A stretch of 64,000 nucleotides of DNA. Origin: Gari tellinella (taxonomy: Eukaryota; Mollusca; Bivalvia; Cardiida; Psammobiidae). Made by a program: the position numbers and the translations under genes. This document shows positions 1-64,000 of this stretch, piece after piece; positions within the stretch are counted from its first letter, which is position 1; each line of letters begins with the position of its first letter. The notes beneath the pieces are model-generated. The model was not told the origin of the DNA, searched no databases, and saw nothing but the letters and a program-made list of their open reading frames with translations. Where the stretch lies: the NCBI GenBank assembly GCA_922989275.2, contig OV277863.1, forward strand, positions 51,256,999 to 51,320,998, written 5' to 3'.

Positions 1-35
1 GTTCATTGGGAAAGAATAACAGATTCTCCACTGTA
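1..35 (+). mobile_element. Family A MITE, right end only
   Basis: Right terminal inverted repeat of a family A element: GGGAAAGAATAACAG followed by ATTCTCCACTGTA. The rest lies before the window. It matches the ends of the complete copies beginning at 808. Confidence 0.85.
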
Positions 36-180
36 CGTGCGACTTGGCTTATATTTAAAAACGGCGTCTGATCTGGATCCAAACTGGTTGTCATACCTTT
101 ATCAGATTAAAAAGCATACAAATTATTAAACCTTTTTCACGGACAATATATTTGAGGCAAACATATTCAAATGTAGTTAT
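36..180. repeat. Family C relic
   Basis: Right arm of core 1 (GGCGTCTGATCTGGATCC) followed by a decayed tail resembling 1960-2055, including TATTTGAGGCA. No termini are recognisable. Confidence 0.45.
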
Positions 181-326
181 GTTCTTCCTCAAGCTCAATG
201 TTATCTAGAGACGGTTTGCAAAATATTTTGATGGCAGAGCATAAACCGTATTTAATATTGACAACATTCATCATGAACTGAGTAGGTAGTTATTACACAG
301 ACGATGATTTCATATGATAAAGTATA

Positions 327-543
327 TTAACCCCTTCACTGCCCGTGACGTCATCAATTCTAACAACTTATCGTCTGCTTTTAATTCTCAAATTTAAATT
401 TTAGGTATTTTGACTTAAGAAATATTGAAATGAGTGTCAAACAGTTTGTATCCTGATCAGACGCCGCGTGACGCGGCGTCTGATCAGCATTCAACTGTTT
501 GCAAATTACTCTTGCACTCGGGGTAAGGTAGTGAAGGCGTTAA
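327..543. mobile_element. Family C MITE, subtype C1 (TTAA)
   Basis: Complete palindromic element bounded by TTAA on both sides. Ends read TTAACCCCTTCACTGCC and its near-complement. A CRE octamer TGACGTCA lies at 346-353 and a GTCTGC motif follows. The centre (about 455-490) is core 1, with arms GATCAGACGCCGCG around a GA-type loop. Similar copy at 3213-3433. TTAACCC ends and a TTAA target are known for piggyBac, so I infer a piggyBac-derived MITE. Confidence 0.8.
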
Positions 544-599
544 CGCGCCAATCAAAATTCTTCTTTTTTATTATATTAACTCTTTTAGCATCACCTATA

Positions 600-797
600 T
601 TGTAAGGCTTTCACCTCTTCATCGCTTTAATATATGTGCTTCAATGTTGTGTCTGCAACATCGTTTCAAAGTTAGAATTAAGGCAGAATGGCTGAACGAA
701 CTTTCAAAACGAATGTCAAAGATTGACGTAGCGTCTGATCAGGATCTAAACTGTTTGTAAGGGTGTCTTTCTTCGCCATTGACAGTTAAGGGGTTAA
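600..797. mobile_element. Family C relic, subtype C3
   Basis: Reverse-oriented C3 copy: a CTTCAATGTTGTGTCTGCAA segment, one core-1 arm (GTCTGATCAGGATC) and right end GGGGTTAA at 790-797. The left arm of the hairpin is gone. Confidence 0.55.
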
Positions 798-807
798 TGA
801 TGTTTCC

Positions 808-1060
808 TACAGTGGAGAATCTGTTATTCTTTCCCAATAAACGCGTTTACGCTAAAACTATTATTTGCACTGCAAACAGTTTGGAGCCAGATCAGACGCC
901 GGGTAACCCGGCGTCTGATCAGGCTCCAAACTGTTTGCCACCAAGATAAACATGAATTATCAGAATTGTCAAAAAGTTGTACTTTTCTACGTTTTAGTGT
1001 TTTGCATTTGCGTACGTTTGCGTTTTAAAAACGGGAAAGAATAACAGATTCTCCACTGTA
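808..1060 (-). mobile_element. Family A MITE, complete
   Basis: TA-flanked element with TIRs CAGTGGAGAATCTGTTATTC. Inside each TIR lie TTTCCC and GTTTAAACGCAAACG or AATAAACGCG. Core 1 in the family A form (GGAGCC, GATCAGACGCCGGG, loop TAA) sits off-centre. One stem mismatch, GCCT/GCCA next to GATCAG, recurs in most A copies and gives them orientation. CAGTG ends and a TA target are typical of Tc1/mariner-pogo derivatives. Confidence 0.9.
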
Positions 1061-1287
1061 TATCATATTAAGATGTGCAGTCATAAGGTGTTGTCGTCTA
1101 TATGTTTTGTCCCGACTATAGAAAAACGAGTTTGCAATCCGATTAAACTGCTCACTTGTGACAGCTCGATGACAAGTCAGACTACAAGTGCTCCTTTTTT
1201 CTGAATATAGATATCACTTAAGCTGATTAAATGTCACATAGATCTATGATGAGGATTCTAGAAATATAATATCAACTGCGATCAATA

Positions 1288-1650
1288 TACAGTGATCCTT
1301 CCCTACAAAGGCCCTCCCAACTACGACTCCCTCCTTACAACGACTCTTACAGCTGCTCCCCAAACAAGACAATTATGTCCAACCTTTTCATGGCTGCAAT
1401 GTCGTCTACTTAAATATTTGTCTGCTGCTTTTCTGAGATGTACATGTAAGTGGTCATTTTGATAGAATAACAATAAAGACGAGAGACAAACAGCTTGACT
1501 CCAGATTAGCCGCAGCTTTACGCGGCGTCTGATCTGGATTTAAGCTGTTTGCAAATGTAAACCAATTTCCCTCCCTAGAACAAATCCCTCTTAACAACGC
1601 ACACTATTTTTATCACCAATTTGGTGTCGTTGTAGAGAGGGAGCGCTGTA
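1288..1650 (+). mobile_element. Family B MITE, complete
   Basis: TA-flanked element. Left end CAGTGATCCTTCCCTACAA, right end GTTGTAGAGAGGGAGCGCTG. The inner left block carries GACTCCCTCCTTACAACGAC and a TCTGCTGCTTTTCTGAGAT segment. Core 1 lies at about 1505-1550 with a decayed left arm. CAGT(G/A)..CCTCTCTA-type ends resemble pogo/Tigger elements. Confidence 0.85.
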
Positions 1651-1719
1651 GTTAGTATCAACCATCATTATACCTTTTTTGCCTACCACATGTAATTGTG
1701 TTATAACTACCTCGCTAGC

Positions 1720-2060
1720 TAACAGTTTTGATCATGATATGAGACGCCGGATCAATGCGCGTCTGATCTGGATCCAACATGATTGATACACTGATAATAG
1801 TTTCTAAGAGAAATGTAGATAAATCATTTCTGCCAAGTGTCGCAGACGACACTTATTGCAGACGACAATTACATAAGGTGAATTGGCTAACATTTGCAAA
1901 CACATTGGATCCAGATCAGACGCCGCGTAACGCGGCGTCTGATCTGGATCCAAAATGTTTGTTACTCATAAACACACTTTCTTCAGTTTCAAAAAGCATA
2001 CAATATATGTTTTTCGCAGACGAAATATTTGAGGCAGACGACAATTCAGCATGATAAATA
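1720..2060. repeat. Family C-like elements, overlapping relics
   Basis: Two core-1 hairpins. A decayed one lies near 1742-1775. A perfect one lies at about 1905-1955, with arms GGATCCAGATCAGACGCCG. GCAGACGACA motifs flank the second on both sides. No intact TTAA termini. The apparent 91-codon frame at 1779-2054 runs through the hairpin and is not credible as a gene. Confidence 0.55.
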
Positions 2061-2144
2061 TTAAGAAAATTGTCAGGAATATTATGCAATTATATTTGAT
2101 GATAAATGCCTATTACATGCCACGTTTTCATTGAGACAACACTA

Positions 2145-2356
2145 ACTCTTTCAATGCTGAATTGTCGTCGGCTGCAAATACATCGTTTGCGAAAAAAAAT
2201 TATACTCAATTTTTATGCTTTCTAAACTTGAGAAATGTTAAATATGGATGGCAGACTGTTTGGATCTAGATCAGACGCAGCATCATACGGCGTTTGAACT
2301 GGATCCAATATGTTTGCAAATGTTAGCGAAGTCACACTCAGCAAGATAAGGGTTAA
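2145..2356. mobile_element. Family C MITE, diverged
   Basis: Left end ACTCTTTCAATGCTG, right end AAGATAAGGGTTAA with TTAA at 2353-2356. The core-1 arms are decayed (GATCAGACGCAGC / CGGCGTTTGAAC). GTCGTCGGCTGC replaces the usual GTCGTCTGC. Confidence 0.6.
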
Positions 2357-2462
2357 CACATCCTCTCCTCTATTGTTTGGAGGAATTGATGAAGTATATA
2401 ATTATATAATCTTATTTATGAGTAAATGTCTTTTTCAAATATTTTAATACTCGCGTTAATAA

Positions 2463-2547
2463 ATAAATACGAAAGACTCAAGCAGGAAACGCAACACAAA
2501 CAATACACCCACCTCTCAAGCAGAACACAAACACAGTCATACCATAA

Positions 2548-2578
<31 letters not shown>

Positions 2579-2813
2579 GTACACTCCCATTCCTTCATCT
2601 ACACACTAAATAGAAAACAACACGCAAGACAAACATAAAGCAAAGTGAACATAGGAGCCCGCCTTGGTACGGTCAGAAGCAATCAATAATTAATTATAAA
2701 TTAATCATTAACTACCACTGGGGGGTTAAACCTGGGTTTAGGGGCGCCCAACCTCACACTTATCTCCTATTTTTTCCTATAAAGACGAACAGTGTACATA
2801 AAATATAAACCCT
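2463..2813. repeat. Microsatellite-bearing dispersed repeat O, copy 1
   Basis: A 351-bp unit whose second copy is at 36015-36362. The order is: ACGAAAGACTCAAGCAGG block, (CA)n tract at about 2550-2578, CATTCCTTCATCTACA, CGCCTTGGTACGGTCAG, an AT-rich ATTAATTATAAATTAATC segment, then GGGGGGTTAAACCTGGG and AGGGGCGCCCAACCTCAC. The boundaries agree between the copies (start ATAAATACGAAAG, end AATATAAACCCT). Frames crossing the CA tract are artefacts. Confidence 0.75.
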
Positions 2814-3212
2814 GTTCCACACGCCCAGGTACGTATTAGCCAAATGTATATAGTTACGCTGTTCACAAACATTGACAGATAAAAGCTACGGATGCAATAC
2901 ATGTTTCTCAATCAAATACATTCATTTGTAAACGCGGGTAAAGTCTATGCGAAAGAAGTAACATGACAGTAGAAAATCAAGCATACAGCCAAGCTAAGCT
3001 ACTAAAATTATTGACAAATAAATAATTAAACCCGGACTTTTAAAATACACGACTCCAGTTTCCGAATAATTATTGTCCATTTGGACTATTGAACGTTCTT
3101 TTTAAACAGGTTGCCAAATTATTAACTGGTCAGACCTTAATAAGATGGCTCTTTTAGGAACCCTCTGATCTGGTTTTACACTGTTGTCAAAGGGCACGTG
3201 TATTTCTTGCAT
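2814..3212. other. No gene seen
   Basis: AT-rich unique-looking sequence. A weak hairpin relic at about 3120-3195 (GGCTCTTTTAGGAACCCTCTGATCTGG) resembles segments near 7290 and 54270. Confidence 0.4.
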
Positions 3213-3433
3213 GTTAATCCCTTCACTGCCGTGACGTCATCAATTTTAAACAATTGTCGTCTGCTTTTATTTTTCAAAGTTAATTTTTAGGTATTCTGAC
3301 TTAAAAAATATTGAAATGAGTGTCTGTCAAACAGTTTCGATTCTGATCAGACGCCGCGTTACGCGGCGTCTGATCAGAATCAAAACTGTTTGCAAATAAC
3401 CATTGTGTTCGGGTTAGGCAGTGAAGGGTTTAA
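3213..3433. mobile_element. Family C MITE, subtype C1
   Basis: Complete copy with TTAA at both edges, CRE TGACGTCA at 3232-3239 and a perfect core-1 hairpin (about 3335-3385, loop TTA). The arms extend as ATTCTGATCAG / CTGATCAGAAT, where other subtypes have ATCCAGATC / GATCTGGAT. Confidence 0.82.
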
Positions 3434-3892
3434 CTTCTTGTAGCAAGGTGGTAATTTGGTAAGCGATTTGAGTCATTGCAACTGTATTGAACCACAAACT
3501 TGAAACTACGCACAGGCTCGACTTATCCATGGTGTATAGTCAATCAGTCAATTTTGTTCAAACAAAATGAAAGTTCGTTACAATATTCAATTTCGATTAC
3601 CATGATGGCATAAAACTCATTCTGCTTGACAGCCTCACATCATTTGCCGTTGTTGATCAGAGCTGCAAAGAACAGTATGGTGTATCATTACATGGCTTTG
3701 AATGGACGTTAATCTTTCTTAGAAACAAACTCTCATTTCGCTTCAATATCATGGAAATATAATAAGCATAATTATGTCACGAATTCAACCGAGTTATTTG
3801 TCACGTGAGTCTCATTTAACAAGATACTGTTACGTTTGCCGTTCTAAAATATTCGAATATTGAAAAATTAGTAAAATATTATTTTCAATCAA
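3434..3892. other. No gene seen
   Basis: AT-rich sequence without a repeat family I recognise and without a convincing reading frame. Confidence 0.4.
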
Positions 3893-4115
3893 TTAACCAC
3901 TTTACGCCCAGTGTATTATTCCATGTTTATGTATCGGATAAGTCATTTTTTATCAAATGGATTCCTGGTCAAAAGTTTTATTTTTATTTTGTTTTATGTT
4001 GAAATTCTATCAGCAAACAGTGTAGACTCTGATCAGAGACTAATGCGGCGTCTGATCAGAGTATACACTGTTTGCCTATGTCCCATATATGGGATCGTGG
4101 GCACAAATGGGTTAA
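3893..4115. mobile_element. Family C MITE, subtype C4
   Basis: TTAA at 3893-3896 and 4112-4115. Ends TTAACCACTTTACGCCC / GGGCACAAATGGGTTAA. The core reads ACAGTGTAGACTCTGATCAG, with a short right arm GGCGTCTGATCAGAGT. A related copy lies at 44650-44830. Confidence 0.6.
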
Positions 4116-4137
4116 TCTAATAATTATGTTCTTGAAA

Positions 4138-4476
4138 CATTTTTCAGTCCAGCTGAAGGAACTTCTAGTTCATTTCTATCGAGTGAGTCTAGGGACAATG
4201 AGAGTAATTTTCAATTGGCATGTCGTCTTTGTCACAAAATAAATACACCCCCTTTCGAAAAGTTGTACATTAGACTTTCGTTTAACTGTTCTAGTAATTT
4301 ATTGCCAATTGCACATCACCTATGTACTCCGTTAAATATTTTGAATATTAATGTGACAAAGCGTGATAGAGAGAACAAACTGAATTCCGGTTACCATATA
4401 CTGGTATGTACTTTTTGTATGGCAAATGCATATCTTCAAATCCTGAAACAAATAACAATGTTCTTCGATTTTTGAA
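4138..4476 (+). CDS. Candidate 3'-terminal exon with paired CxxC motifs (host gene, partial)
   Basis: A pyrimidine-rich tract ending TTTTTCAG (to 4147) can serve as a splice acceptor. After it one frame stays open for about 110 codons to TGA at about 4474. The encoded order is a Ser/Glu-rich stretch (GTSSSFLSSESRDNESN), CRLCHK, a roughly 65-residue body, and VCTFCMANAYLQILKQ. The CxxC...CxxC spacing, with a helix-like segment after the second pair, resembles the ZAD zinc-binding fold. That is a pattern judgement only. An AATAAA signal follows at 4494-4499. No repeat family covers it. No start or upstream exon is identified in the window. A chance open frame in AT-rich DNA remains possible. 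Confidence 0.35.
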
Positions 4477-4493
4477 AAAATAATATAATTTTT

Positions 4494-4499
4494 AATAAA
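4494..4499 (+). terminator. Possible poly(A) signal
   Basis: AATAAA about 20 bp after the stop of the candidate exon at 4138-4476. In AT-rich DNA this hexamer is common by chance, so it supports the exon only weakly. Confidence 0.35.
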
Positions 4500-4506
4500 A
4501 TTATAT

Positions 4507-5130
4507 ACCTATTCATACAAGCAAATACAGACCAAACAATCTTTGTCCGTATCAGATGGTTTATAAATGCTACACAATGTTGACGTCACTGCTTTTAGGC
4601 AACAAGTAGTACACGATATATTTATATAAAATAGCCGTGCGCGTAAAGTTTCGGAATTCCCAGATTCGATGTTATTTTTTAAAACGTTCAAACCAAGCGT
4701 TGGTGAACTTCGAACCTTTTATTTCCATTTAGATTAACCCGCAACACTCACCTTTACTAATGTTTTCCTCAAATGGATAAAGCTTGAAACAGTTCAATAT
4801 ATACTCTGAAACGCCTTTTAAAATGACCATTATTTGTACAATGCCACTTCCCAATTAGGCCAATAAAAATAACGGATTAAGTCGAGAAAGAGTAATGCGT
4901 CATCAAAAGATATAATGACGTATTGCCTGACGTAATTATTAGTTGTCACATGACTTTCATAAATTCGATTACATATGTACGCAGGAGTTTTAGCATAATG
5001 GGGCCTATATGTATGCATACATTTTATTATTCGTATGAACAACATATATACATGTATCAAGTCCCAATTAGTTTAGGTAAAAACATATAAAAAAGGAATA
5101 TCACCACAGTGTGTGATATTTCTTTTAGAT
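4507..5130 (+). mobile_element. Dispersed element I, copy 1
   Basis: About 600 bp related to 42543-43228 and, in reverse, 46400-47095. Shared blocks include GCTACACAATGTTGACG, AAGTTTCGGAATTCC, ATGTTTTCCTC(C)AAA-GGATAAAGC and GGAATATCACCACAGTGTG. This copy keeps only the beginning of the terminal hairpin seen in the other two. It has no credible ORF, so it is non-autonomous or decayed. Confidence 0.6.
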
Positions 5131-5466
5131 TCATTCAAAAATTCATGACACATGCAATCATATATAATTAACTGCCGTTATATAAAAGGCGACAGGTCAT
5201 TGGTTCAAAAGATTGAACAGCTTATAGATATACATTCAAACTAAGTAGTAAACGGCAATTCTTTTTAAGATGTTTAAAGAGCCCAGAGACATGTGCCAGC
5301 ACAAGGCAAGTACACATAACCAGGAAACTCATGTTTTATTTGCTATGGCAATTATTAATACGTTTCGACTTTGCTCGCCAAACATTTGATAATTGTTCAT
5401 TAGGGTATATTACAGAACATGTCATCAATAGAGAAGAAACTCTGATGGGAAGCTTATATATGAATA
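5131..5466. other. No gene seen
   Basis: Short open frames only. Nothing recognised. Confidence 0.4.
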
Positions 5467-5787
5467 TACAGTGTTCCCTCTCTACAACGGCCATCCCAAC
5501 AATGACTCTCTCCTTACAACGACCCTTGCTGCAAATTATCTAACGGGTCAATAATGCTTTTACTGCTGCAATATTGTCTAATAAGTGGAGATTTTGATAG
5601 AATAAATGACGAGTGACAAACAGCTTGAATCCAGATCAGACGCCGCGATACGCGGCGTCTGATCTGGATTAAAGCTGTTTGCAAATGTGAGGCTAGTCTT
5701 ATTTTCCCTCTCTATAACGACTCCCTCCGAACAACACACATAATATTTGTCTCCCATAGGGTGTCGTTGTAGAGAGGGAACGCTGTA
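5467..5787 (+). mobile_element. Family B MITE, complete
   Basis: TA-flanked with TIRs CAGTGTTCCCTCTCTACAAC and GTTGTAGAGAGGGAACGCTG. The core-1 hairpin at about 5630-5670 is perfect, with loop ATA. Frames on both strands here are shadows of the palindrome. Confidence 0.88.
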
Positions 5788-5942
5788 GTACTTCCGTTGA
5801 GCAAAGGAGATCAATATGACAGAATAGATATATTTGAAACGTTAATGCATAATGTAGGACAGTAGATTTACAGAACGCACCTTCATTACTTTTGTCTTGC
5901 ATTAGGTTGTCTTTGGGGGTATTTTGTGAAGAAGGAATGCTG

Positions 5943-6289
5943 AACAGTGCTCCCTTCCTACAACAACACCCAATGGAAGACATAGATCGCGTGTGTTGTT
6001 CAGAGAAAGTTGTTATAGGAGGGAAAGTTTCCTTACATATGCAAACAGCATATATCTACACGGCGTCCGATCGGAATTGAAGCTGTTTGTTATTCGTCAT
6101 TATGTTGTTTCTGACAAAATGTCCAATACAGTGTAAATTTGAGACAAACGGCAGACAGTAATTTTAAACAGACGTTATTGCACCGGTGATGTGTTTAGAA
6201 ATGATTTTCATTTTTGGGGAATAGCGGTAAACATTGCTGTAAGGAGGTAATCGTTGTTGGAGGGGTCGTTTTAGTGAGGGAGTACTGTA
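5943..6289 (-). mobile_element. Family B MITE, diverged
   Basis: Ends CAGTGCTCCCTTCCTACAAC and GTGAGGGAGTACTGTA. The left core-1 arm is missing; only GGCGTCCGATCGGAATT remains of the right arm. Confidence 0.75.
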
Positions 6290-6866
6290 GTATTCATACA
6301 AGTGATGAGGGTCAGACAAAGGTCTTCCACAGAATGTCAGCCTAACAGTGAAGACAAACAATGCTGTCACACAAATCAATACGGGACACGCATGGCAAAC
6401 CGACGACAAACCCATGTTTACGTCTGATTGAACACAATGTGGAATATACAAATATTGCCTGTCACACGCTGTCAGCTCTGTTTCTACTATCTGGTAAAAA
6501 AGTCACATATTGTATGGTTGAGCAGTGCCGTAGAATATGTGCCAAATGGCAAATCATTTGAAAAGTAGGGATATTCCTTTGGGTAGTGTACTCCTAAATA
6601 TAGGACCAAAAAGCCCAGATCGTATCAGTGTGATCGTTCACTATGTTTGCCCAGCAGTTTTCTGGAATGGTTACGAATTACTTTGGAATTAGCATCTATA
6701 AGACGTCCGTACGAACATTATTTACAATAATAAATCAAACGAATGAGACATAGATGATTAATCGGTAATATTTCGTTGTTATTTCCCCTTAAACGAACTT
6801 GTAATAAAACATTTGTGTCAGACTAATCCTATCAGACACCGAGTGGCTTCTGTGCATGCACTAACG
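6290..6866. other. No gene seen
   Basis: AT-rich, no recognisable gene. A weak core-1-like relic (ATCAGACACCGAGTGGC) lies at about 6830-6850. Confidence 0.4.
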
Positions 6867-7158
6867 TACAGTGGAGAATCTGTTATTCTTTCCCGTTTAA
6901 ACGCAAACGTACGCAAACGCAAAGCGCTAAAACGTAGATAAACACAACTTTTGGACAATTCTGATATTTCATGTTTATCTTGGTGGCAAACTGTTTGGAG
7001 CCTGATCAGACGCCGGGTTTCCCGGCGTCTGATCTGGCTCCAAACTGTTTGAACTGCAAATAATAGTTTTAGCGTAAACGCGTTTATTGGGAAAGAATAA
7101 CAGATTCTCCACTGTATGACGTCACCAATGACGTAAGAATAACAGATTCTCCACTGTA
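6867..7158 (+). mobile_element. Family A MITE with an extra outer end
   Basis: A complete A element (6867-7116, hairpin at about 7000-7045). It is followed directly by a 42-bp spacer-plus-TIR: TGACGTCACCAATGACGTAA, then GAATAACAGATTCTCCACTGTA ending at 7158. The same extra module, reversed, sits on the left of the copies at 7848 and 33034. A full CRE octamer lies at 7117-7124. Confidence 0.85.
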
Positions 7159-7528
7159 TCAGAGAGTTAACACATTCGCCCCGAAACTGTTAATGGTAAA
7201 GTCCAGTTTCCAATTAAGTCTAGTCGATAGTTTAACTATATGTGGTTGTTTTGGGCATACATTGCAGCGACACAAGCAGTACAGACCATTGCCGATGTGG
7301 CTCTTTTAGAAACTCTCTGATCTCTATGCTGTTTGCACGGAATAAGTCTATTTGTTTCAAGTACACGTTTGTATATACCGAGTATGCGCGCGAGAGAGAG
7401 AGAGATTGGAAGATAGACAGACAATGCAAACAAACAGGTTGAGCAATAGACACGGACAGGAACGAAAAACCAACAAAACAAAATATTCTGATAAAATTTA
7501 TTGTAGACATTTTGAAAACGAGCAAACA
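7159..7528. other. No gene seen; short GA tract
   Basis: Contains a GAGAGAGAGAGA run near 7391-7405 and a weak hairpin relic (GGCTCTTTTAGAAACTCTCTGATC) at about 7298. Overlapping short frames on both strands have no recognisable product. Confidence 0.4.
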
Positions 7529-7770
7529 GGGGCCCGTTTCATAAAAAATCTTCGACAAATGTTGTCGTAAGTCAAATTATAAAACTCTCAATTATTATTT
7601 ATTTCTCCATCTAATCCTGTCTTGTGATATCTTTTTGGAATCGTCTTGAAAAGACGATTCCAAAAAGATGTCACAAGACATGATTCGATAGAGAAATCAG
7701 AGATTAAACGTATTTTAAAGTTTTGACTTACGACAACATTTGTCGTAAGAAGCTTTATGAAACGGGCCCC
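7529..7770. mobile_element. Family F palindromic MITE, complete
   Basis: Near-complete inverted repeat. Ends GGGGCCCGTTTCATAAA and TTTATGAAACGGGCCCC; inner blocks TTGTCGTAAGTCA, CTTGTGATATCTTTTTGG, centre GTCTTGAAAAGAC at about 7650. This is the best-preserved of five F copies. Confidence 0.85.
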
Positions 7771-7847
7771 AGGAGAATAAGTGAACTAGAAATAAAGGAA
7801 ACAGTCCGATCAATAAGCAGTGGTTCAGTTCTAAGCTCATGTGTCAG

Positions 7848-8089
7848 TACAGTGGAGAAGCTGTTATTCTTACGTCATTGGTGACGTCATACAGTGGAGA
7901 ATCTGTTATTCTTTCCCGTTTAAACGCAAACGTACGCAAACGCAAAACACTAAAACGTAGAAAAGAACAACTTTTGGACAATTCTGATATTTCATGTTTG
8001 TCTGATCTGGCTCCAAATTGTTTGCACTGCAAATAATAGTTTTAGCGTAAACGCGTTTATTGGGAAAGAATAACAGATTCTCCACTGTA
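7848..8089 (+). mobile_element. Family A MITE, double left end, one hairpin arm lost
   Basis: Outer TIR 7848-7871, spacer ACGTCATTGGTGACGTCA, inner TA-flanked A element from 7890. In the middle, TTTCATGTTT is joined directly to GTCTGATCTGGCTCC, so the left arm and loop of core 1 were deleted. The right end is intact. Confidence 0.85.
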
Positions 8090-8122
8090 CACATATTTTG
8101 ACATTTTCAGCGTCGACGCAAA

Positions 8123-8525
8123 TACAGTGCTCGCTCCCTACAATTAGAGACAGAAATTGTGTGTGTTGTTCGGAGGGAGTCGTTATAGGGAGGGGGAAAT
8201 AAGACTTGTCATACATTTGCAAACAGTTTGAATCCGTATCTGCATTCAAGCTGTTTGTCACTCGACATTATATTTTTTCTGTCAAAATGTCCTCTAATAT
8301 GTGAATTTGAGAAAAAAAACAGCAGACGACACTTTTAAGCAGGCGATTTTGCAGCAGTAAAAACGTAAGAAATAACTGTTTGACACTCGTTTGGTAATGT
8401 CTTTAGTCATACTGCCTTATTTGTTAACTTTGAAACGATATTGCAGACAACAAAATTGAAGCAGACGACAATGAAACGGTGAAGGGGTAAAAATCTCACG
8501 AAAGATTTGAGAGTGAAAGGGTTAA
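8123..8525. mobile_element. Chimera of family B left part and family C3 right part
   Basis: 8123-8365 is a reverse-type B copy: CAGTGCTCGCTCCCTACAA, GTGTGTGTTGTTCGGAGG, core arms mostly deleted. It lacks the B right end. From about 8366 the sequence is a C3 right half (GACACTCGTT, CAGACAACAAAATTGAAGC, AAGGGGTAAAAATCTCACG) ending in TTAA at 8522-8525. Confidence 0.65.
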
Positions 8526-9391
8526 AACTGATTAGAACACATCGAGATAGATCCATTGTTATAAAGTATGCGAGCAAGAAACTGATAGAAACCTGCAAGT
8601 AGACTATACTCAAATCAAAAATGTTGTGACAAAGTCCATAGGACATCGCCCTGTATTATTGACCACTGTCGTGTTGTTTCTAATCAACCGGACGGGAGAC
8701 AATGTATTAACCAACACAAGGAATCCATATGATGTATTGCTTATATGGTTCGGCGGGGGAACTTTTATCATTATTATAAATGCTTGTTACAAAGTCTGAC
8801 ATCAGCAAACAAGCATGACCTAGAAATAACCTGGTAGTGAAACTGATCATATGATACAACTGGGAAACGTGGTTTGACAGAAATGAAATAGGCAGGAGAA
8901 ATTTATATATACACAGAGGGAAAAGAATTGGAGGAGTATCTCGATATATACAAAAACACTTCCATATTGATAACTGGTTTTGTAACATTTTGTATTGCTG
9001 TCGGGTTATAGGCACAACACGATGGGGAATAATACAACGGAGTATGTGAATACTGATTTACAATTAAACTTTATTGGGAAATTTCAATCTGACTCCAACT
9101 TTTTTTAAACTGACTTTCATTCACAGAGAGAAAGAAAGAGAGAAAAAAAATAAAGACAACGAGAGATAAACAGATGACTGACAGTTTTATAGCTGTAAGC
9201 TAGATAAAGAAAGTGCCTTTATAACTTAGAAATCATAAGTAAAATGCAGGTTTTTTACATTTGCGTTCGACCAAAACAATACCATCTAATAACATTCTAA
9301 GAAGCAAACTTAAAGATATTCATCACTATGTTAGTAGGATTATTTTGTATTCCCTTTTGACGTTTATAAGGATATTTCAAGTGACACCGAA
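8526..9391. other. No gene seen
   Basis: AT-rich sequence. An AG-rich run lies near 9125-9150. A 102-codon minus frame at 8707-9015 has no recognisable family. Confidence 0.4.
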
Positions 9392-9412
9392 GAAACGCGT
9401 CGGGAAATACCT

Positions 9413-9442
9413 TGTTCCTTTAACCTTTAAAGATTAAAGGAA
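9413..9442. repeat. Short perfect inverted repeat
   Basis: GTTCCTTTAA and TTAAAGGAAC separated by 10 bp, directly before the Penelope-like RT fragment. Possibly part of that element's terminal region. Confidence 0.5.
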
Positions 9443-9447
9443 CAGTC

Positions 9448-10505
9448 ATGGGGACAAAATTTGCTCCCACGTATGCATCTTTAGATTTAGCCTACTTAGA
9501 ACAACGTTGCACATCATTGGAAAATTCCAAAGGCAAAGATTTTTCAAATTACATAAAAACTTTCGGGAAAATATTTCTAGATGATTGTTTCATCATCTGG
9601 CAATACTCTATCAATGAGTTAAAAAGTGTTCACATACTATTAAATGAACTACACCCTGACATTAAATTCACAGTAGAATATAGCAGCACTGATTCACCAT
9701 TGTTAGATGTACTAATAAAAAAAAACAGCCACAAAGACAACGACTGACATCTTTCATTAACCAACTGATTAATAGCAATATCTTAATTTTAAATCCTGTC
9801 ATCCTAAACACACAAAAACAAACATACCATATTACTTGCCCAGAAGAATTTGCACAATAGTTTCATGTGAAAAAGTTAAAAATAAAAGATTACAAGAATT
9901 ATACCACGCTTTAAGAACAAGAGGTTATCCCGAAGAACATTGACAAGACAGTTTTTTACAAAGCAAAACAAATCAAAAAGTCAGACATTCTTAAACCAAA
10001 ACAAAATAATATCACAACTACTCCTCCATATATCTCAACATATAATCCCAAACAACCAAGAACTGTTAAACAACATCAATAATACAAGCAGACCCAAACA
10101 TGTCTCAAATTTTAAATAAATGTAAACTTATCAAAAGTAAAAGACAAGCTCCAGACTTAAAGAAACTGCTAACTAGAGATAAGTTTACAGAAAAAACGAC
10201 GTACTTAATAAACTAACAAAATGCAAAAACACTAATTGTTCATTATGCCAACATATCAAGGGTACCGAATTTTATAATTTTAAAGGAATCAAATTTTATA
10301 TAAACCAATCAATGTGATGTGATGTTCAAAATGTATTATATGTTCTTACATGCACTGGATGCAGACAATACTAGGAGAAAAATTAAGGTAAAGATGAACA
10401 GTAGAATCACAACAGATAAAATACCCTTCATCGAGACAAGTTCGTTTAAGTGCCTATTTAGAAAAATGCAAAAAGAAAGACCAAACCTATGAAATGTTTC
10501 CTTCT
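9448..10505 (+). pseudogene. Penelope-like retroelement fragment: reverse transcriptase plus GIY-YIG endonuclease, decayed
   Basis: The open part (9448-9747) carries RT blocks GTKFAPTYASLDLAYLE, the catalytic FLDDCFIIW (equivalent of the YxDD box) and FTVEYSSTDSPLLDVLIKK. Downstream, stops and frameshifts break the frame, but order is kept: FINQLINSNI-like helix, then a C-x2-C-x-H motif (NCSLCQHIKG) near 10232. Near 10316-10375 comes CDVQNVLYVLTCTGCRQYY, the start of a GIY-YIG domain, and finally a LSAYLEKCKKKDQTYEMF tail near 10450-10490. RT followed by CCHH and GIY-YIG is diagnostic of endonuclease-positive Penelope-like elements. The N-terminal part of RT is missing, so the copy is dead. 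Confidence 0.8.
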
Positions 10506-10549
10506 TAGCTTGCCTATTCGGAGAATGGGGGACTTATGGAATCACCCCG

Positions 10550-10583
10550 GCGTCGGCGTCAGCGTCGGCGTCGGCGTTGGTTT
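10550..10583. repeat. GGCGTC hexamer minisatellite
   Basis: Five to six imperfect copies of the hexamer GGCGTC/AGCGTC, immediately upstream of the longer tandem repeat. Confidence 0.7.
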
Positions 10584-10588
10584 TTCAT

Positions 10589-11095
10589 GGTTAAAGTTTT
10601 GGGGTAAGTGTTGTAATGCACTAATACTACATGAAATATTTTAAATCGGAAGCTGATATTTGGAACGGAGGTGCCCTGTGGGCTAAATATTGATGTTGCG
10701 TAGTTAAAATTTAAAAAAAAATTAAATTAAGTCAAAATTTTACCTTCTGTGGACTTTTCTGTTTTCGGCTGATTTCTCAGGTTAAAGTTTTGGGGTAAGT
10801 GTTGTAATGCACTAAAACTACATGAAATAGTTGTATTAGAAAGCTGATTGTTGGAATGGATGTGTCCTGTGGGTTAAACATTGATGTAACGTAGTTAAAT
10901 CTTTTTTAAAAATTTAAAAAAAAATTAAATTTAGTTCAAAATTTTACCTGTTGTGGACTTAGAGTTTTTGGACTAATTTCAAAGTGAGTTTTGGAGTAAA
11001 TGTTGGAATGCACTTATACTACATGACATTTTTGCATTAGTAAGCTGATATTTGGAATGGAGTTTGCCCGTGGCTTGAATATCAATGTACTTATA
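10589..11095. repeat. Tandem repeat, about 191-202 bp unit, nearly three copies
   Basis: Units begin near 10589, 10780 and 10982 with GGTTAAAGTTTTGGGGTAAG or a diverged form. Each contains TGTTGTAATGCACTAATACT-like, AAGCTGATATTTGGAA and GCCCTGTGGGCTAAA-like blocks. The third unit is the most diverged. AT-rich A-tracts separate the units. Confidence 0.8.
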
Positions 11096-11954
11096 CACTT
11101 TTCTATTGATAGTTACCTATTTAAGAAAGGTTTAATTAGGCGAGCTTTGATGTTCTCCGACAGCTCCTGTTTAAATTAAAGGCAAATAGTGTTTCAGCTA
11201 GGCTAGCGAAAGAAGAATATTTTATATCTAAATTTAAACCAGTTTTGAATGCTTAATAATTTACCTCCCTTTCAAAACGCTGCATTTATCTACTTTAGAG
11301 GAAGTAATGACGTCATTCGGAATAAACGACGTTGACATCATAACAACGACGTCATGACGTCACAATACCTAAAAAACAATTGCGCCTGCTGATCTTGTGA
11401 AACGCGTCGCGCATTATTTATAGTAAATAAAACTCATTTAAAAGTCTAATTTCATCATCTCATTATTTTAAATCATATAAATATATATGTATTTATCCAA
11501 ACATTGCACATATATCAGAGTATAAAAAAGCATTACTGAATGAGAAATAGATGCACTGCGTAAACTAGCCCCTGCACATGACATGCACGGACTTCTATCT
11601 TCTTTCTCCGTGTCCTACCCGTCAATACTCAGTGCGCTCTAGACAATCACGATAGTAACATCATGGTCATATTCTACAAGTTAAACTGATTCAGTTAGTT
11701 TAATTTTACAGTTTCACGACATCATTTTGTATTAGTAACTATGTATCCCGATAGCCACCTGGGTACTAAGTAGAGTCGTATTTGAAATGTACTTAGCTTA
11801 ATGAATTTATTCTGTTTCGGTATTTCACACCTAGCTGTTGTAACTAAAAATATGTCATTTTTATGAAATTGTTTGAATTTGTATTTAACATTAAAATTTT
11901 ACATTTCCTTTAGCACATTTTTATATAACCGCATATCAAAAGAACTAAAGGAAC
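11096..11954. other. No gene seen
   Basis: Begins with TTAATTAGGCGAGCTTTGATG and CTCCGACAGCTCCTG (11134-11168), perhaps the end of the element carrying the tandem repeat. A GAAACGCGTCGCGC motif lies at 11399-11412. The rest is unremarkable. Confidence 0.4.
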
Positions 11955-12205
11955 TTTCTTTGGGACACGTCTAACAAAACGTCGTAGACAATACGGTCGT
12001 AAGTCAAACCTTTAAAATACCTCTAGTTTCGTATTTCTCGATCGAATTTTGTCTTGTGACATCTCTTTGGAATTGACTTTTCAAGACTATTCTATAGATA
12101 TGTCACAAGACTGCATTAGCTGGGGAATTCAGTAATTATTTGGATTTTTTAATCTGACTTTCGACCGTATATAACGTACGTGACGTTTGTAAGACAAGTC
12201 CAACG
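11955..12205. mobile_element. Family F MITE, diverged
   Basis: Inner blocks CGGTCGTAAGTCAAA, CTTGTGACATCTCTTTGG and ATGTCACAAGACTG are present. The GGGCCC ends are degraded. Confidence 0.65.
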
Positions 12206-12335
12206 TGTTCACTGAACCTCGGTTTACATTTGGAACAACAACAAAAAAGAAATATGGCACATTCAGGTATAATGAATTTGGTTGAATAGCAAGATACTTA
12301 AAAGTTGCAACTCATTCCATTAAGCCATGTGTGTT

Positions 12336-12548
12336 TGAACCCTTTGCCTGCTGGTCGCGACTTTATTGATTTTTGCAAACAGTTTAGATCCAGATCAGAC
12401 GCCGCGTAACGCGGCGTCTGATCTGGATCCAAACTGTTTGACACTCTTCTTTAGCTTTCTTCACTTAATAAATGTATAAATCAAAATTTAACAAACTATG
12501 CAGACGACAATTTCGAAGCAGACGACATCGCCGAAGGATAAGGGTTAA
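12336..12548. mobile_element. Family C MITE, subtype C2
   Basis: Left end AACCCTTTGCCTGCTGG with a mutated TTAA (TTGAA). Right end AAGGATAAGGGTTAA. Perfect core-1 hairpin of more than 25 bp per arm at about 12380-12440. GCAGACGACA occurs twice near the right end. Confidence 0.8.
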
Positions 12549-12706
12549 ATAGTAAACTCATTGAACCAAGCTGAGTCTTGTGAAGCTAAGCATTTGGTTC
12601 AGTGTATAGAGGTAACTGAAATAAGAAGCATTAGTTGTCATTTGCAAATAATTGTTCAGTCCTGTTGGATAATTTGTAAGGAAATAATAATGACGATAGT
12701 TACGAG

Positions 12707-12855
12707 TACAGTAACCCCCTATTGTGACCACTGAAAAGAAGACTCATTGACTGTGTGCAAGGCAGCTGACAATTGAAAGCAAGTTGATAGTAAAACAGAA
12801 AAATCCCGAAGGAGCTTTCTGTTTTACGTTCGTCTTGCTTTAAGCATTTACTGTA
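12707..12855. mobile_element. Family E MITE, deleted
   Basis: Ends CAGTAACCCCCTATTGTGACC and TTTACTGTA. Core 2 is degraded: GAAAGCAAGTTGATAGTAAAACAG, then GGAGCTTTCTGTTTTAC. The right quarter including its TIR interior is missing. Confidence 0.65.
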
Positions 12856-13223
12856 TCAAACACCTAAAAATAAACTCAATTAAGTGGTTTTGATAGAGAT
12901 GTTAAACTGTATAATTGTAATATATCGATTCGTAATTATCAAGCCGGGAAATATTTGCATTATTCTACTATTAAAGCTAGCAATATGATGTATAATAATT
13001 GCAATAATCTGAAATTGCGCCTATAAACGTTCGAAAAGCATGTCTTCGAGACACATATTCTTTCACCATCTTATTACCAACGTCAAGCGTTCTTTAAATT
13101 GTTGGTGCGGTGATGATTTCAATTCAGACAGTTAGACTGATATATCATTATTTCGAGTGCCAAATATTTAGATTCTTATCAGACATCGGGTCAAACATTT
13201 GGATCCAAATTATTTGCATATGC
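12856..13223. other. No gene seen
   Basis: AT-rich. A core-1 relic (CAGACATCGGGTCAAACATTTGG) lies near 13182-13205. Confidence 0.4.
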
Positions 13224-13485
13224 TACAGTGTTTCCTTACCACAACCTTCTTCTGAACAACGGGTTCCTCCTTACAACAACGCTTGCCGCTGTTTCCAAAA
13301 CAAGACAATTATGTTTTACCTTTTCACAGCTGCAATATGGTATGCTTAAAAGTGTTTGCTGTTTTTCTCAAAGTCAAATACTGAACATTTTGACAGAAAC
13401 AAATATAATTATTGACGAGTGACAAACAGTTTGACGCTAGGTCAGACGCCGCGTTACGCTAGCCCTGTTTCTCGTCTGGGTCTAA
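13224..13485 (+). mobile_element. Family B MITE, left half
   Basis: Left end CAGTGTTTCCTTACCACAAC, the usual internal block, then a core-1 left arm (GTCAGACGCCGCGTTACG). The copy breaks just past the palindrome centre into unrelated sequence. Confidence 0.65.
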
Positions 13486-13557
13486 GCGTAAATCATAGGA
13501 CGCTGTGGTCGACTGTGGTCGACATTGGCAGGCTATGAGGCACATGTTATATACATA

Positions 13558-13902
13558 TACAGTGCTCCCTCTCTACAACGGCCCTCTCAACAACGACTCC
13601 CTCCTTACAACGACCCTTGCCGAAGTTCCCTTAACAGGACAATTAGGTCTAATGCTTTTACTGTTGCAATATCGTCTGTTTAAAATTGTCGTCTGCTGCT
13701 TTTCTCAAAGTTACATATTGGACATTTTGACAGAAAAATACTTAATTACGAGTGACAAACAGCTTGAATCCAGAGGCGTCTGATCTGGATTTAAGCTGTT
13801 TTCAAATGTAAACCAATTTCCCTCTCTGTAACGACTCCCTCCGAACAACGCACACACTTTTTTGTCTCCCATAAGGTGTCGTTGTAGAGAGGGAACACTG
13901 TA
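13558..13902 (+). mobile_element. Family B MITE, left hairpin arm lost
   Basis: TA-flanked; TIRs CAGTGCTCCCTCTCTACAAC and GTTGTAGAGAGGGAACACTG. The core reads AATCCAGAGGCGTCTGATCTGG, so the left arm and loop are deleted. It belongs to the same close subfamily as 45860-46205, which lost the opposite arm. Confidence 0.88.
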
Positions 13903-14063
13903 GACTATTTCTTATTACATGTTACGCATAGCCTGTCAATATTAGAACCCTGCTTTACTGACCCTTCAGGGGAATTAAAGACAACATTCTTAGACAACGA
14001 TCAAGGCAACACACTTCCCACTTCCGCCATTAGTACTCAGTGAAGGAAGCATTTACGCGACAT

Positions 14064-14253
14064 TTAACCCCTTCACTGCCGTCGTCTGTTTTAATTCCCC
14101 ATTCTTACATTTTCGGCATTCCGACTAAACACATACATGTATTGAAATAAGTGTCAAACAGTTGGTGTCCTGATCGAACGCCACGTTACGCGACGTCTTA
14201 TCAGTGTCTAAACGTATTGAAATAGCCATAGGTAAGTCCAGTAAAGGGGTTAA
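14064..14253. mobile_element. Family C MITE, subtype C1, diverged
   Basis: TTAA at 14064-14067 and 14250-14253; TTAACCCCTTCACTGCCGTC left end. Core-1 arms are decayed (GATCGAACGCCACG / CGCGACGTCTTATC) and the internal CRE has been lost. Confidence 0.7.
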
Positions 14254-14386
14254 AACATCTTACTTGTGTGAAGATTCATTGCTTCAATCTGTACATACAG
14301 TCACACCTAGGTCAGAGGGTTCTTGCAGATACTGGGCAGGATCCGTTCTGTTGGTCATGTTACTATGTGTTGTAAATCAACGACCC

Positions 14387-14640
14387 TTGACCCATTTACC
14401 CATAGCCTGTTTCTAGTAGTTAATATATGTAACCTATTAAAACAGGTTGAAAGTAAAGCAGAATGCGCCATATGGCGCATTCTGCTTTACTTTCAGCCTG
14501 CTTTAAGTTACTATCTGCTAGGATATAGAAACTATTTATTATGGTACATATTCTTTACAGTATATAATAGAACTATTTTCTTTGGCGGATGAATAAAATG
14601 AATGCGCTAACAAAGTCGCTTCTATAAGGGAAAGGGCTAA
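14387..14640. mobile_element. Family D MITE with core 2
   Basis: Left end TTGACCCATTTACCC, right end GGGAAAGGGCTAA (both TTAA sites mutated). Core-2 hairpin at about 14445-14510: AACAGGTTGAAAGTAAAGCA, GCGCCATATGGCGC centre, mirrored arm. ATCCGC(C/T)-type and TATAGAAGCG subterminal blocks match the other D copies. Confidence 0.8.
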
Positions 14641-15750
14641 GTAGTCATAAATGAAAATATCTAATTGGAAACTGGTGTCTTTGTTCGAAGTTTCAGTGGT
14701 GATTGGGTAAAGGAGTTAATGGACGTTAAGTTTGACTAATTATTTATACACTCTCATTAGACACTTCTATTTCGCCTTAACAAGATGTTTCCTTTTATGG
14801 TCTAAATGTTCATTACGCTCTATTAATTCAAACCATCTATGGCTTGATTAGAAAGGAGAAGCCAATCGTTGATAGACAGTCCAACTTCGATAACTCAAAG
14901 TCGCTTAAGGTACTTCGCATATGCGCGTAGTTTCCATACGATTGTTATGAAAATTGTCATGAAGAATGATAATAGCCTAAGAAACAATGTGTGTAAATAT
15001 AGGCAACATTTATCGTGTGGTTTGTCTTTAAGGTCTTTTTTCTGACAAAAACCTAGAATTTTGATGATTATATTTTTCTTAAAAATGAATAAAGCTAATG
15101 ACTATAATTCTCGCCCAATAAGTAGTCCACAACATTCATTACAAGAAAAGCTAAAAACATTTTGAATAAAGGTGTTCAGAAAGATGTTATCAGCTATTTA
15201 AATTTTACAAAATGCTAAAAAATTGAATTACAAAAAACTGACTCATTCAATGTATATTTGTTTTCCTTTTATTCAAATATATGGTTGATGAACTAGTCAG
15301 TCTGAAAAAATTAGAAAATATTACAGTCAGGATTTGTTGTAATAACATATTTTCTTATTAAAATGTGGGATATTTGTTGTTTAGATACAGTTACCTACCT
15401 TAGAATTAAAACTTTGTCATTAAAATGCATTATTATTTATTCATGGACTTGCATACGAGGTTTATTATATTGTTTTAACATAATTATAATGGGCAATATC
15501 GATCTTGAAAAGGTTAGCGTATTGATAAGCTTCAAGGTGTGGCTTTATAGTTCGATCAAATCGTTTACATGTATACCGATTTAATTGACTTGTAAGTCAT
15601 TAAACTAAACCGTACAGGTAAGTGGACATATACTTGGACCGTAAACATCACTAGTACTAATCAACGAAGACTAAACATAACATGTCTCTTGATTACTGCG
15701 TTATGGATTGACAAGTCAATAAATCGGACACTAAAAAAAATATTTGGATC
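14641..15750. other. No gene seen
   Basis: About 1.1 kb of AT-rich sequence. The end of a second D-like element (GGGTAAAGGAGTTAATGG) lies near 14706. The 73-codon frame at 15363-15584 has no recognisable product. Confidence 0.4.
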
Positions 15751-15830
15751 GGATGGGTCTCGAACCTATGACCTTTGGATTGCTAGTCAACCACTATGGT
15801 CAACCACTATACTAACTGCGCTATGAAGGA
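15751..15830 (-). pseudogene. tRNA-like sequence (pseudogene or SINE head)
   Basis: On the minus strand: an A-box-like TAGCGCAGTTAGTATA, an anticodon-arm-like GACTAGCAATCCAAAGGTC and a B-box GGTTCGAGACC. The acceptor stem does not pair (TCCTTCA at the 5' side, CCGATCC at the 3' side). A 14-bp internal duplication of the (C)TATGGTCAACCAC segment disrupts the D/anticodon region. It is not a functional tRNA. No SINE tail is evident. Confidence 0.6.
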
Positions 15831-16079
15831 TTATACAATTTTATATCAACATTTCCTTTATATAAATTTTCTAGTATAAACACGTACGAAAAAAGTCTGT
15901 GTCGTCCAGACGCATATCCGCTCGCCCGCAAGACCGACTTCCGGTAGCGAAAGGCCTTAAGTCAAACTAATCCGTATGACTTCAGTTTGATTTCGTTAAC
16001 TCGAGATCGATCAAGTCGAAAATATCTTTTTTTTTCATTTAAAAGGGAACTATGTCACATTTTAGCTTTTAAAAACGGG

Positions 16080-16145
16080 TACGTTGGACTTAAGCGAGTT
16101 CGAGTATTAGCGGCTCAATCTTACTTTACATTATGAATGATGTTA
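16080..16145 (+). repeat. Left copy of a 66-bp direct repeat flanking a family A MITE
   Basis: From TACGTTGGACTTAAGCG to GAATGATGTTA. The right copy is at 16392-16457 with two base differences. Both copies begin and end with TA. Confidence 0.9.
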
Positions 16146-16393
16146 CAGTGGTGAATATGTTATTCTTTCCCATTTAAACGCAAACGTACGCAAACGCAAA
16201 GCGCTAAAACGTAGAAAAGAACAACTTTTGGACAATTATGATATTTCATGTTTATCTTGGTGGCAAACAGTTTGGAGCCTGATCAGACGCCGGGTTACCC
16301 GACGTCTGATCTGGCTCCAAACTGTTTGCACTGCAAATAATAGTTTTAGCGTAAACGCGTTTATTGGGAAAGAATAACACATTCTCGACTGTA
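16144..16393 (+). mobile_element. Family A MITE, complete
   Basis: TA-flanked; left end CAGTGGTGAATATGTTATTC, right end AACACATTCTCGACTG. The core-1 hairpin (about 16278-16325) has one new mismatch (CCCGACG). It lies exactly between the two 66-bp repeats. Confidence 0.9.
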
Positions 16394-16457
16394 CGTTGGA
16401 CTTAAGCGAGTTCGAGTATTAGCGGCTCAATTTGACTTTACATTATGAATGATGTTA
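16392..16457 (+). repeat. Right copy of the 66-bp direct repeat
   Basis: Same length as the left copy; differs at CAATTTGACT versus CAATCTTACT. It is far longer than the TA duplication expected for this class. Confidence 0.9.
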
Positions 16458-16460
16458 TAG

Positions 16461-17437
16461 AGGTCAATAAGGTGCGGCAGGAATTATTGCAATAAAACCC
16501 TTATATACACAATGTATTTGAAACTTTTACGACTACTTGCAATAGTCGTCAGATATTTGTTGTCAAATGTACTGGAAGAACCTTTTAAGAACACAAATCA
16601 ACTCACATATTTAGGCCACCTCGCAAAAATAAAATAAATCCTGTATATATGTATTACAAAACCCAAACAAATTTTATGGACTGCCTTTTCAGTCCGGTCA
16701 TTAGTAAGGAAGGCAACTGTTCGCACCTGTAAGTGGGACTACGCCATAATCCTTTGCACCGTTTGAGAATATTAAGAGTCGGTTGTATTTTACCAAAGAG
16801 ACCAGAATAACTTCCAATCGATATTGAAAACAGTAAAATATATATATGATGAAAGCACTCTATATTCCGATGTTAGATATACTTTTTTTATTTACATCGT
16901 ATTTAGATTAAAGAAGTAACAGCAGTTGACAATTGTTGATAACAGATGTCGTAATCTCAGCAAAGGGGTTAAATCCTGTCCATTGTCAAATAAACGATGT
17001 GGGGTAAAACTGAATTTCTGAAACCAACGTCGTCCTCCATTGTGTTTATGGTTTTGAATCATATATAAAACTATATACACACTATATAATGATAAATAAT
17101 ACGATTTAAAGGAAGCAAAGAGTTATAACCCGGTGTCCTATAGTGTTAGTCTTAATGTTGCGAGTGTTGTTTTAGAATTGTGTAGGATAGTTCAGGTTAT
17201 TGTTACTATGTTAGGCGCTCAAATTGTATGACATTTTGTAATCATTTCTGGGATTGTAGATACAAATTAATAAAAGTATATGAAGGTTTAATTCCCTTTA
17301 GGCGTTTTATGGAGGGAGGGGACGCCAACACAACTACACGTGAAGGAAGCACCCAGCAGCCCTTTATATACTCTATCAGGCAAAAATAGACATCAGGGTA
17401 GAACCATTCCGAAAGTCAGTAGAGGTGCCCAGACAGA
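16461..17437. other. No gene seen
   Basis: AT-rich sequence. A possible C/D-type TTAACCCTTTG end in reverse (AAAGGGGTTAA) lies near 16963-16975. Otherwise nothing recognised. Confidence 0.4.
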
Positions 17438-17634
17438 TAGCCCGTCTTACGAAACGTCGTTGGACAAAACAGGCCGTAAGTCAAAACTTTCAAATACATC
17501 CTATTACTGTCTTGAAAAGACGATTTCAAAGAGATGTCACCAGACAGGATTAGATTGAGAAATTAATGATAATTGAGAATTTTAAAATTTGACTTACGAC
17601 CGTTTTCTTCGTACGACGTTCTGTAAGACGGGAC
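17438..17634. mobile_element. Family F MITE, internally deleted
   Basis: Ends GCCCGTCTTACGAAACGTCG and its near-complement CGACGTTCTGTAAGACGGG. The left inner block is shortened, with GTCTTGAAAAGACG at the centre. Confidence 0.75.
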
Positions 17635-17649
17635 ATGAGTTTCTAACCC

Positions 17650-17913
17650 ACAGTGGTGAGGAGCTTAGTAATTGTAAGTCACAGTGACTATAATAACTAG
17701 GCCACTATTGTAGGTTCTGCAAAAATATTATTATTTCAAATGCAAACAATTTGGAGCCAGATGGTCTGTGGTCTGGCCAGGCTCCAAACTGTTTACCTCT
17801 CAGATTAAAATACTAGTAGACAGTCAGAATGATGTAATTTCCTACATTTTATTGCAATGCGTTTGCGTTTCGTTTCCGTTTAAACGCAAAAGAATTACGT
17901 CTTCTCTACTGTA
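17650..17913 (-). mobile_element. Family A relic
   Basis: Right end ATTACGTCTTCTCTACTG plus TA. The GTTTAAACGCAAA block and flanks of core 1 (TTTGGAGCCAGA ... GGCTCCAAACTG) are present, but the hairpin tip is replaced by TGGTCTGTGGTCTGGCC. Confidence 0.6.
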
Positions 17914-18217
17914 TATTTGATTTGACTCTGGTACAGCTAATATCCTGGTTTGACGCAGAATATGTCGGCAAATAATCACAACACAAACTATTCCGTACAC
18001 ATTTCTATATTCCTCAACTCCCCATTGCTTTTCCACATTATAATACAGGCGGTTGCTTAATGCATGTTGAACGTGATGCAGAAAATTCAAGCAGAAACCA
18101 TCTACCTAAAAGGACGCAGTAGCAATTGTCTATGGTGCTTTCAGGGCATAGAAAAATCATGCTTATTTGCGAAACAGTAAATGCATTAATCGGTGTTTGT
18201 ATAGGAATTGGTTAAGC
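17914..18217. other. No gene seen
   Basis: Unremarkable AT-rich sequence. Confidence 0.35.
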
Positions 18218-18467
18218 TACAGTAGAGAATGTGTTATTCTTTCCCAATAAACGCGTTTACGCTAAAACGTTTATTTCCACTGCAAACAGTTTGGAGCCAG
18301 ATCAGACGCCGGGTAACCCGGCGTCTGATCAGGCTCCAAACTGTTTGCCACCAAGATAAACATGAATTGTGAGAAATATCTAAAAATTGACATTTTCTAC
18401 GTTTTAGTGCTATGCGTTTGCGTACGTTTGCGTTTAAACGGGAAATAATAATAGATTCTCCACTGTA
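18218..18467 (-). mobile_element. Family A MITE, complete
   Basis: TIRs CAGTAGAGAATGTGTTATTC and TAATAGATTCTCCACTG, TA at both ends, intact core 1 at about 18290-18340. It abuts the family D copy at 18468, which lacks its left TTAA. Confidence 0.9.
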
Positions 18468-18716
18468 TCCCTTTACCCAATAGAAGCGCCTTTTAGCGGA
18501 TATGATTTATTCATCCGCTGAAGAAAATATTTCCAATTTAATCAGTAATGAATATGTATTATAGGGAATAATTTCTATATTATAGCACATGATAGCTTAA
18601 AGCAGGCTGAAAGTAAAGCAGAATGCGCCCTAAGGCGCATTCTGCTTTACTTTCAACCTGATTTAAGAAGTCACCTATCTTAAGTACTAGAAATAGGCTA
18701 TCAGGTAAAGGGTTAA
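18468..18716. mobile_element. Family D MITE with core 2
   Basis: Left CCCTTTACCCAATAGAAGCG, right CAGGTAAAGGGTTAA with TTAA at 18713. Core 2 hairpin at about 18597-18665 with GCGCCCTAAGGCGC centre. A family A copy sits directly at its left edge. Confidence 0.85.
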
Positions 18717-18949
18717 GCAGACACCAGCTGTAAAGCAGACGGCATCATTGTGTGATAACTATTGTCAAGGCAAAGTTATCCAATACGTTCTCTGCGAAGA
18801 TTGTTTTGATTTAATTAATGTTCAGACTTTTGTGCCAAACTCGAGTGCACAACGCTATCTGAACTAACCCTATTGCTGATTCAACAATATCTGCAAAACT
18901 TCGCCGTCTACTTTTATTAATCAAAAAAAAGAATTGATGTATTTTAACA

Positions 18950-19050
18950 CCATGCATATGGCTACCACTGTCAAGCAGATGTTATCATGATCTGACGCCG
19001 CATGTCGCAGCGACTGATCTGGACCCAAGCTGACTGAACATGTTGTCATG
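18950..19050. repeat. Core-1 relic
   Basis: ATGATCTGACGCCGCATG followed by CGCAGCGACTGATCTGG; no family ends. Confidence 0.45.
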
Positions 19051-19263
19051 CCTTGATGACCAATCTAAGGGCTTAGCCTGTCTGATATCCTTTTTGCCCG
19101 CACTGTACTGCATTAAAAGTGCAATATGTCCCGCTAGGGAAATCTCGTCATTAATAACACTGCAAACCTCATTATCAATATCCTTCTAGCTATTATTTTC
19201 TTATAAGAGTTTCTTCAATAAAGCATTCCTACTCTCCTCTATTATTATATTTTTTTGAATGTG

Positions 19264-19665
19264 TACAGTGGGGGAAATGTTGTTCTATCTGTTCTATCCC
19301 ATTCCTGTTACAACCCGTTTGTCCATTATGAATAGTTTGGAGTCAGAACAAATGCCAGGTACAGTGGAGAATCTGTTATTCTTTCCCGTTTAAACGCAAA
19401 CGAAATGCAAACGCATTGTACTAAAATGCAGAAAATAACAACTTTTTCACAATTCTGATAGTTGATGTTAACCTTGATGACAAACAGTTTGGAGCCTGAT
19501 CAGACGCCGGGTTACCCGGCGTCTGATCTGGCTCAAAACTGTTTGCATTGAAATTAATAGATTTAGCGTAAACGCGTTTATTGGGAAAGAATCACGTTTT
19601 CTCCACTGAAACCGGCATCATACCAGGCTCGCAACTGTTTGTTATTGAGATTTAACTAATCGTTA
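19264..19665. mobile_element. Old family A copy split by a younger family A copy
   Basis: Outer left part 19264-19361: CAGTGGGGGAAATGTTG, TTTGGAGTCAGAACAAATGCCAGG. The inner complete A copy (+ orientation) occupies 19360-19610. The outer right part resumes as ACCGGCATCATACCAGGCTC, then GCAACTGTTTG. The insertion point is the TA in the hairpin loop of the outer copy. The right-hand target TA has mutated to AA. Confidence 0.8.
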
Positions 19666-19977
19666 TCATTAATTAATCACAACTTTGTTGTTCTCAATTT
19701 CATTACACTATGTGTCGGATCATTTTAATTGAGGTAAATTGTGTAAGATAATAGATTGTCTACCGATATAGATTGATTCCAGCTATACAACAAAGTTCGC
19801 TTATTTCATGAATCAAAAACATTACTTCCTGATTAATTTCAAGACACTTGGTAGCTAAATACATGATAATATTGAAGCAGAAAGAGCTTTCTTGGCTGCT
19901 CTAGTCACTTTATTGTCCCCTTACCTCTTTATTTTTAAATACATAAAAATATCATCTTCAAATATGGTACAGTGGAG
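19666..19977. other. No gene seen
   Basis: AT-rich; nothing recognised. Confidence 0.35.
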
Positions 19978-20218
19978 AATCTGTTATTCATTCCCAATAA
20001 ACGCGTTTACGCTAAAACTATTATTTCCAATACAAACAGTTTGGAGCCAGATCAGACGCCGGGTAACCCCGGCGTCTGATCAGGTTCCAAACTGTTTGCC
20101 ACCAAGATAAACATGAAATATCAGAATTGTCCAAAAGTTGTTCTTTTCTACGTTTTAGTGTTTTGCGTTTGCGTACGTTTGCGTCTAAACGGGAAGGAAT
20201 AACAGATTCTCCACTGTA
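19978..20218 (-). mobile_element. Family A MITE, complete
   Basis: TA-flanked with full TIRs. The core-1 loop has one extra C (GGGTAACCCCGG). Small indels relative to 808-1060. Confidence 0.9.
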
Positions 20219-20377
20219 ATGTTAATAACTGTAATCTTGTAAAATGTGTTGATGGGTATGAACAACAAATACAGTTCCGATATTATACAAGCATAGAGAA
20301 TATTTAACGAAAAACGAAAGTAAGGAAGATCATTCTTCTCTTAAAGTACGTTTCCGCATTCCGTTGCAGTTGAAATG

Positions 20378-20623
20378 TTTAACGCATTTAAGCCTAGTGT
20401 CTGCTAAAAGGTACATGACCCTGGTTTGACCCCACGTGACGCGGCGTCTCATCAGGATCTGTACTGTTTGCTCTATTGTATGCAGTGCTCTGCTGTGGAG
20501 TAAATCACTTGATATAGTGTCTTTAGACCACCCTTGTACATTCATTATGATAGATTGAATAATTCAGGATGCACACAGGGTGGGTTCTTTGCAATACCCA
20601 GGCATTTATAATAAATGGGTTAA
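20378..20623. repeat. Family C relic
   Basis: TTAACGCATTTAAGCCTAGTG left end, one core-1 right arm (ACGCGGCGTCTCATCAGG) and a possible right end AAATGGGTTAA near 20614-20623. Confidence 0.45.
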
Positions 20624-20639
20624 TGTCATTATTTAGTCT

Positions 20640-21008
20640 CATTGCTCCTACTTTACGGCGACACCTAAATTGCGACACATTTTGTGTGTGTTGTTCGAAG
20701 GGAGTTGTTAAAGGGGCGGGGGTTAGACTTTGCTTATATTTTGCAAACAGCTAGAACCCAGACTAGACGCCGCGTAACGCGACGTCTTATCAAATCCAAG
20801 CTGTTTGCCACTCGTCATTATATTTATTCTATCAAAATGCCACTTATACGTATCTTTGAGAGAAAAAAAACAGCAGACGAAAATTGTAGGCATACGATAT
20901 TACAGCAGTAAAGCGTTAGGCATAATTTCCCTGTTTAGGAAACTGCGGAAAGCATTGTAAGGAGGGAGTCGGTGTATGGAGGACCGTGGTAGGGAGGGAA
21001 CGCTGCAT
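20640..21008 (-). mobile_element. Family B MITE, diverged
   Basis: Left end degraded (TTGCTCCTACTTTACGG), right end GGTAGGGAGGGAACGCTG. Core-1 arms carry substitutions (ACTAGACGCCGCG / CGCGACGTCTTATC). Internal GCAGACGAAAATTGTAGGC block present. Confidence 0.75.
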
Positions 21009-21019
21009 TCGTAATAGTT

Positions 21020-21170
21020 GGGTCCAAGGTTATAAAGGTTTTGAGCTGAGTCTGAGTGTATTCTCAAGCATTTGATTGGTCAAATTTGAGCCTAGGCTCA
21101 AATCTGACCAATCAAATGTTTGAGAACGACTTTAGACTCAACTGAAAAGCTTTATAACCTTGGATCCGGG
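21020..21170. mobile_element. Family G palindromic element, copy 1
   Basis: Imperfect inverted repeat over its whole length. Ends GGGTCCAAGGTTATAAAG and CTTTATAACCTTGGATCC. The centre TTTGAGCCTAGGCTCAAA is flanked by ATTGGTCA and TGACCAAT, i.e. facing CCAAT boxes. Confidence 0.8.
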
Positions 21171-21470
21171 ACTTCATTGATCAATCGTCTTTTGATGGAT
21201 TGTATATGACTTAATGTTGTTCAAGCAAGTTGTATAATATAAACACAAACAATCAGAAGACGATTGATGAAGATAGCATAGGGTGATCTAGAAGACAACA
21301 TTTTACCATCTATCATTTTGACATTAGACTATTTTTGTATTCAGGATTTATCGTTTAGCAAATTGGGTCATACGGTCAAAAGGTCTGGACAAAACTGTAG
21401 TGCATAATCACCCGGCCTCCAATCTGAAATCAAAATGTTTGCAAGCTGTAGTACAACCTAATGTGTTCTT
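21171..21470. other. No gene seen
   Basis: AT-rich sequence; nothing recognised. Confidence 0.35.
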
Positions 21471-21662
21471 TTAACCCCTTTTGCTCGCAATGACGCTTAA
21501 CAGCGCGTTTGCAAACAGTTTGACACTTTTTGAAATTTCGTCAGTCATACTGCCTTATTTCTTAACTTTTAAACGATATTTAAGACAACAAAATTGAAGC
21601 TGACGACAATGAAACGGTGAAGGGGTAAAACTCTCACGAAAAGGTTACAGTGAACGGGTTAA
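21471..21662. mobile_element. Family C MITE, subtype C3, hairpin deleted
   Basis: TTAA at both edges, left TTAACCCCTTTTGCTCGCAATGACG-type end. The sequence goes from AAACAGTTTGACACTTTTTG straight to the C3 right block, so the core-1 hairpin is missing altogether. Confidence 0.7.
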
Positions 21663-21964
21663 ACACGTATCCTAAGCTGTGTTTGATAATCGTACATGAA
21701 CTTACAGATATAAGATTCTCATGTTTAAACTAAATTGACCTTATACATTTAAACAATAGTTTAAATGCACGAACATATATTTTAAATCCTACAGACAATT
21801 AGACAGTTTATTCGTATAGGTTTTTTTGCTGTCATTATAAGATTTTCAGCAGACAATATTAAGATTATATCATAATAAAATGACATAATTTTTGCCATAT
21901 ATAGCCTTCTGCATTTACAAACAGTGTTTCTAGGAAGAACTTTTCCTACCGAAACATGTATACC
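21663..21964. other. No gene seen
   Basis: AT-rich; nothing recognised. Confidence 0.35.
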
Positions 21965-22206
21965 ACGGGCCTATTTTACGAAACTTCGTACGACACATAT
22001 TGTCATAAGTCAGATTCTAAAATTATCTTATATATTTTTTCTCCATCTAATCCTGTCTTGTGATATCTCCTTGGAATTGTCTTGAAAATATAATTCCAAA
22101 GAGATGTCACAAGAAATGATTAGATGGAGAAATCAGAAACTAAATGTATTATGAAGCTATGACTTACGACTATTTTGTCGTACGACGTATCGTAATACAG
22201 ACCCCT
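21965..22206. mobile_element. Family F MITE, nearly complete
   Basis: CGGGCCTATTTTACGAAACT left end, CGTATCGTAATACAG-type right end, inner TCTCCATCTAATCCTGTCTT and its complement. Slightly degraded GGGCCC termini. Confidence 0.75.
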
Positions 22207-22390
22207 GACCATAATGCTCTTACAGGAGCCCACTGATCACGACCTGTGCCGTTTATGATTTTAAATGTTGTTAAATTCAAAAATAAAAGTTTAAAAATTG
22301 AGTAGATTTATCTTGAAACTTAAATGTATGCCGTACATGCATACCAGTGTGTTGAACTGTATTAATTACATGGTCTGGAAATGACTAACT

Positions 22391-22640
22391 TACAGTGGAG
22401 AATCTGTTATTCTTTCCCGTTTAAACGCAGACGTACGCAAACGCAAAGCACTAAAACGTAGAAATGAACAACTTTTGGACAACTCTGATATTTCATGTTT
22501 ATCTTGGTGGCAAACAGTTTGGAGCCTGATCAGACGCCGGGTTACCCGGCGTCTGATCTGGCTCCAAACTCTTTGCACTGCAAATAAACGTTTTAGCATA
22601 AACGCGTTTATTGGGAAAGAATAACACATTCTCCACTGTA
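22391..22640 (+). mobile_element. Family A MITE, complete
   Basis: TA-flanked with full TIRs and intact core-1 hairpin at about 22520-22570. Long minus frames (98 and 102 codons) run through it; equivalent frames recur in other A copies. Confidence 0.92.
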
Positions 22641-23299
22641 CATAGTAGCCGTTCATTACAAAACCAGCCTTGCTGTATTGCAACATTGTTCAGATCAAGC
22701 ATCGTTGCCATCCGAAGATCTGTGCCCAAGCGCTGCCAAATACCGCATATAATATAGTTACATAAATGCTTTAAATAACGGCATATGTGTGTCACAGTTA
22801 AGATCAAGACCAGCCGCTAAGTCTTTGACGCGGCGGCTGAATTGATCTACACTGTTTGCAATGCATTAAGTCTCTCATAGCATGGCTCATATATATTTAG
22901 TAAACTTTTAAAAGTATGTCATGTTTAGATATCACAAAACGTTGGTTTTCAAACGGCCGGCTGAAGAGCTATTATAAATTCAATAAAAAATATATACTTT
23001 CAGAAAAAGAGTATCATTAACATTTTGATTGCGTTTGACGCTTTGATCTCTATAACTTTTCGAATATCAAGGCATATGTAAGCATACTCACCGGTTGGTT
23101 GTCATTTATCAAGTCCATGACACTCCACTTTACATCTGAACTAATGATGATTAATGTTCATGATATATTATCTAAACATGTTCTTTTTCCTATGTCGATA
23201 GTGTTTGTGTTAAATAGAAACTTTCAGTGCAAACATTTTAGTTTACGTACGAAACAAAATTACGAGTGAAGAAAAATATTGGTATAATTATCAGAAACA
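22641..23299. other. No gene seen
   Basis: A short hairpin relic with altered arms (AGACCAGCCGCTAAG ... GACGCGGCGGCTGAATTGATC) lies at about 22805-22850. The rest is AT-rich. Confidence 0.4.
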
Positions 23300-23579
23300 C
23301 TACGGATAAATATGATCCAAACTGTTTGCAAAAATGATTTCAAGAACACAGGATAACGGTTAACATTGTCACGCTATGGATAGATTTGTGATAACCAGTG
23401 CAAACAGTTTGGATCTAGAAGGGACGCCGAGTAACTCGGCGTCCCTTCTAGATTCAAATTGTTTGACACCCGCTAATGATACTAGTTGAAAGTGAATGTA
23501 AATAATATTGATTCGTGTAGCAGACTACAAATGTTGTAGACGACCATTACATAGCGTGTTAAAGGTTAAATACAGACGT
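23300..23579. mobile_element. Family C MITE with covarying stem, beside a C remnant
   Basis: 23360-23579 is complete with TTAA at both edges. The hairpin arms read CTAGAAGGGACGCCGAG and CTCGGCGTCCCTTCTAG: several bases differ from the consensus arm, yet the pairing is perfect. To its left (23300-23363) a remnant, GATCCAAACTGTTTGCAAAA ... GATAACGGTTAA, ends at the same TTAA. Confidence 0.78.
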
Positions 23580-24322
23580 CATTCATCACGTTTAGTAGCT
23601 TCCCGGGGTACTAGCGATCATTCTGTGACAAGAGCACTCCTTGAGACATAGACTCCTCACTCAAATGTTGTTAAATATGAATTTGTCTTCCTGACAGGAG
23701 AGCATTGCCTGTACGCCCTATTGTCTGTCCCGAATTTGGTCATTGATCGTGATCGTATATATCGATTTTACAAAAATGCCTGCGCTGAATAATAAGAAAC
23801 CCTATATGTATAAAGGGTACTGGAGGCAAAGCTGTAATTTTGCAATAGATTATTAAACGACAGAAATTCTAAGAAAGAACTTGAACATTAATGTGGCATA
23901 TACATTATCAGTGTACATTTACCTATGCTTACCAAATCGACGAGCGTTCTCTGTTATATCCATTTTGCTGTGTTATATTACCGGTCAGGATAGAGACTGG
24001 TGCCTACATTATTGAATCTTCAGATGCACGAAATTGGGCAAAAAGCTTCATTGAACACGAAGTTTGTTTCAGTATGAAACAATTAGAGATGAAGATATTG
24101 GCAATATAATTTATTATGAGCGGCTAAACAGACTTTCGGATATTGCCAAATGATATTTACCGTTAAACGTCACTGTTGACAAGCCGCTAAATTCATTGTA
24201 AGAGCTTATATGTGTTGGCTATCTACAAAATATTCCTAGGACGACACATAAGAATGCTTTTGTAAAAAGGTTATGTCACGAGTCAGGTTTGCTGTTTTTG
24301 TTAACGTTCATTTCTACCATCT
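23580..24322. other. No gene seen
   Basis: Includes a 72-codon plus frame (23891-24109) with no recognised family and no splice or promoter context that I trust. Confidence 0.4.
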
Positions 24323-24718
24323 ACAGTGAAACCATTCTAAACCGGAACCTCTAAATACCGGAATTCTCTCTAAACCGGACAAAATCGTTGGTCCCGTTTC
24401 AAACCCTTTTTTACTTTAACCCATTACACCATAAATTCTCCTTTTTGCGATCTTGATTTATTCATACACTGAATATGTATCATCAGAAATAATTTCTATA
24501 TTCTAGCAAGTGATAGCTTAAAGCAGGTTGAAAGTAAAGCAGAATGCGCCTTAATGCGCATTCTGTTTTATTTTCAACCTGCTTTAAGTGATCAGCTAGC
24601 TTCCATACTAGGAACAAGCTATGGGTTAAAACCCCTCTAAACCGGAAACCGGAAACCCCTCTAAACCGGAAAGTTATTTTGTCCCCACTCATGTCCGGTT
24701 TAGAGGGGTTTCACTGTA
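24323..24718. mobile_element. Element J (pogo-like ends) containing a nested family D MITE
   Basis: Outer ends CAGTGAAACCATTCTAAACCGG and CCGGTTTAGAGGGGTTTCACTG, TA-flanked; the motif CTCTAAACCGGA is repeated inside. These ends look like pogo/Tigger termini. A complete D copy (24416-24629, TTAA both sides, GCGCCTTAATGCGC centre) is inserted in the middle. Confidence 0.8.
24416..24629. mobile_element. Family D MITE nested in element J
   Basis: Left TTAACCCATTACACC, right CTATGGGTTAA. Core 2: GCAGGTTGAAAGTAAAGCAG around TTAA. Similar end type to 56881-57110. Confidence 0.82.
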
Positions 24719-24832
24719 TTGGCTACAGTCATACCAGAATATCTCTACTAAAGTGGAATATCAATTTACATATTTTATACTTTTTTTTGAAGGCATTACT
24801 CCTTCATTTCTATTTATTTAACTGACCATATT

Positions 24833-25045
24833 TTAACCCTTATCCTGCGGTGATGTCGTCTGCTTCGAAATTGTCGTCTGCAAAGTTAGTTAAATTTATT
24901 TTTATACATTTTTTAAGTAAAGAAACCTAAAGATGAGTCTCAAACAGTTTGGATCCAGATCAGACACCGCGTTACGCGGTGTCTGATCTGGATCTAAACT
25001 GTTTGCAAAAAGCAATAAAGTCTCGACCAGCAGGCAAAGGGTTAA
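24833..25045. mobile_element. Family C MITE, subtype C2, complete
   Basis: Very similar to 34310-34522. Ends TTAACCCTTATCCTGCGG and CAGCAGGCAAAGGGTTAA. Core arms carry a paired change: AGACACCGCG / CGCGGTGTCT instead of AGACGCCGCG / CGCGGCGTCT. Confidence 0.88.
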
Positions 25046-25852
25046 TCCGCAGCATACTCGGTGAAAACTCAATATACTACATGTATTTCAATGTTAACGG
25101 AAAAGGGATGCCATTAAAAAGAATATGTCACATTTTGACATATAAATAGAGTTTTATATGAATACATCTACCTTTAATTGTCAATAAAACCAGGTAGTTG
25201 ACAACACTAATGAGATCTTTAATGAGAGTCATATATTGTCAACGAATTTATTACAAATGATAACGAATGTGAGCGTCTTCTATTTAATACAGACTTTTAT
25301 TTTAAAGGCGATGAAGTTTTGTAATCTGTTGGCTGAATATAAATTCAACCAAAGCGTGACTCTTTACAGTAACACTGTTAAGAACAATTATGCTCGAATA
25401 TGTTGTGAGTAGCTTCTAATCAGAACTTTCACTACATCCAAATTTTAGTGCATTTGATGTCATTATTTGAATTTGTTGAGTAAAACAGTATCGCCACCAG
25501 CGACAACACATTTGTTAACGTCCTCTGATTAAACATGTGCTGGTTAATAATATGATTTACGAGACAAGAAAGCGTGGGTCATTGGCGTACAATATAACTT
25601 TATTGTTTTTTATTAACGAGGTTTTTGACCAAGCCTTTGTCCATAAGGCGTGCTTAATTGGCGAAAACAATTCCGGGACCGACTAATATAGCACGATCTA
25701 TGGAGTTACATTACGTTATGAAATCTGATCAATCAGCAAAATCCGATATTCTTGAGAGGTCGCGCTCACCAATTGTAGTCTTTAATACGAAAGCCAGGGG
25801 TATTGGTAGTCCGATTACGATAACACAAATTATCCTTTGGATTTAATAAATA
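25046..25852. other. No gene seen
   Basis: About 0.8 kb of AT-rich sequence; a 62-codon frame at 25658-25846 is unrecognised. Confidence 0.4.
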
Positions 25853-26199
25853 TACTGCGCTCCCTCTCTAAAACGACACCCAATGGGAGACCTAAATTGC
25901 AGGCGTGTTCGGAGGAAGCCGTTGTAGGGAGGGGAAATTAAGACTTGACTTATATTTGAAAACAGATTGAATCCAGACCAGACGCCGCGTAACGCGGCAT
26001 CTGATCTGGATTCAAGCTGTTTGTCACTCATCATTATATTTATTCTGTAAAAATGCCTACTTATATGTAACTTGAGTTATTTGACGATATTACAGGAGAA
26101 GAAGCGTTAGACAAATTTACTGCTTAGGAAAATGCGGCAAAGGTCGTTGTAAGGAGAGAATCGTAGTTGGGAGGGTCATTGTAGGGAGAGAACACTGTA
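25853..26199 (-). mobile_element. Family B MITE, complete
   Basis: Left CTGCGCTCCCTCTCTAAAAC (CAGT mutated), right GTAGGGAGAGAACACTGTA. Core 1 near 25975-26020 with one mismatch. Confidence 0.82.
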
Positions 26200-26337
26200 T
26201 CGCCTGCTGTTGCTGCGTCAAGCATCTAAATCTAATAATTGTGGAAGAAACATATTTCTGTCCCGTATAAACAAAACAATTCAAAATAAACGAAACACAA
26301 TACAAGATTGGCACACACGCGTTTATTATGGAATATA

Positions 26338-26587
26338 TACAGTGGAGAATCTGTTATTCTTTCCCAATAAACGCGTTTACGCTAAAACTATTATTTGCAG
26401 TGTAAACAGTTTGGAGCCAGATCAGACGCCGGGTAACCCGGCGTCTGATCAGACTCCAAACTGTTTGCCACCAAGATAAACAAGAATTATCAGAATTGTC
26501 CAAAAGCTGTTCTTTTCTACGTTTTAGTGCTTTGCGTTTGCGTACGTTTGCGTTTAAACGGGAAAGAATAACAGATTCTCCACTGTA
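26338..26587 (-). mobile_element. Family A MITE, complete
   Basis: TA-flanked, full TIRs, intact core 1 at about 26415-26460. Confidence 0.92.
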
Positions 26588-26606
26588 GTGTCTTCCTTAT
26601 TGTACA

Positions 26607-26850
26607 TCAACCCTTTCACGGCCAACATGTTCGTGAGAAGCTTGCCCCTTCACCGTTTCATTGTCGTCTGCTTCAATGTTGTTGTTTGCAAGATCGTTTC
26701 AAAGTTAGGTTCAATGTATTATGACTTAAAACATATCGATACGAGTGTCAAACAGTTTGAATCCTGATCAGACGTTGCGTGACGCGGCGTCTGGTGAGAA
26801 TCCAAACTTGCAAACGCGCTTTTGAGCGGCATTGAGAGCGAAACGGTAAA
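26607..26850. mobile_element. Family C MITE, subtype C3, degraded ends
   Basis: Reverse-type C3: AACCCTTTCACGGCCAAC, CTTCAATGTTGTTGTTTGCAA, core GATCAGACGTTGCG / CGCGGCGTCTGGTGAG, right GCGAAACGGTAAAATCC. No TTAA remains at the edges. Confidence 0.6.
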
Positions 26851-26874
26851 ATCCTTTCACCACAGAAGTGTCCT

Positions 26875-27050
26875 AAAGTAAAGATGCTGTAAACAGTCTG
26901 GATCTAGATCAGACGCCGCATTAAACTGCTCGACACTGGTATCGATATCTATAAAGTCATACTACCTTAAAGCTAACTTTGACAAGATATTGCAGACAAC
27001 AATATTGAAACAGACGACAATAATGGAGGTAGCGCTCAAAACCTCATTAT
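26875..27050. repeat. Family C3 relic, right hairpin arm lost
   Basis: GATCTAGATCAGACGCCGCA is joined to TTAAACTGCTCGACAC, so the right arm is deleted from the centre. The usual GCAGACAACAATATTGAAAC block follows. Confidence 0.55.
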
Positions 27051-27198
27051 TAATTTGTGGTGATTGTGTCAATCTTATATACACTGACCATTCAATAAAG
27101 ATAAATGGCGGTCCCTGAACATGTATAACTGTTTAATTATGTACCAGAAATATTATAGAATTCCACTGGAAGCTTTTTTGCATCACGTTAGCGTTACA

Positions 27199-27451
27199 TT
27201 AACCCTTTCCCTTATAGAAGCGACTTTTAGCACATGCATTTCATTCATCCGCTGAAGAAAATAGTTCCAAATTATACCGTAATGAATATGTGTCATATTT
27301 AAAACTTTCCACATTCTAGCAGGTAATAGCTTAAAGCAGGCTGAAAGTAAAGCAGAATGCGCCTTAGGGCGCATTCTGCTTTACTTTCAACCTGCTTTAA
27401 GTAGTCACATATCTTCAATACTAGAAACAATGCTATCAGGTAAAGGGTTAA
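27199..27451. mobile_element. Family D MITE, complete
   Basis: TTAA at 27199-27202 and 27448-27451; left TTAACCCTTTCCCTTATAG. Core 2 with GCGCCTTAGGGCGC centre. This is the best-preserved long D copy. Confidence 0.87.
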
Positions 27452-28067
27452 GCTGATACACTGACGTAATGCTACAAATACATGAAAATCATGTTACTGG
27501 ACTCAAAGGAATACGTATTATATACTTTAGAGATTAACAATCTCTAACATTAAGTATTTGTACAAATGAACACATAGTAAATATCATAATGAAGGTTAAA
27601 AATGTTCCAATTTTTAAATTTATACAATATGTATAATTGAACTGATGGATGCTTATATCTTATCAGTTGGTAATCTATATACTTAAAGTCGTAAAGTTAT
27701 ATCAAGGACATATTCAATTCTAGTTTGCATGTCATCCATATGTCACGTCATTTTCGAGCACGTTACGCATAAAAGTAATATGCCAGTTTTTGAAACAGTC
27801 TTGATATTGAGTTTACGTCGGTCAATCCGACTTTCATCTTCATCACAATCACAGTCGATAACATATCCTAAAAGACATACAAATAGTATTAATCCCTAAG
27901 AAATTCCAGTGACGAGACATTTTTCAGACATAATCGTCCAGTGTCTAAATGATGAATGATTAATTGTTCTCTTCTAATGCGCCCTATGATATATTCATCA
28001 ATCATACTCTGGTAGTGTGTGTTCCTATTACATAACTTGCTCGCACAACACGAAGGCATATATAATC
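27452..28067. other. No gene seen
   Basis: AT-rich sequence with short frames only. Confidence 0.4.
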
Positions 28068-28428
28068 TATAGCGCTCCCTCTCTACAACGACATCCATTG
28101 GGAGACAAGGATTGTGTGCGCTGTTCGGAGGGAGTCGTTATAGGAATGGAAACTGGCTTATATTTACAAGCAGATTGAATCCAGATCACACGCCGCGTTA
28201 CGCAGCGTCTGATCTGGAGTCAAGCTGTTTGTCACTCATCATTAATTTACTTTCTGTCAAAATGCCCAATATGTCACTTTGAGAAAAAAAAGCAGACGAC
28301 AATTCTTAGCGTTCGATACTGCAGCAATAAAAGGGTACCCATATTGTCCCGTTTAGGGAACTGCAGCAAGGGTCGTTGTAAGGAAGGAGTCGTTGTTGGG
28401 AGGGCCGTTGTAGGGATGGAGCACTGTT
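28068..28428 (-). mobile_element. Family B MITE, complete
   Basis: Left TAGCGCTCCCTCTCTACAAC, right GTAGGGATGGAGCACTG. Core arms GATCACACGCCGCG / CGCAGCGTCTGATC with two mismatches. Confidence 0.85.
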
Positions 28429-28479
28429 TCAGCAGATTACTGACACAGTAGAATCTCACCATCACTACACTTACACGTA

Positions 28480-28715
28480 TACTGTAAAACCGGTTTTATT
28501 CGCGAGAATATAATTTACGTGTTAATTCTGTCTCTAGATTTGGAAATACAGTAGGTGACTTCTTAAAGCAGGTTGAAAGTAAAGCAGAATGTGCCTTAAG
28601 GCTTTCAGCCTGCTTTAAGCTACCACCTGCTAGAAATATTGCATGATGTCGCGAATTAATACAAAATCGCATTACGCGAAATATTCATGACGCGAAAAAT
28701 ACCTGTTTTACAGTA
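28480..28715. mobile_element. Element P carrying core 2
   Basis: TIRs ACTGTAAAACCGGTTTTATTCGCG-like and CGCGAAAAATACCTGTTTTACAGT, quite unlike D and E. The centre (about 28550-28635) is the D-type core CTTAAAGCAGGTTGAAAG with a shortened tip (TGTGCCTTAAGGCTTTC). Confidence 0.7.
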
Positions 28716-28795
28716 CCCAAATACGGTATCACCTTTACTGCCTATGGTACACAAACGTAAATTATGTGTAGACATTGATGAGAAATCAAAAATAT

Positions 28796-28880
28796 GTTAT
28801 CATTGAAAGCAGGTTGAAATAAAGTAGAATGAATTAAATGACGCATTCTGCTTTACATTCAGTCTGCTTTAATACAAAAC
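28796..28880. repeat. Solitary core-2 hairpin
   Basis: GAAAGCAGGTTGAAATAAAG, an AT-rich tip, then GCATTCTGCTTTACATTCAG. No D, E or P ends were found around it. Confidence 0.6.
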
Positions 28881-29047
28881 AATTTATATGATACATATTT
28901 ATGACGGTGTAAATCGGAACTGTGAAGGAGTATTTTAAAAGCGTCAAAATTCGTATCAATAGAGTAACTGGTTAAACACTTCAAACAGTGATGATATTAG
29001 TAAAGAAATCGATGGCCATCGATTGCGAGTTGGCTACCGGTCTGAAA

Positions 29048-29284
29048 TACAGTGGAGAAAACGTAATTCTTTCGTTCAAATGCAAACGCATTGCAATGAA
29101 ATATAGAAAATGACAAGTTTTTGACAATTCTGACTACCAGTTTTAATCTGAGTGGCAAACAGTTTGGAGCCTGATCAGACGCCGGGTTACCCGGAGTCTG
29201 ATCTGGCTCCAAACTGTTTGCAATGAAAATAGTAGTTTATGCGTAAACGGGGCTATTTGTAAAGAAAATATTTTCTCTACTGTA
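29048..29284 (+). mobile_element. Family A MITE, diverged subfamily
   Basis: Left CAGTGGAGAAAACGTAATTC, right TATTTTCTCTACTG. Internal GCAAACGCATTGCAATGAAA replaces the usual block. Core 1 has one mismatch (CCCGGAGTC). Confidence 0.85.
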
Positions 29285-29473
29285 CTCTGCACGCTGCACA
29301 CGGGGCACAAACTGCTAACATAAACAGCAAACAGTGGTAGCTGAACACGCTACGGTTCCCTTTTATGACAGCATAAGTGTAAATTCCATTAAATTATGTT
29401 TGTCTTATTACCATTCTGCTTGATTAATGTATCCAAGGATATTGCAATGAACTCTCTACATGTATAATAACGG

Positions 29474-29555
29474 TCATGTTTTGGAAACTGCGACAAGGGT
29501 GGTTGTAAGGAGGGAGTCGTAATTGGAAGGGTCGTTGTAGGGAGGGAACACTGTA
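29474..29555 (-). mobile_element. Family B MITE, right end only
   Basis: GGTTGTAAGGAGGGAGTCG followed by GTCGTTGTAGGGAGGGAACACTG. The rest is absent. Confidence 0.75.
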
Positions 29556-29859
29556 TTATTATGTTTTTCATTGGGATCAATGTACTTCATTTACTGTTTG
29601 CATAGGATACATGTAGTTGTATTATTCATAGTTACATTGTTTGAAAAGGACACGTTTACTCGTTGCTAGGGCTCAACATGTTTAGTACCTAGTTTATTTA
29701 TTTATTCCATAAACAAACCCGAAAGAATGTAATGCACTGGACCCTCCAGGCGAGTAACCTGGTCATTTATAAAACATTATACATTAAAAATTATACATGT
29801 CTGATGTAGTGTACATGTAGACCAGACCCGTGGTGCGTTCTGTACTAAAGTGTTACGTG
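29556..29859. other. No gene seen
   Basis: Unremarkable sequence with a short TTTATTTATTTATT run near 29692. Confidence 0.35.
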
Positions 29860-30041
29860 TACAATTATTATTTTCAAACAGTTTAGTACCTGATCAGCGT
29901 AAGGCGGTGTCTGATTAGGATCAAAACTGTTTGACGCTAATTACAATATTTCTTTTGTCCACTACCTAACATTAAATTTGAGAATCTAAAGCAGACGATA
30001 ATTGTTTAAAGCGGATGACGTCATGGCAGTAAAGAGGTTAA
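29860..30041. mobile_element. Family C MITE, subtype C1, left end lost
   Basis: Right end with CRE TGACGTCA at 30016-30023 and AAGAGGTTAA. The core-1 left arm is shortened (CTGATCAGCGTAAGGCGGTGTC). Confidence 0.6.
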
Positions 30042-30060
30042 TTCTACGTAGAAATATAGA

Positions 30061-30186
30061 GGATAATCAATTATTTTGTATTTATATGAAAAACATATAT
30101 CACACGAATGGGTTGCTTGTTTTTGAACCAGATAACAACCCATTTGAGTGATATATTTTTCATATCTAATCAAAAATTGATTATTC
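30061..30186. repeat. Hairpin element M
   Basis: Inverted arms of about 58 bp: GGATAATCAATTATTTTG, TATGAAAAACATATATCAC, GAATGGGTTG and their near-complement, around a short spacer. Single copy in the window. Confidence 0.7.
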
Positions 30187-30410
30187 TATTTATTATATAG
30201 ATTTTAATGATGTTTTTACAGAAACTAGTGATGCTATCAACTGTGACGATATGAAATTGATCTAACTTAGAAATCTCTATAAATCATTGATAGGTATATA
30301 ATAAAGTAAAATAATGGGCAAGAATAAGTGGGATATCAGTTTTAGTGCCAGGGATCAATGAGAAATGTTGAAACCACTTATGTATCGTGTCAGCCTAACA
30401 CGAGTTGTAC

Positions 30411-30639
30411 TACAGTTGAGAAAACGTTGTTTTTTCCCAATAAACGCGTTTACGTTAAAACTATTATTTTCATTGCAAACAGTTTGCAGCAAGATCAGAC
30501 GCCGGGTAACCCGGCGTCCTATCATGCTCCAAACTTTTTGTCACTCAGATTAAAACTTATAATCAGGATTGTCATTTCCTCCATTTTATTGCAATGCGTT
30601 TGCGTTTAAACGGGAAAAAATAACGTTTTCTCCACTGTA
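30411..30639 (-). mobile_element. Family A MITE, diverged subfamily
   Basis: CAGTTGAGAAAACGTTG left, AACGTTTTCTCCACTG right, and ATTTTATTGCAATGCGTTTG as in 17650-17913. Core-1 outer flanks are partly unpaired. Confidence 0.82.
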
Positions 30640-30861
30640 ACAGAGCAGTAGGTGTCACACGTTTTATTATATCTATAGATTCATGTAATTTCATCTGACG
30701 GAAAATGTGTTATGCAAATACTACATGAGTTTGAACATAAATATATGCTTTATTGCTTATGAACAAGGACAATTTTAGCATATTTGACAAATTAGGAGTA
30801 ACAACGAGGACACTGATTCTCTTAAAACCAAGTAAGCATATATATTAACGGCGTATATTCA

Positions 30862-31075
30862 ATACACCCTATCACTGCTTTATCCTGATAAAACAGTTAT
30901 TTGCAAACAGTTTGGATTCTGATCAGACACCGCGTGACGCCATGTCTGATCAGAACCCAAAAGTTTTGACACCGATTTTCAATATAGGAAGTCATAATAC
31001 CTAATATTCAAATTTGAGAATATAAGGGCAGACAACAACTGTTCAGAATTAATGACGTCATGGCAGTGAAGGATA
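30862..31075. mobile_element. Family C MITE, subtype C1, degraded ends
   Basis: Left CACCCTATCACTGC, right TGACGTCATGGCAGTGAAGG (CRE 31053-31060). Core GATCAGACACCGCG / GACGCCATGTCTGATC is partly mispaired. Confidence 0.6.
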
Positions 31076-31198
31076 TGAATACGATGAGTGATATAAAGGC
31101 ATGTCAACAGTTGGCACCTACTTGTATTGATAAAGACAACTTATTTAGTAGGCATGGTATTTTGTCAATATAATTAGAACTAAAGTTACAACTGTTTC

Positions 31199-31380
31199 AG
31201 GGCCCCGATTTATGAAACGTCGAACGACAAAAATGGTCGTAGATGTAAGTCAGATTCTAAAATAATCAATAATTATTTATTTCTCCATCTAATCCTATCT
31301 AAAAAGACGATTTCAAAGAGATGTCACAAGGCAGGGTAAAATGGAGACATCAGATATCATATGAATTTTAAAGTTTTGTC
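31199..31380. mobile_element. Family F MITE, right end lost
   Basis: Left GGGCCCCGATTTATGAAACG; centre reduced to AAAAAGACGATTTCAAAGAG; stops before the right terminus. Confidence 0.65.
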
Positions 31381-31492
31381 AAACATAATCTGTTTTAGAA
31401 AGAATAATTTAATGAATAAGCAAAAGCAAAACGAATGTGGTACAGTTTGTTTCATAACGTTTTGATAGCATTGGAAAACTAGAACGATCCTC

Positions 31493-31647
31493 ACTACAAT
31501 GTGTCCCTCCTTACAACAATGCTTGATTCTGTTACCATAATAAGACAAGTTTGATCAATATTCCTTCCTTATGACAACTCCCTCCGCGAAAACACAAAAC
31601 ACCAATTTTTCCCAGAGGGTGATATGTTGTGGATAGGGAGTACTGTA
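31493..31647 (+). mobile_element. Family B MITE with large internal deletion
   Basis: Left TGTGTCCCTCCTTACAAC, then TATGACAACTCCCTCCGCG, and right GGATAGGGAGTACTGTA. The whole hairpin is missing. Confidence 0.6.
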
Positions 31648-32553
31648 ATCCTTATTTGTTTTAATTTAAGTAGTCAGAAAATGGTTTCGCACGATCGTTT
31701 AGAACTTTAACGATCCTAAGTGTTATTTTATACAGAAGCAAAAAACGCTAATATGGATCTCAGTTATTGAACTGTTTCAAGTTTATGCTACGATACAATT
31801 CCTGAACCTGAATATTCAGTTAATTAGAAATGGCAAATGGACCTTAAGTAACAAAAGCCGGTACTTTCACTTGAAATAACAGATAATCTTGCCTCAAGAA
31901 ACCCGTCAGCCATATAGTTGTTGAACGACGACAAATAAAAAGAAAAGTATAATTACTAAACGCTGCTTCTTAATGCACCTAAACTATCATTTCGTGAAAG
32001 TTTTACCCTTAGCCTGCTCAATACAAGTGTCGTCTGTTTCAAATACATCGTATGCGAAAAGAAACCTTAGAATCATGTTAAGTTCACCTGGTATAAATAC
32101 TTTCCACAGATTGTCATTTGGTGACCCACTGTCAAAACAGCTGAACTAGTTTGGAACCATGCGAAAGTAAGTGTTGTCATGTCGGCCAAAGGAAAACACT
32201 TTAAATATCCTTTTCTTTACAGTCGATTGTCAAATTTCAAACTAGATCTAATTTGATAGGAATGATGTATAGGACTCTACCAAAATAAATAAAACAGTTT
32301 CATTTCTAAATAGTCATGACCACAAATGAGCGTAGGATATAATTAGGGTTATATAGTGGACACTTTAAACTTCTTCTCGTCTGACACACTACTGGTTGGA
32401 TTTTAAAATAGTTTACACGCATCATCTATAGGTGACCTGTACTCGATTTCTTCAATAATTTCTTGATAAAAAGGCATGTCCGCAATAGGTGGGACAAGAT
32501 TCCTGATATATTGCTGTTTAGCAAAAAAAATCAAAAGTCGTCTTGTTAGAAAC
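31648..32553. other. No gene seen; one C2 relic
   Basis: At about 31999-32080 a C2 left end relic (TTTACCCTTAGCCTGCTC, GTGTCGTCTGTTTC). The remaining AT-rich sequence holds nothing recognised. Confidence 0.4.
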
Positions 32554-32914
32554 TACAGTGTTCCCTCTCTACAACGACATCCAATGGGAGACACAGATTG
32601 TGTGTGTTGTTCGGAGGGAGTCGTTGTAGAGAGGGAAATTGACTTACATTTGCAAACAGTTTGAATCCAGATCAGACGCCGCGTAACGCGGCGTCTCATC
32701 TAGATTCAAGCTGTGTGTCACTCCTCATTAAGTTTTAACGGTCAAAATGTCCATTATGTAACTTTGAGAAAGTTAGCAGACGACACTTTTACGCAGACGA
32801 CATTGCATTCGTGAACAGGTTGGACATAATTGTCCTGTTTACGGAACAGCGACAATGGTCGTTGTAAGGAGGGAATCGTTGTTGAGAGGGTCGTTGTAGA
32901 GAGGGAGCGCTGTA
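32554..32914 (-). mobile_element. Family B MITE, complete
   Basis: TIRs CAGTGTTCCCTCTCTACAAC and GTTGTAGAGAGGGAGCGCTG. An additional internal GTCGTTGTAGAGAGGGAAA (about 32618-32640) copies the TIR. Core 1 is intact apart from GTCTCATCTAG. Confidence 0.9.
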
Positions 32915-33033
32915 CTGTTCAAAACTAGAAATGCTTTTACACAACTCATTCAATCCCCCTACCACAGTTGATAAAAAACAATTATAAAGAAAGACCGCAT
33001 ATTGATAATGCACGTTTTCCTTACACTGCTGTG

Positions 33034-33325
33034 TACAGTGGAGAATCTGTTATTCTTACGTCATTGGTGACGTCATACAGTGGAGAATCTGTTATTCTTT
33101 CCCGTTTAAACGCAAACGTACGCAAACGCAAAGCACTAAAACGTAGAAAAGAACAACTTTTGGACAATTCTGACAATTCTTGTTTATCTTTGTGGCAAAC
33201 AGTTTGGAGCCTGATCAGACGCCGGGTTACCCGGCGTCTGATCTGGCTCCAAACTGTTTGCACTGCAAATAATAGTTTTAGCGTAAACGCGTTTATTGGG
33301 AAAGAATAACAGATTCTCCACTGTA
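33034..33325 (+). mobile_element. Family A MITE with double left end
   Basis: Outer TIR plus spacer ACGTCATTGGTGACGTCA (CRE 33068-33075), then a full inner element from 33076. Intact core 1. Same architecture as 7848-8089, but with both hairpin arms kept. Confidence 0.9.
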
Positions 33326-33429
33326 CATGTAGCAGAATTTAAATAATCTTTTTGTCAGAAACTACTGGCCAGAATTGGTATAATTTAACACAAATGACTC
33401 ATTGTTGAACTTATTTTTGTAGCTTCATA

Positions 33430-33785
33430 GCATGACCGCCTGTGGGTGGGGCAATTGTGCCTGTGATGGTTTATAGTAAAAACTTCTTTTAAAATGTGTG
33501 TCTGAAACACAAATCACCCATGACAATGTGACATGTTCTCTATTAGGTTTCTTAAAATACTAATCATTTACGCGGCTTAGATAAATGACCATTAGCTGGT
33601 TAGCCAAGTTAACATGTGATAGCTATATTGAAAACTGAAACCAATAGCCGAATATGAAAATTATCTTATATGTATGGTCTATGAACCCTCTAAAAAAATA
33701 TGTACCCTAACTTGAAAAGCATGACCACAATGGCTAAATACAAAGTAAACATGTGCTACCAGTTGAGCAAATTATCATTACCCTC
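33430..33785 (+). repeat. Dispersed repeat S, copy 1
   Basis: Diverged relative of 39525-39795. Shared blocks: GACCGCCTGTGGGTGGG, TGTCTGAAAC, TTATCTTA, CTACCAGTTGAGC, ending CTCTTGTTTA. No ORF. Confidence 0.5.
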
Positions 33786-33799
33786 TTGTTTATAAATCT

Positions 33800-33930
33800 T
33801 AAGCTTAAAACATGTAATGTGTGTGCCAAACAGTTTCATATAGATCAGACACCTCGTTACGTGATGCCTGATCTTAATTCAAAGTTTTTACAAAATATAG
33901 CCAAATCGAGCTTGATGTTTTCTTATCAAT
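33800..33930. repeat. Family C relic
   Basis: Core 1 with decayed arms: AGATCAGACACCTCG / ACGTGATGCCTGATCTT. Confidence 0.5.
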
Positions 33931-34044
33931 AGGTTGTAATACGCTGTTACTGACGTGCCATTATTGCACAGTTTTGACTTCAAATTATCCCGCTTTTGGC
34001 TTGCTGACGCCTTTCGCTACGATAACGGAATGTTTGCCATCCGA

Positions 34045-34290
34045 TTAACCCTTTCACTCTCAATGACGTCATTAAGCGCATTTTCAAACAGTGTTGATCC
34101 TGATCAGATGCCGCGTAACGCGGCGTCTGATCAAGAACAAAACTGTTTGCAACTTGTGTTGAAATTACGCCAGTTACACTGCCTTAAATCTAGCTTTGAA
34201 ATGTTATTGCAGACAACAATATTGAAGCAGACGACAATATGGCTTAGAAGGGGTAAAACTCTCACTATTTCTATGATCACGAAAGGGTAT
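34045..34290. mobile_element. Family C MITE, subtype C3
   Basis: Left TTAACCCTTTCACTCTCAATG with CRE at 34064-34071. Core 1 at about 34098-34140. Right block GCAGACAACAATATTGAAGC, AAGGGGTAAAACTCTCAC and ATCACGAAAGGGT; right TTAA lost. Confidence 0.75.
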
Positions 34291-34309
34291 ATATAGATTG
34301 AATACACTG

Positions 34310-34522
34310 TTAACCCTTATCTTGCGGTGATGTCGTCTACTTCGAAATTGTCGTCTGCAAAGTTTGTTAAATTTAGAATTTTACATTTTTTAAGTAAAGA
34401 ACCCTAAAGGAGAGTGCCAAACAGTTTGGATCCAGATCAGACACCGCGTTACGCGGTGTCTGATCTGGATCTAAACTGTTTGCAAAAATCAATAAAGTCG
34501 CGACCAGCAGGCAAAGGGTTAA
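34310..34522. mobile_element. Family C MITE, subtype C2, complete
   Basis: TTAA both sides; near-identical to 24833-25045, including the AGACACCGCG / CGCGGTGTCT arms. 20 bp separate it from the C3 copy to its left. Confidence 0.9.
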
Positions 34523-34690
34523 GTTTGGTTAGTGATGGTATAAGATGCGTATAAGTTAATAGCGGGTAAATGTGGTTGGATTATTGTATTCGAGTATTCA
34601 GATGGGATGGGTGGGGTAAATACATATACTACTATTGATTTACACCTGGACATAACAGCAGAACTTTGTTGTATGTCTAACTATATTGAT

Positions 34691-35116
34691 AAAGCATTTT
34701 TTTCTATATGAAAATTATGTTCAATTCGAATTTTTGAATTTGCGAAAATTTTAATATAAAAATATCTTATGCACCGGATCACTCGAGTTGTGTGTGTAAA
34801 GGCTATATCCAACGAGACCGAAGGTCGAGTTGGATATAGCCTTTACACACACAACGAGAGTGATCCGGTACATACGATATGCAAAGTATAGTAATGATCC
34901 TTTTATTATATACCTCTTATAATAAAAATAAAATGAAAACGATAGAAATGTTTCGAGCGTTACTATAAATAAACGGGATTTCCCATACGTCACATTTCGG
35001 GGAATGGCGCGTGAAAGTAAATACTCGCTATTACGACCACTAAAACGAATGCTAATTGATTAAATAATAGAGAGGTGACAGCTTAAAGCAAGGTGACAGT
35101 GAAACAGAAAGCTCCT
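34691..35116 (+). repeat. 426-bp tandem duplication, unit 1 (contains hairpin H)
   Basis: Identical to the next 426 bp except one visible substitution (GATCC versus GTTCC about 214 bp in). It includes hairpin H at 34771-34871: CACCGGATCACTCGAGTTG, GGCTATATCCAACGAGACCG and complement. It ends with the left half of a family E element, cut at GCTCCT|AAAG. Confidence 0.95.
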
Positions 35117-35542
35117 AAAGCATTTTTTTCTATATGAAAATTATGTTCAATTCGAATTTTTGAATTTGCGAAAATTTTAATATAAAAATATCTTATGCAC
35201 CGGATCACTCGAGTTGTGTGTGTAAAGGCTATATCCAACGAGACCGAAGGTCGAGTTGGATATAGCCTTTACACACACAACGAGAGTGATCCGGTACATA
35301 CGATATGCAAAGTATAGTAATGTTCCTTTTATTATATACCTCTTATAATAAAAATAAAATGAAAACGATAGAAATGTTTCGAGCGTTACTATAAATAAAC
35401 GGGATTTCCCATACGTCACATTTCGGGGAATGGCGCGTGAAAGTAAATACTCGCTATTACGACCACTAAAACGAATGCTAATTGATTAAATAATAGAGAG
35501 GTGACAGCTTAAAGCAAGGTGACAGTGAAACAGAAAGCTCCT
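35117..35542 (+). repeat. 426-bp tandem duplication, unit 2
   Basis: Second unit, hairpin H at 35197-35297. At its end the family E hairpin continues into its other arm (AAAGGAGCTTTCTG). The matching 80-codon minus frames in both units are duplicated noise. Confidence 0.95.
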
Positions 35543-35647
35543 AAAGGAGCTTTCTGTTTCACTGTCACCTTGCTTTAAGCGGTCACCTACCGTAAACACC
35601 CTAATACTTAACTTAATTTAGTGCTCGTAATAGAGAGGTTTTACTGT
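35438..35647. mobile_element. Family E MITE with core 2
   Basis: Left end degraded (GAAAGTAAATACTCGCTATT), right GTAATAGAGAGGTTTTACTG plus TA. The palindrome AAGCAAGGTGACAGTGAAAC, AGAAAGCTCC / GGAGCTTTCT is perfect. Its left half also terminates unit 1 at 35116. Confidence 0.82.
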
Positions 35648-36014
35648 AGTTCCGAACTTCCGACTACACAGTAAACGTTCTTTTCCCATTACACAAGGTA
35701 CATGGGTAATACGGAATTTTCAATCCGTTAAGGTGTATTTGTTCGATAAAATACAGAAATATTTCGGGCAGAACATTGGTAGGTATATAATAATATGTAA
35801 TACAAAGAACAACTCCAAAGGCTGAACACTGTTCAATGACTGCCAATACATAAAGCTTTATACGAAAATATCTTGAAGGATTTTGATAATCAGATTTTAG
35901 AAGAAATGAAGCTGTTATAAAACTAGATTTCCCTAGAGAAAGATTTTGCACTTATAATGCACAACAATGCAAGCTTAAACTGGGAATCCGATAATTCGAT
36001 AGCTTTGTGCAGTT
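35648..36014. other. No gene seen
   Basis: A 95-codon minus frame (35664-35951) has no recognised similarity. Confidence 0.4.
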
Positions 36015-36362
36015 GATAAATACGAAAGACTCAAGCAGGAAACGCAACACAAACAATACACCCACCTCTCAAGCAGAACACACATACATTCATACCATAA
36101 CAAACACACACACACACACACACACACGCGCAATTCCATTCCTTCATCTACAGACTGAATAGAAAAAAACACGCAAGACAAACATAAAGCAAAGTGAATA
36201 TAGGATCCCGCCTTGGTACGGTCAGCAGCAATCAATAATTGATTATAAATTAATCATTAACTACCACTGGGGGGTTAAACCTGGGTTTAGGGGCGCCCAA
36301 CCTCACTCTTATCTCCTATATTCACCTATAAAGACGAACAGTGTACATAGAATATAAACCCT
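36015..36362. repeat. Microsatellite-bearing dispersed repeat O, copy 2
   Basis: Very similar to 2463-2813. The (CA)n tract (about 36105-36128) is shorter; flanking blocks are otherwise co-linear over the full unit. Confidence 0.78.
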
Positions 36363-36920
36363 TACAATCAAAAAGACCGCCAGCACAGTAAGTAAATACA
36401 TGTAAAACATCTAACAAATATTCTATGACAAGATTATTAGTAACACGGGAAAGAATTAAACATTCAAGCCCGTGCTAAAAATAACCCACTATGGCAACGG
36501 TCAAATTGTACTCAAGTGACTAGTCTGTAGTCACGAGTAGCTGTAAGACATGGATGTGAGTTTGGAACAATCGTCGAGGTATTAATCAAATCAAAACACC
36601 ATCAACGCGTAAGACGTATTGAATAACTTTGCAATGACAACCTTTATCTCATCATGGTGCCGTCTGCTTTAAACATTTCATTGCCAAATTTATAGTGAGC
36701 ATTTTTTCTCCTTCACCGTCATATTTCGTATACTTCAATGGTGTCTGTAATATAGTGCCAAAGTTAGGTATAAGGCAGAATTACTAACAAAGTTTTGAAA
36801 AGGCACTCGGCGGCATCGGATTAGGATCAAAATTGTTTGCGTTAACCTATTTACGTTTGGATATTGCAATGCTCTCTCCCTACATTGTATTTGATTGTTG
36901 AAAGACTCAATAAAGATATA
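36363..36920. other. No gene seen; one C3 relic
   Basis: At about 36700-36850 a reverse C3 relic: CTTCACCGTCATATTTCG, CAATGGTGTCTGTAAT, GGCATCGGATTAGGATCAAA. Confidence 0.4.
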
Positions 36921-37316
36921 TACTCAAACGCAATGAAAACGCACCACTCCTAAAATATGAATATTTTTTCCAACTAGGTTTAGTTTCTGATTTCCGTTAT
37001 TTAACCAAGCTTATGTATTGCATAGGTACACACTCCTAATGGTTTTTTTTGTTTGTTATGTAACACAATGACGTCAACGTGCCGTCCGTGCAAATGCCCA
37101 TATTTGTATTATCAGTGTAGTATGCATGTGTATTGATTCATTTTAGCCCTAAAATAAACATCTGTCTATACATGAATAAAAAGTCGTGAAAATTAGATAC
37201 CAACGTCAAAGTTATGGGACATTTAAATAACGCCCAAAGTCAACGTCACCATTACGTCATGATTAAACAGCAAGATAACGCAACATCGCATTCAGCTAGA
37301 GTGACTTCAAAGAAAG

Positions 37317-37350
37317 TTATTGGCTACAAACGACGTTTGTAGCCAATAAC
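37317..37350. repeat. Short perfect palindrome inside the Tc1-like element
   Basis: GTTATTGGCTACAAA and TTTGTAGCCAATAAC around CGAC(G), just upstream of the transposase remnant. Confidence 0.75.
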
Positions 37351-37365
37351 AACATCAATAATTTT

Positions 37366-37580
37366 CATTGGCTGGCATTTTCGCCTGATCTGAACCAATT
37401 GAGTACATTTGGGACCAGTGTGCACGTCGTCTGTACAACGGCGTTCTGCAAATTCAGAGCCGTCATGATGTGATTGACGCACTAGTACAGTAGTGGAATG
37501 GTATTCCACAATACCGAATACAGCGTGTGGTCCGCCGTAAACGCTCCGGTATTGCCAGGCTGTGGTTAATGAAGTGGGTA
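37366..37580 (+). pseudogene. Tc1-like transposase, C-terminal remnant
   Basis: Reads HWLAFSPDLNQ in one frame, then EPIEYIWDQCARRLYN, VLQIQSRHDVIDALVQ, stop, WNGIPQYRIQRVVRRKR and SGIARLW in the next. This matches the family pattern W-P-A-x-S-P-D-L-N-P-I-E-x-x-W-D ... L-x-x-x-W-x-x-I-P. The frame breaks at AACCAATTG, where one C is missing from the Asn-Pro codons. A TAG replaces a codon before Trp. The preceding catalytic Asp region and the helix-turn-helix are absent, so it is inactive. Confidence 0.75.
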
Positions 37581-37798
37581 GTCTTGCCAATATCTGAAAT
37601 TTGTGCCTTTTGAAATTCGACCTGTCTTGTTTAAGACGTTACTTTGTAGAACTTACCATGAATTTTACAGGTACTGTTGTGACAATGTGTGATAAAATGC
37701 TTCACCATTGTCTTATTAAAATGAAATTTCAAAAATCCTTTCACAGAAACAAATTAACTAAACTTTTACGGCTGGTGCGTTTTCATTGCGTTTGAGTA

Positions 37799-38048
37799 TA
37801 CAGTGGAGAATCTGTTATTCTTTCCCGTTTAAACGCAAACGTACGCAAACGCAAAGCGCTAAAACGTAGAAAAGAACAACTTTTGGACAATTCTGATAAT
37901 TCATGTTTATCTTGGTGGCAAACAGTTTATAGCCTGATCAGACGCCGGGTTACCCGGCGTCTGATCTGGCTTCAAACTGTTTGCACTGCAAATAATAGTT
38001 TTAGCGTAAACGCGTTTATTGGGAAAGAATAACAGATTCTCCACTGTA
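37799..38048 (+). mobile_element. Family A MITE, complete
   Basis: Full TIRs and intact core 1 at about 37935-37980. Its left TA coincides with the right target TA of the Tc1-like element. Confidence 0.92.
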
Positions 38049-38224
38049 CATGGTGTTCAAAATAAACTGCAGCCTTTTATACATACAGCTTTAAATTTAT
38101 TTTAAGAAAAATCAAAACGTACAGAGCCTAGTAAGATGCTCAAAATTAGTGTTTGGACGATAATTTTTAACGGATGAAAGTATTAAACAGCCTAAATATT
38201 AATGTGTCTTTTATTGTGTTGCTT

Positions 38225-38460
38225 TGAGAAGAGTCTTGAAGTTGACAATTATTATAGTCTTGTCTTGGCAATAGTTTTGTCTTGTAATTTGTATAGACCA
38301 GATCCTTGTACTTTATTTCTTGTCCTGTACTGTTATGTCTTATGTTGTAATGTATTGCATTGTCGTGTCGTGTACTGTCCTGCTCTGATAGTCCTTGTCC
38401 TGCCAAGTCCTGTCTCGTCTTGTCTTGTATTGGCATGTCTTGTCTTTTCATGTATACAAT
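38225..38460. repeat. Degenerate TGTCT/TGTCC pentanucleotide repeat
   Basis: A roughly 230-bp run dominated by TGTC-containing pentamers (TTGTC, TGTCC, TGTCG, TGTCT). Open frames through it on both strands have a biased composition and are not genes. Confidence 0.7.
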
Positions 38461-38694
38461 CTTACAAATATTCGATGTAATGGTTAATCATTTAGTGGTA
38501 TGATTTTATTCATTTAATTTGCAAACTTTATATTAGTCTTATCGGAAGTAGTTTTTTTCCTGTTGTTGATAGGGTTATGGTATATCCGTTATTGAATTTG
38601 ACTGAAACACATCCATACAAGTGACGGCCAGTTTCGAATATGATCGGGCACTGAGTTGCTTCTGTAGACAAATTCTTATTTGATATTTATCATA

Positions 38695-38904
38695 TACAGT
38701 AAAACCTCGCTATTACGACCACTAAAACGAAGGCTAATTGATTGTATAATAGAGAAGTGAAAGCTTAAAGCAAGGTGGCAGTGAAACAGAAAGCTCCTAA
38801 AGGAGCTTTCTGTTTCACTGCCATCTTGCTTTAATCGGTCACCTATCGTAAACACCCTAATAATGAACATAATTTAGTGGTCGTAATAGAGAGATTTTAC
38901 TGTA
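38695..38904. mobile_element. Family E MITE, complete
   Basis: TA-flanked, ends CAGTAAAACCTCGCTATTAC and GTAATAGAGAGATTTTACTG. Perfect centre GAAAGCTCCTAAAGGAGCTTTC with core-2 arms AAAGCAAGGTGGCAGTGAAA. One base differs from 44315-44524. Confidence 0.92.
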
Positions 38905-38984
38905 TATTGTCTGCTCTTAGTTCACAACCGTTGACTTATATGGTCTGGTTTATTATTTTAACTATTTTCGTCAGTGGAAGAACA

Positions 38985-39027
38985 AATTAAAAGTGCTAAA
39001 AGGCGCTTCTATTGGGGAAAGGGTTAA
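38985..39027. repeat. Family D right end
   Basis: GTGCTAAAAGGCGCTTCTAT and GGGGAAAGGGTTAA only. Confidence 0.5.
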
Positions 39028-39524
39028 TACTGTTTGTTTCTAGGCTATATTTAAAGCAAAATGACTGCCGGAATATCGAAGTGATGGTCGTTTGATCAAG
39101 ATCTAATCTATTTGCAATGTTGACCTTAGACTGAGTTATTGATCAGTTTGCCGTCTGCAAAACGTGTTATTTTGTTTTATTACATAAATCAAACAGTCTG
39201 AATACTAGGTTACGTTTTTTTAGAGTTCTCATTCTCCCACTGAATCTGCATATCTAAAACTTCGCCCACTACGAACATCTGTTATGTTATTTGATCTATT
39301 GCAATAGTTTATGGAATAAGAAGCAATTCCCTTGAAATACCGAGGTGACATATTGTAATCGCACTGTGTGTATTGCCATCCATAATGCGTCGTCTTTCGC
39401 CATCATTTCATTTTCAAAACAACATGCCCGCTAAATAGACAAGGCCAAATATCATGACACTTTCCGAGGATGGTCTTGGGTTATCCTTCTACTAGATTTC
39501 TAAACTTTTCGTTTGTAGATTAAA
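39028..39524. other. No gene seen
   Basis: AT-rich; nothing recognised. Confidence 0.35.
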
Positions 39525-39795
39525 AGGCTTGGCCGCCAGTGGGTGGGACCCATGACAGCTTAAGTGAAAATCTTGTCTGAAACCACTAGCCAGATTTGAA
39601 ACTTATCTTACGAAAACGGTCCATTAGTGACACTCTACAGCATTTAAAAAATAGTTTCCGAGCGTGACAAAAAAGGCTTCCGTTGGGTAGGTAAGGTTGT
39701 TCTTAGTATGGCTTTAATGAAAACTATATACAGAATAACCATGGACTACCAGGTGAGCGAATCAGGGCTGCCTTTGCCATCTTGTTTAAATTTAT
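39525..39795 (+). repeat. Dispersed repeat S, copy 2
   Basis: GGCCGCCAGTGGGTGGGACC, GTCTGAAACCACTAGCC, GGACTACCAGGTGAGCGAA and CATCTTGTTTAAA. Co-linear with 33430-33785, strongly diverged. Confidence 0.5.
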
Positions 39796-39799
39796 ATTT

Positions 39800-39873
39800 C
39801 AAACATTTTGGTTAAGCACGTCCACATGAGTGTCAAACACTATGGGTCCTGATCAGACGCCACGTTACTCGAA
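39800..39873. repeat. Family C left half, cut at the hairpin centre
   Basis: GAGTGTCAAACACTATGG, GATCAGACGCCACGTTAC. The right arm is absent, and a family E element begins a few bases later. Confidence 0.6.
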
Positions 39874-40038
39874 TACAGTAAACCCTCTATTACGACCACT
39901 AAATTGTATAAATCATTAGGTGTTAATGATAGGTGACTGCTTAAAGCAAGGAGATACCTTACTCAAGCTGTCATCTGTCCTTGAAACAATCAATTATCCT
40001 TCATTTCAGTAGTCGTAATAAAGAGGTTAAGAATGCAA
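39874..40038. mobile_element. Family E MITE, degraded
   Basis: Left CAGTAAACCCTCTATTACGACC, right GTAGTCGTAATAAAGAGG. The hairpin is reduced to CTTAAAGCAAGGAGATACC. Confidence 0.65.
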
Positions 40039-40087
40039 TATCAACCTTATCTTACGATAGCATGGAGATTGTGCCGCTAACTTGTAA

Positions 40088-40443
40088 TACAGTGCTCCAT
40101 CTCTATAACAGCACCCATTCGGAGACAACGATTGTGTGTGTTGATCGGAGGGAGTCGCTACAGGGAGGGAAGATTAAGATTGGATTACGTTCGAAAACAG
40201 CTTGAATCCAGAGCAGTCGCCGCGTAACGCGGCGTCTGATCTGAATTCAAGCTGTTTTTTACTTTTCATTATATTCGTTCTGTCAAAATGTCCACTTATA
40301 TGTCACTTTGAGCAAAAACAATAGACGACAATTTTAAGTAGACGATATTGCATCAGTTAGCGTTAGACATAAATTGTCTTATTTGGAGAACTGCAGAAAG
40401 CGTTGCTGTAAGGAAGGACTCGTTGTTTTGAGGGAACACTGCA
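40088..40443 (-). mobile_element. Family B MITE, complete
   Basis: CAGTGCTCCATCTCTATAAC left; GTTTTGAGGGAACACTGCA right. Core-1 arms nearly perfect (AGCAGTCGCCGCG / CGCGGCGTCTGATC). Confidence 0.83.
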
Positions 40444-41013
40444 GCTCTTTGCAAAAATATCACCTTGGTTACAGACATTACAGGAATATAACAACGAAGA
40501 TAAATATAAGCTTTGCAAGGGAAATAAATTATTTCGACAAAGCCTTGAATATAAAAGCAGAACTAGATATTATATATTTCAATGTCATTTTTGTCTATAT
40601 TTATTTAGCTCAAGTAGGATATTATCAGTTGACATAAGAGAATTACATCGAAATCAAAAACTCCATTCATCTTAAATATGACATGGTAGTGCAATATCTT
40701 ATTTACGGTAATACAAGATGACATTACATTCAGTTTGTGTTTAGCCTGTTCAGTAAAATGTTATTATCTTCCTCCACATCTCATTTGAGAACTGATGTAA
40801 CTTGACTGAAAAAGAATCATTATTTGACATATCTCTATTATAGGAAGCGATTTTCATAAAGTTTTAATATAACGTCTCTCATAATTACTGGTTTCATTAT
40901 CTATGTGCACTAGCGTTAGACTTTCACAACATAACAGTTTTGTATGGAGTATTGATACAGTAGGGGGACTTTATTCTGCAATGTTTAAACCATGTCGAAC
41001 CCGGCTTGTGATC
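40444..41013. other. No gene seen
   Basis: AT-rich; nothing recognised. Confidence 0.35.
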
Positions 41014-41165
41014 AAGCCCAGCGCTTATAACGCGTTTGAGTTGAGTCTGGGTTCGTTTTCAAGCATTTGATTGGTCAAATTTGAGCCAAGCCTCAAATCT
41101 GACCAGTCGAATTCTTGAGAATGATTTAAGACTCAACTCAAACGCTTTATAAGCATGGACTAAGG
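41014..41165. mobile_element. Family G palindromic element, copy 2
   Basis: GCGCTTATAACGCGTTTGAG left and CTCAAACGCTTTATAAGC right. Centre TTTGAGCCAAGCCTCAAA with ATTGGTCA on the left arm; the right arm CCAAT box is mutated. Confidence 0.78.
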
Positions 41166-41479
41166 CTCCAAACAATTGCCACTTAAATCAAGATTTATTG
41201 TCAACATTTTCAAACAGTGGCCCTTTTCTACATTCTTTTATATTGCGGTTGTCCGGTATTTGATCTGGTTCAAACTTCCAACCTGGTTTCAATAAACATA
41301 CTTACTTTAGTACAAATGCGTTCGTTGAGAAAGACTAACGCCTGCGCCACTGTACCAAAGAAGGGAAAATACTGCTGTTTACGTAGCGACAAGATAACCA
41401 ACAATTATCTGCACCTAGTGACTGTATTACTCAGCAGGACCATGGTACATACGTTGAAGGAAGTAGTTCCAATGTACGT
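41166..41479. other. No gene seen
   Basis: A 94-codon plus frame (41217-41501) has no recognised family. Confidence 0.35.
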
Positions 41480-41640
41480 ATACAGTAATGAACATGAATA
41501 AAAGAAATAGTTTCAATACTCTAGCAGATGGTACCTTAAAGTAGGCTGAAAGTAATGCAGAATGCGCCTTTATACTTTCAACCCACTTTAATGCAACTGT
41601 CTTCAGAACTAGAAACAGGGTTTAAGAAACTTGGTAGTGA
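41480..41640. repeat. Family D relic
   Basis: CTAGCAGATGGTACCTTAAAG, GTAGGCTGAAAGTAATGCAG, GCGCC, then a shortened right arm ACTTTCAACCCACTTTA. Confidence 0.6.
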
Positions 41641-42339
41641 TTCTTTACGGGAAATGGGGCATGGTATAGTATGTTTCCATGTTGTACGTGTTTAGTAAAT
41701 TGTTTCCTTCCCGATTGAACAATACTGAGATGATATTTCCTTCTAAAAATCGTGCTAATGCTTAAACAATGGTTTTCACTTCAAAGAGTTTTGACTGACC
41801 CATAAAGGACGCCGAGTGCATGCAACTAGGCGTATGGTCAGCTTCAAATGGGCGAAGCTTGCTATCTCGTACTATGTTAAGTCAAGCATACACGTATTTC
41901 AAAATTAAAAAGTCGCCAAGCTAAGTTTATACTTTGAAATACAGAGTATGTATAACATTCAACTGTAGAGATTTAACACTTATATTGCCGTACTATTGTT
42001 TATTTGAAACTGTCGTCAGCAATAACGGTCAATTAAAAGCGCATGCATATTGAAGTTGAAGCCATCATCAGAGTTCAAAATGTTAACGGCGAAATTGACA
42101 TTTGTCCCAGAAATTGGAACAAGACGGGTGAAGATGTCGAATGCTAGATTATGTGTGCATGTTCGCACGTTTGTTACCCCCGGGTCATACCATGCCCTTG
42201 GAACTGAAATCAGAACCTGGGAGCTGGCATATTCAGTGAAATAACCGCCACCCTTTGGCAAATATAGACAAGTCATTTTATCAGAGTGGTTAAAATATTT
42301 GTACCTAATCAGAGGCCGGGTATAATTTTGTACAACAGA
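41641..42339. other. No gene seen; core-1 relic
   Basis: Relic GACGCCGAGTGCATGCAACTAG near 41808. Complementary open frames at 42016-42276 and 42050-42244 have no recognised product. Confidence 0.4.
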
Positions 42340-42500
42340 TATAATGTTTCAGTACCGCGGCGTCTGATCAGGATCCAAACTGTTTGACACTCTTATGAAT
42401 ATTTCCTCAGCCTAAAAAACCTTAAATCTGACTTGAAAATATATTGCAGACGACACAACCAATGCAGACGTTGTGTTAGCGGTTAGAGGGTAAAAGCAAA
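42340..42500. repeat. Family C3 relic, left hairpin arm lost
   Basis: TACCGCGGCGTCTGATCAGG begins at the palindrome centre. Then comes the C3 right block with GCAGACGACAC and GGGTAAAA. Confidence 0.6.
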
Positions 42501-42542
42501 CGATAAATCTGGGCAGAGAAGGTGATAAATGGAATTATCATA

Positions 42543-43228
42543 TTCCTATTCTAAAAACAAGCGAGTATCCGATGGTCCGTATTAGATGGCATATATGCTA
42601 CACAATGTTGACGCCAATGCTTTAATGGAACACAAATTGAACACGATATATTAATACATGTATAAAAAGCTATGCGCGTGACGTTTCGGAATTCCAGGTT
42701 CCGATGCTATTTCTAAAAAAAAGTTGGAACTAAGCGTTGATCAACTTTGACCAGTTCATTTCCATTTTGAGCGTGAAAAACCCACAACACCCACTTTTAC
42801 TAATGTTTTCCTCCAAAGGATAAAGCTTAAACAGTTCAACTCATACTCTAAAACGTTTAAATGACCGTTATTTGCAGAACGCCACTGCTTAAATAACGGA
42901 TTCAATCGAGAACAAAGTAATACGTCATCAAAAAAAAAATGATGTAATTTATTGATGGTCAAATGACTTCCATAAATAGCTTAAGATTGCATATGAACGC
43001 AGACATGTTGACATATAGGGGTCTACATATATGCTTATATTTGATTTTCGGTTGAACAACATATAGATCTAGATCTAGTCTCAAACATTTTAGGTATATA
43101 ATAAAGGAATATCACCACAGTGTGTGATCCGGGGTCTTGTATCAGTTCTCGTTGGTTGTGTAAGCTGGATTACACAACCACCTTGAACGATACAAGACCC
43201 CGGATCAGACATTGTGGTGATATTCCGT
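42543..43228 (+). mobile_element. Dispersed element I, copy 2, with complete terminal hairpin
   Basis: Left end CCTATTCTAAAAACAAGCG. The body matches 4507-5130. At 43105-43228 lies a long hairpin: GGAATATCACCACAGTG, GATCCGGGGTCTTGTATC, GGTTGTGTAA and the mirrored arm ending TGTGGTGATATTCC. Confidence 0.72.
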
Positions 43229-43362
43229 TTTTATAACGCCTTTCCCACTATACATGTACCATGCCGTTGACGGGCGAACTCTGTTTAAAGTTAATGTGAC
43301 TGGACATGTGACCAACGTCCTTCCGTTCAACAGTACCCTTACACAAGACCTATAAACGTTTC

Positions 43363-43490
43363 TAACCCTTTCATGATAAAAATATTCGGGAGATTTTTAC
43401 TGTACCCCTTCACCCCTTTATTGTCGTCTGCTTCAGTATTGTTGTCAGCAAGAGACATTTCAAAGTTAGATTTAAGATTGTATTTTGTTA
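43363..43490. repeat. Family C3 end fragment
   Basis: AACCCTTTCATGATAAAAAT, ACCCCTTCACCCCTTTATTG and GTCGTCTGCTTCAGTATTG; stops before the hairpin. Confidence 0.6.
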
Positions 43491-43497
43491 AATTGAT

Positions 43498-43720
43498 TTA
43501 ACCCTTTGCCCCTTAGAAGTTCTTTTAGTTTTGAAACATGTGACCGATTGAAGCGGGTTGAAAGCAAAGCAGAATGTGCATTTTGCTTTGCTTTCGGTCT
43601 GCTTCAAGCTGTCACATGCTAGGATATAGGAAATATTTCCTTACATACGTGTTCATTAATGTATAAATTGGAACTATTTTCCTCAGTGCAGGCATACATT
43701 AAATGCGCTGGAAAGGGTGG
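43498..43720. mobile_element. Family D MITE
   Basis: Left TTAACCCTTTGCCCCTTAG with TTAA at 43498; right end decayed (GCGCTGGAAAGGGTGG). Core 2 with arms GCGGGTTGAAAGCAAAGCAG / CTGCTTTGCTTTCGG-type and tip AATGTGCATTTTGC. Confidence 0.75.
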
Positions 43721-43829
43721 ACAGGAAAATATGTTAATCTTCTTCTTTGGTGGTTATCAAATAACAATAACTTTTATAGAATCTTAATCGACTGTCCATT
43801 AATATGTTCAATAATAAGAATACATTTAT

Positions 43830-43910
43830 TGTGAAAAAGGGCTGAAAGTGAAGTGGAGTGCAACGTAATTTGCAGTCAGCTTTACTTTCAGATTTCAACT
43901 ACCCTTATAC
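43830..43910. repeat. Core-2-like hairpin relic
   Basis: GGGCTGAAAGTGAAGTGGAG and TCAGCTTTACTTTCAGATTT; no family ends. Confidence 0.45.
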
Positions 43911-44314
43911 CCATAATATATAAATAAAAATATAAAAAATATGAATTTATGAGGGGCAGTGGCAATAGATTCTCATTCCTTGTCCTTGTCTGTATATGTT
44001 TGTATTGTTTAGTGTCATATATGTTATATGTTGAAAAATAATTTAAGTACTTGTTTAAGCCACTGTACACGATATAATATATATTTAAGCTGTACGGTAT
44101 GTTGAGGATGGCGACTCCCCGACCTCTCCATACCTATTACGGGGATAATTAAGTACATTGTATTTAAAAAACAAGCAATGTACCCGTGAAAAGTACACTT
44201 GTCATATTCGAACAATGCAAATCTACACCAGGGGATTTTACAGAAGCCCATAGAACAAAGTTTGCGTTGTTTGTAATGTTGCTATACATTCAGTTACATC
44301 AGTATCAATACATG
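43911..44314. other. No gene seen
   Basis: AT-rich; nothing recognised. Confidence 0.35.
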
Positions 44315-44524
44315 TACAGTAAAACCTCGCTATTACGACCACTAAAACGAAGGCTAATTGATTGTATAATAGAGAAGTGAAAGCTTAAAGCAAGGTGGCA
44401 GTGAAACAGAAAGCTCCTAAAGGAGCTTTCTGTTTCACTGCCATCTTGCTTTAATCGGTCACCTATCGTAAACACCCTAATAATGAACATAATTTAGTGG
44501 TCGTAATAGAGAGATTCTACTGTA
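44315..44524. mobile_element. Family E MITE, complete, near-identical to 38695
   Basis: 210 bp, TA-flanked, one T/C difference near the right end (GAGATTCTACTG). Flanks differ from the other copy, so this is dispersal rather than local duplication. Confidence 0.93.
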
Positions 44525-44649
44525 GTTAAAATGGAATATATTGAAATAAAATGGAAATTGCCCATTTGAAGTTTCCGGATGCACAAAATTAAAGAGAAAC
44601 AACTCTTTCTCTGGAAATAAAACATTTTTTGAGAGTTGTGCTCCTTTAT

Positions 44650-44830
44650 CTATATCACAGTTAAGCCATGTATATGTCTATCATCCTATAAAATAGACAT
44701 AGGTAAACAGTGTTAACTCTGATCAAACGCCGCATCATCAAACGTCTGATCAGAGTTTTACATTGTTTACTGATAGGAATTTTAATATAAAACAAAACGA
44801 AAAAAGAGATTTAGACTAATGCCTTAGATA
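44650..44830. repeat. Family C4 element, degraded
   Basis: TTAAGCCATGTATATGTC left; core ACAGTGTTAACTCTGATCAA, CGCCGCATCATCAAACG, TCTGATCAGAG. Resembles 3893-4115. Confidence 0.55.
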
Positions 44831-44979
44831 AAAATTGGACTAATCCAATATGTGAGCATGGAGTTTTTCACTGGGTACAAATTAGGTAATTGAAAAGCAC
44901 TCACACAAGTTGTCACAAACAGTGATATACACTGATATACATTGAGAGAAGGGAATTTTGTGCTAACAAATAATGTTTA

Positions 44980-45055
44980 TTTTAAACAGTTTTGAGCCTG
45001 ATCAATCTCAACTATCAAACGTCAGATCAAATTTCGAACTCACTGTCACACTGAT
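44980..45055. repeat. Core-1 relic
   Basis: CAGTTTTGAGCCTGATCAATC and CAAACGTCAGATCAAATTTC; decayed A-like centre. Confidence 0.4.
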
Positions 45056-45282
45056 TTAGCCCTTCCATTCTCAATGACGCTTATAAACGCGTTTACAAAT
45101 AGTTTGGATCCTGATCAGATGCCGCATACCGCTGTTTGACACACTTATCGATATTTATTAAGTCATACAACCTTAAATTTAACTTTGAAACGTGTCTTGC
45201 AGACAACAATAATAAAGCAGACGAAAATAAAGCGGTGAAGGGGTAAAAATCTCCCGAATAATTTGATCATTAGTGGGTACAA
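45056..45282. mobile_element. Family C3 MITE, right hairpin arm lost
   Basis: TTTAGCCCTTCCATTCTCAATGACG left; CCTGATCAGATGCCGCATAC joined to CGCTGTTTGACAC; right block CAGACAACAATAATAAAGC, AAGGGGTAAAAATCTCCC. Confidence 0.65.
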
Positions 45283-45346
45283 TTTGTTATTATTTTGTAC
45301 ATACTATTTGTCATATATTTAAGTAGTTTTGCTATGTACACATAGA

Positions 45347-45509
45347 GGATAACTGGGTTTTTTTTCAGTGTAAGATCGAAATTTAATCCATTGAGTGAAC
45401 ATCAGACGTTATATTTTCACGAGTGGCGAAGCCACGAGTGAAAATATAACAGTCTGATGTTTACGAAATGGATTAAATTCAATCTTACACTGACAAAACA
45501 CAGTTATTC
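45347..45509. repeat. Long palindromic element Q
   Basis: Inverted arms of roughly 75 bp. Outer GGATAACTGGGTTTT / AAAACACAGTTATTC; inner CAGTGTAAGAT, ATTTAATCCATT and ATCAGACGTTATATTTTCAC. The centre GAGTGGCGAAGCCACGAGTG is a near-perfect small palindrome. Single copy here; no shared core. Confidence 0.8.
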
Positions 45510-45859
45510 TTTTTATTTATGCTTTTAAGCCACTTTTAAACGAAATTGTTTGACAATTGAAAGCGAAAGTACATTATTTATCCCGTGTTGAGCCCCAAGT
45601 TTTATGTCGAACACATGTGCGTGACAGTTGGCGGTACAATGACGTCACTTATTTATTGATTTGACGTCAACGGAAATACGTCGTTACTTTCGATATTTGA
45701 TTCGTGTTCTTCCGTTTAGTGTTTCGCGACAAAACGGACTGCCGGAATTGAACTGTAAGACACGATTGACTACTATTCTTTGGGAACCCTACGGGGAAAA
45801 CTCATAAAAGAAGCACGAGCGACGATAATCCCACTGCTTAAAATTAGTACAAATGAAAA
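45510..45859. other. No gene seen
   Basis: Nothing recognised. Confidence 0.35.
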
Positions 45860-46205
45860 TACAGTGTTCCCTCTCTACAACGGCCCTCTCAACAACGACT
45901 CCCTCCTTACAACGACCCTTGCCGAAGTTCCCTTAACATAACAATTATGTCTAACGCTTTTACTGTTGCAATATCGTCTGTTTAGAATTGTCGTCTGCTG
46001 CTTTTCTCAAAGTTACATATCGGACATTTTGACAGAAAAATACTTAATTACGAGTGACAAACAGCTTGAATCCAGATCAGACGCCGCTTTGGATTTAAGC
46101 TGTTTTCAAATGTTAACCAAATGTTCTCTCTATAACGACTCCCTCCGAACAACGCACACACTTTTTGTCTCCCATAAGGTGTCGTTGTAGAGAGGGAACA
46201 CTGTA
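45860..46205 (+). mobile_element. Family B MITE, right hairpin arm lost
   Basis: TA-flanked; intact TIRs. Core reads GATCAGACGCCGCTTTGGATTT, so the loop and most of the right arm are deleted. Otherwise very close to 13558-13902. Confidence 0.88.
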
Positions 46206-46239
46206 GGAAGCGGACAATTTCGTGGTAGTCACGATGACT

Positions 46240-46340
46240 TACAGTGGAGAAAACGTTATTCTTTCAAAATAAACGTGTTTACGCTAAAACTTAATTTTCC
46301 ATTGCAAACATTTTGGAGCCAGATCAGACGCCGGCTAAGC
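46240..46340 (-). mobile_element. Family A MITE, left half cut at the palindrome centre
   Basis: CAGTGGAGAAAACGTTATTC to CAGATCAGACGCCGGCTAAG. Sequence beyond the loop is unrelated. Confidence 0.75.
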
Positions 46341-46399
46341 CACGCATATATACGCGACCTTTGCAAACAGTGGAAGAATACACGTGTTCTACATGTATG

Positions 46400-47095
46400 C
46401 AAACAATAACATCGGAATATTACCAATGTGATATCGTGTGATTTGGATTACACAACCAACTATAAATCTGGTATAATAATACTAACTCGAACTGATACAA
46501 GACCCCAGATCCAACACTGGTAATATTCCATTAATTATATATACCTAAACTGTTTGGGGCTAGATCTATAATATGTAATCAAATATATGCATACACGTAG
46601 GCACATGTGTACACATGCAATCTTAATCTATTTATGGAAGTCAAGGGACCGCCAATAATTACGCCATGTAAAACGTCATTATTTATATTTATGACGTATT
46701 ACTTAGTTCTCGGCTTAATCCGTTATTTTGATCGGGTCGATTGAGAAGTAGCGTTTTGCAAATAATGGTCCTTTAAGCGTTTAAGAGTATGATTTGAACT
46801 GTTTTAAGCTTCTTCCTGTAGAGAAATACATTAGTAAAAGTGAGTGTCGTGTGCGTTTTACGCTTAAAATGGAAATGAACTGTTCAACAGTTCATCAACT
46901 CTTGGTTTCAACTTTTTTTTAAAAATAGCATCGAAACCTGGTATTCCGAAAGTTCACGTGCACGGCTTCCTTTGTCAATAGATCGTATACAATGTGTGTT
47001 ACATAAACGGCAATATTGTGTAGCATCATCTAATACGGACCGTTTGATGCTTAAAAAAATTGTCGGGCCTGTAATTGCTTGTATTTAGAATAGGT
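46400..47095 (-). mobile_element. Dispersed element I, copy 3 (reverse)
   Basis: Begins with the hairpin end (GGAATATTACCAATGTG ... ACACTGGTAATATTCC, 46409-46530, centre diverged) and ends near GCTTGTATTTAGAATAGG. The body matches the complement of 42543-43104. Confidence 0.7.
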
Positions 47096-47469
47096 CAACA
47101 ATAAAGACCCTGATCAGGATCTGTACCGTTGTTACATTCGCAATACAAAGACAAAATAAAACTTACTTTAAAAAGAAAACGAATAAATTGGACACCGATA
47201 TTGTCCAATTGATTGTTTTATGAGAAACAGGCACGGCGAGCTAGAATTATCAGCATTCAATTATAGAACGAACTATGAGTAAGCTCTGACTCAGCTATAT
47301 CGGGGTACCGATGTTCGACTTTTATACTACTGCATTGTGTTGTAACGTTTTCAACAAGCTTCCCATATATGGTCACGCAAAGAGCACAGCCAGTACCTCC
47401 CTTAAAGTTACTACAATGCTAAACCTAAACAAACAACTATAACTCAGCTTACAATGTTTGATTTTGTCG
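47096..47469. other. No gene seen
   Basis: Nothing recognised. Confidence 0.35.
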
Positions 47470-47690
47470 TTTGACCCTACACCTGATAGTCGCGACTTAC
47501 CTAGAAGTGGCAAACAGATTAGCCCAGATCAGACGCCGCTGTTCGGGAGTCAACTTGTTTGACCCTCACGCGTAGAGATCCTTAGCTAGAATAACTTTAA
47601 AGTTAGTTTTATTTGTATTACAAATTAGATATCTGCAGAGGACAATTGTATATCAGACGATATTGGCACAGGCTAAGGGTCAGCCGTTAA
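47470..47690. repeat. Family C2 relic
   Basis: TTTGACCCTACACCTGATAGTCGCGAC left; CCCAGATCAGACGCCGCTG with a missing right arm; GGCTAAGGGTCAG right. Confidence 0.5.
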
Positions 47691-47747
47691 AATACCACTG
47701 TGCCAATAACAACAATATATTCTGACAGGAACGACTGTGTTTGTCAT

Positions 47748-47930
47748 TTAACCCCATCAGTACCTTACCCCGAGTACAATAGTTATTTGCAAAGAGTTTG
47801 AATCCTGATCAGACGTCGCGTGATACTCATATCAATATGTATTAAGTCAAAACGACTAATATGTATATTTGAGAAATAAAAGCAGACGCCAAATATTTTG
47901 ATAAGAAGTTGTCATTAAAACGAAGGGGCT
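47748..47930. repeat. Family C1 relic, right hairpin arm lost
   Basis: TTAACCCCATCAGTACC left; CCTGATCAGACGTCGCGTGA joined to TACTCATATC; GCAGACGCCAAAT further right. Confidence 0.55.
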
Positions 47931-48028
47931 ATGGCTTTCAATTGTTTCACATTATGCCATTTAAGGACAAGCGTGGGGAACAGCTGACGTCTTCCAAATA
48001 TATAGATACAGTATTATTACAGATATTT

Positions 48029-48342
48029 TACAGTGTTCCCTCCCTACATTGGCCCTCCCAACAACGACTCGCTCCTTACAACGACCCTTGTCGAAGTTCC
48101 CAAAATAGTACAATTACGTCCAATCTATTCACGGTTGCATTGTCGTCTGCCTAAAATTGCCGTCTGCTGTTTTTCTCAGAGATACATAATGGACGTCGGC
48201 GTCTGTTCTGGATACAAGCTGTTTGCATATGTAAGCCAATATTTCCCTCCCCATAACGACTCCCTTCGAACAACGCACACACATTTTGTATCCCATTGGG
48301 TATCGCTGTAGAGAGGGAACGCTGTAGAGAGGGAACGCTGTA
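48029..48342 (+). mobile_element. Family B MITE, left hairpin arm lost, right end doubled
   Basis: Left CAGTGTTCCCTCCCTACATTGG. Core begins at GTCGGCGTCTGTTCTGG. The right terminal 16 bp GAGAGGGAACGCTGTA are present twice in tandem (ending 48326 and 48342). Confidence 0.82.
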
Positions 48343-48522
48343 GTACTATTACGAAACCACTAAAATTAGCGCATATAATTTATAGCAAGGCACTATCCCG
48401 GTATACAAGGATTACGTAAATGCATCATCCAACAGTATTTTACTTGAACCAGAAAACTGTGCAGACTGCGGACTCACCTTGTGTTTTCTGCTTTATGGAT
48501 AGAAATCATTTTGATTAGCAAG

Positions 48523-48884
48523 TACAGTGTTCCCTCTCTACAACGACACCTTATGGGAGACAAAAAATGTGTGTGTTGTTCGGAGGGAGTCGTTACAGAG
48601 AGGGAAATTGGTTAACATTTGAAAACAGCTTAAATCCAGATCAGACGCCGCGTAACGCGGCGTCTAATCTGGATTCAAGCTGTTTGTCACTGCTAATTAA
48701 GTCTTTTTCTGTCAAAATGTCCAATATGTAACTTTGAGAAAAGCAGCAGACGAAAATTTTAAACAGACGATATTGCAACAGTAAAAGCGTTAGACATAAT
48801 TGTCCTGCTAAGGGAACTTCGGCAAGGGTCGTTGTAAGGAGGGGGTCGTTGTTGAGAGGGCCGTTGTAGCGAGGGAGCACTGTA
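48523..48884 (-). mobile_element. Family B MITE, complete
   Basis: TIRs CAGTGTTCCCTCTCTACAAC and GTTGTAGCGAGGGAGCACTG; intact core 1 (about 48640-48680). It is the full-hairpin relative of the two arm-deleted copies at 13558 and 45860. Confidence 0.9.
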
Positions 48885-49565
48885 GTGTATATCCTAGCCT
48901 CACCAGTATCGACGCCATTCTAGGAATAAACAACTTTTTTTTTCCGTTTACGACGGGGGGGAAGTTTCTTAAGCGCCCGAAGGGCGTTTACGATAAACTT
49001 ACATTGTAAAGCTAATGGGTTCATACCGTCGTTAACGGCAAAAAGATGTCGTTGATTCATTATATTTATATTTTTATCTTCTGACTTATCCATTTAATGT
49101 GTATTTTGACCAGATTTGTTTTAATGTATATGAATATATCGTATACCGGCCAAATATGTTCGATAAATGTAATATCGATGAAACAGCCATTCGATCTCCA
49201 AATATGGTATGAAAAGAAGTCCCAAATACGTGTATTGTACTTGCAACTAACAAATTCAGGCTTTTATCTTTTGAACTTTCTCTCTGTGCTTCAAGAACGG
49301 TCGTAAGAAATTAAAATGCAATTTTCAACCTGAATATCCATCATCAAAGCATTTTTTAAACAATAAGGTCGTCCTTTTTTTCAGCGGAGCTGCCTAGTAT
49401 CTATTTGGACATTCATTTTTAACCAATCATATTTGATCAGCAAATTAGGTTTAAGAGCACCTGTTGCAAACTGAATTGTCTGATTGGATAGTACCAAGGG
49501 CTCCAGATAAGAGGGAGTAAACGGAACAATTCAAACATGTTCTCACTTATTTCAGCACCAAATAC
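48885..49565. other. No gene seen
   Basis: Small hairpin GCGCCCGAAGGGCGT near 48973. No element of families A-E found. Confidence 0.35.
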
Positions 49566-49627
49566 TATGGTGTTACTGCTCATTATAATAGTCTTATCGA
49601 GACAAGTCTAATGAGTAGTGACACCAT
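49566..49627. repeat. Short imperfect inverted repeat
   Basis: ATGGTGTTACTGCTCATTA and TAATGAGTAGTGACACCAT around about 24 bp. Confidence 0.6.
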
Positions 49628-51838
49628 ATGGTTTTAAGCAGAAAAAAAATATTTTATTTTTTGAAATATTTTCCTTATATGGAGCTCTGAGTAGCCAGAC
49701 TGGTCTATGTATTTTTAAAAGTTTTACCAGTTATGAATGGTGAGTGTAAAATTAAGAGACACAGACTGAACAGATTACTACTGTGCTGATGACATCATGT
49801 TTCTATTTTAAGATATGACATCTGAGTTTTTTTCTAGATAGACATAGGAAACTATGTGTTTTGTTATTGTTTACTACCAATCTGTTTTAATTGTAAATTT
49901 TTACACATTTACCATACATTGATAGCAATAATAATAAACGGCCTCAGTGAGTCAAACACAATTGTGTTGTTTCTACATTTATTTACAAGACTGTGGTGTT
50001 GGAGAATCTACAGAAGACTGCTGTTTATGTATGAGCATGCACAGTACTTTATTTAGTTATAGTTTGTTTCAAGAAACGTTATAAAATTAAGTTTGATATA
50101 TAAAACAATAGATTAATCTGAGGATCTCCTACCAATAGTTAAGATATGGGTTAAACTATTGTTTTGCATGTCTGTACATGATACCTTTTTAGTCAGAGTT
50201 ATGCTATATTTCAAATAAAAGTTACTGTTTCCATTGTATACTTGTAATTTTTGCTTTTCAATCCAAGATATTACCATTCGTTGAGAACCTCAATTTCATT
50301 CAATTTTGCACACCCATCTATAGCATTAGTTCCACCACTCACTCCGCTGAATATATTTTTTAAAGATATTTATTGTTATGCATGTTATTTACACATAGCA
50401 ACGCGAATAGCAACGCTGACCAGCGTGTACACCAATCTCCGAAACATATGCTATAGTGTGTAGAACAATTTTCGGCCGATACACATAGGATAGTTCAAAC
50501 ATGCCAGAATGGAACGTAACGTTCCCATTCGAGAAAGTGAGAATGCAATATTTTGCTTTTAAGTTCAAGCGACTTTCTCTTTACTTCTGGTCAGCAATTT
50601 CAAACCGTAGTTGATTTCTATATTTCCAAACGTGTGTATCTATAAATAGAACGTCACTTTCCCGGATTTTCAAAAGGATAGAACGCGTACAGCGTTAATG
50701 ACGTAGCGTAATCTGGTATCTCCCTTAAAATACAGCATTTTTTTTTTAAAAAAAAAACCTTATCGCAATGATTTTAATTGAACTTTGCCCGACTTTCAAT
50801 AGGGGTTTCGAGATACCAAACGGATAATCTAAAAGTAGATCCTAACTGTGTCGGTATCTAACCGCCTTTAGTATGGACATTTTTTAAAGATCTGAAGTAA
50901 GGGTTTCACTGAAAATTATACCTCACCTTTTCTTTAGAGCTATACAGAGCGAATGTGATTACTCGCCGTATTTTCTGACCGCTGTAAAATGAATGTAATT
51001 AACACTATGAATGTAGATCTAGCTACATTTTTAAATGTGGAAAGTTAATGATAAAAATCATGTAACTTATAAATTAAAATGCGCAAGTTGTTCAGAGCAT
51101 CGCCGATTTGACACTACCGTGAAAGCCGCCGTATTTGTTGGAACTCAATACTGTCGACGTCACTGTATGGCTGACTTACATTAGTTATAATTAAATTTAA
51201 TACAGCATTTTGTACACTTGATTTCATACTGGAGAGTCAAAATTATTATTTTGTTATCAGGCTTTGTTTAAGATTTGGCATGGTTTTCGAGCGATTTAAA
51301 ATATGAATGACGAAAAGAGTAAATGTAACTGGGAACTCATATTTAAAGAAGGGATTGATTTTCATTTGTGTCCAACTCTCCCTAAAACTCTCCAAAGCCT
51401 TAAACATGAATGTTGGGGAGAGGCTCATGTAATTTGCATTGAATGCCTGAAATGAAAAAAAAAAACAACTTAAGACACATTTCTCATAAATTAATAGCGC
51501 ATATATGAGCCAATTAGTAATGACATGTGATCCAATCAGCATGATATCAATGATTACTATATACTAGCGTACACCTATTAAACAGTGACTTGAAAATTGC
51601 TGGTCACTTGACTGTCGCGTGACAAGATAAAAATGATTTGGTGTTCTTGACAACTGAACGTCGAAGTTTTCCATGAACATTTAAATACAGAAAACGGCTT
51701 ATAAACTTCAGCACTTCATTGCATTATTGAAAATACATAAAAATGCATTGAGAAAGGTAAATATGTTATATTTCTCCCTATGCATCTCTGATTATTCACA
51801 TGTTTGAAACAGATCGTAGTTTTCCTTGTTTACAAACG
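49628..51838. other. Repeat-poor stretch, no gene proven
   Basis: About 2.2 kb without recognised mobile elements. Short frames at 49856-50056, 50251-50463 and 51246-51542 (minus, 98 codons) show no recognisable domains. It may be upstream sequence of the promoter-like segment that follows. Confidence 0.35.
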
Positions 51839-51912
51839 ATAGCGAGCGCGCATGCTACGTCACGGGGTGGCTTAGGTTATATGAATAGTGAACAAATATG
51901 GCGTCGAAAAAG
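51839..51912 (+). promoter_or_regulatory. Promoter-like segment and possible first coding exon
   Basis: A locally CpG-rich stretch (AGCGAGCGCGCATG) and a CRE-like TACGTCAC (51856-51863). Then ATGGCGTCGAAAAAG (51898-51912, Met-Ala-Ser-Lys-Lys), followed directly by GTGAGC, a consensus splice donor. The arrangement fits a short first exon opening into the intron hit by the LINE at 52274. No downstream exon is identified, so this is an inference from short signals. Confidence 0.3.
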
Positions 51913-52273
51913 GTGAGCGTCAATACGGATACCCTAAATTGTACCCCGCAATTTGCACTAAGATATTCACTGTTTGCGGATATCTGATTTTGTGGATGAT
52001 AGGCGTTAACAAAGTGAAGCTGTACACATTTAATTTGACCAAGAAACATAATATGCTTTTGTTGTTTTTTTAAGATTGTCGGCTGCTTGAACCTTAATAA
52101 ACGTGAAATAGATTGTTGTTTCATATTGTTTAAAGTATGTAACATTTTCATCGAGTCATCATTTGTAATTTGTTCAGCGGGGATAGTATAATAAGCTAGT
52201 AGATACTTAAATCAATTGTTCCTGGATGTTGAAATGAACTCTCCCTATGTGTTTGTTGGAAGATTTCAATATA
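51911..52273 (+). repeat. Left copy of a long direct repeat flanking the LINE
   Basis: 363 bp from AGGTGAGCGTCAATACGG to GAAGATTTCAATATA. The right copy, 53713-54065, is 353 bp; the difference is mainly the extra ACTTAAATCA in this copy. Only a few substitutions are visible. Confidence 0.92.
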
Positions 52274-53712
52274 GCCCTCATAACAACATCCCCGAACAAG
52301 CTACAGTATATGATCGATATTGTTTACAAATATACGCGAGACTGGGACTTCAAAATTAATGTCTCGAAATCGAACGTAATGGTAATGACCCGCTCTCGGT
52401 CCCTTAAAGTCCCAGACTTCAAAATCGACAACGTTATCATTCCAAAAGTCAAAACAGCAACTCACCTAGGCATATCGATCTCTGACAATCTAACATTACA
52501 ATCAAGGATAGAGATGCGTTGTCAGAAAGGCAGAAATGCGTTCTATGCAATGTCAGAACTAGGCATGCACCCACGCGCTTTAAATCCCTTATTGACCGTC
52601 AACCTGTATAGAAAAATTATTCTGCCTAGCATCTTATACGGATCGGAACTGTGGAACGGTATGACTATCTCGAACAAAACCCTATTAAACCGTACTCAGC
52701 ATGATGTTGCGAAGAAAAGTCAAGGCTTCCCTATACGTACGAAATCAGACATGTGCGAATCCATGGTTGGGCTAATGCGAATTGAAGCCGAAATCGAAAA
52801 ACGTAAACTTATGTTCCTTTACACTATCCTTAGTTTACCCAGTAGTGCTCTGTCGCGTCAGATCTTCCTGCGTCGGTACACATATTTTGCGTTAAATCCA
52901 CAAATCAAGATGCTTGGTTTCATTCCTGATATCTGTGAGATTCTGCTGAAATACAAACTAGAGAACTTTCTTAACGCTTTTATAGCTGATTCGCACTCTC
53001 TCCCTTCTCGGCCGAGTTGGAAAATCACAGTAAATAACACTGTCAAGTGCATGGAGGTAGCACTGTGGACACAACGTCTATAGTCTGAGTTGGACTTTCA
53101 GCTATATAGACAAATCAAAACTGATATTGAACCCGCTATTGTGTGGAGACTAGCTACCTCAAAATCTGAACGTTACATCGCTCACACCGTATCAAAAGCG
53201 TGGATACGTACTCCTGAAATATCAGAAACGTATACATGTACATTTTCCGTAATAAATAATATTGACACACTTCGGCATGTTATTGGGTCATGTCAAGCTC
53301 TAGAACACGAACGCATCTGCTTCTTGTCCAACGTAGAACTATACTGTGGTAACGAGTTACGTCGTTTTCTAGAGCTTGCAAATGTAGAAGATTTTGTCAC
53401 ATATATCCTAACTGGTTCGTGCTGTAACGGTCAGTTACAGCAGATCTTCATGAAACTTGCAGCCAACTACGTATTTGTTTGTATAACTTTTATTGCGGCT
53501 ATATACACCTAGCACAGAGTATACGACCATGCTAGCGTTGAAGTGACTAATACTCAGTGATGCACATGGATATGTGTATAGTGTCATGTAAATACACGTT
53601 ATGTTTACCATTGTTTACCATTATCTATCTTAAAATGTTAATTAGCATGCATGTTTAAATGTTCCATGAAATCTCCTTTAATGGAGGAAATAAAGATAAA
53701 GATACTGAACTG
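52274..53712 (+). pseudogene. 5'-truncated LINE: C-terminal reverse transcriptase region
   Basis: Reading begins at ALITTSPNKLQYMIDIV, where a LINE RT continues after its YADD box, so the catalytic core is gone. Then KINVSKSNVMVM, THLGISISDNLTL, LYRKIILPSILYGSELWN (thumb and post-RT region) and RTQHDVAKKSQGFP. A TAG at 53081-53083 interrupts, and the same frame then runs to 53512. Near its end lies TCTFSVINNIDTLRHVIGSC with ALEHER, a C-x-x-[C]...H...C zinc knuckle whose second Cys appears replaced by Ser. The 3' UTR ends in AATAAAGATAAAGATA. Clade not assigned. Confidence 0.85.
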
Positions 53713-54065
53713 AGGTGAGCGTCAATACGGATACCCTAAATTGTACCCCGCAATTTGCACTAAGATATTCACTGTTTGCGGATATCTGATTTTGTGGATG
53801 ATAGGCGTTAACAAAGTGAAGCTGTACAAATTTAATTTGACCAAGAAACATAATATGCTTTTGTTGTTTTTTTAAGATTGTCGGCTGCTTGAACCTTAAT
53901 AAACGTGAAATAGATTGTTGTTTCATATTGTTTAAAGTATGTAACATTTTCATCGAGTCATCATTTGTAATTTGTTCAGCGGGGATAGTATAATAAGCTA
54001 GTACATATTGTTCCTGGATGTTGAAATGAACTCTCCCTATGTGTTTGTTGGAAGATTTCAATATA
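53713..54065 (+). repeat. Right copy of the long direct repeat
   Basis: Starts directly after the LINE tail (ATACTGAACTG|AGGTGAGCG) and ends at ATTTCAATATA, beyond which the sequences diverge. The placement fits an exceptionally long target-site duplication. Confidence 0.92.
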
Positions 54066-54320
54066 CATTGTAGATATACAAATGTAATTTTAGGCTGTTG
54101 CAATGTTTTTTTCATACAGCAGAATATTTCATATGCAATAGCAAACAATACAGACCCTGATCATCAAGGTCTTCACTGTTTGCCAATGTTCTGTTTGAAA
54201 GACGCTAGGCTTAAATGTATTAACCCTTTTTACCCTACAGCCCTCTGTAGAGATTACCGATTACATATGCAATCCTATAGGAGCCCTCTGATCAGGGCCT
54301 GCTCTGTTTGATATTTTCAT
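54066..54320. repeat. Family C-like relics
   Basis: CAGACCCTGATCATCAAGGTC, ACTGTTTGCC and GCTTAAATGTATTAACCC (to 54226). Then AGGAGCCCTCTGATCAGGGCC near 54278. Both are short hairpins without intact ends. Confidence 0.45.
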
Positions 54321-54784
54321 TCATTTTTGTTGTCATATCAAAAATGCAGTATGGTAGACTGGTTCAAAATGCCGGTACTAGAAGAGTCCAAAAGGAAAAT
54401 AAATACACACATGATAATATTTAGGGTTGAAATTGTTAAGAAAAATGCGTATTGCAGATAGTGTAGTCATTTACATGCATGTACGTTGAGCATTTTGTAC
54501 TCTGATCAAGTTCCAAACTGTTTGCCAATCAGATTAATGTCTTCAATATTAATATATTTTACGTTTTCAAATCATTGTCATTATATACACCCAATTGCTT
54601 TGCGTTAGCATTTTGTTTCGCATGTAGAACGCCCCTAACCAGGTCGGGAACGAGCCGGTTCACTCCACGAGGATATATCGTACATGCTCGTCAACTATCA
54701 GTTCGTAACGGACTCAACGTGGAGTGATCGGTCATTCTTATTAACTGGAAATCCGTAACGAACACTGCTTGAGCATGATACTGT
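54321..54784. other. No gene seen
   Basis: Core-like CTCTGATCAAGTTCCAAACTG near 54500. Inverted CTCCACG / GTGGAGTGATCGG segments lie at about 54660-54735. Nothing further. Confidence 0.35.
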
Positions 54785-54799
54785 TTGCACCGATCGCTC

Positions 54800-54996
54800 T
54801 ACATGGAGTACCAGATATGTGCCAGAGATATTGTTCAGAGCATTTCAACCTTAAACTGGAAAGAATTACGCCTCCCATCACTACAATACTGGCACTTTAC
54901 AGATCTTGCCCAGCGTAGACAGTCCTACACAACTGTCAAACGCAGACTGACATTCCATTTCCAGCTATATCAACGAGTTGTTGTCGTGAAATACTA
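54800..54996 (+). pseudogene. Possible LINE ORF2 C-terminal scrap
   Basis: One open frame reads ISTLNWKELRLPSLQYWHF and later YTTVKRRLTFHFQLYQR. It resembles the L-x-x-L-x-L-P-S-L-x-Y-R-R segment seen in many LINE proteins downstream of RT. Only about 65 codons, with no flanking blocks; a chance match is possible. Confidence 0.3.
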
Positions 54997-55005
54997 ATAT
55001 GTTAT

Positions 55006-55220
55006 TTAACTCTTTTGCACGCAAACGGAATTACAGTATTATATTTGCAAATAGTTTGGATTCTGATGAGACGCCGCGTGTCGCGGCGTCTCATCAGAAT
55101 CCAAACTGTTTGAAAAACTGATCCTATTTTAAAAATAATTTTAGAAAATGCTTATATGATAATAGTAGCAGGAGACAGTTGTTTCAGACGGCAGTATTTC
55201 TTTGCGTCAAAAGAGTTTAA
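55006..55220. mobile_element. Family C MITE, complete
   Basis: TTAA at 55006-55009 and 55217-55220; ends TTAACTCTTTTGCACGC / GCGTCAAAAGAGTTTAA. Hairpin arms GATTCTGATGAGACGCCGCG and its exact complement carry a paired CAG-to-GAG change. Confidence 0.85.
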
Positions 55221-55429
55221 CCCTTAGCCTGCCACGCACGACTTAGCTCCATATGCAAACAGCTTGGATCAGGATGAGACGCCGAGTAACTCGGCGTCTC
55301 ATCCGGATCCAAGCTGTTTGACACTCGGACAACATTTTCAGCAATTTTGAGCAACTTTGAAGCACTTTGAAACTTGAAGCAGACGAGAAATATAGCAGAC
55401 GACAATTTATTTGGCGGGCTAAGGGTTAA
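55217..55429. mobile_element. Family C2 MITE sharing a TTAA with its neighbour
   Basis: Left TTAACCCTTAGCCTGCC, right GGCGGGCTAAGGGTTAA. Arms GGATGAGACGCCGAG / CTCGGCGTCTCATCC with paired changes. Its left TTAA is the right TTAA of 55006-55220. Confidence 0.87.
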
Positions 55430-55539
55430 TGTTTTCACTGACGCAATGTAAGTACGTTATCAGAAAACCTTCTACAAAACATGACGCAAGATATGTATTC
55501 ATATATAGATATCCATTACAAACTAATACAAATTTCGGG

Positions 55540-55768
55540 TTAACCCCCTTCATTTCAAACACAATACTAACATTTGTAAACGGTTTGAATCCAGATCAGA
55601 CGTCTCATTACTTAACATTTGATCAGGATACAAACTGTTTGACACTCACACAATTTTATTCAATCGACACAACTGAATATGTTTTTTTTAGATATAAAAG
55701 TAGGCGATATATTACGTCAGTGACTGTGTAAGACGGGTATGACGTCATTATAGCAATGAAAAGGGTCA
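55540..55768. mobile_element. Family C1 MITE, degraded
   Basis: TTAACCCCCTTCATTTC left; core GATCAGACGTCTCATTACTTAAC with a decayed right arm; CRE TGACGTCA at 55740-55747; right end AAAAGGGTCA without TTAA. Confidence 0.6.
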
Positions 55769-56880
55769 TACACGTTATACACGCTGCGTCTCAACATTAT
55801 TTTTAGGATGACCTGTGTTACGTTTTTAGAATTGCATCAAAAACACTCTCCGCCCATGTTCAGCCTTCCATTTCATTATTCCCTCCAAACTCTTAATTTG
55901 GAAACATATATTATTGCAAACAGCTTTCCAACGGACAAAATGCCGAGTTATTCGACACTATATCATTAGTCAAACTGTTTGACATTCATATCCACATGTA
56001 GATTGAAGCAGGCTGAAAGTGGTCGGCTTTCTTCAAACCAAGCACTATGCTATAGGGTAATGTGTTACAGCGGGACCTAAACATGGTCCTGATAGATTTT
56101 TAGGAAACAGATTGCATACTCATATCTGTCTCTAGAAGTTGTTAATCGATATTGGTCGACAGTATTGTCAGATCGATAATTGAATAATCGCTACTTTGCA
56201 TAAATTGATTTCGAAAACATTTTATATGAAATTGAACAGATATAAAAGTATTTAAATACTTCCTCTAATATGATGCTTGATTGCGCCTCTGTAGTATAAA
56301 CTAGGATCAAAATCACCGTGTTATATTCTACAATACCTCACGTTGTGAAACCATACAATCTTTAAAGGAATTAACCCCTTTAACTTGCCATTCGATTATT
56401 AAATATTTTCTTAAGGTGATACCAATTAGTTTTAACGATTATAGTATATTCTGCAATAAGTTACGCTGTGAAAACAAACAATCGGTATAGGTTGCACTGT
56501 TAGAATAGAACTAATATTCGATTACACGCGCTAAAAAATTAAACACCTGTCCTTCAGGGCCAGTACTCAAAATTGTTGTATATTAGACAATAAGCAACGA
56601 TGGAAGGAAGCTTGCGTATTTCTTCTTTTAGACGAATGTTGACCAACAATCTATTAGTAAGTGCATTTAAATCGTAATATGGATATATCCATTTCCTGCC
56701 TTCATTATGTTTTGAATGATGGACATATTTGTCGGCGTTATTTATCGATGAGTGTGCGAATAGTAAATTCACCATGACAGCACGGTAATATACCATATTG
56801 TAGTTCCTTCGATCGCTGCGAGAATAGCATGTAGTCTGTATTCTTAGTGTTCGACTGATTGAACTTCTCTGCCTAAATAT
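55769..56880. other. No gene seen; small relics
   Basis: Core-1 relic near 55915-55985 (CAACGGACAAAATGCCGAG). Core-2 relic near 56000-56040 (GAAGCAGGCTGAAAGTGG). The 80-codon minus frame at 56554-56796 is unrecognised. Confidence 0.4.
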
Positions 56881-57110
56881 TTAACCCATTACACCATAAA
56901 TTGGCGTCTCAATTATTCCTCCACAGAGAAAACGATTTATACAGTCATCAATATACGCAGTAAGAAATATGTTCTATATCCTTGCAGTTAAAGTTGGTTG
57001 AAAATTAAGGTAAGGAGAATGCGCCTTAAGGCGCATTCTGCTTTCCTTTCAACCTGCTTTGAGAGGTCGAATAGCTTAGATTCTATAAACAGGCTAAGTG
57101 GTCCATTAGT
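56881..57110. mobile_element. Family D MITE
   Basis: Left TTAACCCATTACACCATAAA, right end decayed (GGTCCATTAGTTCAA). Perfect tip GAATGCGCCTTAAGGCGCATTC. End type shared with the nested copy at 24416. Confidence 0.8.
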
Positions 57111-57124
57111 TCAACAGCTTAAAT

Positions 57125-57467
57125 TACAGTGCTCCCTCTCTACAAGGGCCCTACCAACAACGACTTCCTTCTTACAACGACTCTATCCGTTGTTCCCCAA
57201 ACAAGACATTTATGTCCAAACTTTTCATGGCTGCAATGACGTATACTTACATTTTTCGTCTGCTGTTTTTTCTCAAATGTACATGTTAGTGGACATTTTG
57301 ATAGAATAAATATAATGGCGACTGACAAACAGCTTAAATCCAGATCAGACGCCGCGTTATTCTGTTTGCAAATGTAAACCAATTTTTCTCTCTATAACGA
57401 ATCCCTCCGAACAACACACACAGTCTTTGTCTCTCATTGGATGTCGTTGTAGAGAGGGAGCGCTGAA
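57125..57467 (+). mobile_element. Family B MITE, right hairpin arm lost
   Basis: TIRs CAGTGCTCCCTCTCTACAAG and GTTGTAGAGAGGGAGCGCTG. Core reads CAGATCAGACGCCGCGTTAT joined to TCTGTTTGC, so the right arm is deleted from the loop. Confidence 0.86.
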
Positions 57468-57474
57468 GTATAAT

Positions 57475-58382
57475 CGGACGGTGTAATGACGAAAAGTCTC
57501 CCGCTCCGAATTGTGTCCCCGGGTTATTGTTTCGACGTAGAAATTGTCTTCCTATGTCCTTTTTTCTAAGGCCAAATAAAAAGATACTTGTATTTCCTAT
57601 TACATGCCCAAAAATATTAGGGACGGACGGTCGGAAAATCTTTTTTTTATTATTATTATTATTATTTTTATATAAACATACAATAATACATATAACTTTC
57701 TGGTGGAGTATTTTACATTGACATACATGAATATACTCTATTGTGCAAAGTCCTGGGCCCTATATAAAAAAAACTTATAAATATCCATTTAAATATTTGA
57801 TTTTATTGAAAAAAATATCTTAAAAATCTAAACCATGTGATTGTTATAATATCTACATACCAAGACGACAAAGTAGTGTCATATATGACAGATGGAATGA
57901 TTGAGACTTTGAAATGTGTGGTATGCATGTTTAATGTGTCATTGATATGTGCCGGCTGCATGTTGATGTGTTTATGGTTAACTAACTAGCATATCACATC
58001 TTCAAGGAAGCTACTTTATGACAGATTTAGAGCAAATTTCACTTCGATATTTGCTAAATCATATTTAAAATCAACTTCAAAACACTCAAACGTCTATAAA
58101 TGAGCTTTGTAAACAATTTAACGGAGAAAATATTCTATTGCGTAACAATTGTCGCTGAAAAGACCGACATTTGTCAACACATTTTTCGAAAAGTGAAAAA
58201 AAAATTAGGGTCGGGGGAAAAAACTAGGGTCGGTCGGGTTACCGGAACCGTACTTTTTAATTTTGCCTAAGCATGGGATACATATTTCTTTGACGAACCA
58301 AGACAAAGGACATTTAGCTATGTCGAAACATGTCATCCGGGGACAATTTTAGAGGGGAACTGATGTCGTCATTACACCGGAT
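57475..58382. mobile_element. TIR element R, about 0.9 kb, no transposase
   Basis: Imperfect inverted ends of about 85 bp: CGGTGTAATGACGA, TGTCCCCGG, TGTTTCGACGTAG and TATGTCC at left; the complement (CATAGCT variant) at right ending TCGTCATTACACCGG. Inside are a TTATTATTATTATT run (57647-57668) and a repeated GGGTCGGTCGGGTTACCGG-like motif. Non-autonomous, superfamily undetermined. Confidence 0.65.
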
Positions 58383-58865
58383 TACTAACAACATTTATGT
58401 GAGCTACTTGTTCAAAAGATGTGCGATCTGAAATGATTTTATTGTGAAAGAAAGATATATCCTTCCGTCTTTAATGTACTGTAAGCTGCGCAAATATGAT
58501 TCTGTTTTAATCAATGTTTACACGCTAGAATGGCGTTGCCGTTTTGCTTACATTCTGATCATTATTGGCAGTTCCGGATCATAATGGGATGTTCTTTGAA
58601 TACTGCAAAAAGACTTAACAACACTGAAATGAATGTCTGTCAATATTTCCCAAAGGTTTGTATGGTCTGAAAGCATTTACATTTTTTATGTGTTAAGATT
58701 GATACGTAAAGTAAAAAAAAATATACATGTACCACTATTTCAGTCATTTTTCACACACATTCCGTTTTGTGAAGCTAACCTTAATGTCATACAACAACTG
58801 TGGGTCTGACATATTTACACATAACGGGAAGGTTAGTGATAATTAAGAAATGGAAGACTTTTTAG
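58383..58865. other. No gene seen
   Basis: AT-rich; nothing recognised. Confidence 0.35.
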
Positions 58866-59071
58866 TTTAACCTTTTTACTCTCAATGACGTCATAAAGCG
58901 CATTTGCTGATCAAGATCTAAACTCTTCGTCACTCGTTTTGAAATTACGTTAATTTTACTGCCTTAAATCTAACTTTGAAACGATATTGTAGACAGAAAT
59001 ATTGAATCAGACGACAAAATGGCAGTGACGGTTGTTAAATACCTCACGATAAATGATCATGAAAGTGTTAA
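58866..59071. mobile_element. Family C3 MITE, left hairpin arm lost
   Basis: TTAA at 58866 and 59068; CRE TGACGTCA at 58886-58893. CGCATTTGCTGATCAAGATC shows that most of core 1 has been deleted. Confidence 0.7.
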
Positions 59072-59247
59072 GTATAACAGACACAAATAAAAAACATACC
59101 CTTCCATCATCAAATCAGTGACATCATTCGAAACTTGTAAACTCTGATTGAGATCATAATACACAATCATTGTTAATCAGGTTAACCCATTTAGACCTGG
59201 ATATTGCAATACACACTGTTTGTGTGCTTTGCTCGGATATGTCGTCA

Positions 59248-59497
59248 TACAGTGGAGAATCTGTTATTCTTTCCCAATAAACGCGTTTACGCTAAAACTA
59301 TTATTTGCAGTGCAAACAGTTTGGAGCCAGAGCAGACGCCGGGTAACCCGGCGTCTGATCAGGCTCCAAACTGTTTGCCACCAAGATAAACAAGAATTAC
59401 CAGAATTGTCCAAAAATTGTTCTTTTCTACGTTTTAGTGCTTTGCGTTTGCGTACGTTTGCGTTTAAACGGGAAAGAATAACAGATTCTCCACTGTA
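59248..59497 (-). mobile_element. Family A MITE, complete
   Basis: TA-flanked, full TIRs, intact core 1 (about 59328-59372; one AGAGCAG substitution). Open frames on both strands are by-products of the palindrome. Confidence 0.92.
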
Positions 59498-59613
59498 GTT
59501 ATTCAAGGATATTCTAAAGTGCTGCCGTGCTTGTCCATACAGCAGAAAATGTCATATGAAAAAGCGAATTGTGCAGATTGTGATGAGAATGTGCATGTTT
59601 TTCTACTTGATTG

Positions 59614-59760
59614 ACCAGGGTTCAAGGTTATAAGGCTTTAAATGTGAGTCGTTCTCAAGCATTTGATTGGTCAGATTCAAGCCTAGGCTTAAAACTGTCC
59701 AATCAAAGCTTGAGAACAAACTCAGGCTCAGCTCAAACGCTTTATAATATTGGACCCTGG
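59614..59760. mobile_element. Family G palindromic element, copy 3
   Basis: CCAGGGTTCAAGGTTATAAG left; TTTATAATATTGGACCCTGG right. Centre CAAGCCTAGGCTTAAAA with ATTGGTCAG and TGTCCAAT. Confidence 0.78.
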
Positions 59761-59811
59761 CTTTCTTTACAGCTAACCTATCGGTATGTTGCTTTACATC
59801 GAATACACTGA

Positions 59812-59975
59812 TTATTTGCAAATAGATGGATCCTGGTCAGATACCCCGTATCGCGGTGTCTGATCAGGATCCAAACTATTTGACAATCATGTCAATATGT
59901 TGTAAGGCAGTTAACGTACACTTTGAATTTTAGTAATAAAAGCACACGACAAATATGGTCCAAGGAAATAGTTTT
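59812..59975. repeat. Family C relic with intact hairpin
   Basis: GGATCCTGGTCAGATACCCCG / CGCGGTGTCTGATCAGGATCC. TTAA ends not identifiable. Confidence 0.55.
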
Positions 59976-60023
59976 ACTATACCAGTGTACAGCCACCACC
60001 ACCTGTGAGACAAATTACTGTTC

Positions 60024-60273
60024 TACAGTGGAGAATCTGTTCTTCTTCCCCGTTCAAACGCAAACGTACGCAAACGCAAAACACTAAAACGTAGAAAAGT
60101 ACAACTTTTTGATAATTCTGATAATTCATCTTTATCTTGGTGGCAAATAGTTTGGAGCCTGATCAGACGCCGGGTTACCCGGCGTCTGATCTAGCTCCAA
60201 ACTGTTTGCACTGCAAATAATAGTTTTAGCGTAAACGCGTTTATCGGGAAAGAATAACGTTTTCTCCACTGTA
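60024..60273 (+). mobile_element. Family A MITE, complete
   Basis: TA-flanked; CAGTGGAGAATCTGTTCTTC left, AACGTTTTCTCCACTG right (the right end is of the diverged-subfamily type). Core 1 intact. Confidence 0.9.
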
Positions 60274-62130
60274 CAAACTGATTTTTGAAACTAACATTTT
60301 CGAAAGTCTTTTAAAGATTTTTTTATTCAGCTTTGAGACGTAAACTACAAACTGTTTGGAGTTAGGTAAGGTGCGAAAAGAACTTCAAATTGAATATATC
60401 ATTTTAAAACAGAAAACAAATACTAAACGGTTGATTGAAATGTTCGAAATACAAATACTGTGATTGCAAAGAATTGTCTAAAGGATCGTTCTGAAATTGT
60501 TGACTTAACCATTACCGTGTTAAGCGCACCACAATAGCTTTAAATGGTTTTGAGATTTTACGCACACAATATATATTTGAAGCAGACGACAATTCAGCAT
60601 GATTAGCGTAAACCATGTTTGTTGTGAATATTTAAAATGTTATTACCAGCGATTCAATAGATCCAAAATCAACCAAACATATTTTGATTATTCAATTATA
60701 TAACAATACCCACGGATCATGTGTTTTTAGTCCGGCAGAGAAATCAGGATTGGAAGGGCAACCTAGAAATTGCGTCCTAAGTTTTTTCTTGATTGATATT
60801 GATAGTTCAAAGCATTGACAATCAGAATTGGCCGGGTGCCACCCTGTCATCTTTGAGCATTTTGATATATTTCCGGTTTATAAAACCCATCCTTTTTCAC
60901 TCATTTCCACGAAATGTGGCCTTTTATGCTATATCCTGGCATCGAATACCGCATAATTCCTTTAAAGTTTAAGTATCATATCAATGAAACTTAAACCATA
61001 GATGCACCTTAAGAAGAACAACATGGTGCATTGCAGTTCGGTATACTTGACCTTTGCCCTTGACCTCTGTGACATTTGTAAATTGTTTTGCGTTTAATAG
61101 GTCAATTTGTGACTAAGTACTTCAGTTACGGTCACATAACTTCACGTGTATGTGCACTTCAACGAGTAAAACTTGTTACAAAAGTTAATAACTAACAATG
61201 ACCTTTAACCTTGACATATGTGGCCTAGATAGTTTTTCTTTTTATATCAGTGTTAGACTAAGTACCAGCAGCTAGGGTCACGCAACTAAAGATTCTTTTG
61301 TGCGTCAATATATGTCATTCTTAGCATATATACTTGGTGGCATACACTTACTCATCAACTTAGTTGCTGATGATGGTAGTTTGATGGCAGACAGGGGCTT
61401 AGAGTCTATGTATCTGCTGATGCCTTGAAAGAGTGTAGTGAATAGTGAAATGCTGCCTTAAAGTTCCCATTCAGGTCATGTTAACTAACAATGACAGATG
61501 TGGCATGGCTTGCCTGAAAGAAATGGAGGCTCTCCGCAGAGCGGTGCTCAGAGTATTCTTGACAACTAATATTTGATTAGGCATGGGTGAGGTATATAAC
61601 ATTGCATATGGCATATGTTCATTGAAATCCCCTGTATGTGCCATGTGCATGTAGCCGATTGCATAGTTACGATTTCGATAAAGCAGAAATACTCATAGGC
61701 TTTAGACATTCACATGTACGATCCGCTAAAAGCAACCTTGGATACCATGTTGGCTCACAGGGATGATCCTGAAACTGACTTTGAGGGGCATAAGGAAGAC
61801 GGAAAATAGAAAGCAACGCAAAAAATATATGGATGGCATGGTAAGACAAGAGCACCATGGTGACCATAAAATCTCTCACCTGCATTTATTGAATCTGGTG
61901 GTTTTATCTTTAAATTTCATTCAATTTTTTATTATTCAAATGTGTAGACACTAGAGTGCAAACATTGTTAAAGTCTTGCCTTTTCGAGCCAAGCTGAGTG
62001 CATCAAAGACGGATAACTCTTGACAAAGGGTTCTATTGCACCCAAACTTCAACTTATGGAAGAACTTACAGTAAATTTATACACTGTGAGCAAGTCAGTT
62101 TAAAGTGCGTTTAAAGAGTGTATAAATTGA
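60274..62130. other. No gene seen; old interspersed sequence
   Basis: Contains a C relic near 60572-60600 (GAAGCAGACGACAATTCAGC) and repeated motifs TGACCTTTAACCTTGACATATGTGG and TTGACCTTTGCCCTTGACC (61045-61225), which look like pieces of an older repeat. No credible coding region. Confidence 0.4.
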
Positions 62131-62880
62131 TAAAGATGGCGTTTTCTAACATTTTTACTGAAGAAATGGAATCAAATGATGTGCATAACTGCTTGAAACC
62201 AGTCATGGGACAACTAAAAAAATTGGACAAACAAGATTCCAGAGAACACATCACCGTAACCAAAAGAATGTGATGGCTGGTCAAATTATGTGAAATCTAC
62301 TCAATAGTTTTGGAAAGTCTTCAAGCTAGCAGCCATTAGGTTGATAACGGAGATGTTCTGTCACATGAATTGACACCTGTTCCAACAGCACTGTTTGGTA
62401 ATCATAATGATATGACAGTAACACAAATTGATAAAGCAACTGAGGAAAACAGTTCAAGATAGCAATTTCTGACAGAAAATTAGGAACAGTAGACAGTCAC
62501 CACAGCCGGATTGATATTGTTATTATTGGTTATGACATACCCCACAAAGGCTCTGTGCAGAACTTCATCGCCAACATTTGAGGAGAACATCAAAACCACC
62601 AACCTGCCTTCCTTTTAGTTCTTTGCAGCGGGCATTATCTCGGTCAAATAAACAGAAAATATTCCTATGACAATTAAGCCCCAGAACCACGATCCGGTAG
62701 GAAAGTTTCTTGGGATAAATGCGCTCTTGTAATTAATTGTGCTAAAATAGAATCAGTCAAGAAACAGCTGTTTATTCTGACGTTTGAACTTTTTGAACAT
62801 TTTAATATTTCTAAAAGCACCACTGGAAACGTTGTTTTTTCTGATTATTAGACATAATTTCACAACAGTACATAAAGCCA
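62131..62880 (+). pseudogene. Decayed ORF of an uncharacterised invertebrate protein family
   Basis: Translation across several frames gives an ATG-led MAFSNIFTEEMESNDVHN, then VLSHELTPVPTALFGNHN. Next comes DIVIIGYDI-PHKGSVQNFI and finally CAKIESVKKQLFILTF-FEHFNISK. Multiple stops and frameshifts separate them. The LSHEL-P-PTALF block recalls a widespread uncharacterised, probably mobile-element-associated family of marine invertebrates. That link is from memory and untested. Confidence 0.4.
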
Positions 62881-62984
62881 TGGTAAAGTTATAGGTATTT
62901 GAAGAAATGCACCTAAACAGACCCGGGCACGGTCTGACAATAAAGCGACGTCAAAATGAAGTCAAGTGTTATTTACAACAAATT

Positions 62985-63240
62985 AGAGGTTTATTATTTT
63001 TCAAGGTAACTGCCAGTGAGTTTGATACATGCCTCATGGTGCTTTATCTATTTGTCATATGTGTCTGTATACCCCTGTTTATATAAGTTTGACGCAATAT
63101 TCTTTGATCTGTTTATAAATTCGGTCACTTAGTCAAATTTAATGAATGTCTGCCCTACAGTTCCAAAACGCCCGCATGGTTCGTTCTCTTTCATTGATGT
63201 TTGTCCTTTTTAAAGCGTCCATGCCATTTCAAAATAAGTG
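62985..63240 (-). pseudogene. Mariner-like transposase remnant, internally deleted
   Basis: Minus strand: KWHGRFK, then after a frameshift GQTSMKENEPCGRFW, matching the W-x-x-R-F-K-x-G-R-x-S-x-E-D linker of mariner transposases. After a short gap come LYKQGYTDTYDK, stop, and IKHHEACIKLTGSYLEK ending in tandem stops. This matches the mariner C-terminus (G-I-x-x-L-x-x-R-W-x-K-C-I-x-x-x-G-x-Y-x-E-K). The catalytic DDD part is absent. No TIRs identified. Confidence 0.6.
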
Positions 63241-63344
63241 CCATACAACAAGTTAATTTCATCTTAGTTTTCCAAATCAAATTCAAAGTCTCTGTAGGTG
63301 ATTTCCTTAATTAAACACACACTTTTATCAACACTCTTGTTTCG

Positions 63345-64000
63345 ACGTCGCTATGAATGCTGAAGTTTAGAGTAGTTCCAACGTCATTAGGTAGCCATTT
63401 TAGCCGCCATTTTGAATAAAAGGAATTGCTGAAGGGTGATAAGATGCTATCACCCGTAACATTATTAAAACATTAATTGTCCTTTCAATAATAACTCTCA
63501 TTATGGTGAGGTCAAAACAGTTAAAACAGAAACAATAAATGCTGCTTTCTGGACTGTTTTGCTTAAAAGCATTTCGGTAGCCATTTTTGCCGCCATCCTG
63601 AATATGCAGAAATGCTCATAGGTGACAAGATGTCATCCGTTACAGTTCAATAAAATGTATAATCTTTTCACTAACATCTATTATTATGGTGGGGTCAATT
63701 CAGTTAAGAAAACCAAACCAAGAATGCTGAAGTTTAGAGTAGTTTGTTTCAACGCATTTAGGTTGCAATTTTTGCCGTCATTTTGAATATACTGAAATGC
63801 CCAAGAGTGACAAGATGTCATCCGTAACAGTTTCAAAACATGAAACGTCTTTTGAATAATTACTATCATTATGGTGAGGTCAATCAGTTAAAAAAAGGAA
63901 AAATAAAGGCTGGTTTTTGGACTATTTTGTTTAAAAAGACTTTCGGCAGCCATTTTGGTTGCCATCTTGAATAAACGAAAATGCTCTAGATTGCAAAGTG
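63345..64000. repeat. 185-bp satellite, about 3.5 units, continues past the window
   Basis: The diagnostic block GTAGCCATTTTAGCCGCCAT-like recurs at 63391, 63577, 63762 and 63946 (spacing 184-186). Each unit also holds ACAAGATG(T/C)(C/T)ATC, CGTAACA and TTATGGTGAGGTCAA. Alternate units share the block before the diagnostic site: AATGCTGAAGTTTAGAGTAG in units 1 and 3, CTGG(T/A)TTTTGGACT-type in units 2 and 4. This suggests a dimeric repeat of about 370 bp. Confidence 0.88.

Follow-up and report, generated by a model that had tools for sequence, protein, structure and literature searches.

A constrained hairpin in TTAA- and TA-target MITEs of the bivalve Gari tellinella suggests recurrent capture of a cassette

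Introduction

Studies of MITEs usually address the ends and the transposases, and it is an open question why some of them attain copy numbers in the hundreds of thousands. As far as the available portions of the reports go, the nearest precedents for the elements described here are the CMITEs of Acropora corals and MER6. CMITEs have TTAA targets and piggyBac-type ends and were estimated at ~1,600 copies; a 75-bp internal region of unknown origin differs less from family to family than the terminal repeats do, and one CMITE insertion created a new element (PMC2872659). The elements studied here resemble CMITEs in their TTAA targets, piggyBac-type ends, conserved internal region and insertion-made element, and CMITE family VI has a left end (CCCTTTCACTGCCA) identical to the consensus end of our family C, but CMITEs have TTAA end types only, and the accessible text describes no hairpin, no covariation and no spread to TA elements (PMC2872659). 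MER6 is likewise a Tc1/mariner-type MITE with a conserved domain from another class of element, although a SINE was the donor, the available part of the report does not call the domain a hairpin, and MER6 is a single composite (PMC6887750). DNA elements including MITEs are reported to be abundant in bivalve genomes, while the main text of that transposon annotation, in the version available, contains neither "palindrom-" nor "hairpin" (PMC10294476). In the present elements the inherited change of an internal hairpin is no greater than that of the terminal repeats; it also turns up with several end types, and the role of MITE centres becomes directly testable.

Results and discussion

The hairpin and the elements that carry it

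The window is a stretch of 64,000 nucleotides of Gari tellinella (contig OV277863.1, positions 51,256,999 to 51,320,998); together with 20 pieces of 10 kb, whose positions were fixed before viewing, it forms a sample of 264 kb. The full core is a palindrome of 65 bp (CAAACAGTTTGGATCCWGATCAGACGCCGCGTWACGCGGCGTCTGATCWGGATCCAAACTGTTTG), and a strict 31-bp version of it was counted 139,314 times across the 1.6-Gb genome. Within the window, the arm GATCAGACGCCG was matched 97 times with at most two mismatches, compared to 1.39 expected (the highest of 100 shuffles reached 6), and the GCAGACGACA block 55 times with at most one mismatch, compared to 1.94 expected. A profile search recovered 174 cores in the 264 kb, 62 of them inside the window. 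DNA hairpin folds of six cores gave -31 to -43 kcal/mol, with z values of -13 to -17. The core corresponded to no known RNA family at gathering thresholds and had 0 matches in viral contigs and 0 in prokaryote contigs; a literature search for its sequence returned no transposon paper by title, its matches being 7 papers in each of which a single 11-letter term appeared one time.

Full-length copies in the 264-kb sample numbered 42 for family A, 17 for B and 21 for C (Table 1 lists elements of the window), in agreement with the first-pass annotation, which had placed one core in two families with TA targets and a third with TTAA targets; a clean split at the core edges was obtained for 71 of the 80 copies. 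The range of that annotation, 327-60273, extends from the first copy of C (327-543) to the last copy of A (60024-60273). Target-site letters were TA/TA in 34 of 40 A copies and 11 of 16 B copies and TTAA/TTAA in 10 of 15 C copies. To some extent the search patterns themselves prescribe these letters (for C, TTAA at one end at least), and the counts leave out copies that lacked usable ends or flanks, namely 5 of the 45 for A and 1 of the 17 for B. Independent support for the TA target of A comes from copies of A inside the core loop, where the target TA is doubled (10 junction pairs ~247 bp apart among the first 100 places listed). Exact copies of the A end number 61,376+61,504 genome-wide.

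The hairpin elements are short non-autonomous DNA transposons. A, B and C have the features of MITEs, with consensus lengths of 213-366 bp, TIRs, TA or TTAA targets and high copy number, coding capacity being judged solely from length. The TTAA target and CCY-type ends of C (consensus TTAACCCTTTCACTGCC..GGCAGTGAAAGGGTTAA) are those of piggyBac-type MITEs, and the TA duplication and CAGTG ends of A those of Tc1/mariner-type MITEs; B is presumably pogo-related, a label based on the similarity of its ends. Two further groups, D with a fourth end type (GGGGCCCG...) and E, which comprises other TTAA elements, likewise of the piggyBac type, and was read in three contexts only, carry hairpins related to the core with identical arm spacing: the blocks CAAACAG and CCWGATCAGA are kept in sequence and spacing in core 1, D and E, and the inner stem differs. 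A second hairpin is also common to TTAA and TA elements. The earlier observation that a single hairpin crosses end types implying different transposases thus holds, and it extends to D and to the second hairpin. Hairpin variety is greatest in TTAA (piggyBac-type) elements, which are for this reason probably the oldest home of the hairpin. Classifying repeats by internal similarity can merge unrelated families, and calls for caution.

Table 1 Elements in the window with their ends, orientation and core positions.
Element	Position	Strand	Core	Remarks
C, TTAA ends	327..543	+	438-502	range start, first C copy
A, TACAGTGGAGAA ends	808..1060	-	873-937
B, TACAGTG-TCCCTC type ends	1288..1650	+	1487-1551
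C-like, older	2142..2356	+	2252-2316
C	3214..3433	+	3328-3392
B with nested C left part	5467..5787	+	5617-5681	bounds by reading sequence
A	6867..7116	+	6987-7051
D-type ends (GGGGCCCG) around different hairpin (D2)	7529..7770	+
C	12336..12548	-	12376-12440	bounds via end distances and copy
C	14064..14253	+	14155-14219
A	16144..16393	+	16264-16328
A	18218..18467	-	18283-18347
A within loop TA of older A-type core	19360..19610	+	19481-19545	own core given
A	22391..22640	+	22511-22575
TTAA-type, probable, older	23353..23569	-	23401-23465	weak ends; compensatory arms GAAGGG..CCCTTC
C	24833..25045	+	24941-25005	compensatory pair GACACC/GGTGTC
B	25853..26199	-	25959-26023
A	26338..26587	-	26403-26467
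B	28068..28428	-	28167-28231
A	29048..29284	+	29156-29220
A, older type	30411..30639	-	30476-30540
B-like without core	31470..31650	+		see text
B	32554..32914	-	32653-32717
A	33076..33325	+	33196-33260
C	34045..34257	-	34085-34149
C	34310..34522	+	34418-34482
A	37799..38048	+	37919-37983
TA-ended (TACAGTAAAACCTC) with second hairpin (core2b)	38695..38904	no strand
B	40088..40443	-	40194-40258
B	48523..48884	-	48622-48686
TTAA-type	55005..55220	-	55048-55112	GATGAG type
C, TTAACCCTTAGCC-type ends	55217..55429	-	55256-55320	GATGAG type
A	59248..59497	-	59313-59377
A	60024..60273	+	60144-60208	range end, last A copy

Probable acquisition of the core by A and B

B contains a colinear C, from the first C bases to the core and including the side block (local score of 99; the best of 2000 shuffles reached 40), so that B is a composite of the MER6 kind with a recognisable other element inside. 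The side block that B and C had been said to share does exist, but it is the GCAGACGACA block, a subterminal repeat of C, and it is found in B because B contains a C element. A has in common with B and C only the hairpin plus ~5 bp. The proposal that unrelated ends had captured the hairpin independently is consequently not supported for B versus C. The rival origin named alongside it, a gradual divergence of the ends of one element, was not seen, the flanks of A bearing no significant likeness to those of B and C beyond ~5 bp.

We also considered whether A might be a nested C. In the older A consensus, the flank scored 30 when taken from the core edge (reached by 3 of 300 shuffles), and the anchored flank score between A and B was 16 (reached by 2 of 100), a likeness tied to the 5 bp beside the core. 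Without these 5 bp, the scores of the A flanks were reached by 17 and 26 of 200 shuffles against C and by 42 and 59 of 200 against B, which is non-significant; a repeat with re-oriented copies gave 21 and 27 of 150 against C. The core-less B-like element (31470-31650) was tried as an empty site for B, but none of the 39 other matches scored in a genome search with it (65 candidates) spans its join, and a deletion derivative is the likeliest reading. Insertion of D into cores was not significant in a profile test (3/22 versus 145/3000), and a post hoc word test (5/24 versus 1/72 for A+B+C; Fisher 0.003) provides a lead only.

Plain nesting, in which a single C insertion into each ancestor of A and B was followed by amplification of the composites while the hairpin hitchhiked without a role, accounts for the C contained in B and for the slight resemblance that the older A consensus bears to C in its left flank at the core edge, and MER6 and CMITE-IN are precedents for composites that arise and amplify. 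However, the A flanks are not significantly like C once the 5 bp are removed, related hairpins recur in D and E, and inherited core variation in A is about a quarter of that in the flanks at equal private mutations (see below), and we regard this explanation as unlikely, though it deserves serious weight. Elements might also have exchanged cores by gathering at the loop TA if it were an insertion hotspot. One A copy in the window does lie in a core loop and 69+72 such junctions occur genome-wide, but random TA hits would give ~700-1040 by a rough estimate from samples, so that a hotspot for A is disfavoured and this route to shared cores seems extremely improbable.

Constraint and covariation of the core

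Variation was assessed in copies found by flanks alone (whole-flank queries) and re-oriented, a search that favours conserved flanks and not cores; copies found by their cores, which are biased towards good cores, were kept out, as was 1 of 52 A copies that was not orientable. Among the 51 A copies, shared variants made up 69 of 2725 core cells (2.5%) compared to 547 of 5363 in the inner flanks (10.2%; site-level p value 9e-5) and 188 of 2842 in the terminal repeats (6.6%), while singletons amounted to 1.83%, 1.73% and 1.83%, respectively. The 23 B copies gave 4.6%, 11.0% and 6.8% for shared variants (p value 1.4e-4) and 3.0%, 3.4% and 4.0% for singletons. Low inherited core variation was also seen when the 28 young and the 23 older A copies were taken separately; compared to the terminal repeats, it was not significantly lower (p value 0.20 in A and 0.38 in B). 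Because inherited variation is low while private mutations are equal, the core of A and B is constrained in transposing lineages and not after insertion. This constraint shows a need for the core during propagation; the mechanism lies beyond its reach.

The two arms also covary. In an alignment of 73 of the 174 cores, hand-picked for preservation from 110 listed plus a few variants, 93.7% of cells were paired, both sides had changed in 19 of 32 pairs, and the covariation score was 0.181 compared to 0.080 in shuffles (reached by 0 of 500) and did not exceed 0.041 when slid. In 37 of 41 readable A cores, pair 17/49 is a T-T mismatch, which indicates that perfect pairing is not required. Complementarity could in principle be maintained by template switching between the arms (palindrome correction) instead of selection, and two-sided changes are indeed common. 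By reasoning, about half of new mutations would then be copied to both arms and the rate would not be lowered, whereas the inherited rate in the A core is ~fourfold lower; the T-T mismatch, moreover, has lasted through the radiation of A, and we consider such correction quite improbable as the cause. A double-stranded binding site for a protein (a host factor or the transposase of another element), with the palindrome a mere dimeric site, would fit the constancy of CAAACAG and CCWGATCAGA in core 1, D and E next to a differing inner stem. Two-sided changes nevertheless keep the inner stem and spacer complementary, something not called for in a dimer site made of two short blocks, and a binding site of this kind appears rather improbable to us.

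Candidate transposases and a proposed role in propagation

DDE_Tnp_1_7 (piggyBac) matches numbered 86, fragments included, and the genome contains piggyBac transposases that have open frames together with TTAACCC ends; the ends of one such locus, L038 (TTAACCCTTAGACCGCCA / TTAACCCATAGCCCGCCA), are close to one C subfamily. The core is missing from all five piggyBac elements with definable ends, which argues that the piggyBac transposase does not require it. For DDE_1 (pogo), 150 of 486 candidates were scored matches, many of them open; A or B ends were absent from the four loci inspected, and no autonomous partner for A or B was found there.

Overall, the results suggest recurrent capture of a constrained hairpin cassette. 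The hairpin would have originated in TTAA elements and reached TA-target elements on two or more occasions. B would have gained it when a C element, which afterwards lost its right end, inserted, as the colinear homology shows, and A through some event of which just the hairpin plus ~5 bp remain. In A and B, the copies from which new ones arise keep the core sequence and the complementarity of the arms, while inserted copies decay like their surroundings; for that reason the hairpin most likely acts in cis for element propagation, whichever transposase cuts the ends. It may extrude as a cruciform or single-strand hairpin inside the ~250-bp element and serve as a hinge or protein platform, bringing the two ends together or aiding survival of the copy during repair. 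We give this explanation as a whole about an even chance. A further-reaching version, which we hold tentatively and think somewhat unlikely, sees the hairpin as a selfish cassette, acting in cis, through which small transposons gain copy number whatever their transposase, and which TTAA, TA and GGGGCCCG-type elements have captured; the second hairpin would have done likewise. If this were true, the centre and not the ends would be the unit that succeeds in this genome.

Cores without clear ends

Solo cores flanked by neither end type had been suggested as a sign of a hairpin moving in its own right. We examined 76 cores lacking clear ends of type A, B or C and found no convincing solo core, and nothing here shows independent hairpin movement. 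By the patterns used, which find end traces by chance in 2-10% of windows, 14 of the 76 had no trace of a known end, most of them decayed. One of the 14 is the D hairpin at L022, and the best-preserved (L019:8649) has TTAACC-type ends.

A 65-bp hairpin occurs in families with different ends and targets

The first-pass annotation held that one hairpin is common to the TA-target families A and B and the TTAA-target family C, and we confirmed this in full-length copies and their targets; the lengths, ends and core distances tabulated below were taken from such copies. The elements are short non-autonomous DNA transposons (MITEs), C being of piggyBac type. The hairpin, core1, is a 65-bp palindrome. 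Its inner 31 bp, searched strictly, has 139,314 occurrences in the genome (1.6 Gb, 80 contigs) and the reversed control has none; 174 cores lie in a 264 kb sample (the window plus 20 pieces of 10 kb). The 28-bp A end has 61,376 + 61,504 exact copies, and the TA duplication of A was visible at 10 junction pairs within core loops among the first 100 places listed. One A element (window 19360-19610) has inserted precisely at the TA in the loop of an older core of A type and leaves a clean nested empty site. Five A-end/core-arm junctions on one strand at G000:C10:4604415-4604824, elsewhere in the genome, have an exact 97-bp spacing and look like a tandem array whose unit contains this junction. 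An Rfam search of the window matched no family. Four open stretches there reach 130 codons or more, one with a weak reverse transcriptase match (Pfam) and three with no Pfam match. Two adjacent open stretches at window 52238-53512, the first with this weak match, are probably a decayed retroelement.

Family B contains C

B's left part is colinear with C: the alignment starts at the first bases of C (TAACCCTTTCACTGC) and runs via both GTCGTCTGC blocks up to the core (local score 99, null maximum 40 in 2000 shuffles; anchored 100 vs 24, over 100 shuffles). C lies inside B, its outermost T lost and its right end gone. The GCAGACGACA side block previously noted in B and C is present in both, but because of this colinearity it is now read as C's subterminal repeat inside B. 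A window candidate for the empty site of B was rejected as most likely a deletion derivative, so that it is the colinear homology that argues for insertion of C into a B ancestor. A, unlike B, is not accounted for as an element containing C: beside the core it shares ~GAGTG (left) and CAA (right) with C, and past these the similarity of the flanks was not significant.

Related hairpins lie within further end types

D elements, a fourth end type (GGGGCCCGTTTTACTAAAC ends, ~246 bp), carry a hairpin related to core1; its arm occurs 3,404 + 3,449 times genome-wide, and 19 of 20 loci retrieved by the hairpin pattern had both D ends. Another related hairpin lies in E elements, which have TTAA ends (three contexts read). 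No offset is needed to align the arms of core1 (in its C form), D and E (23/32 and 23/31; D-E 24/31), each value being reached by 0 of 2000 letter shuffles, and the three keep a constant spacing of CAAACAG, seven variable letters and CCWGATCAGA. A different hairpin, found in 4 of 24 D-ended elements, resembles that of CAGGGCTCC-ended elements (24/34; 4 copies). A second hairpin, core2 (70 bp), occurs in TTAA elements (32 aligned copies), and TACAGTAAAACCTC-ended TA elements carry a form related to it (7 copies). The D, E, third-hairpin and core2 cases make hairpin sharing across differing ends recurrent in this genome. The arms of core2 and core1 are alike at 18/31 positions and the two may be distantly related, in which case these two sharing cases may not be fully independent. 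Bivalve DNA commonly holds TTAA hairpin repeats of a similar kind, and this genome may accordingly be that of a bivalve.

Compared with A, B and C, D-type (GGGGCCCG) elements seem to insert more frequently into hairpin cores that belong to other elements (5/24 vs 1/72, a post hoc comparison); a profile test for such insertion was not significant.

Families and hairpin-bearing elements (L0nn, other stretches of the same genome)
Feature	Position	Length	Ends	Core centre from ends	Target
A		~250 bp	TACAGTGGAGAA...	~100 and 156 bp	TA
B		~362 bp	TACAGTGCTCCCTC...	132 and 230 bp	TA
C		~213 bp	TTAACCC...	73 and 141 bp	TTAA
Core2 hairpins (examples)	window 27330-27401, 38765-38834, 44385-44454, and others				
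Third hairpin type	window 7529-7770; L012:3928-4171; L013:3478-3552; L019:8237-8311; L020:8777-8851		some GGGGCCCG, others CAGGGCTCC		
D-type elements bearing on core insertion	L041-L060; L026:6402-6647; L027:9520-9750				

Arm pairing and inherited variation

The arms of the core covary: among 73 hand-picked cores, both-sided changes were found at 19 of 32 pairs. In a wider set (116 of the 174 cores, at least 45/65 letters alike, scored against one fixed consensus), 188 cells had two-sided changes with pairing intact, 52 had two-sided changes without pairing, and 501 had a change on one side, counts in which subfamily differences enter many times over. Six cores showed strong DNA hairpin folding. 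In A, 37 of 41 readable copies retain a T-T mismatch at pair 17/49, a position where one E copy shows A-A. Judged from these sequences, the hairpin structure of core1 is kept.

For variation, copies were retrieved by flanks only, avoiding bias towards good cores; variants in at least two copies were taken as inherited, and CpG sites and gappy columns were excluded. Inherited variation in A (51 copies) stood at 2.5% for the core, 10.2% for the inner flanks and 6.6% for the outermost 30 bp; singletons (private mutations after insertion) came to 1.83%, 1.73% and 1.83%. In the same order, inherited values were 0.3%, 3.0% and 1.4% in young A alone (28 copies), 3.4%, 13.6% and 6.2% in older A alone (23 copies), and 4.6%, 11.0% and 6.8% in B (23 copies; singletons 3.0%, 3.4% and 4.0%). 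Between core and terminal repeats, inherited variation did not differ significantly (p 0.20 in A, 0.38 in B). Low inherited core variation with equal singletons indicates that inserted cores decay like their surroundings and that in source copies the core changes little; on these alignments, constraint on the core acts in the source lineage. Passive hitchhiking of the hairpin is weakened by the same low variation in flank-retrieved A and B copies. We infer that the core has a role in propagation independent of any one transposase. The mechanism we favour is a cruciform or hairpin hinge, which the core would form within a 250-bp element; among functional readings, its chief competitor is a palindrome that binds protein.

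Transposases and comparable elements

PiggyBac transposases with open frames are present (86 matches, fragments included), and 5 of 12 loci read had well-paired TTAA ends, four of the five having TTAACCCTTTCGGCGCC in common. The fifth (L038, 2,642 bp) has ends near those of a C subfamily. The core was absent from all five; four of them gave one match each, to a lone short word from the core. DDE_1 (pogo-type) matches are abundant, and A or B ends were absent from the four such loci inspected.

No report of a single hairpin across TTAA, TA and other ends was found in our searches of open-licence papers, judged mostly from listings. Coral CMITEs (PMC2872659) include an internal region better conserved than the ends and a new element that arose by insertion, and one of the coral ends is identical to the end of C; MER6 (PMC6887750) combines a mariner-type MITE with a domain from a SINE. 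Elsewhere in the genome, a GC-rich palindromic tandem repeat of GGCCGTACGG type lies amid AT-rich DNA (L010:8121-8177).
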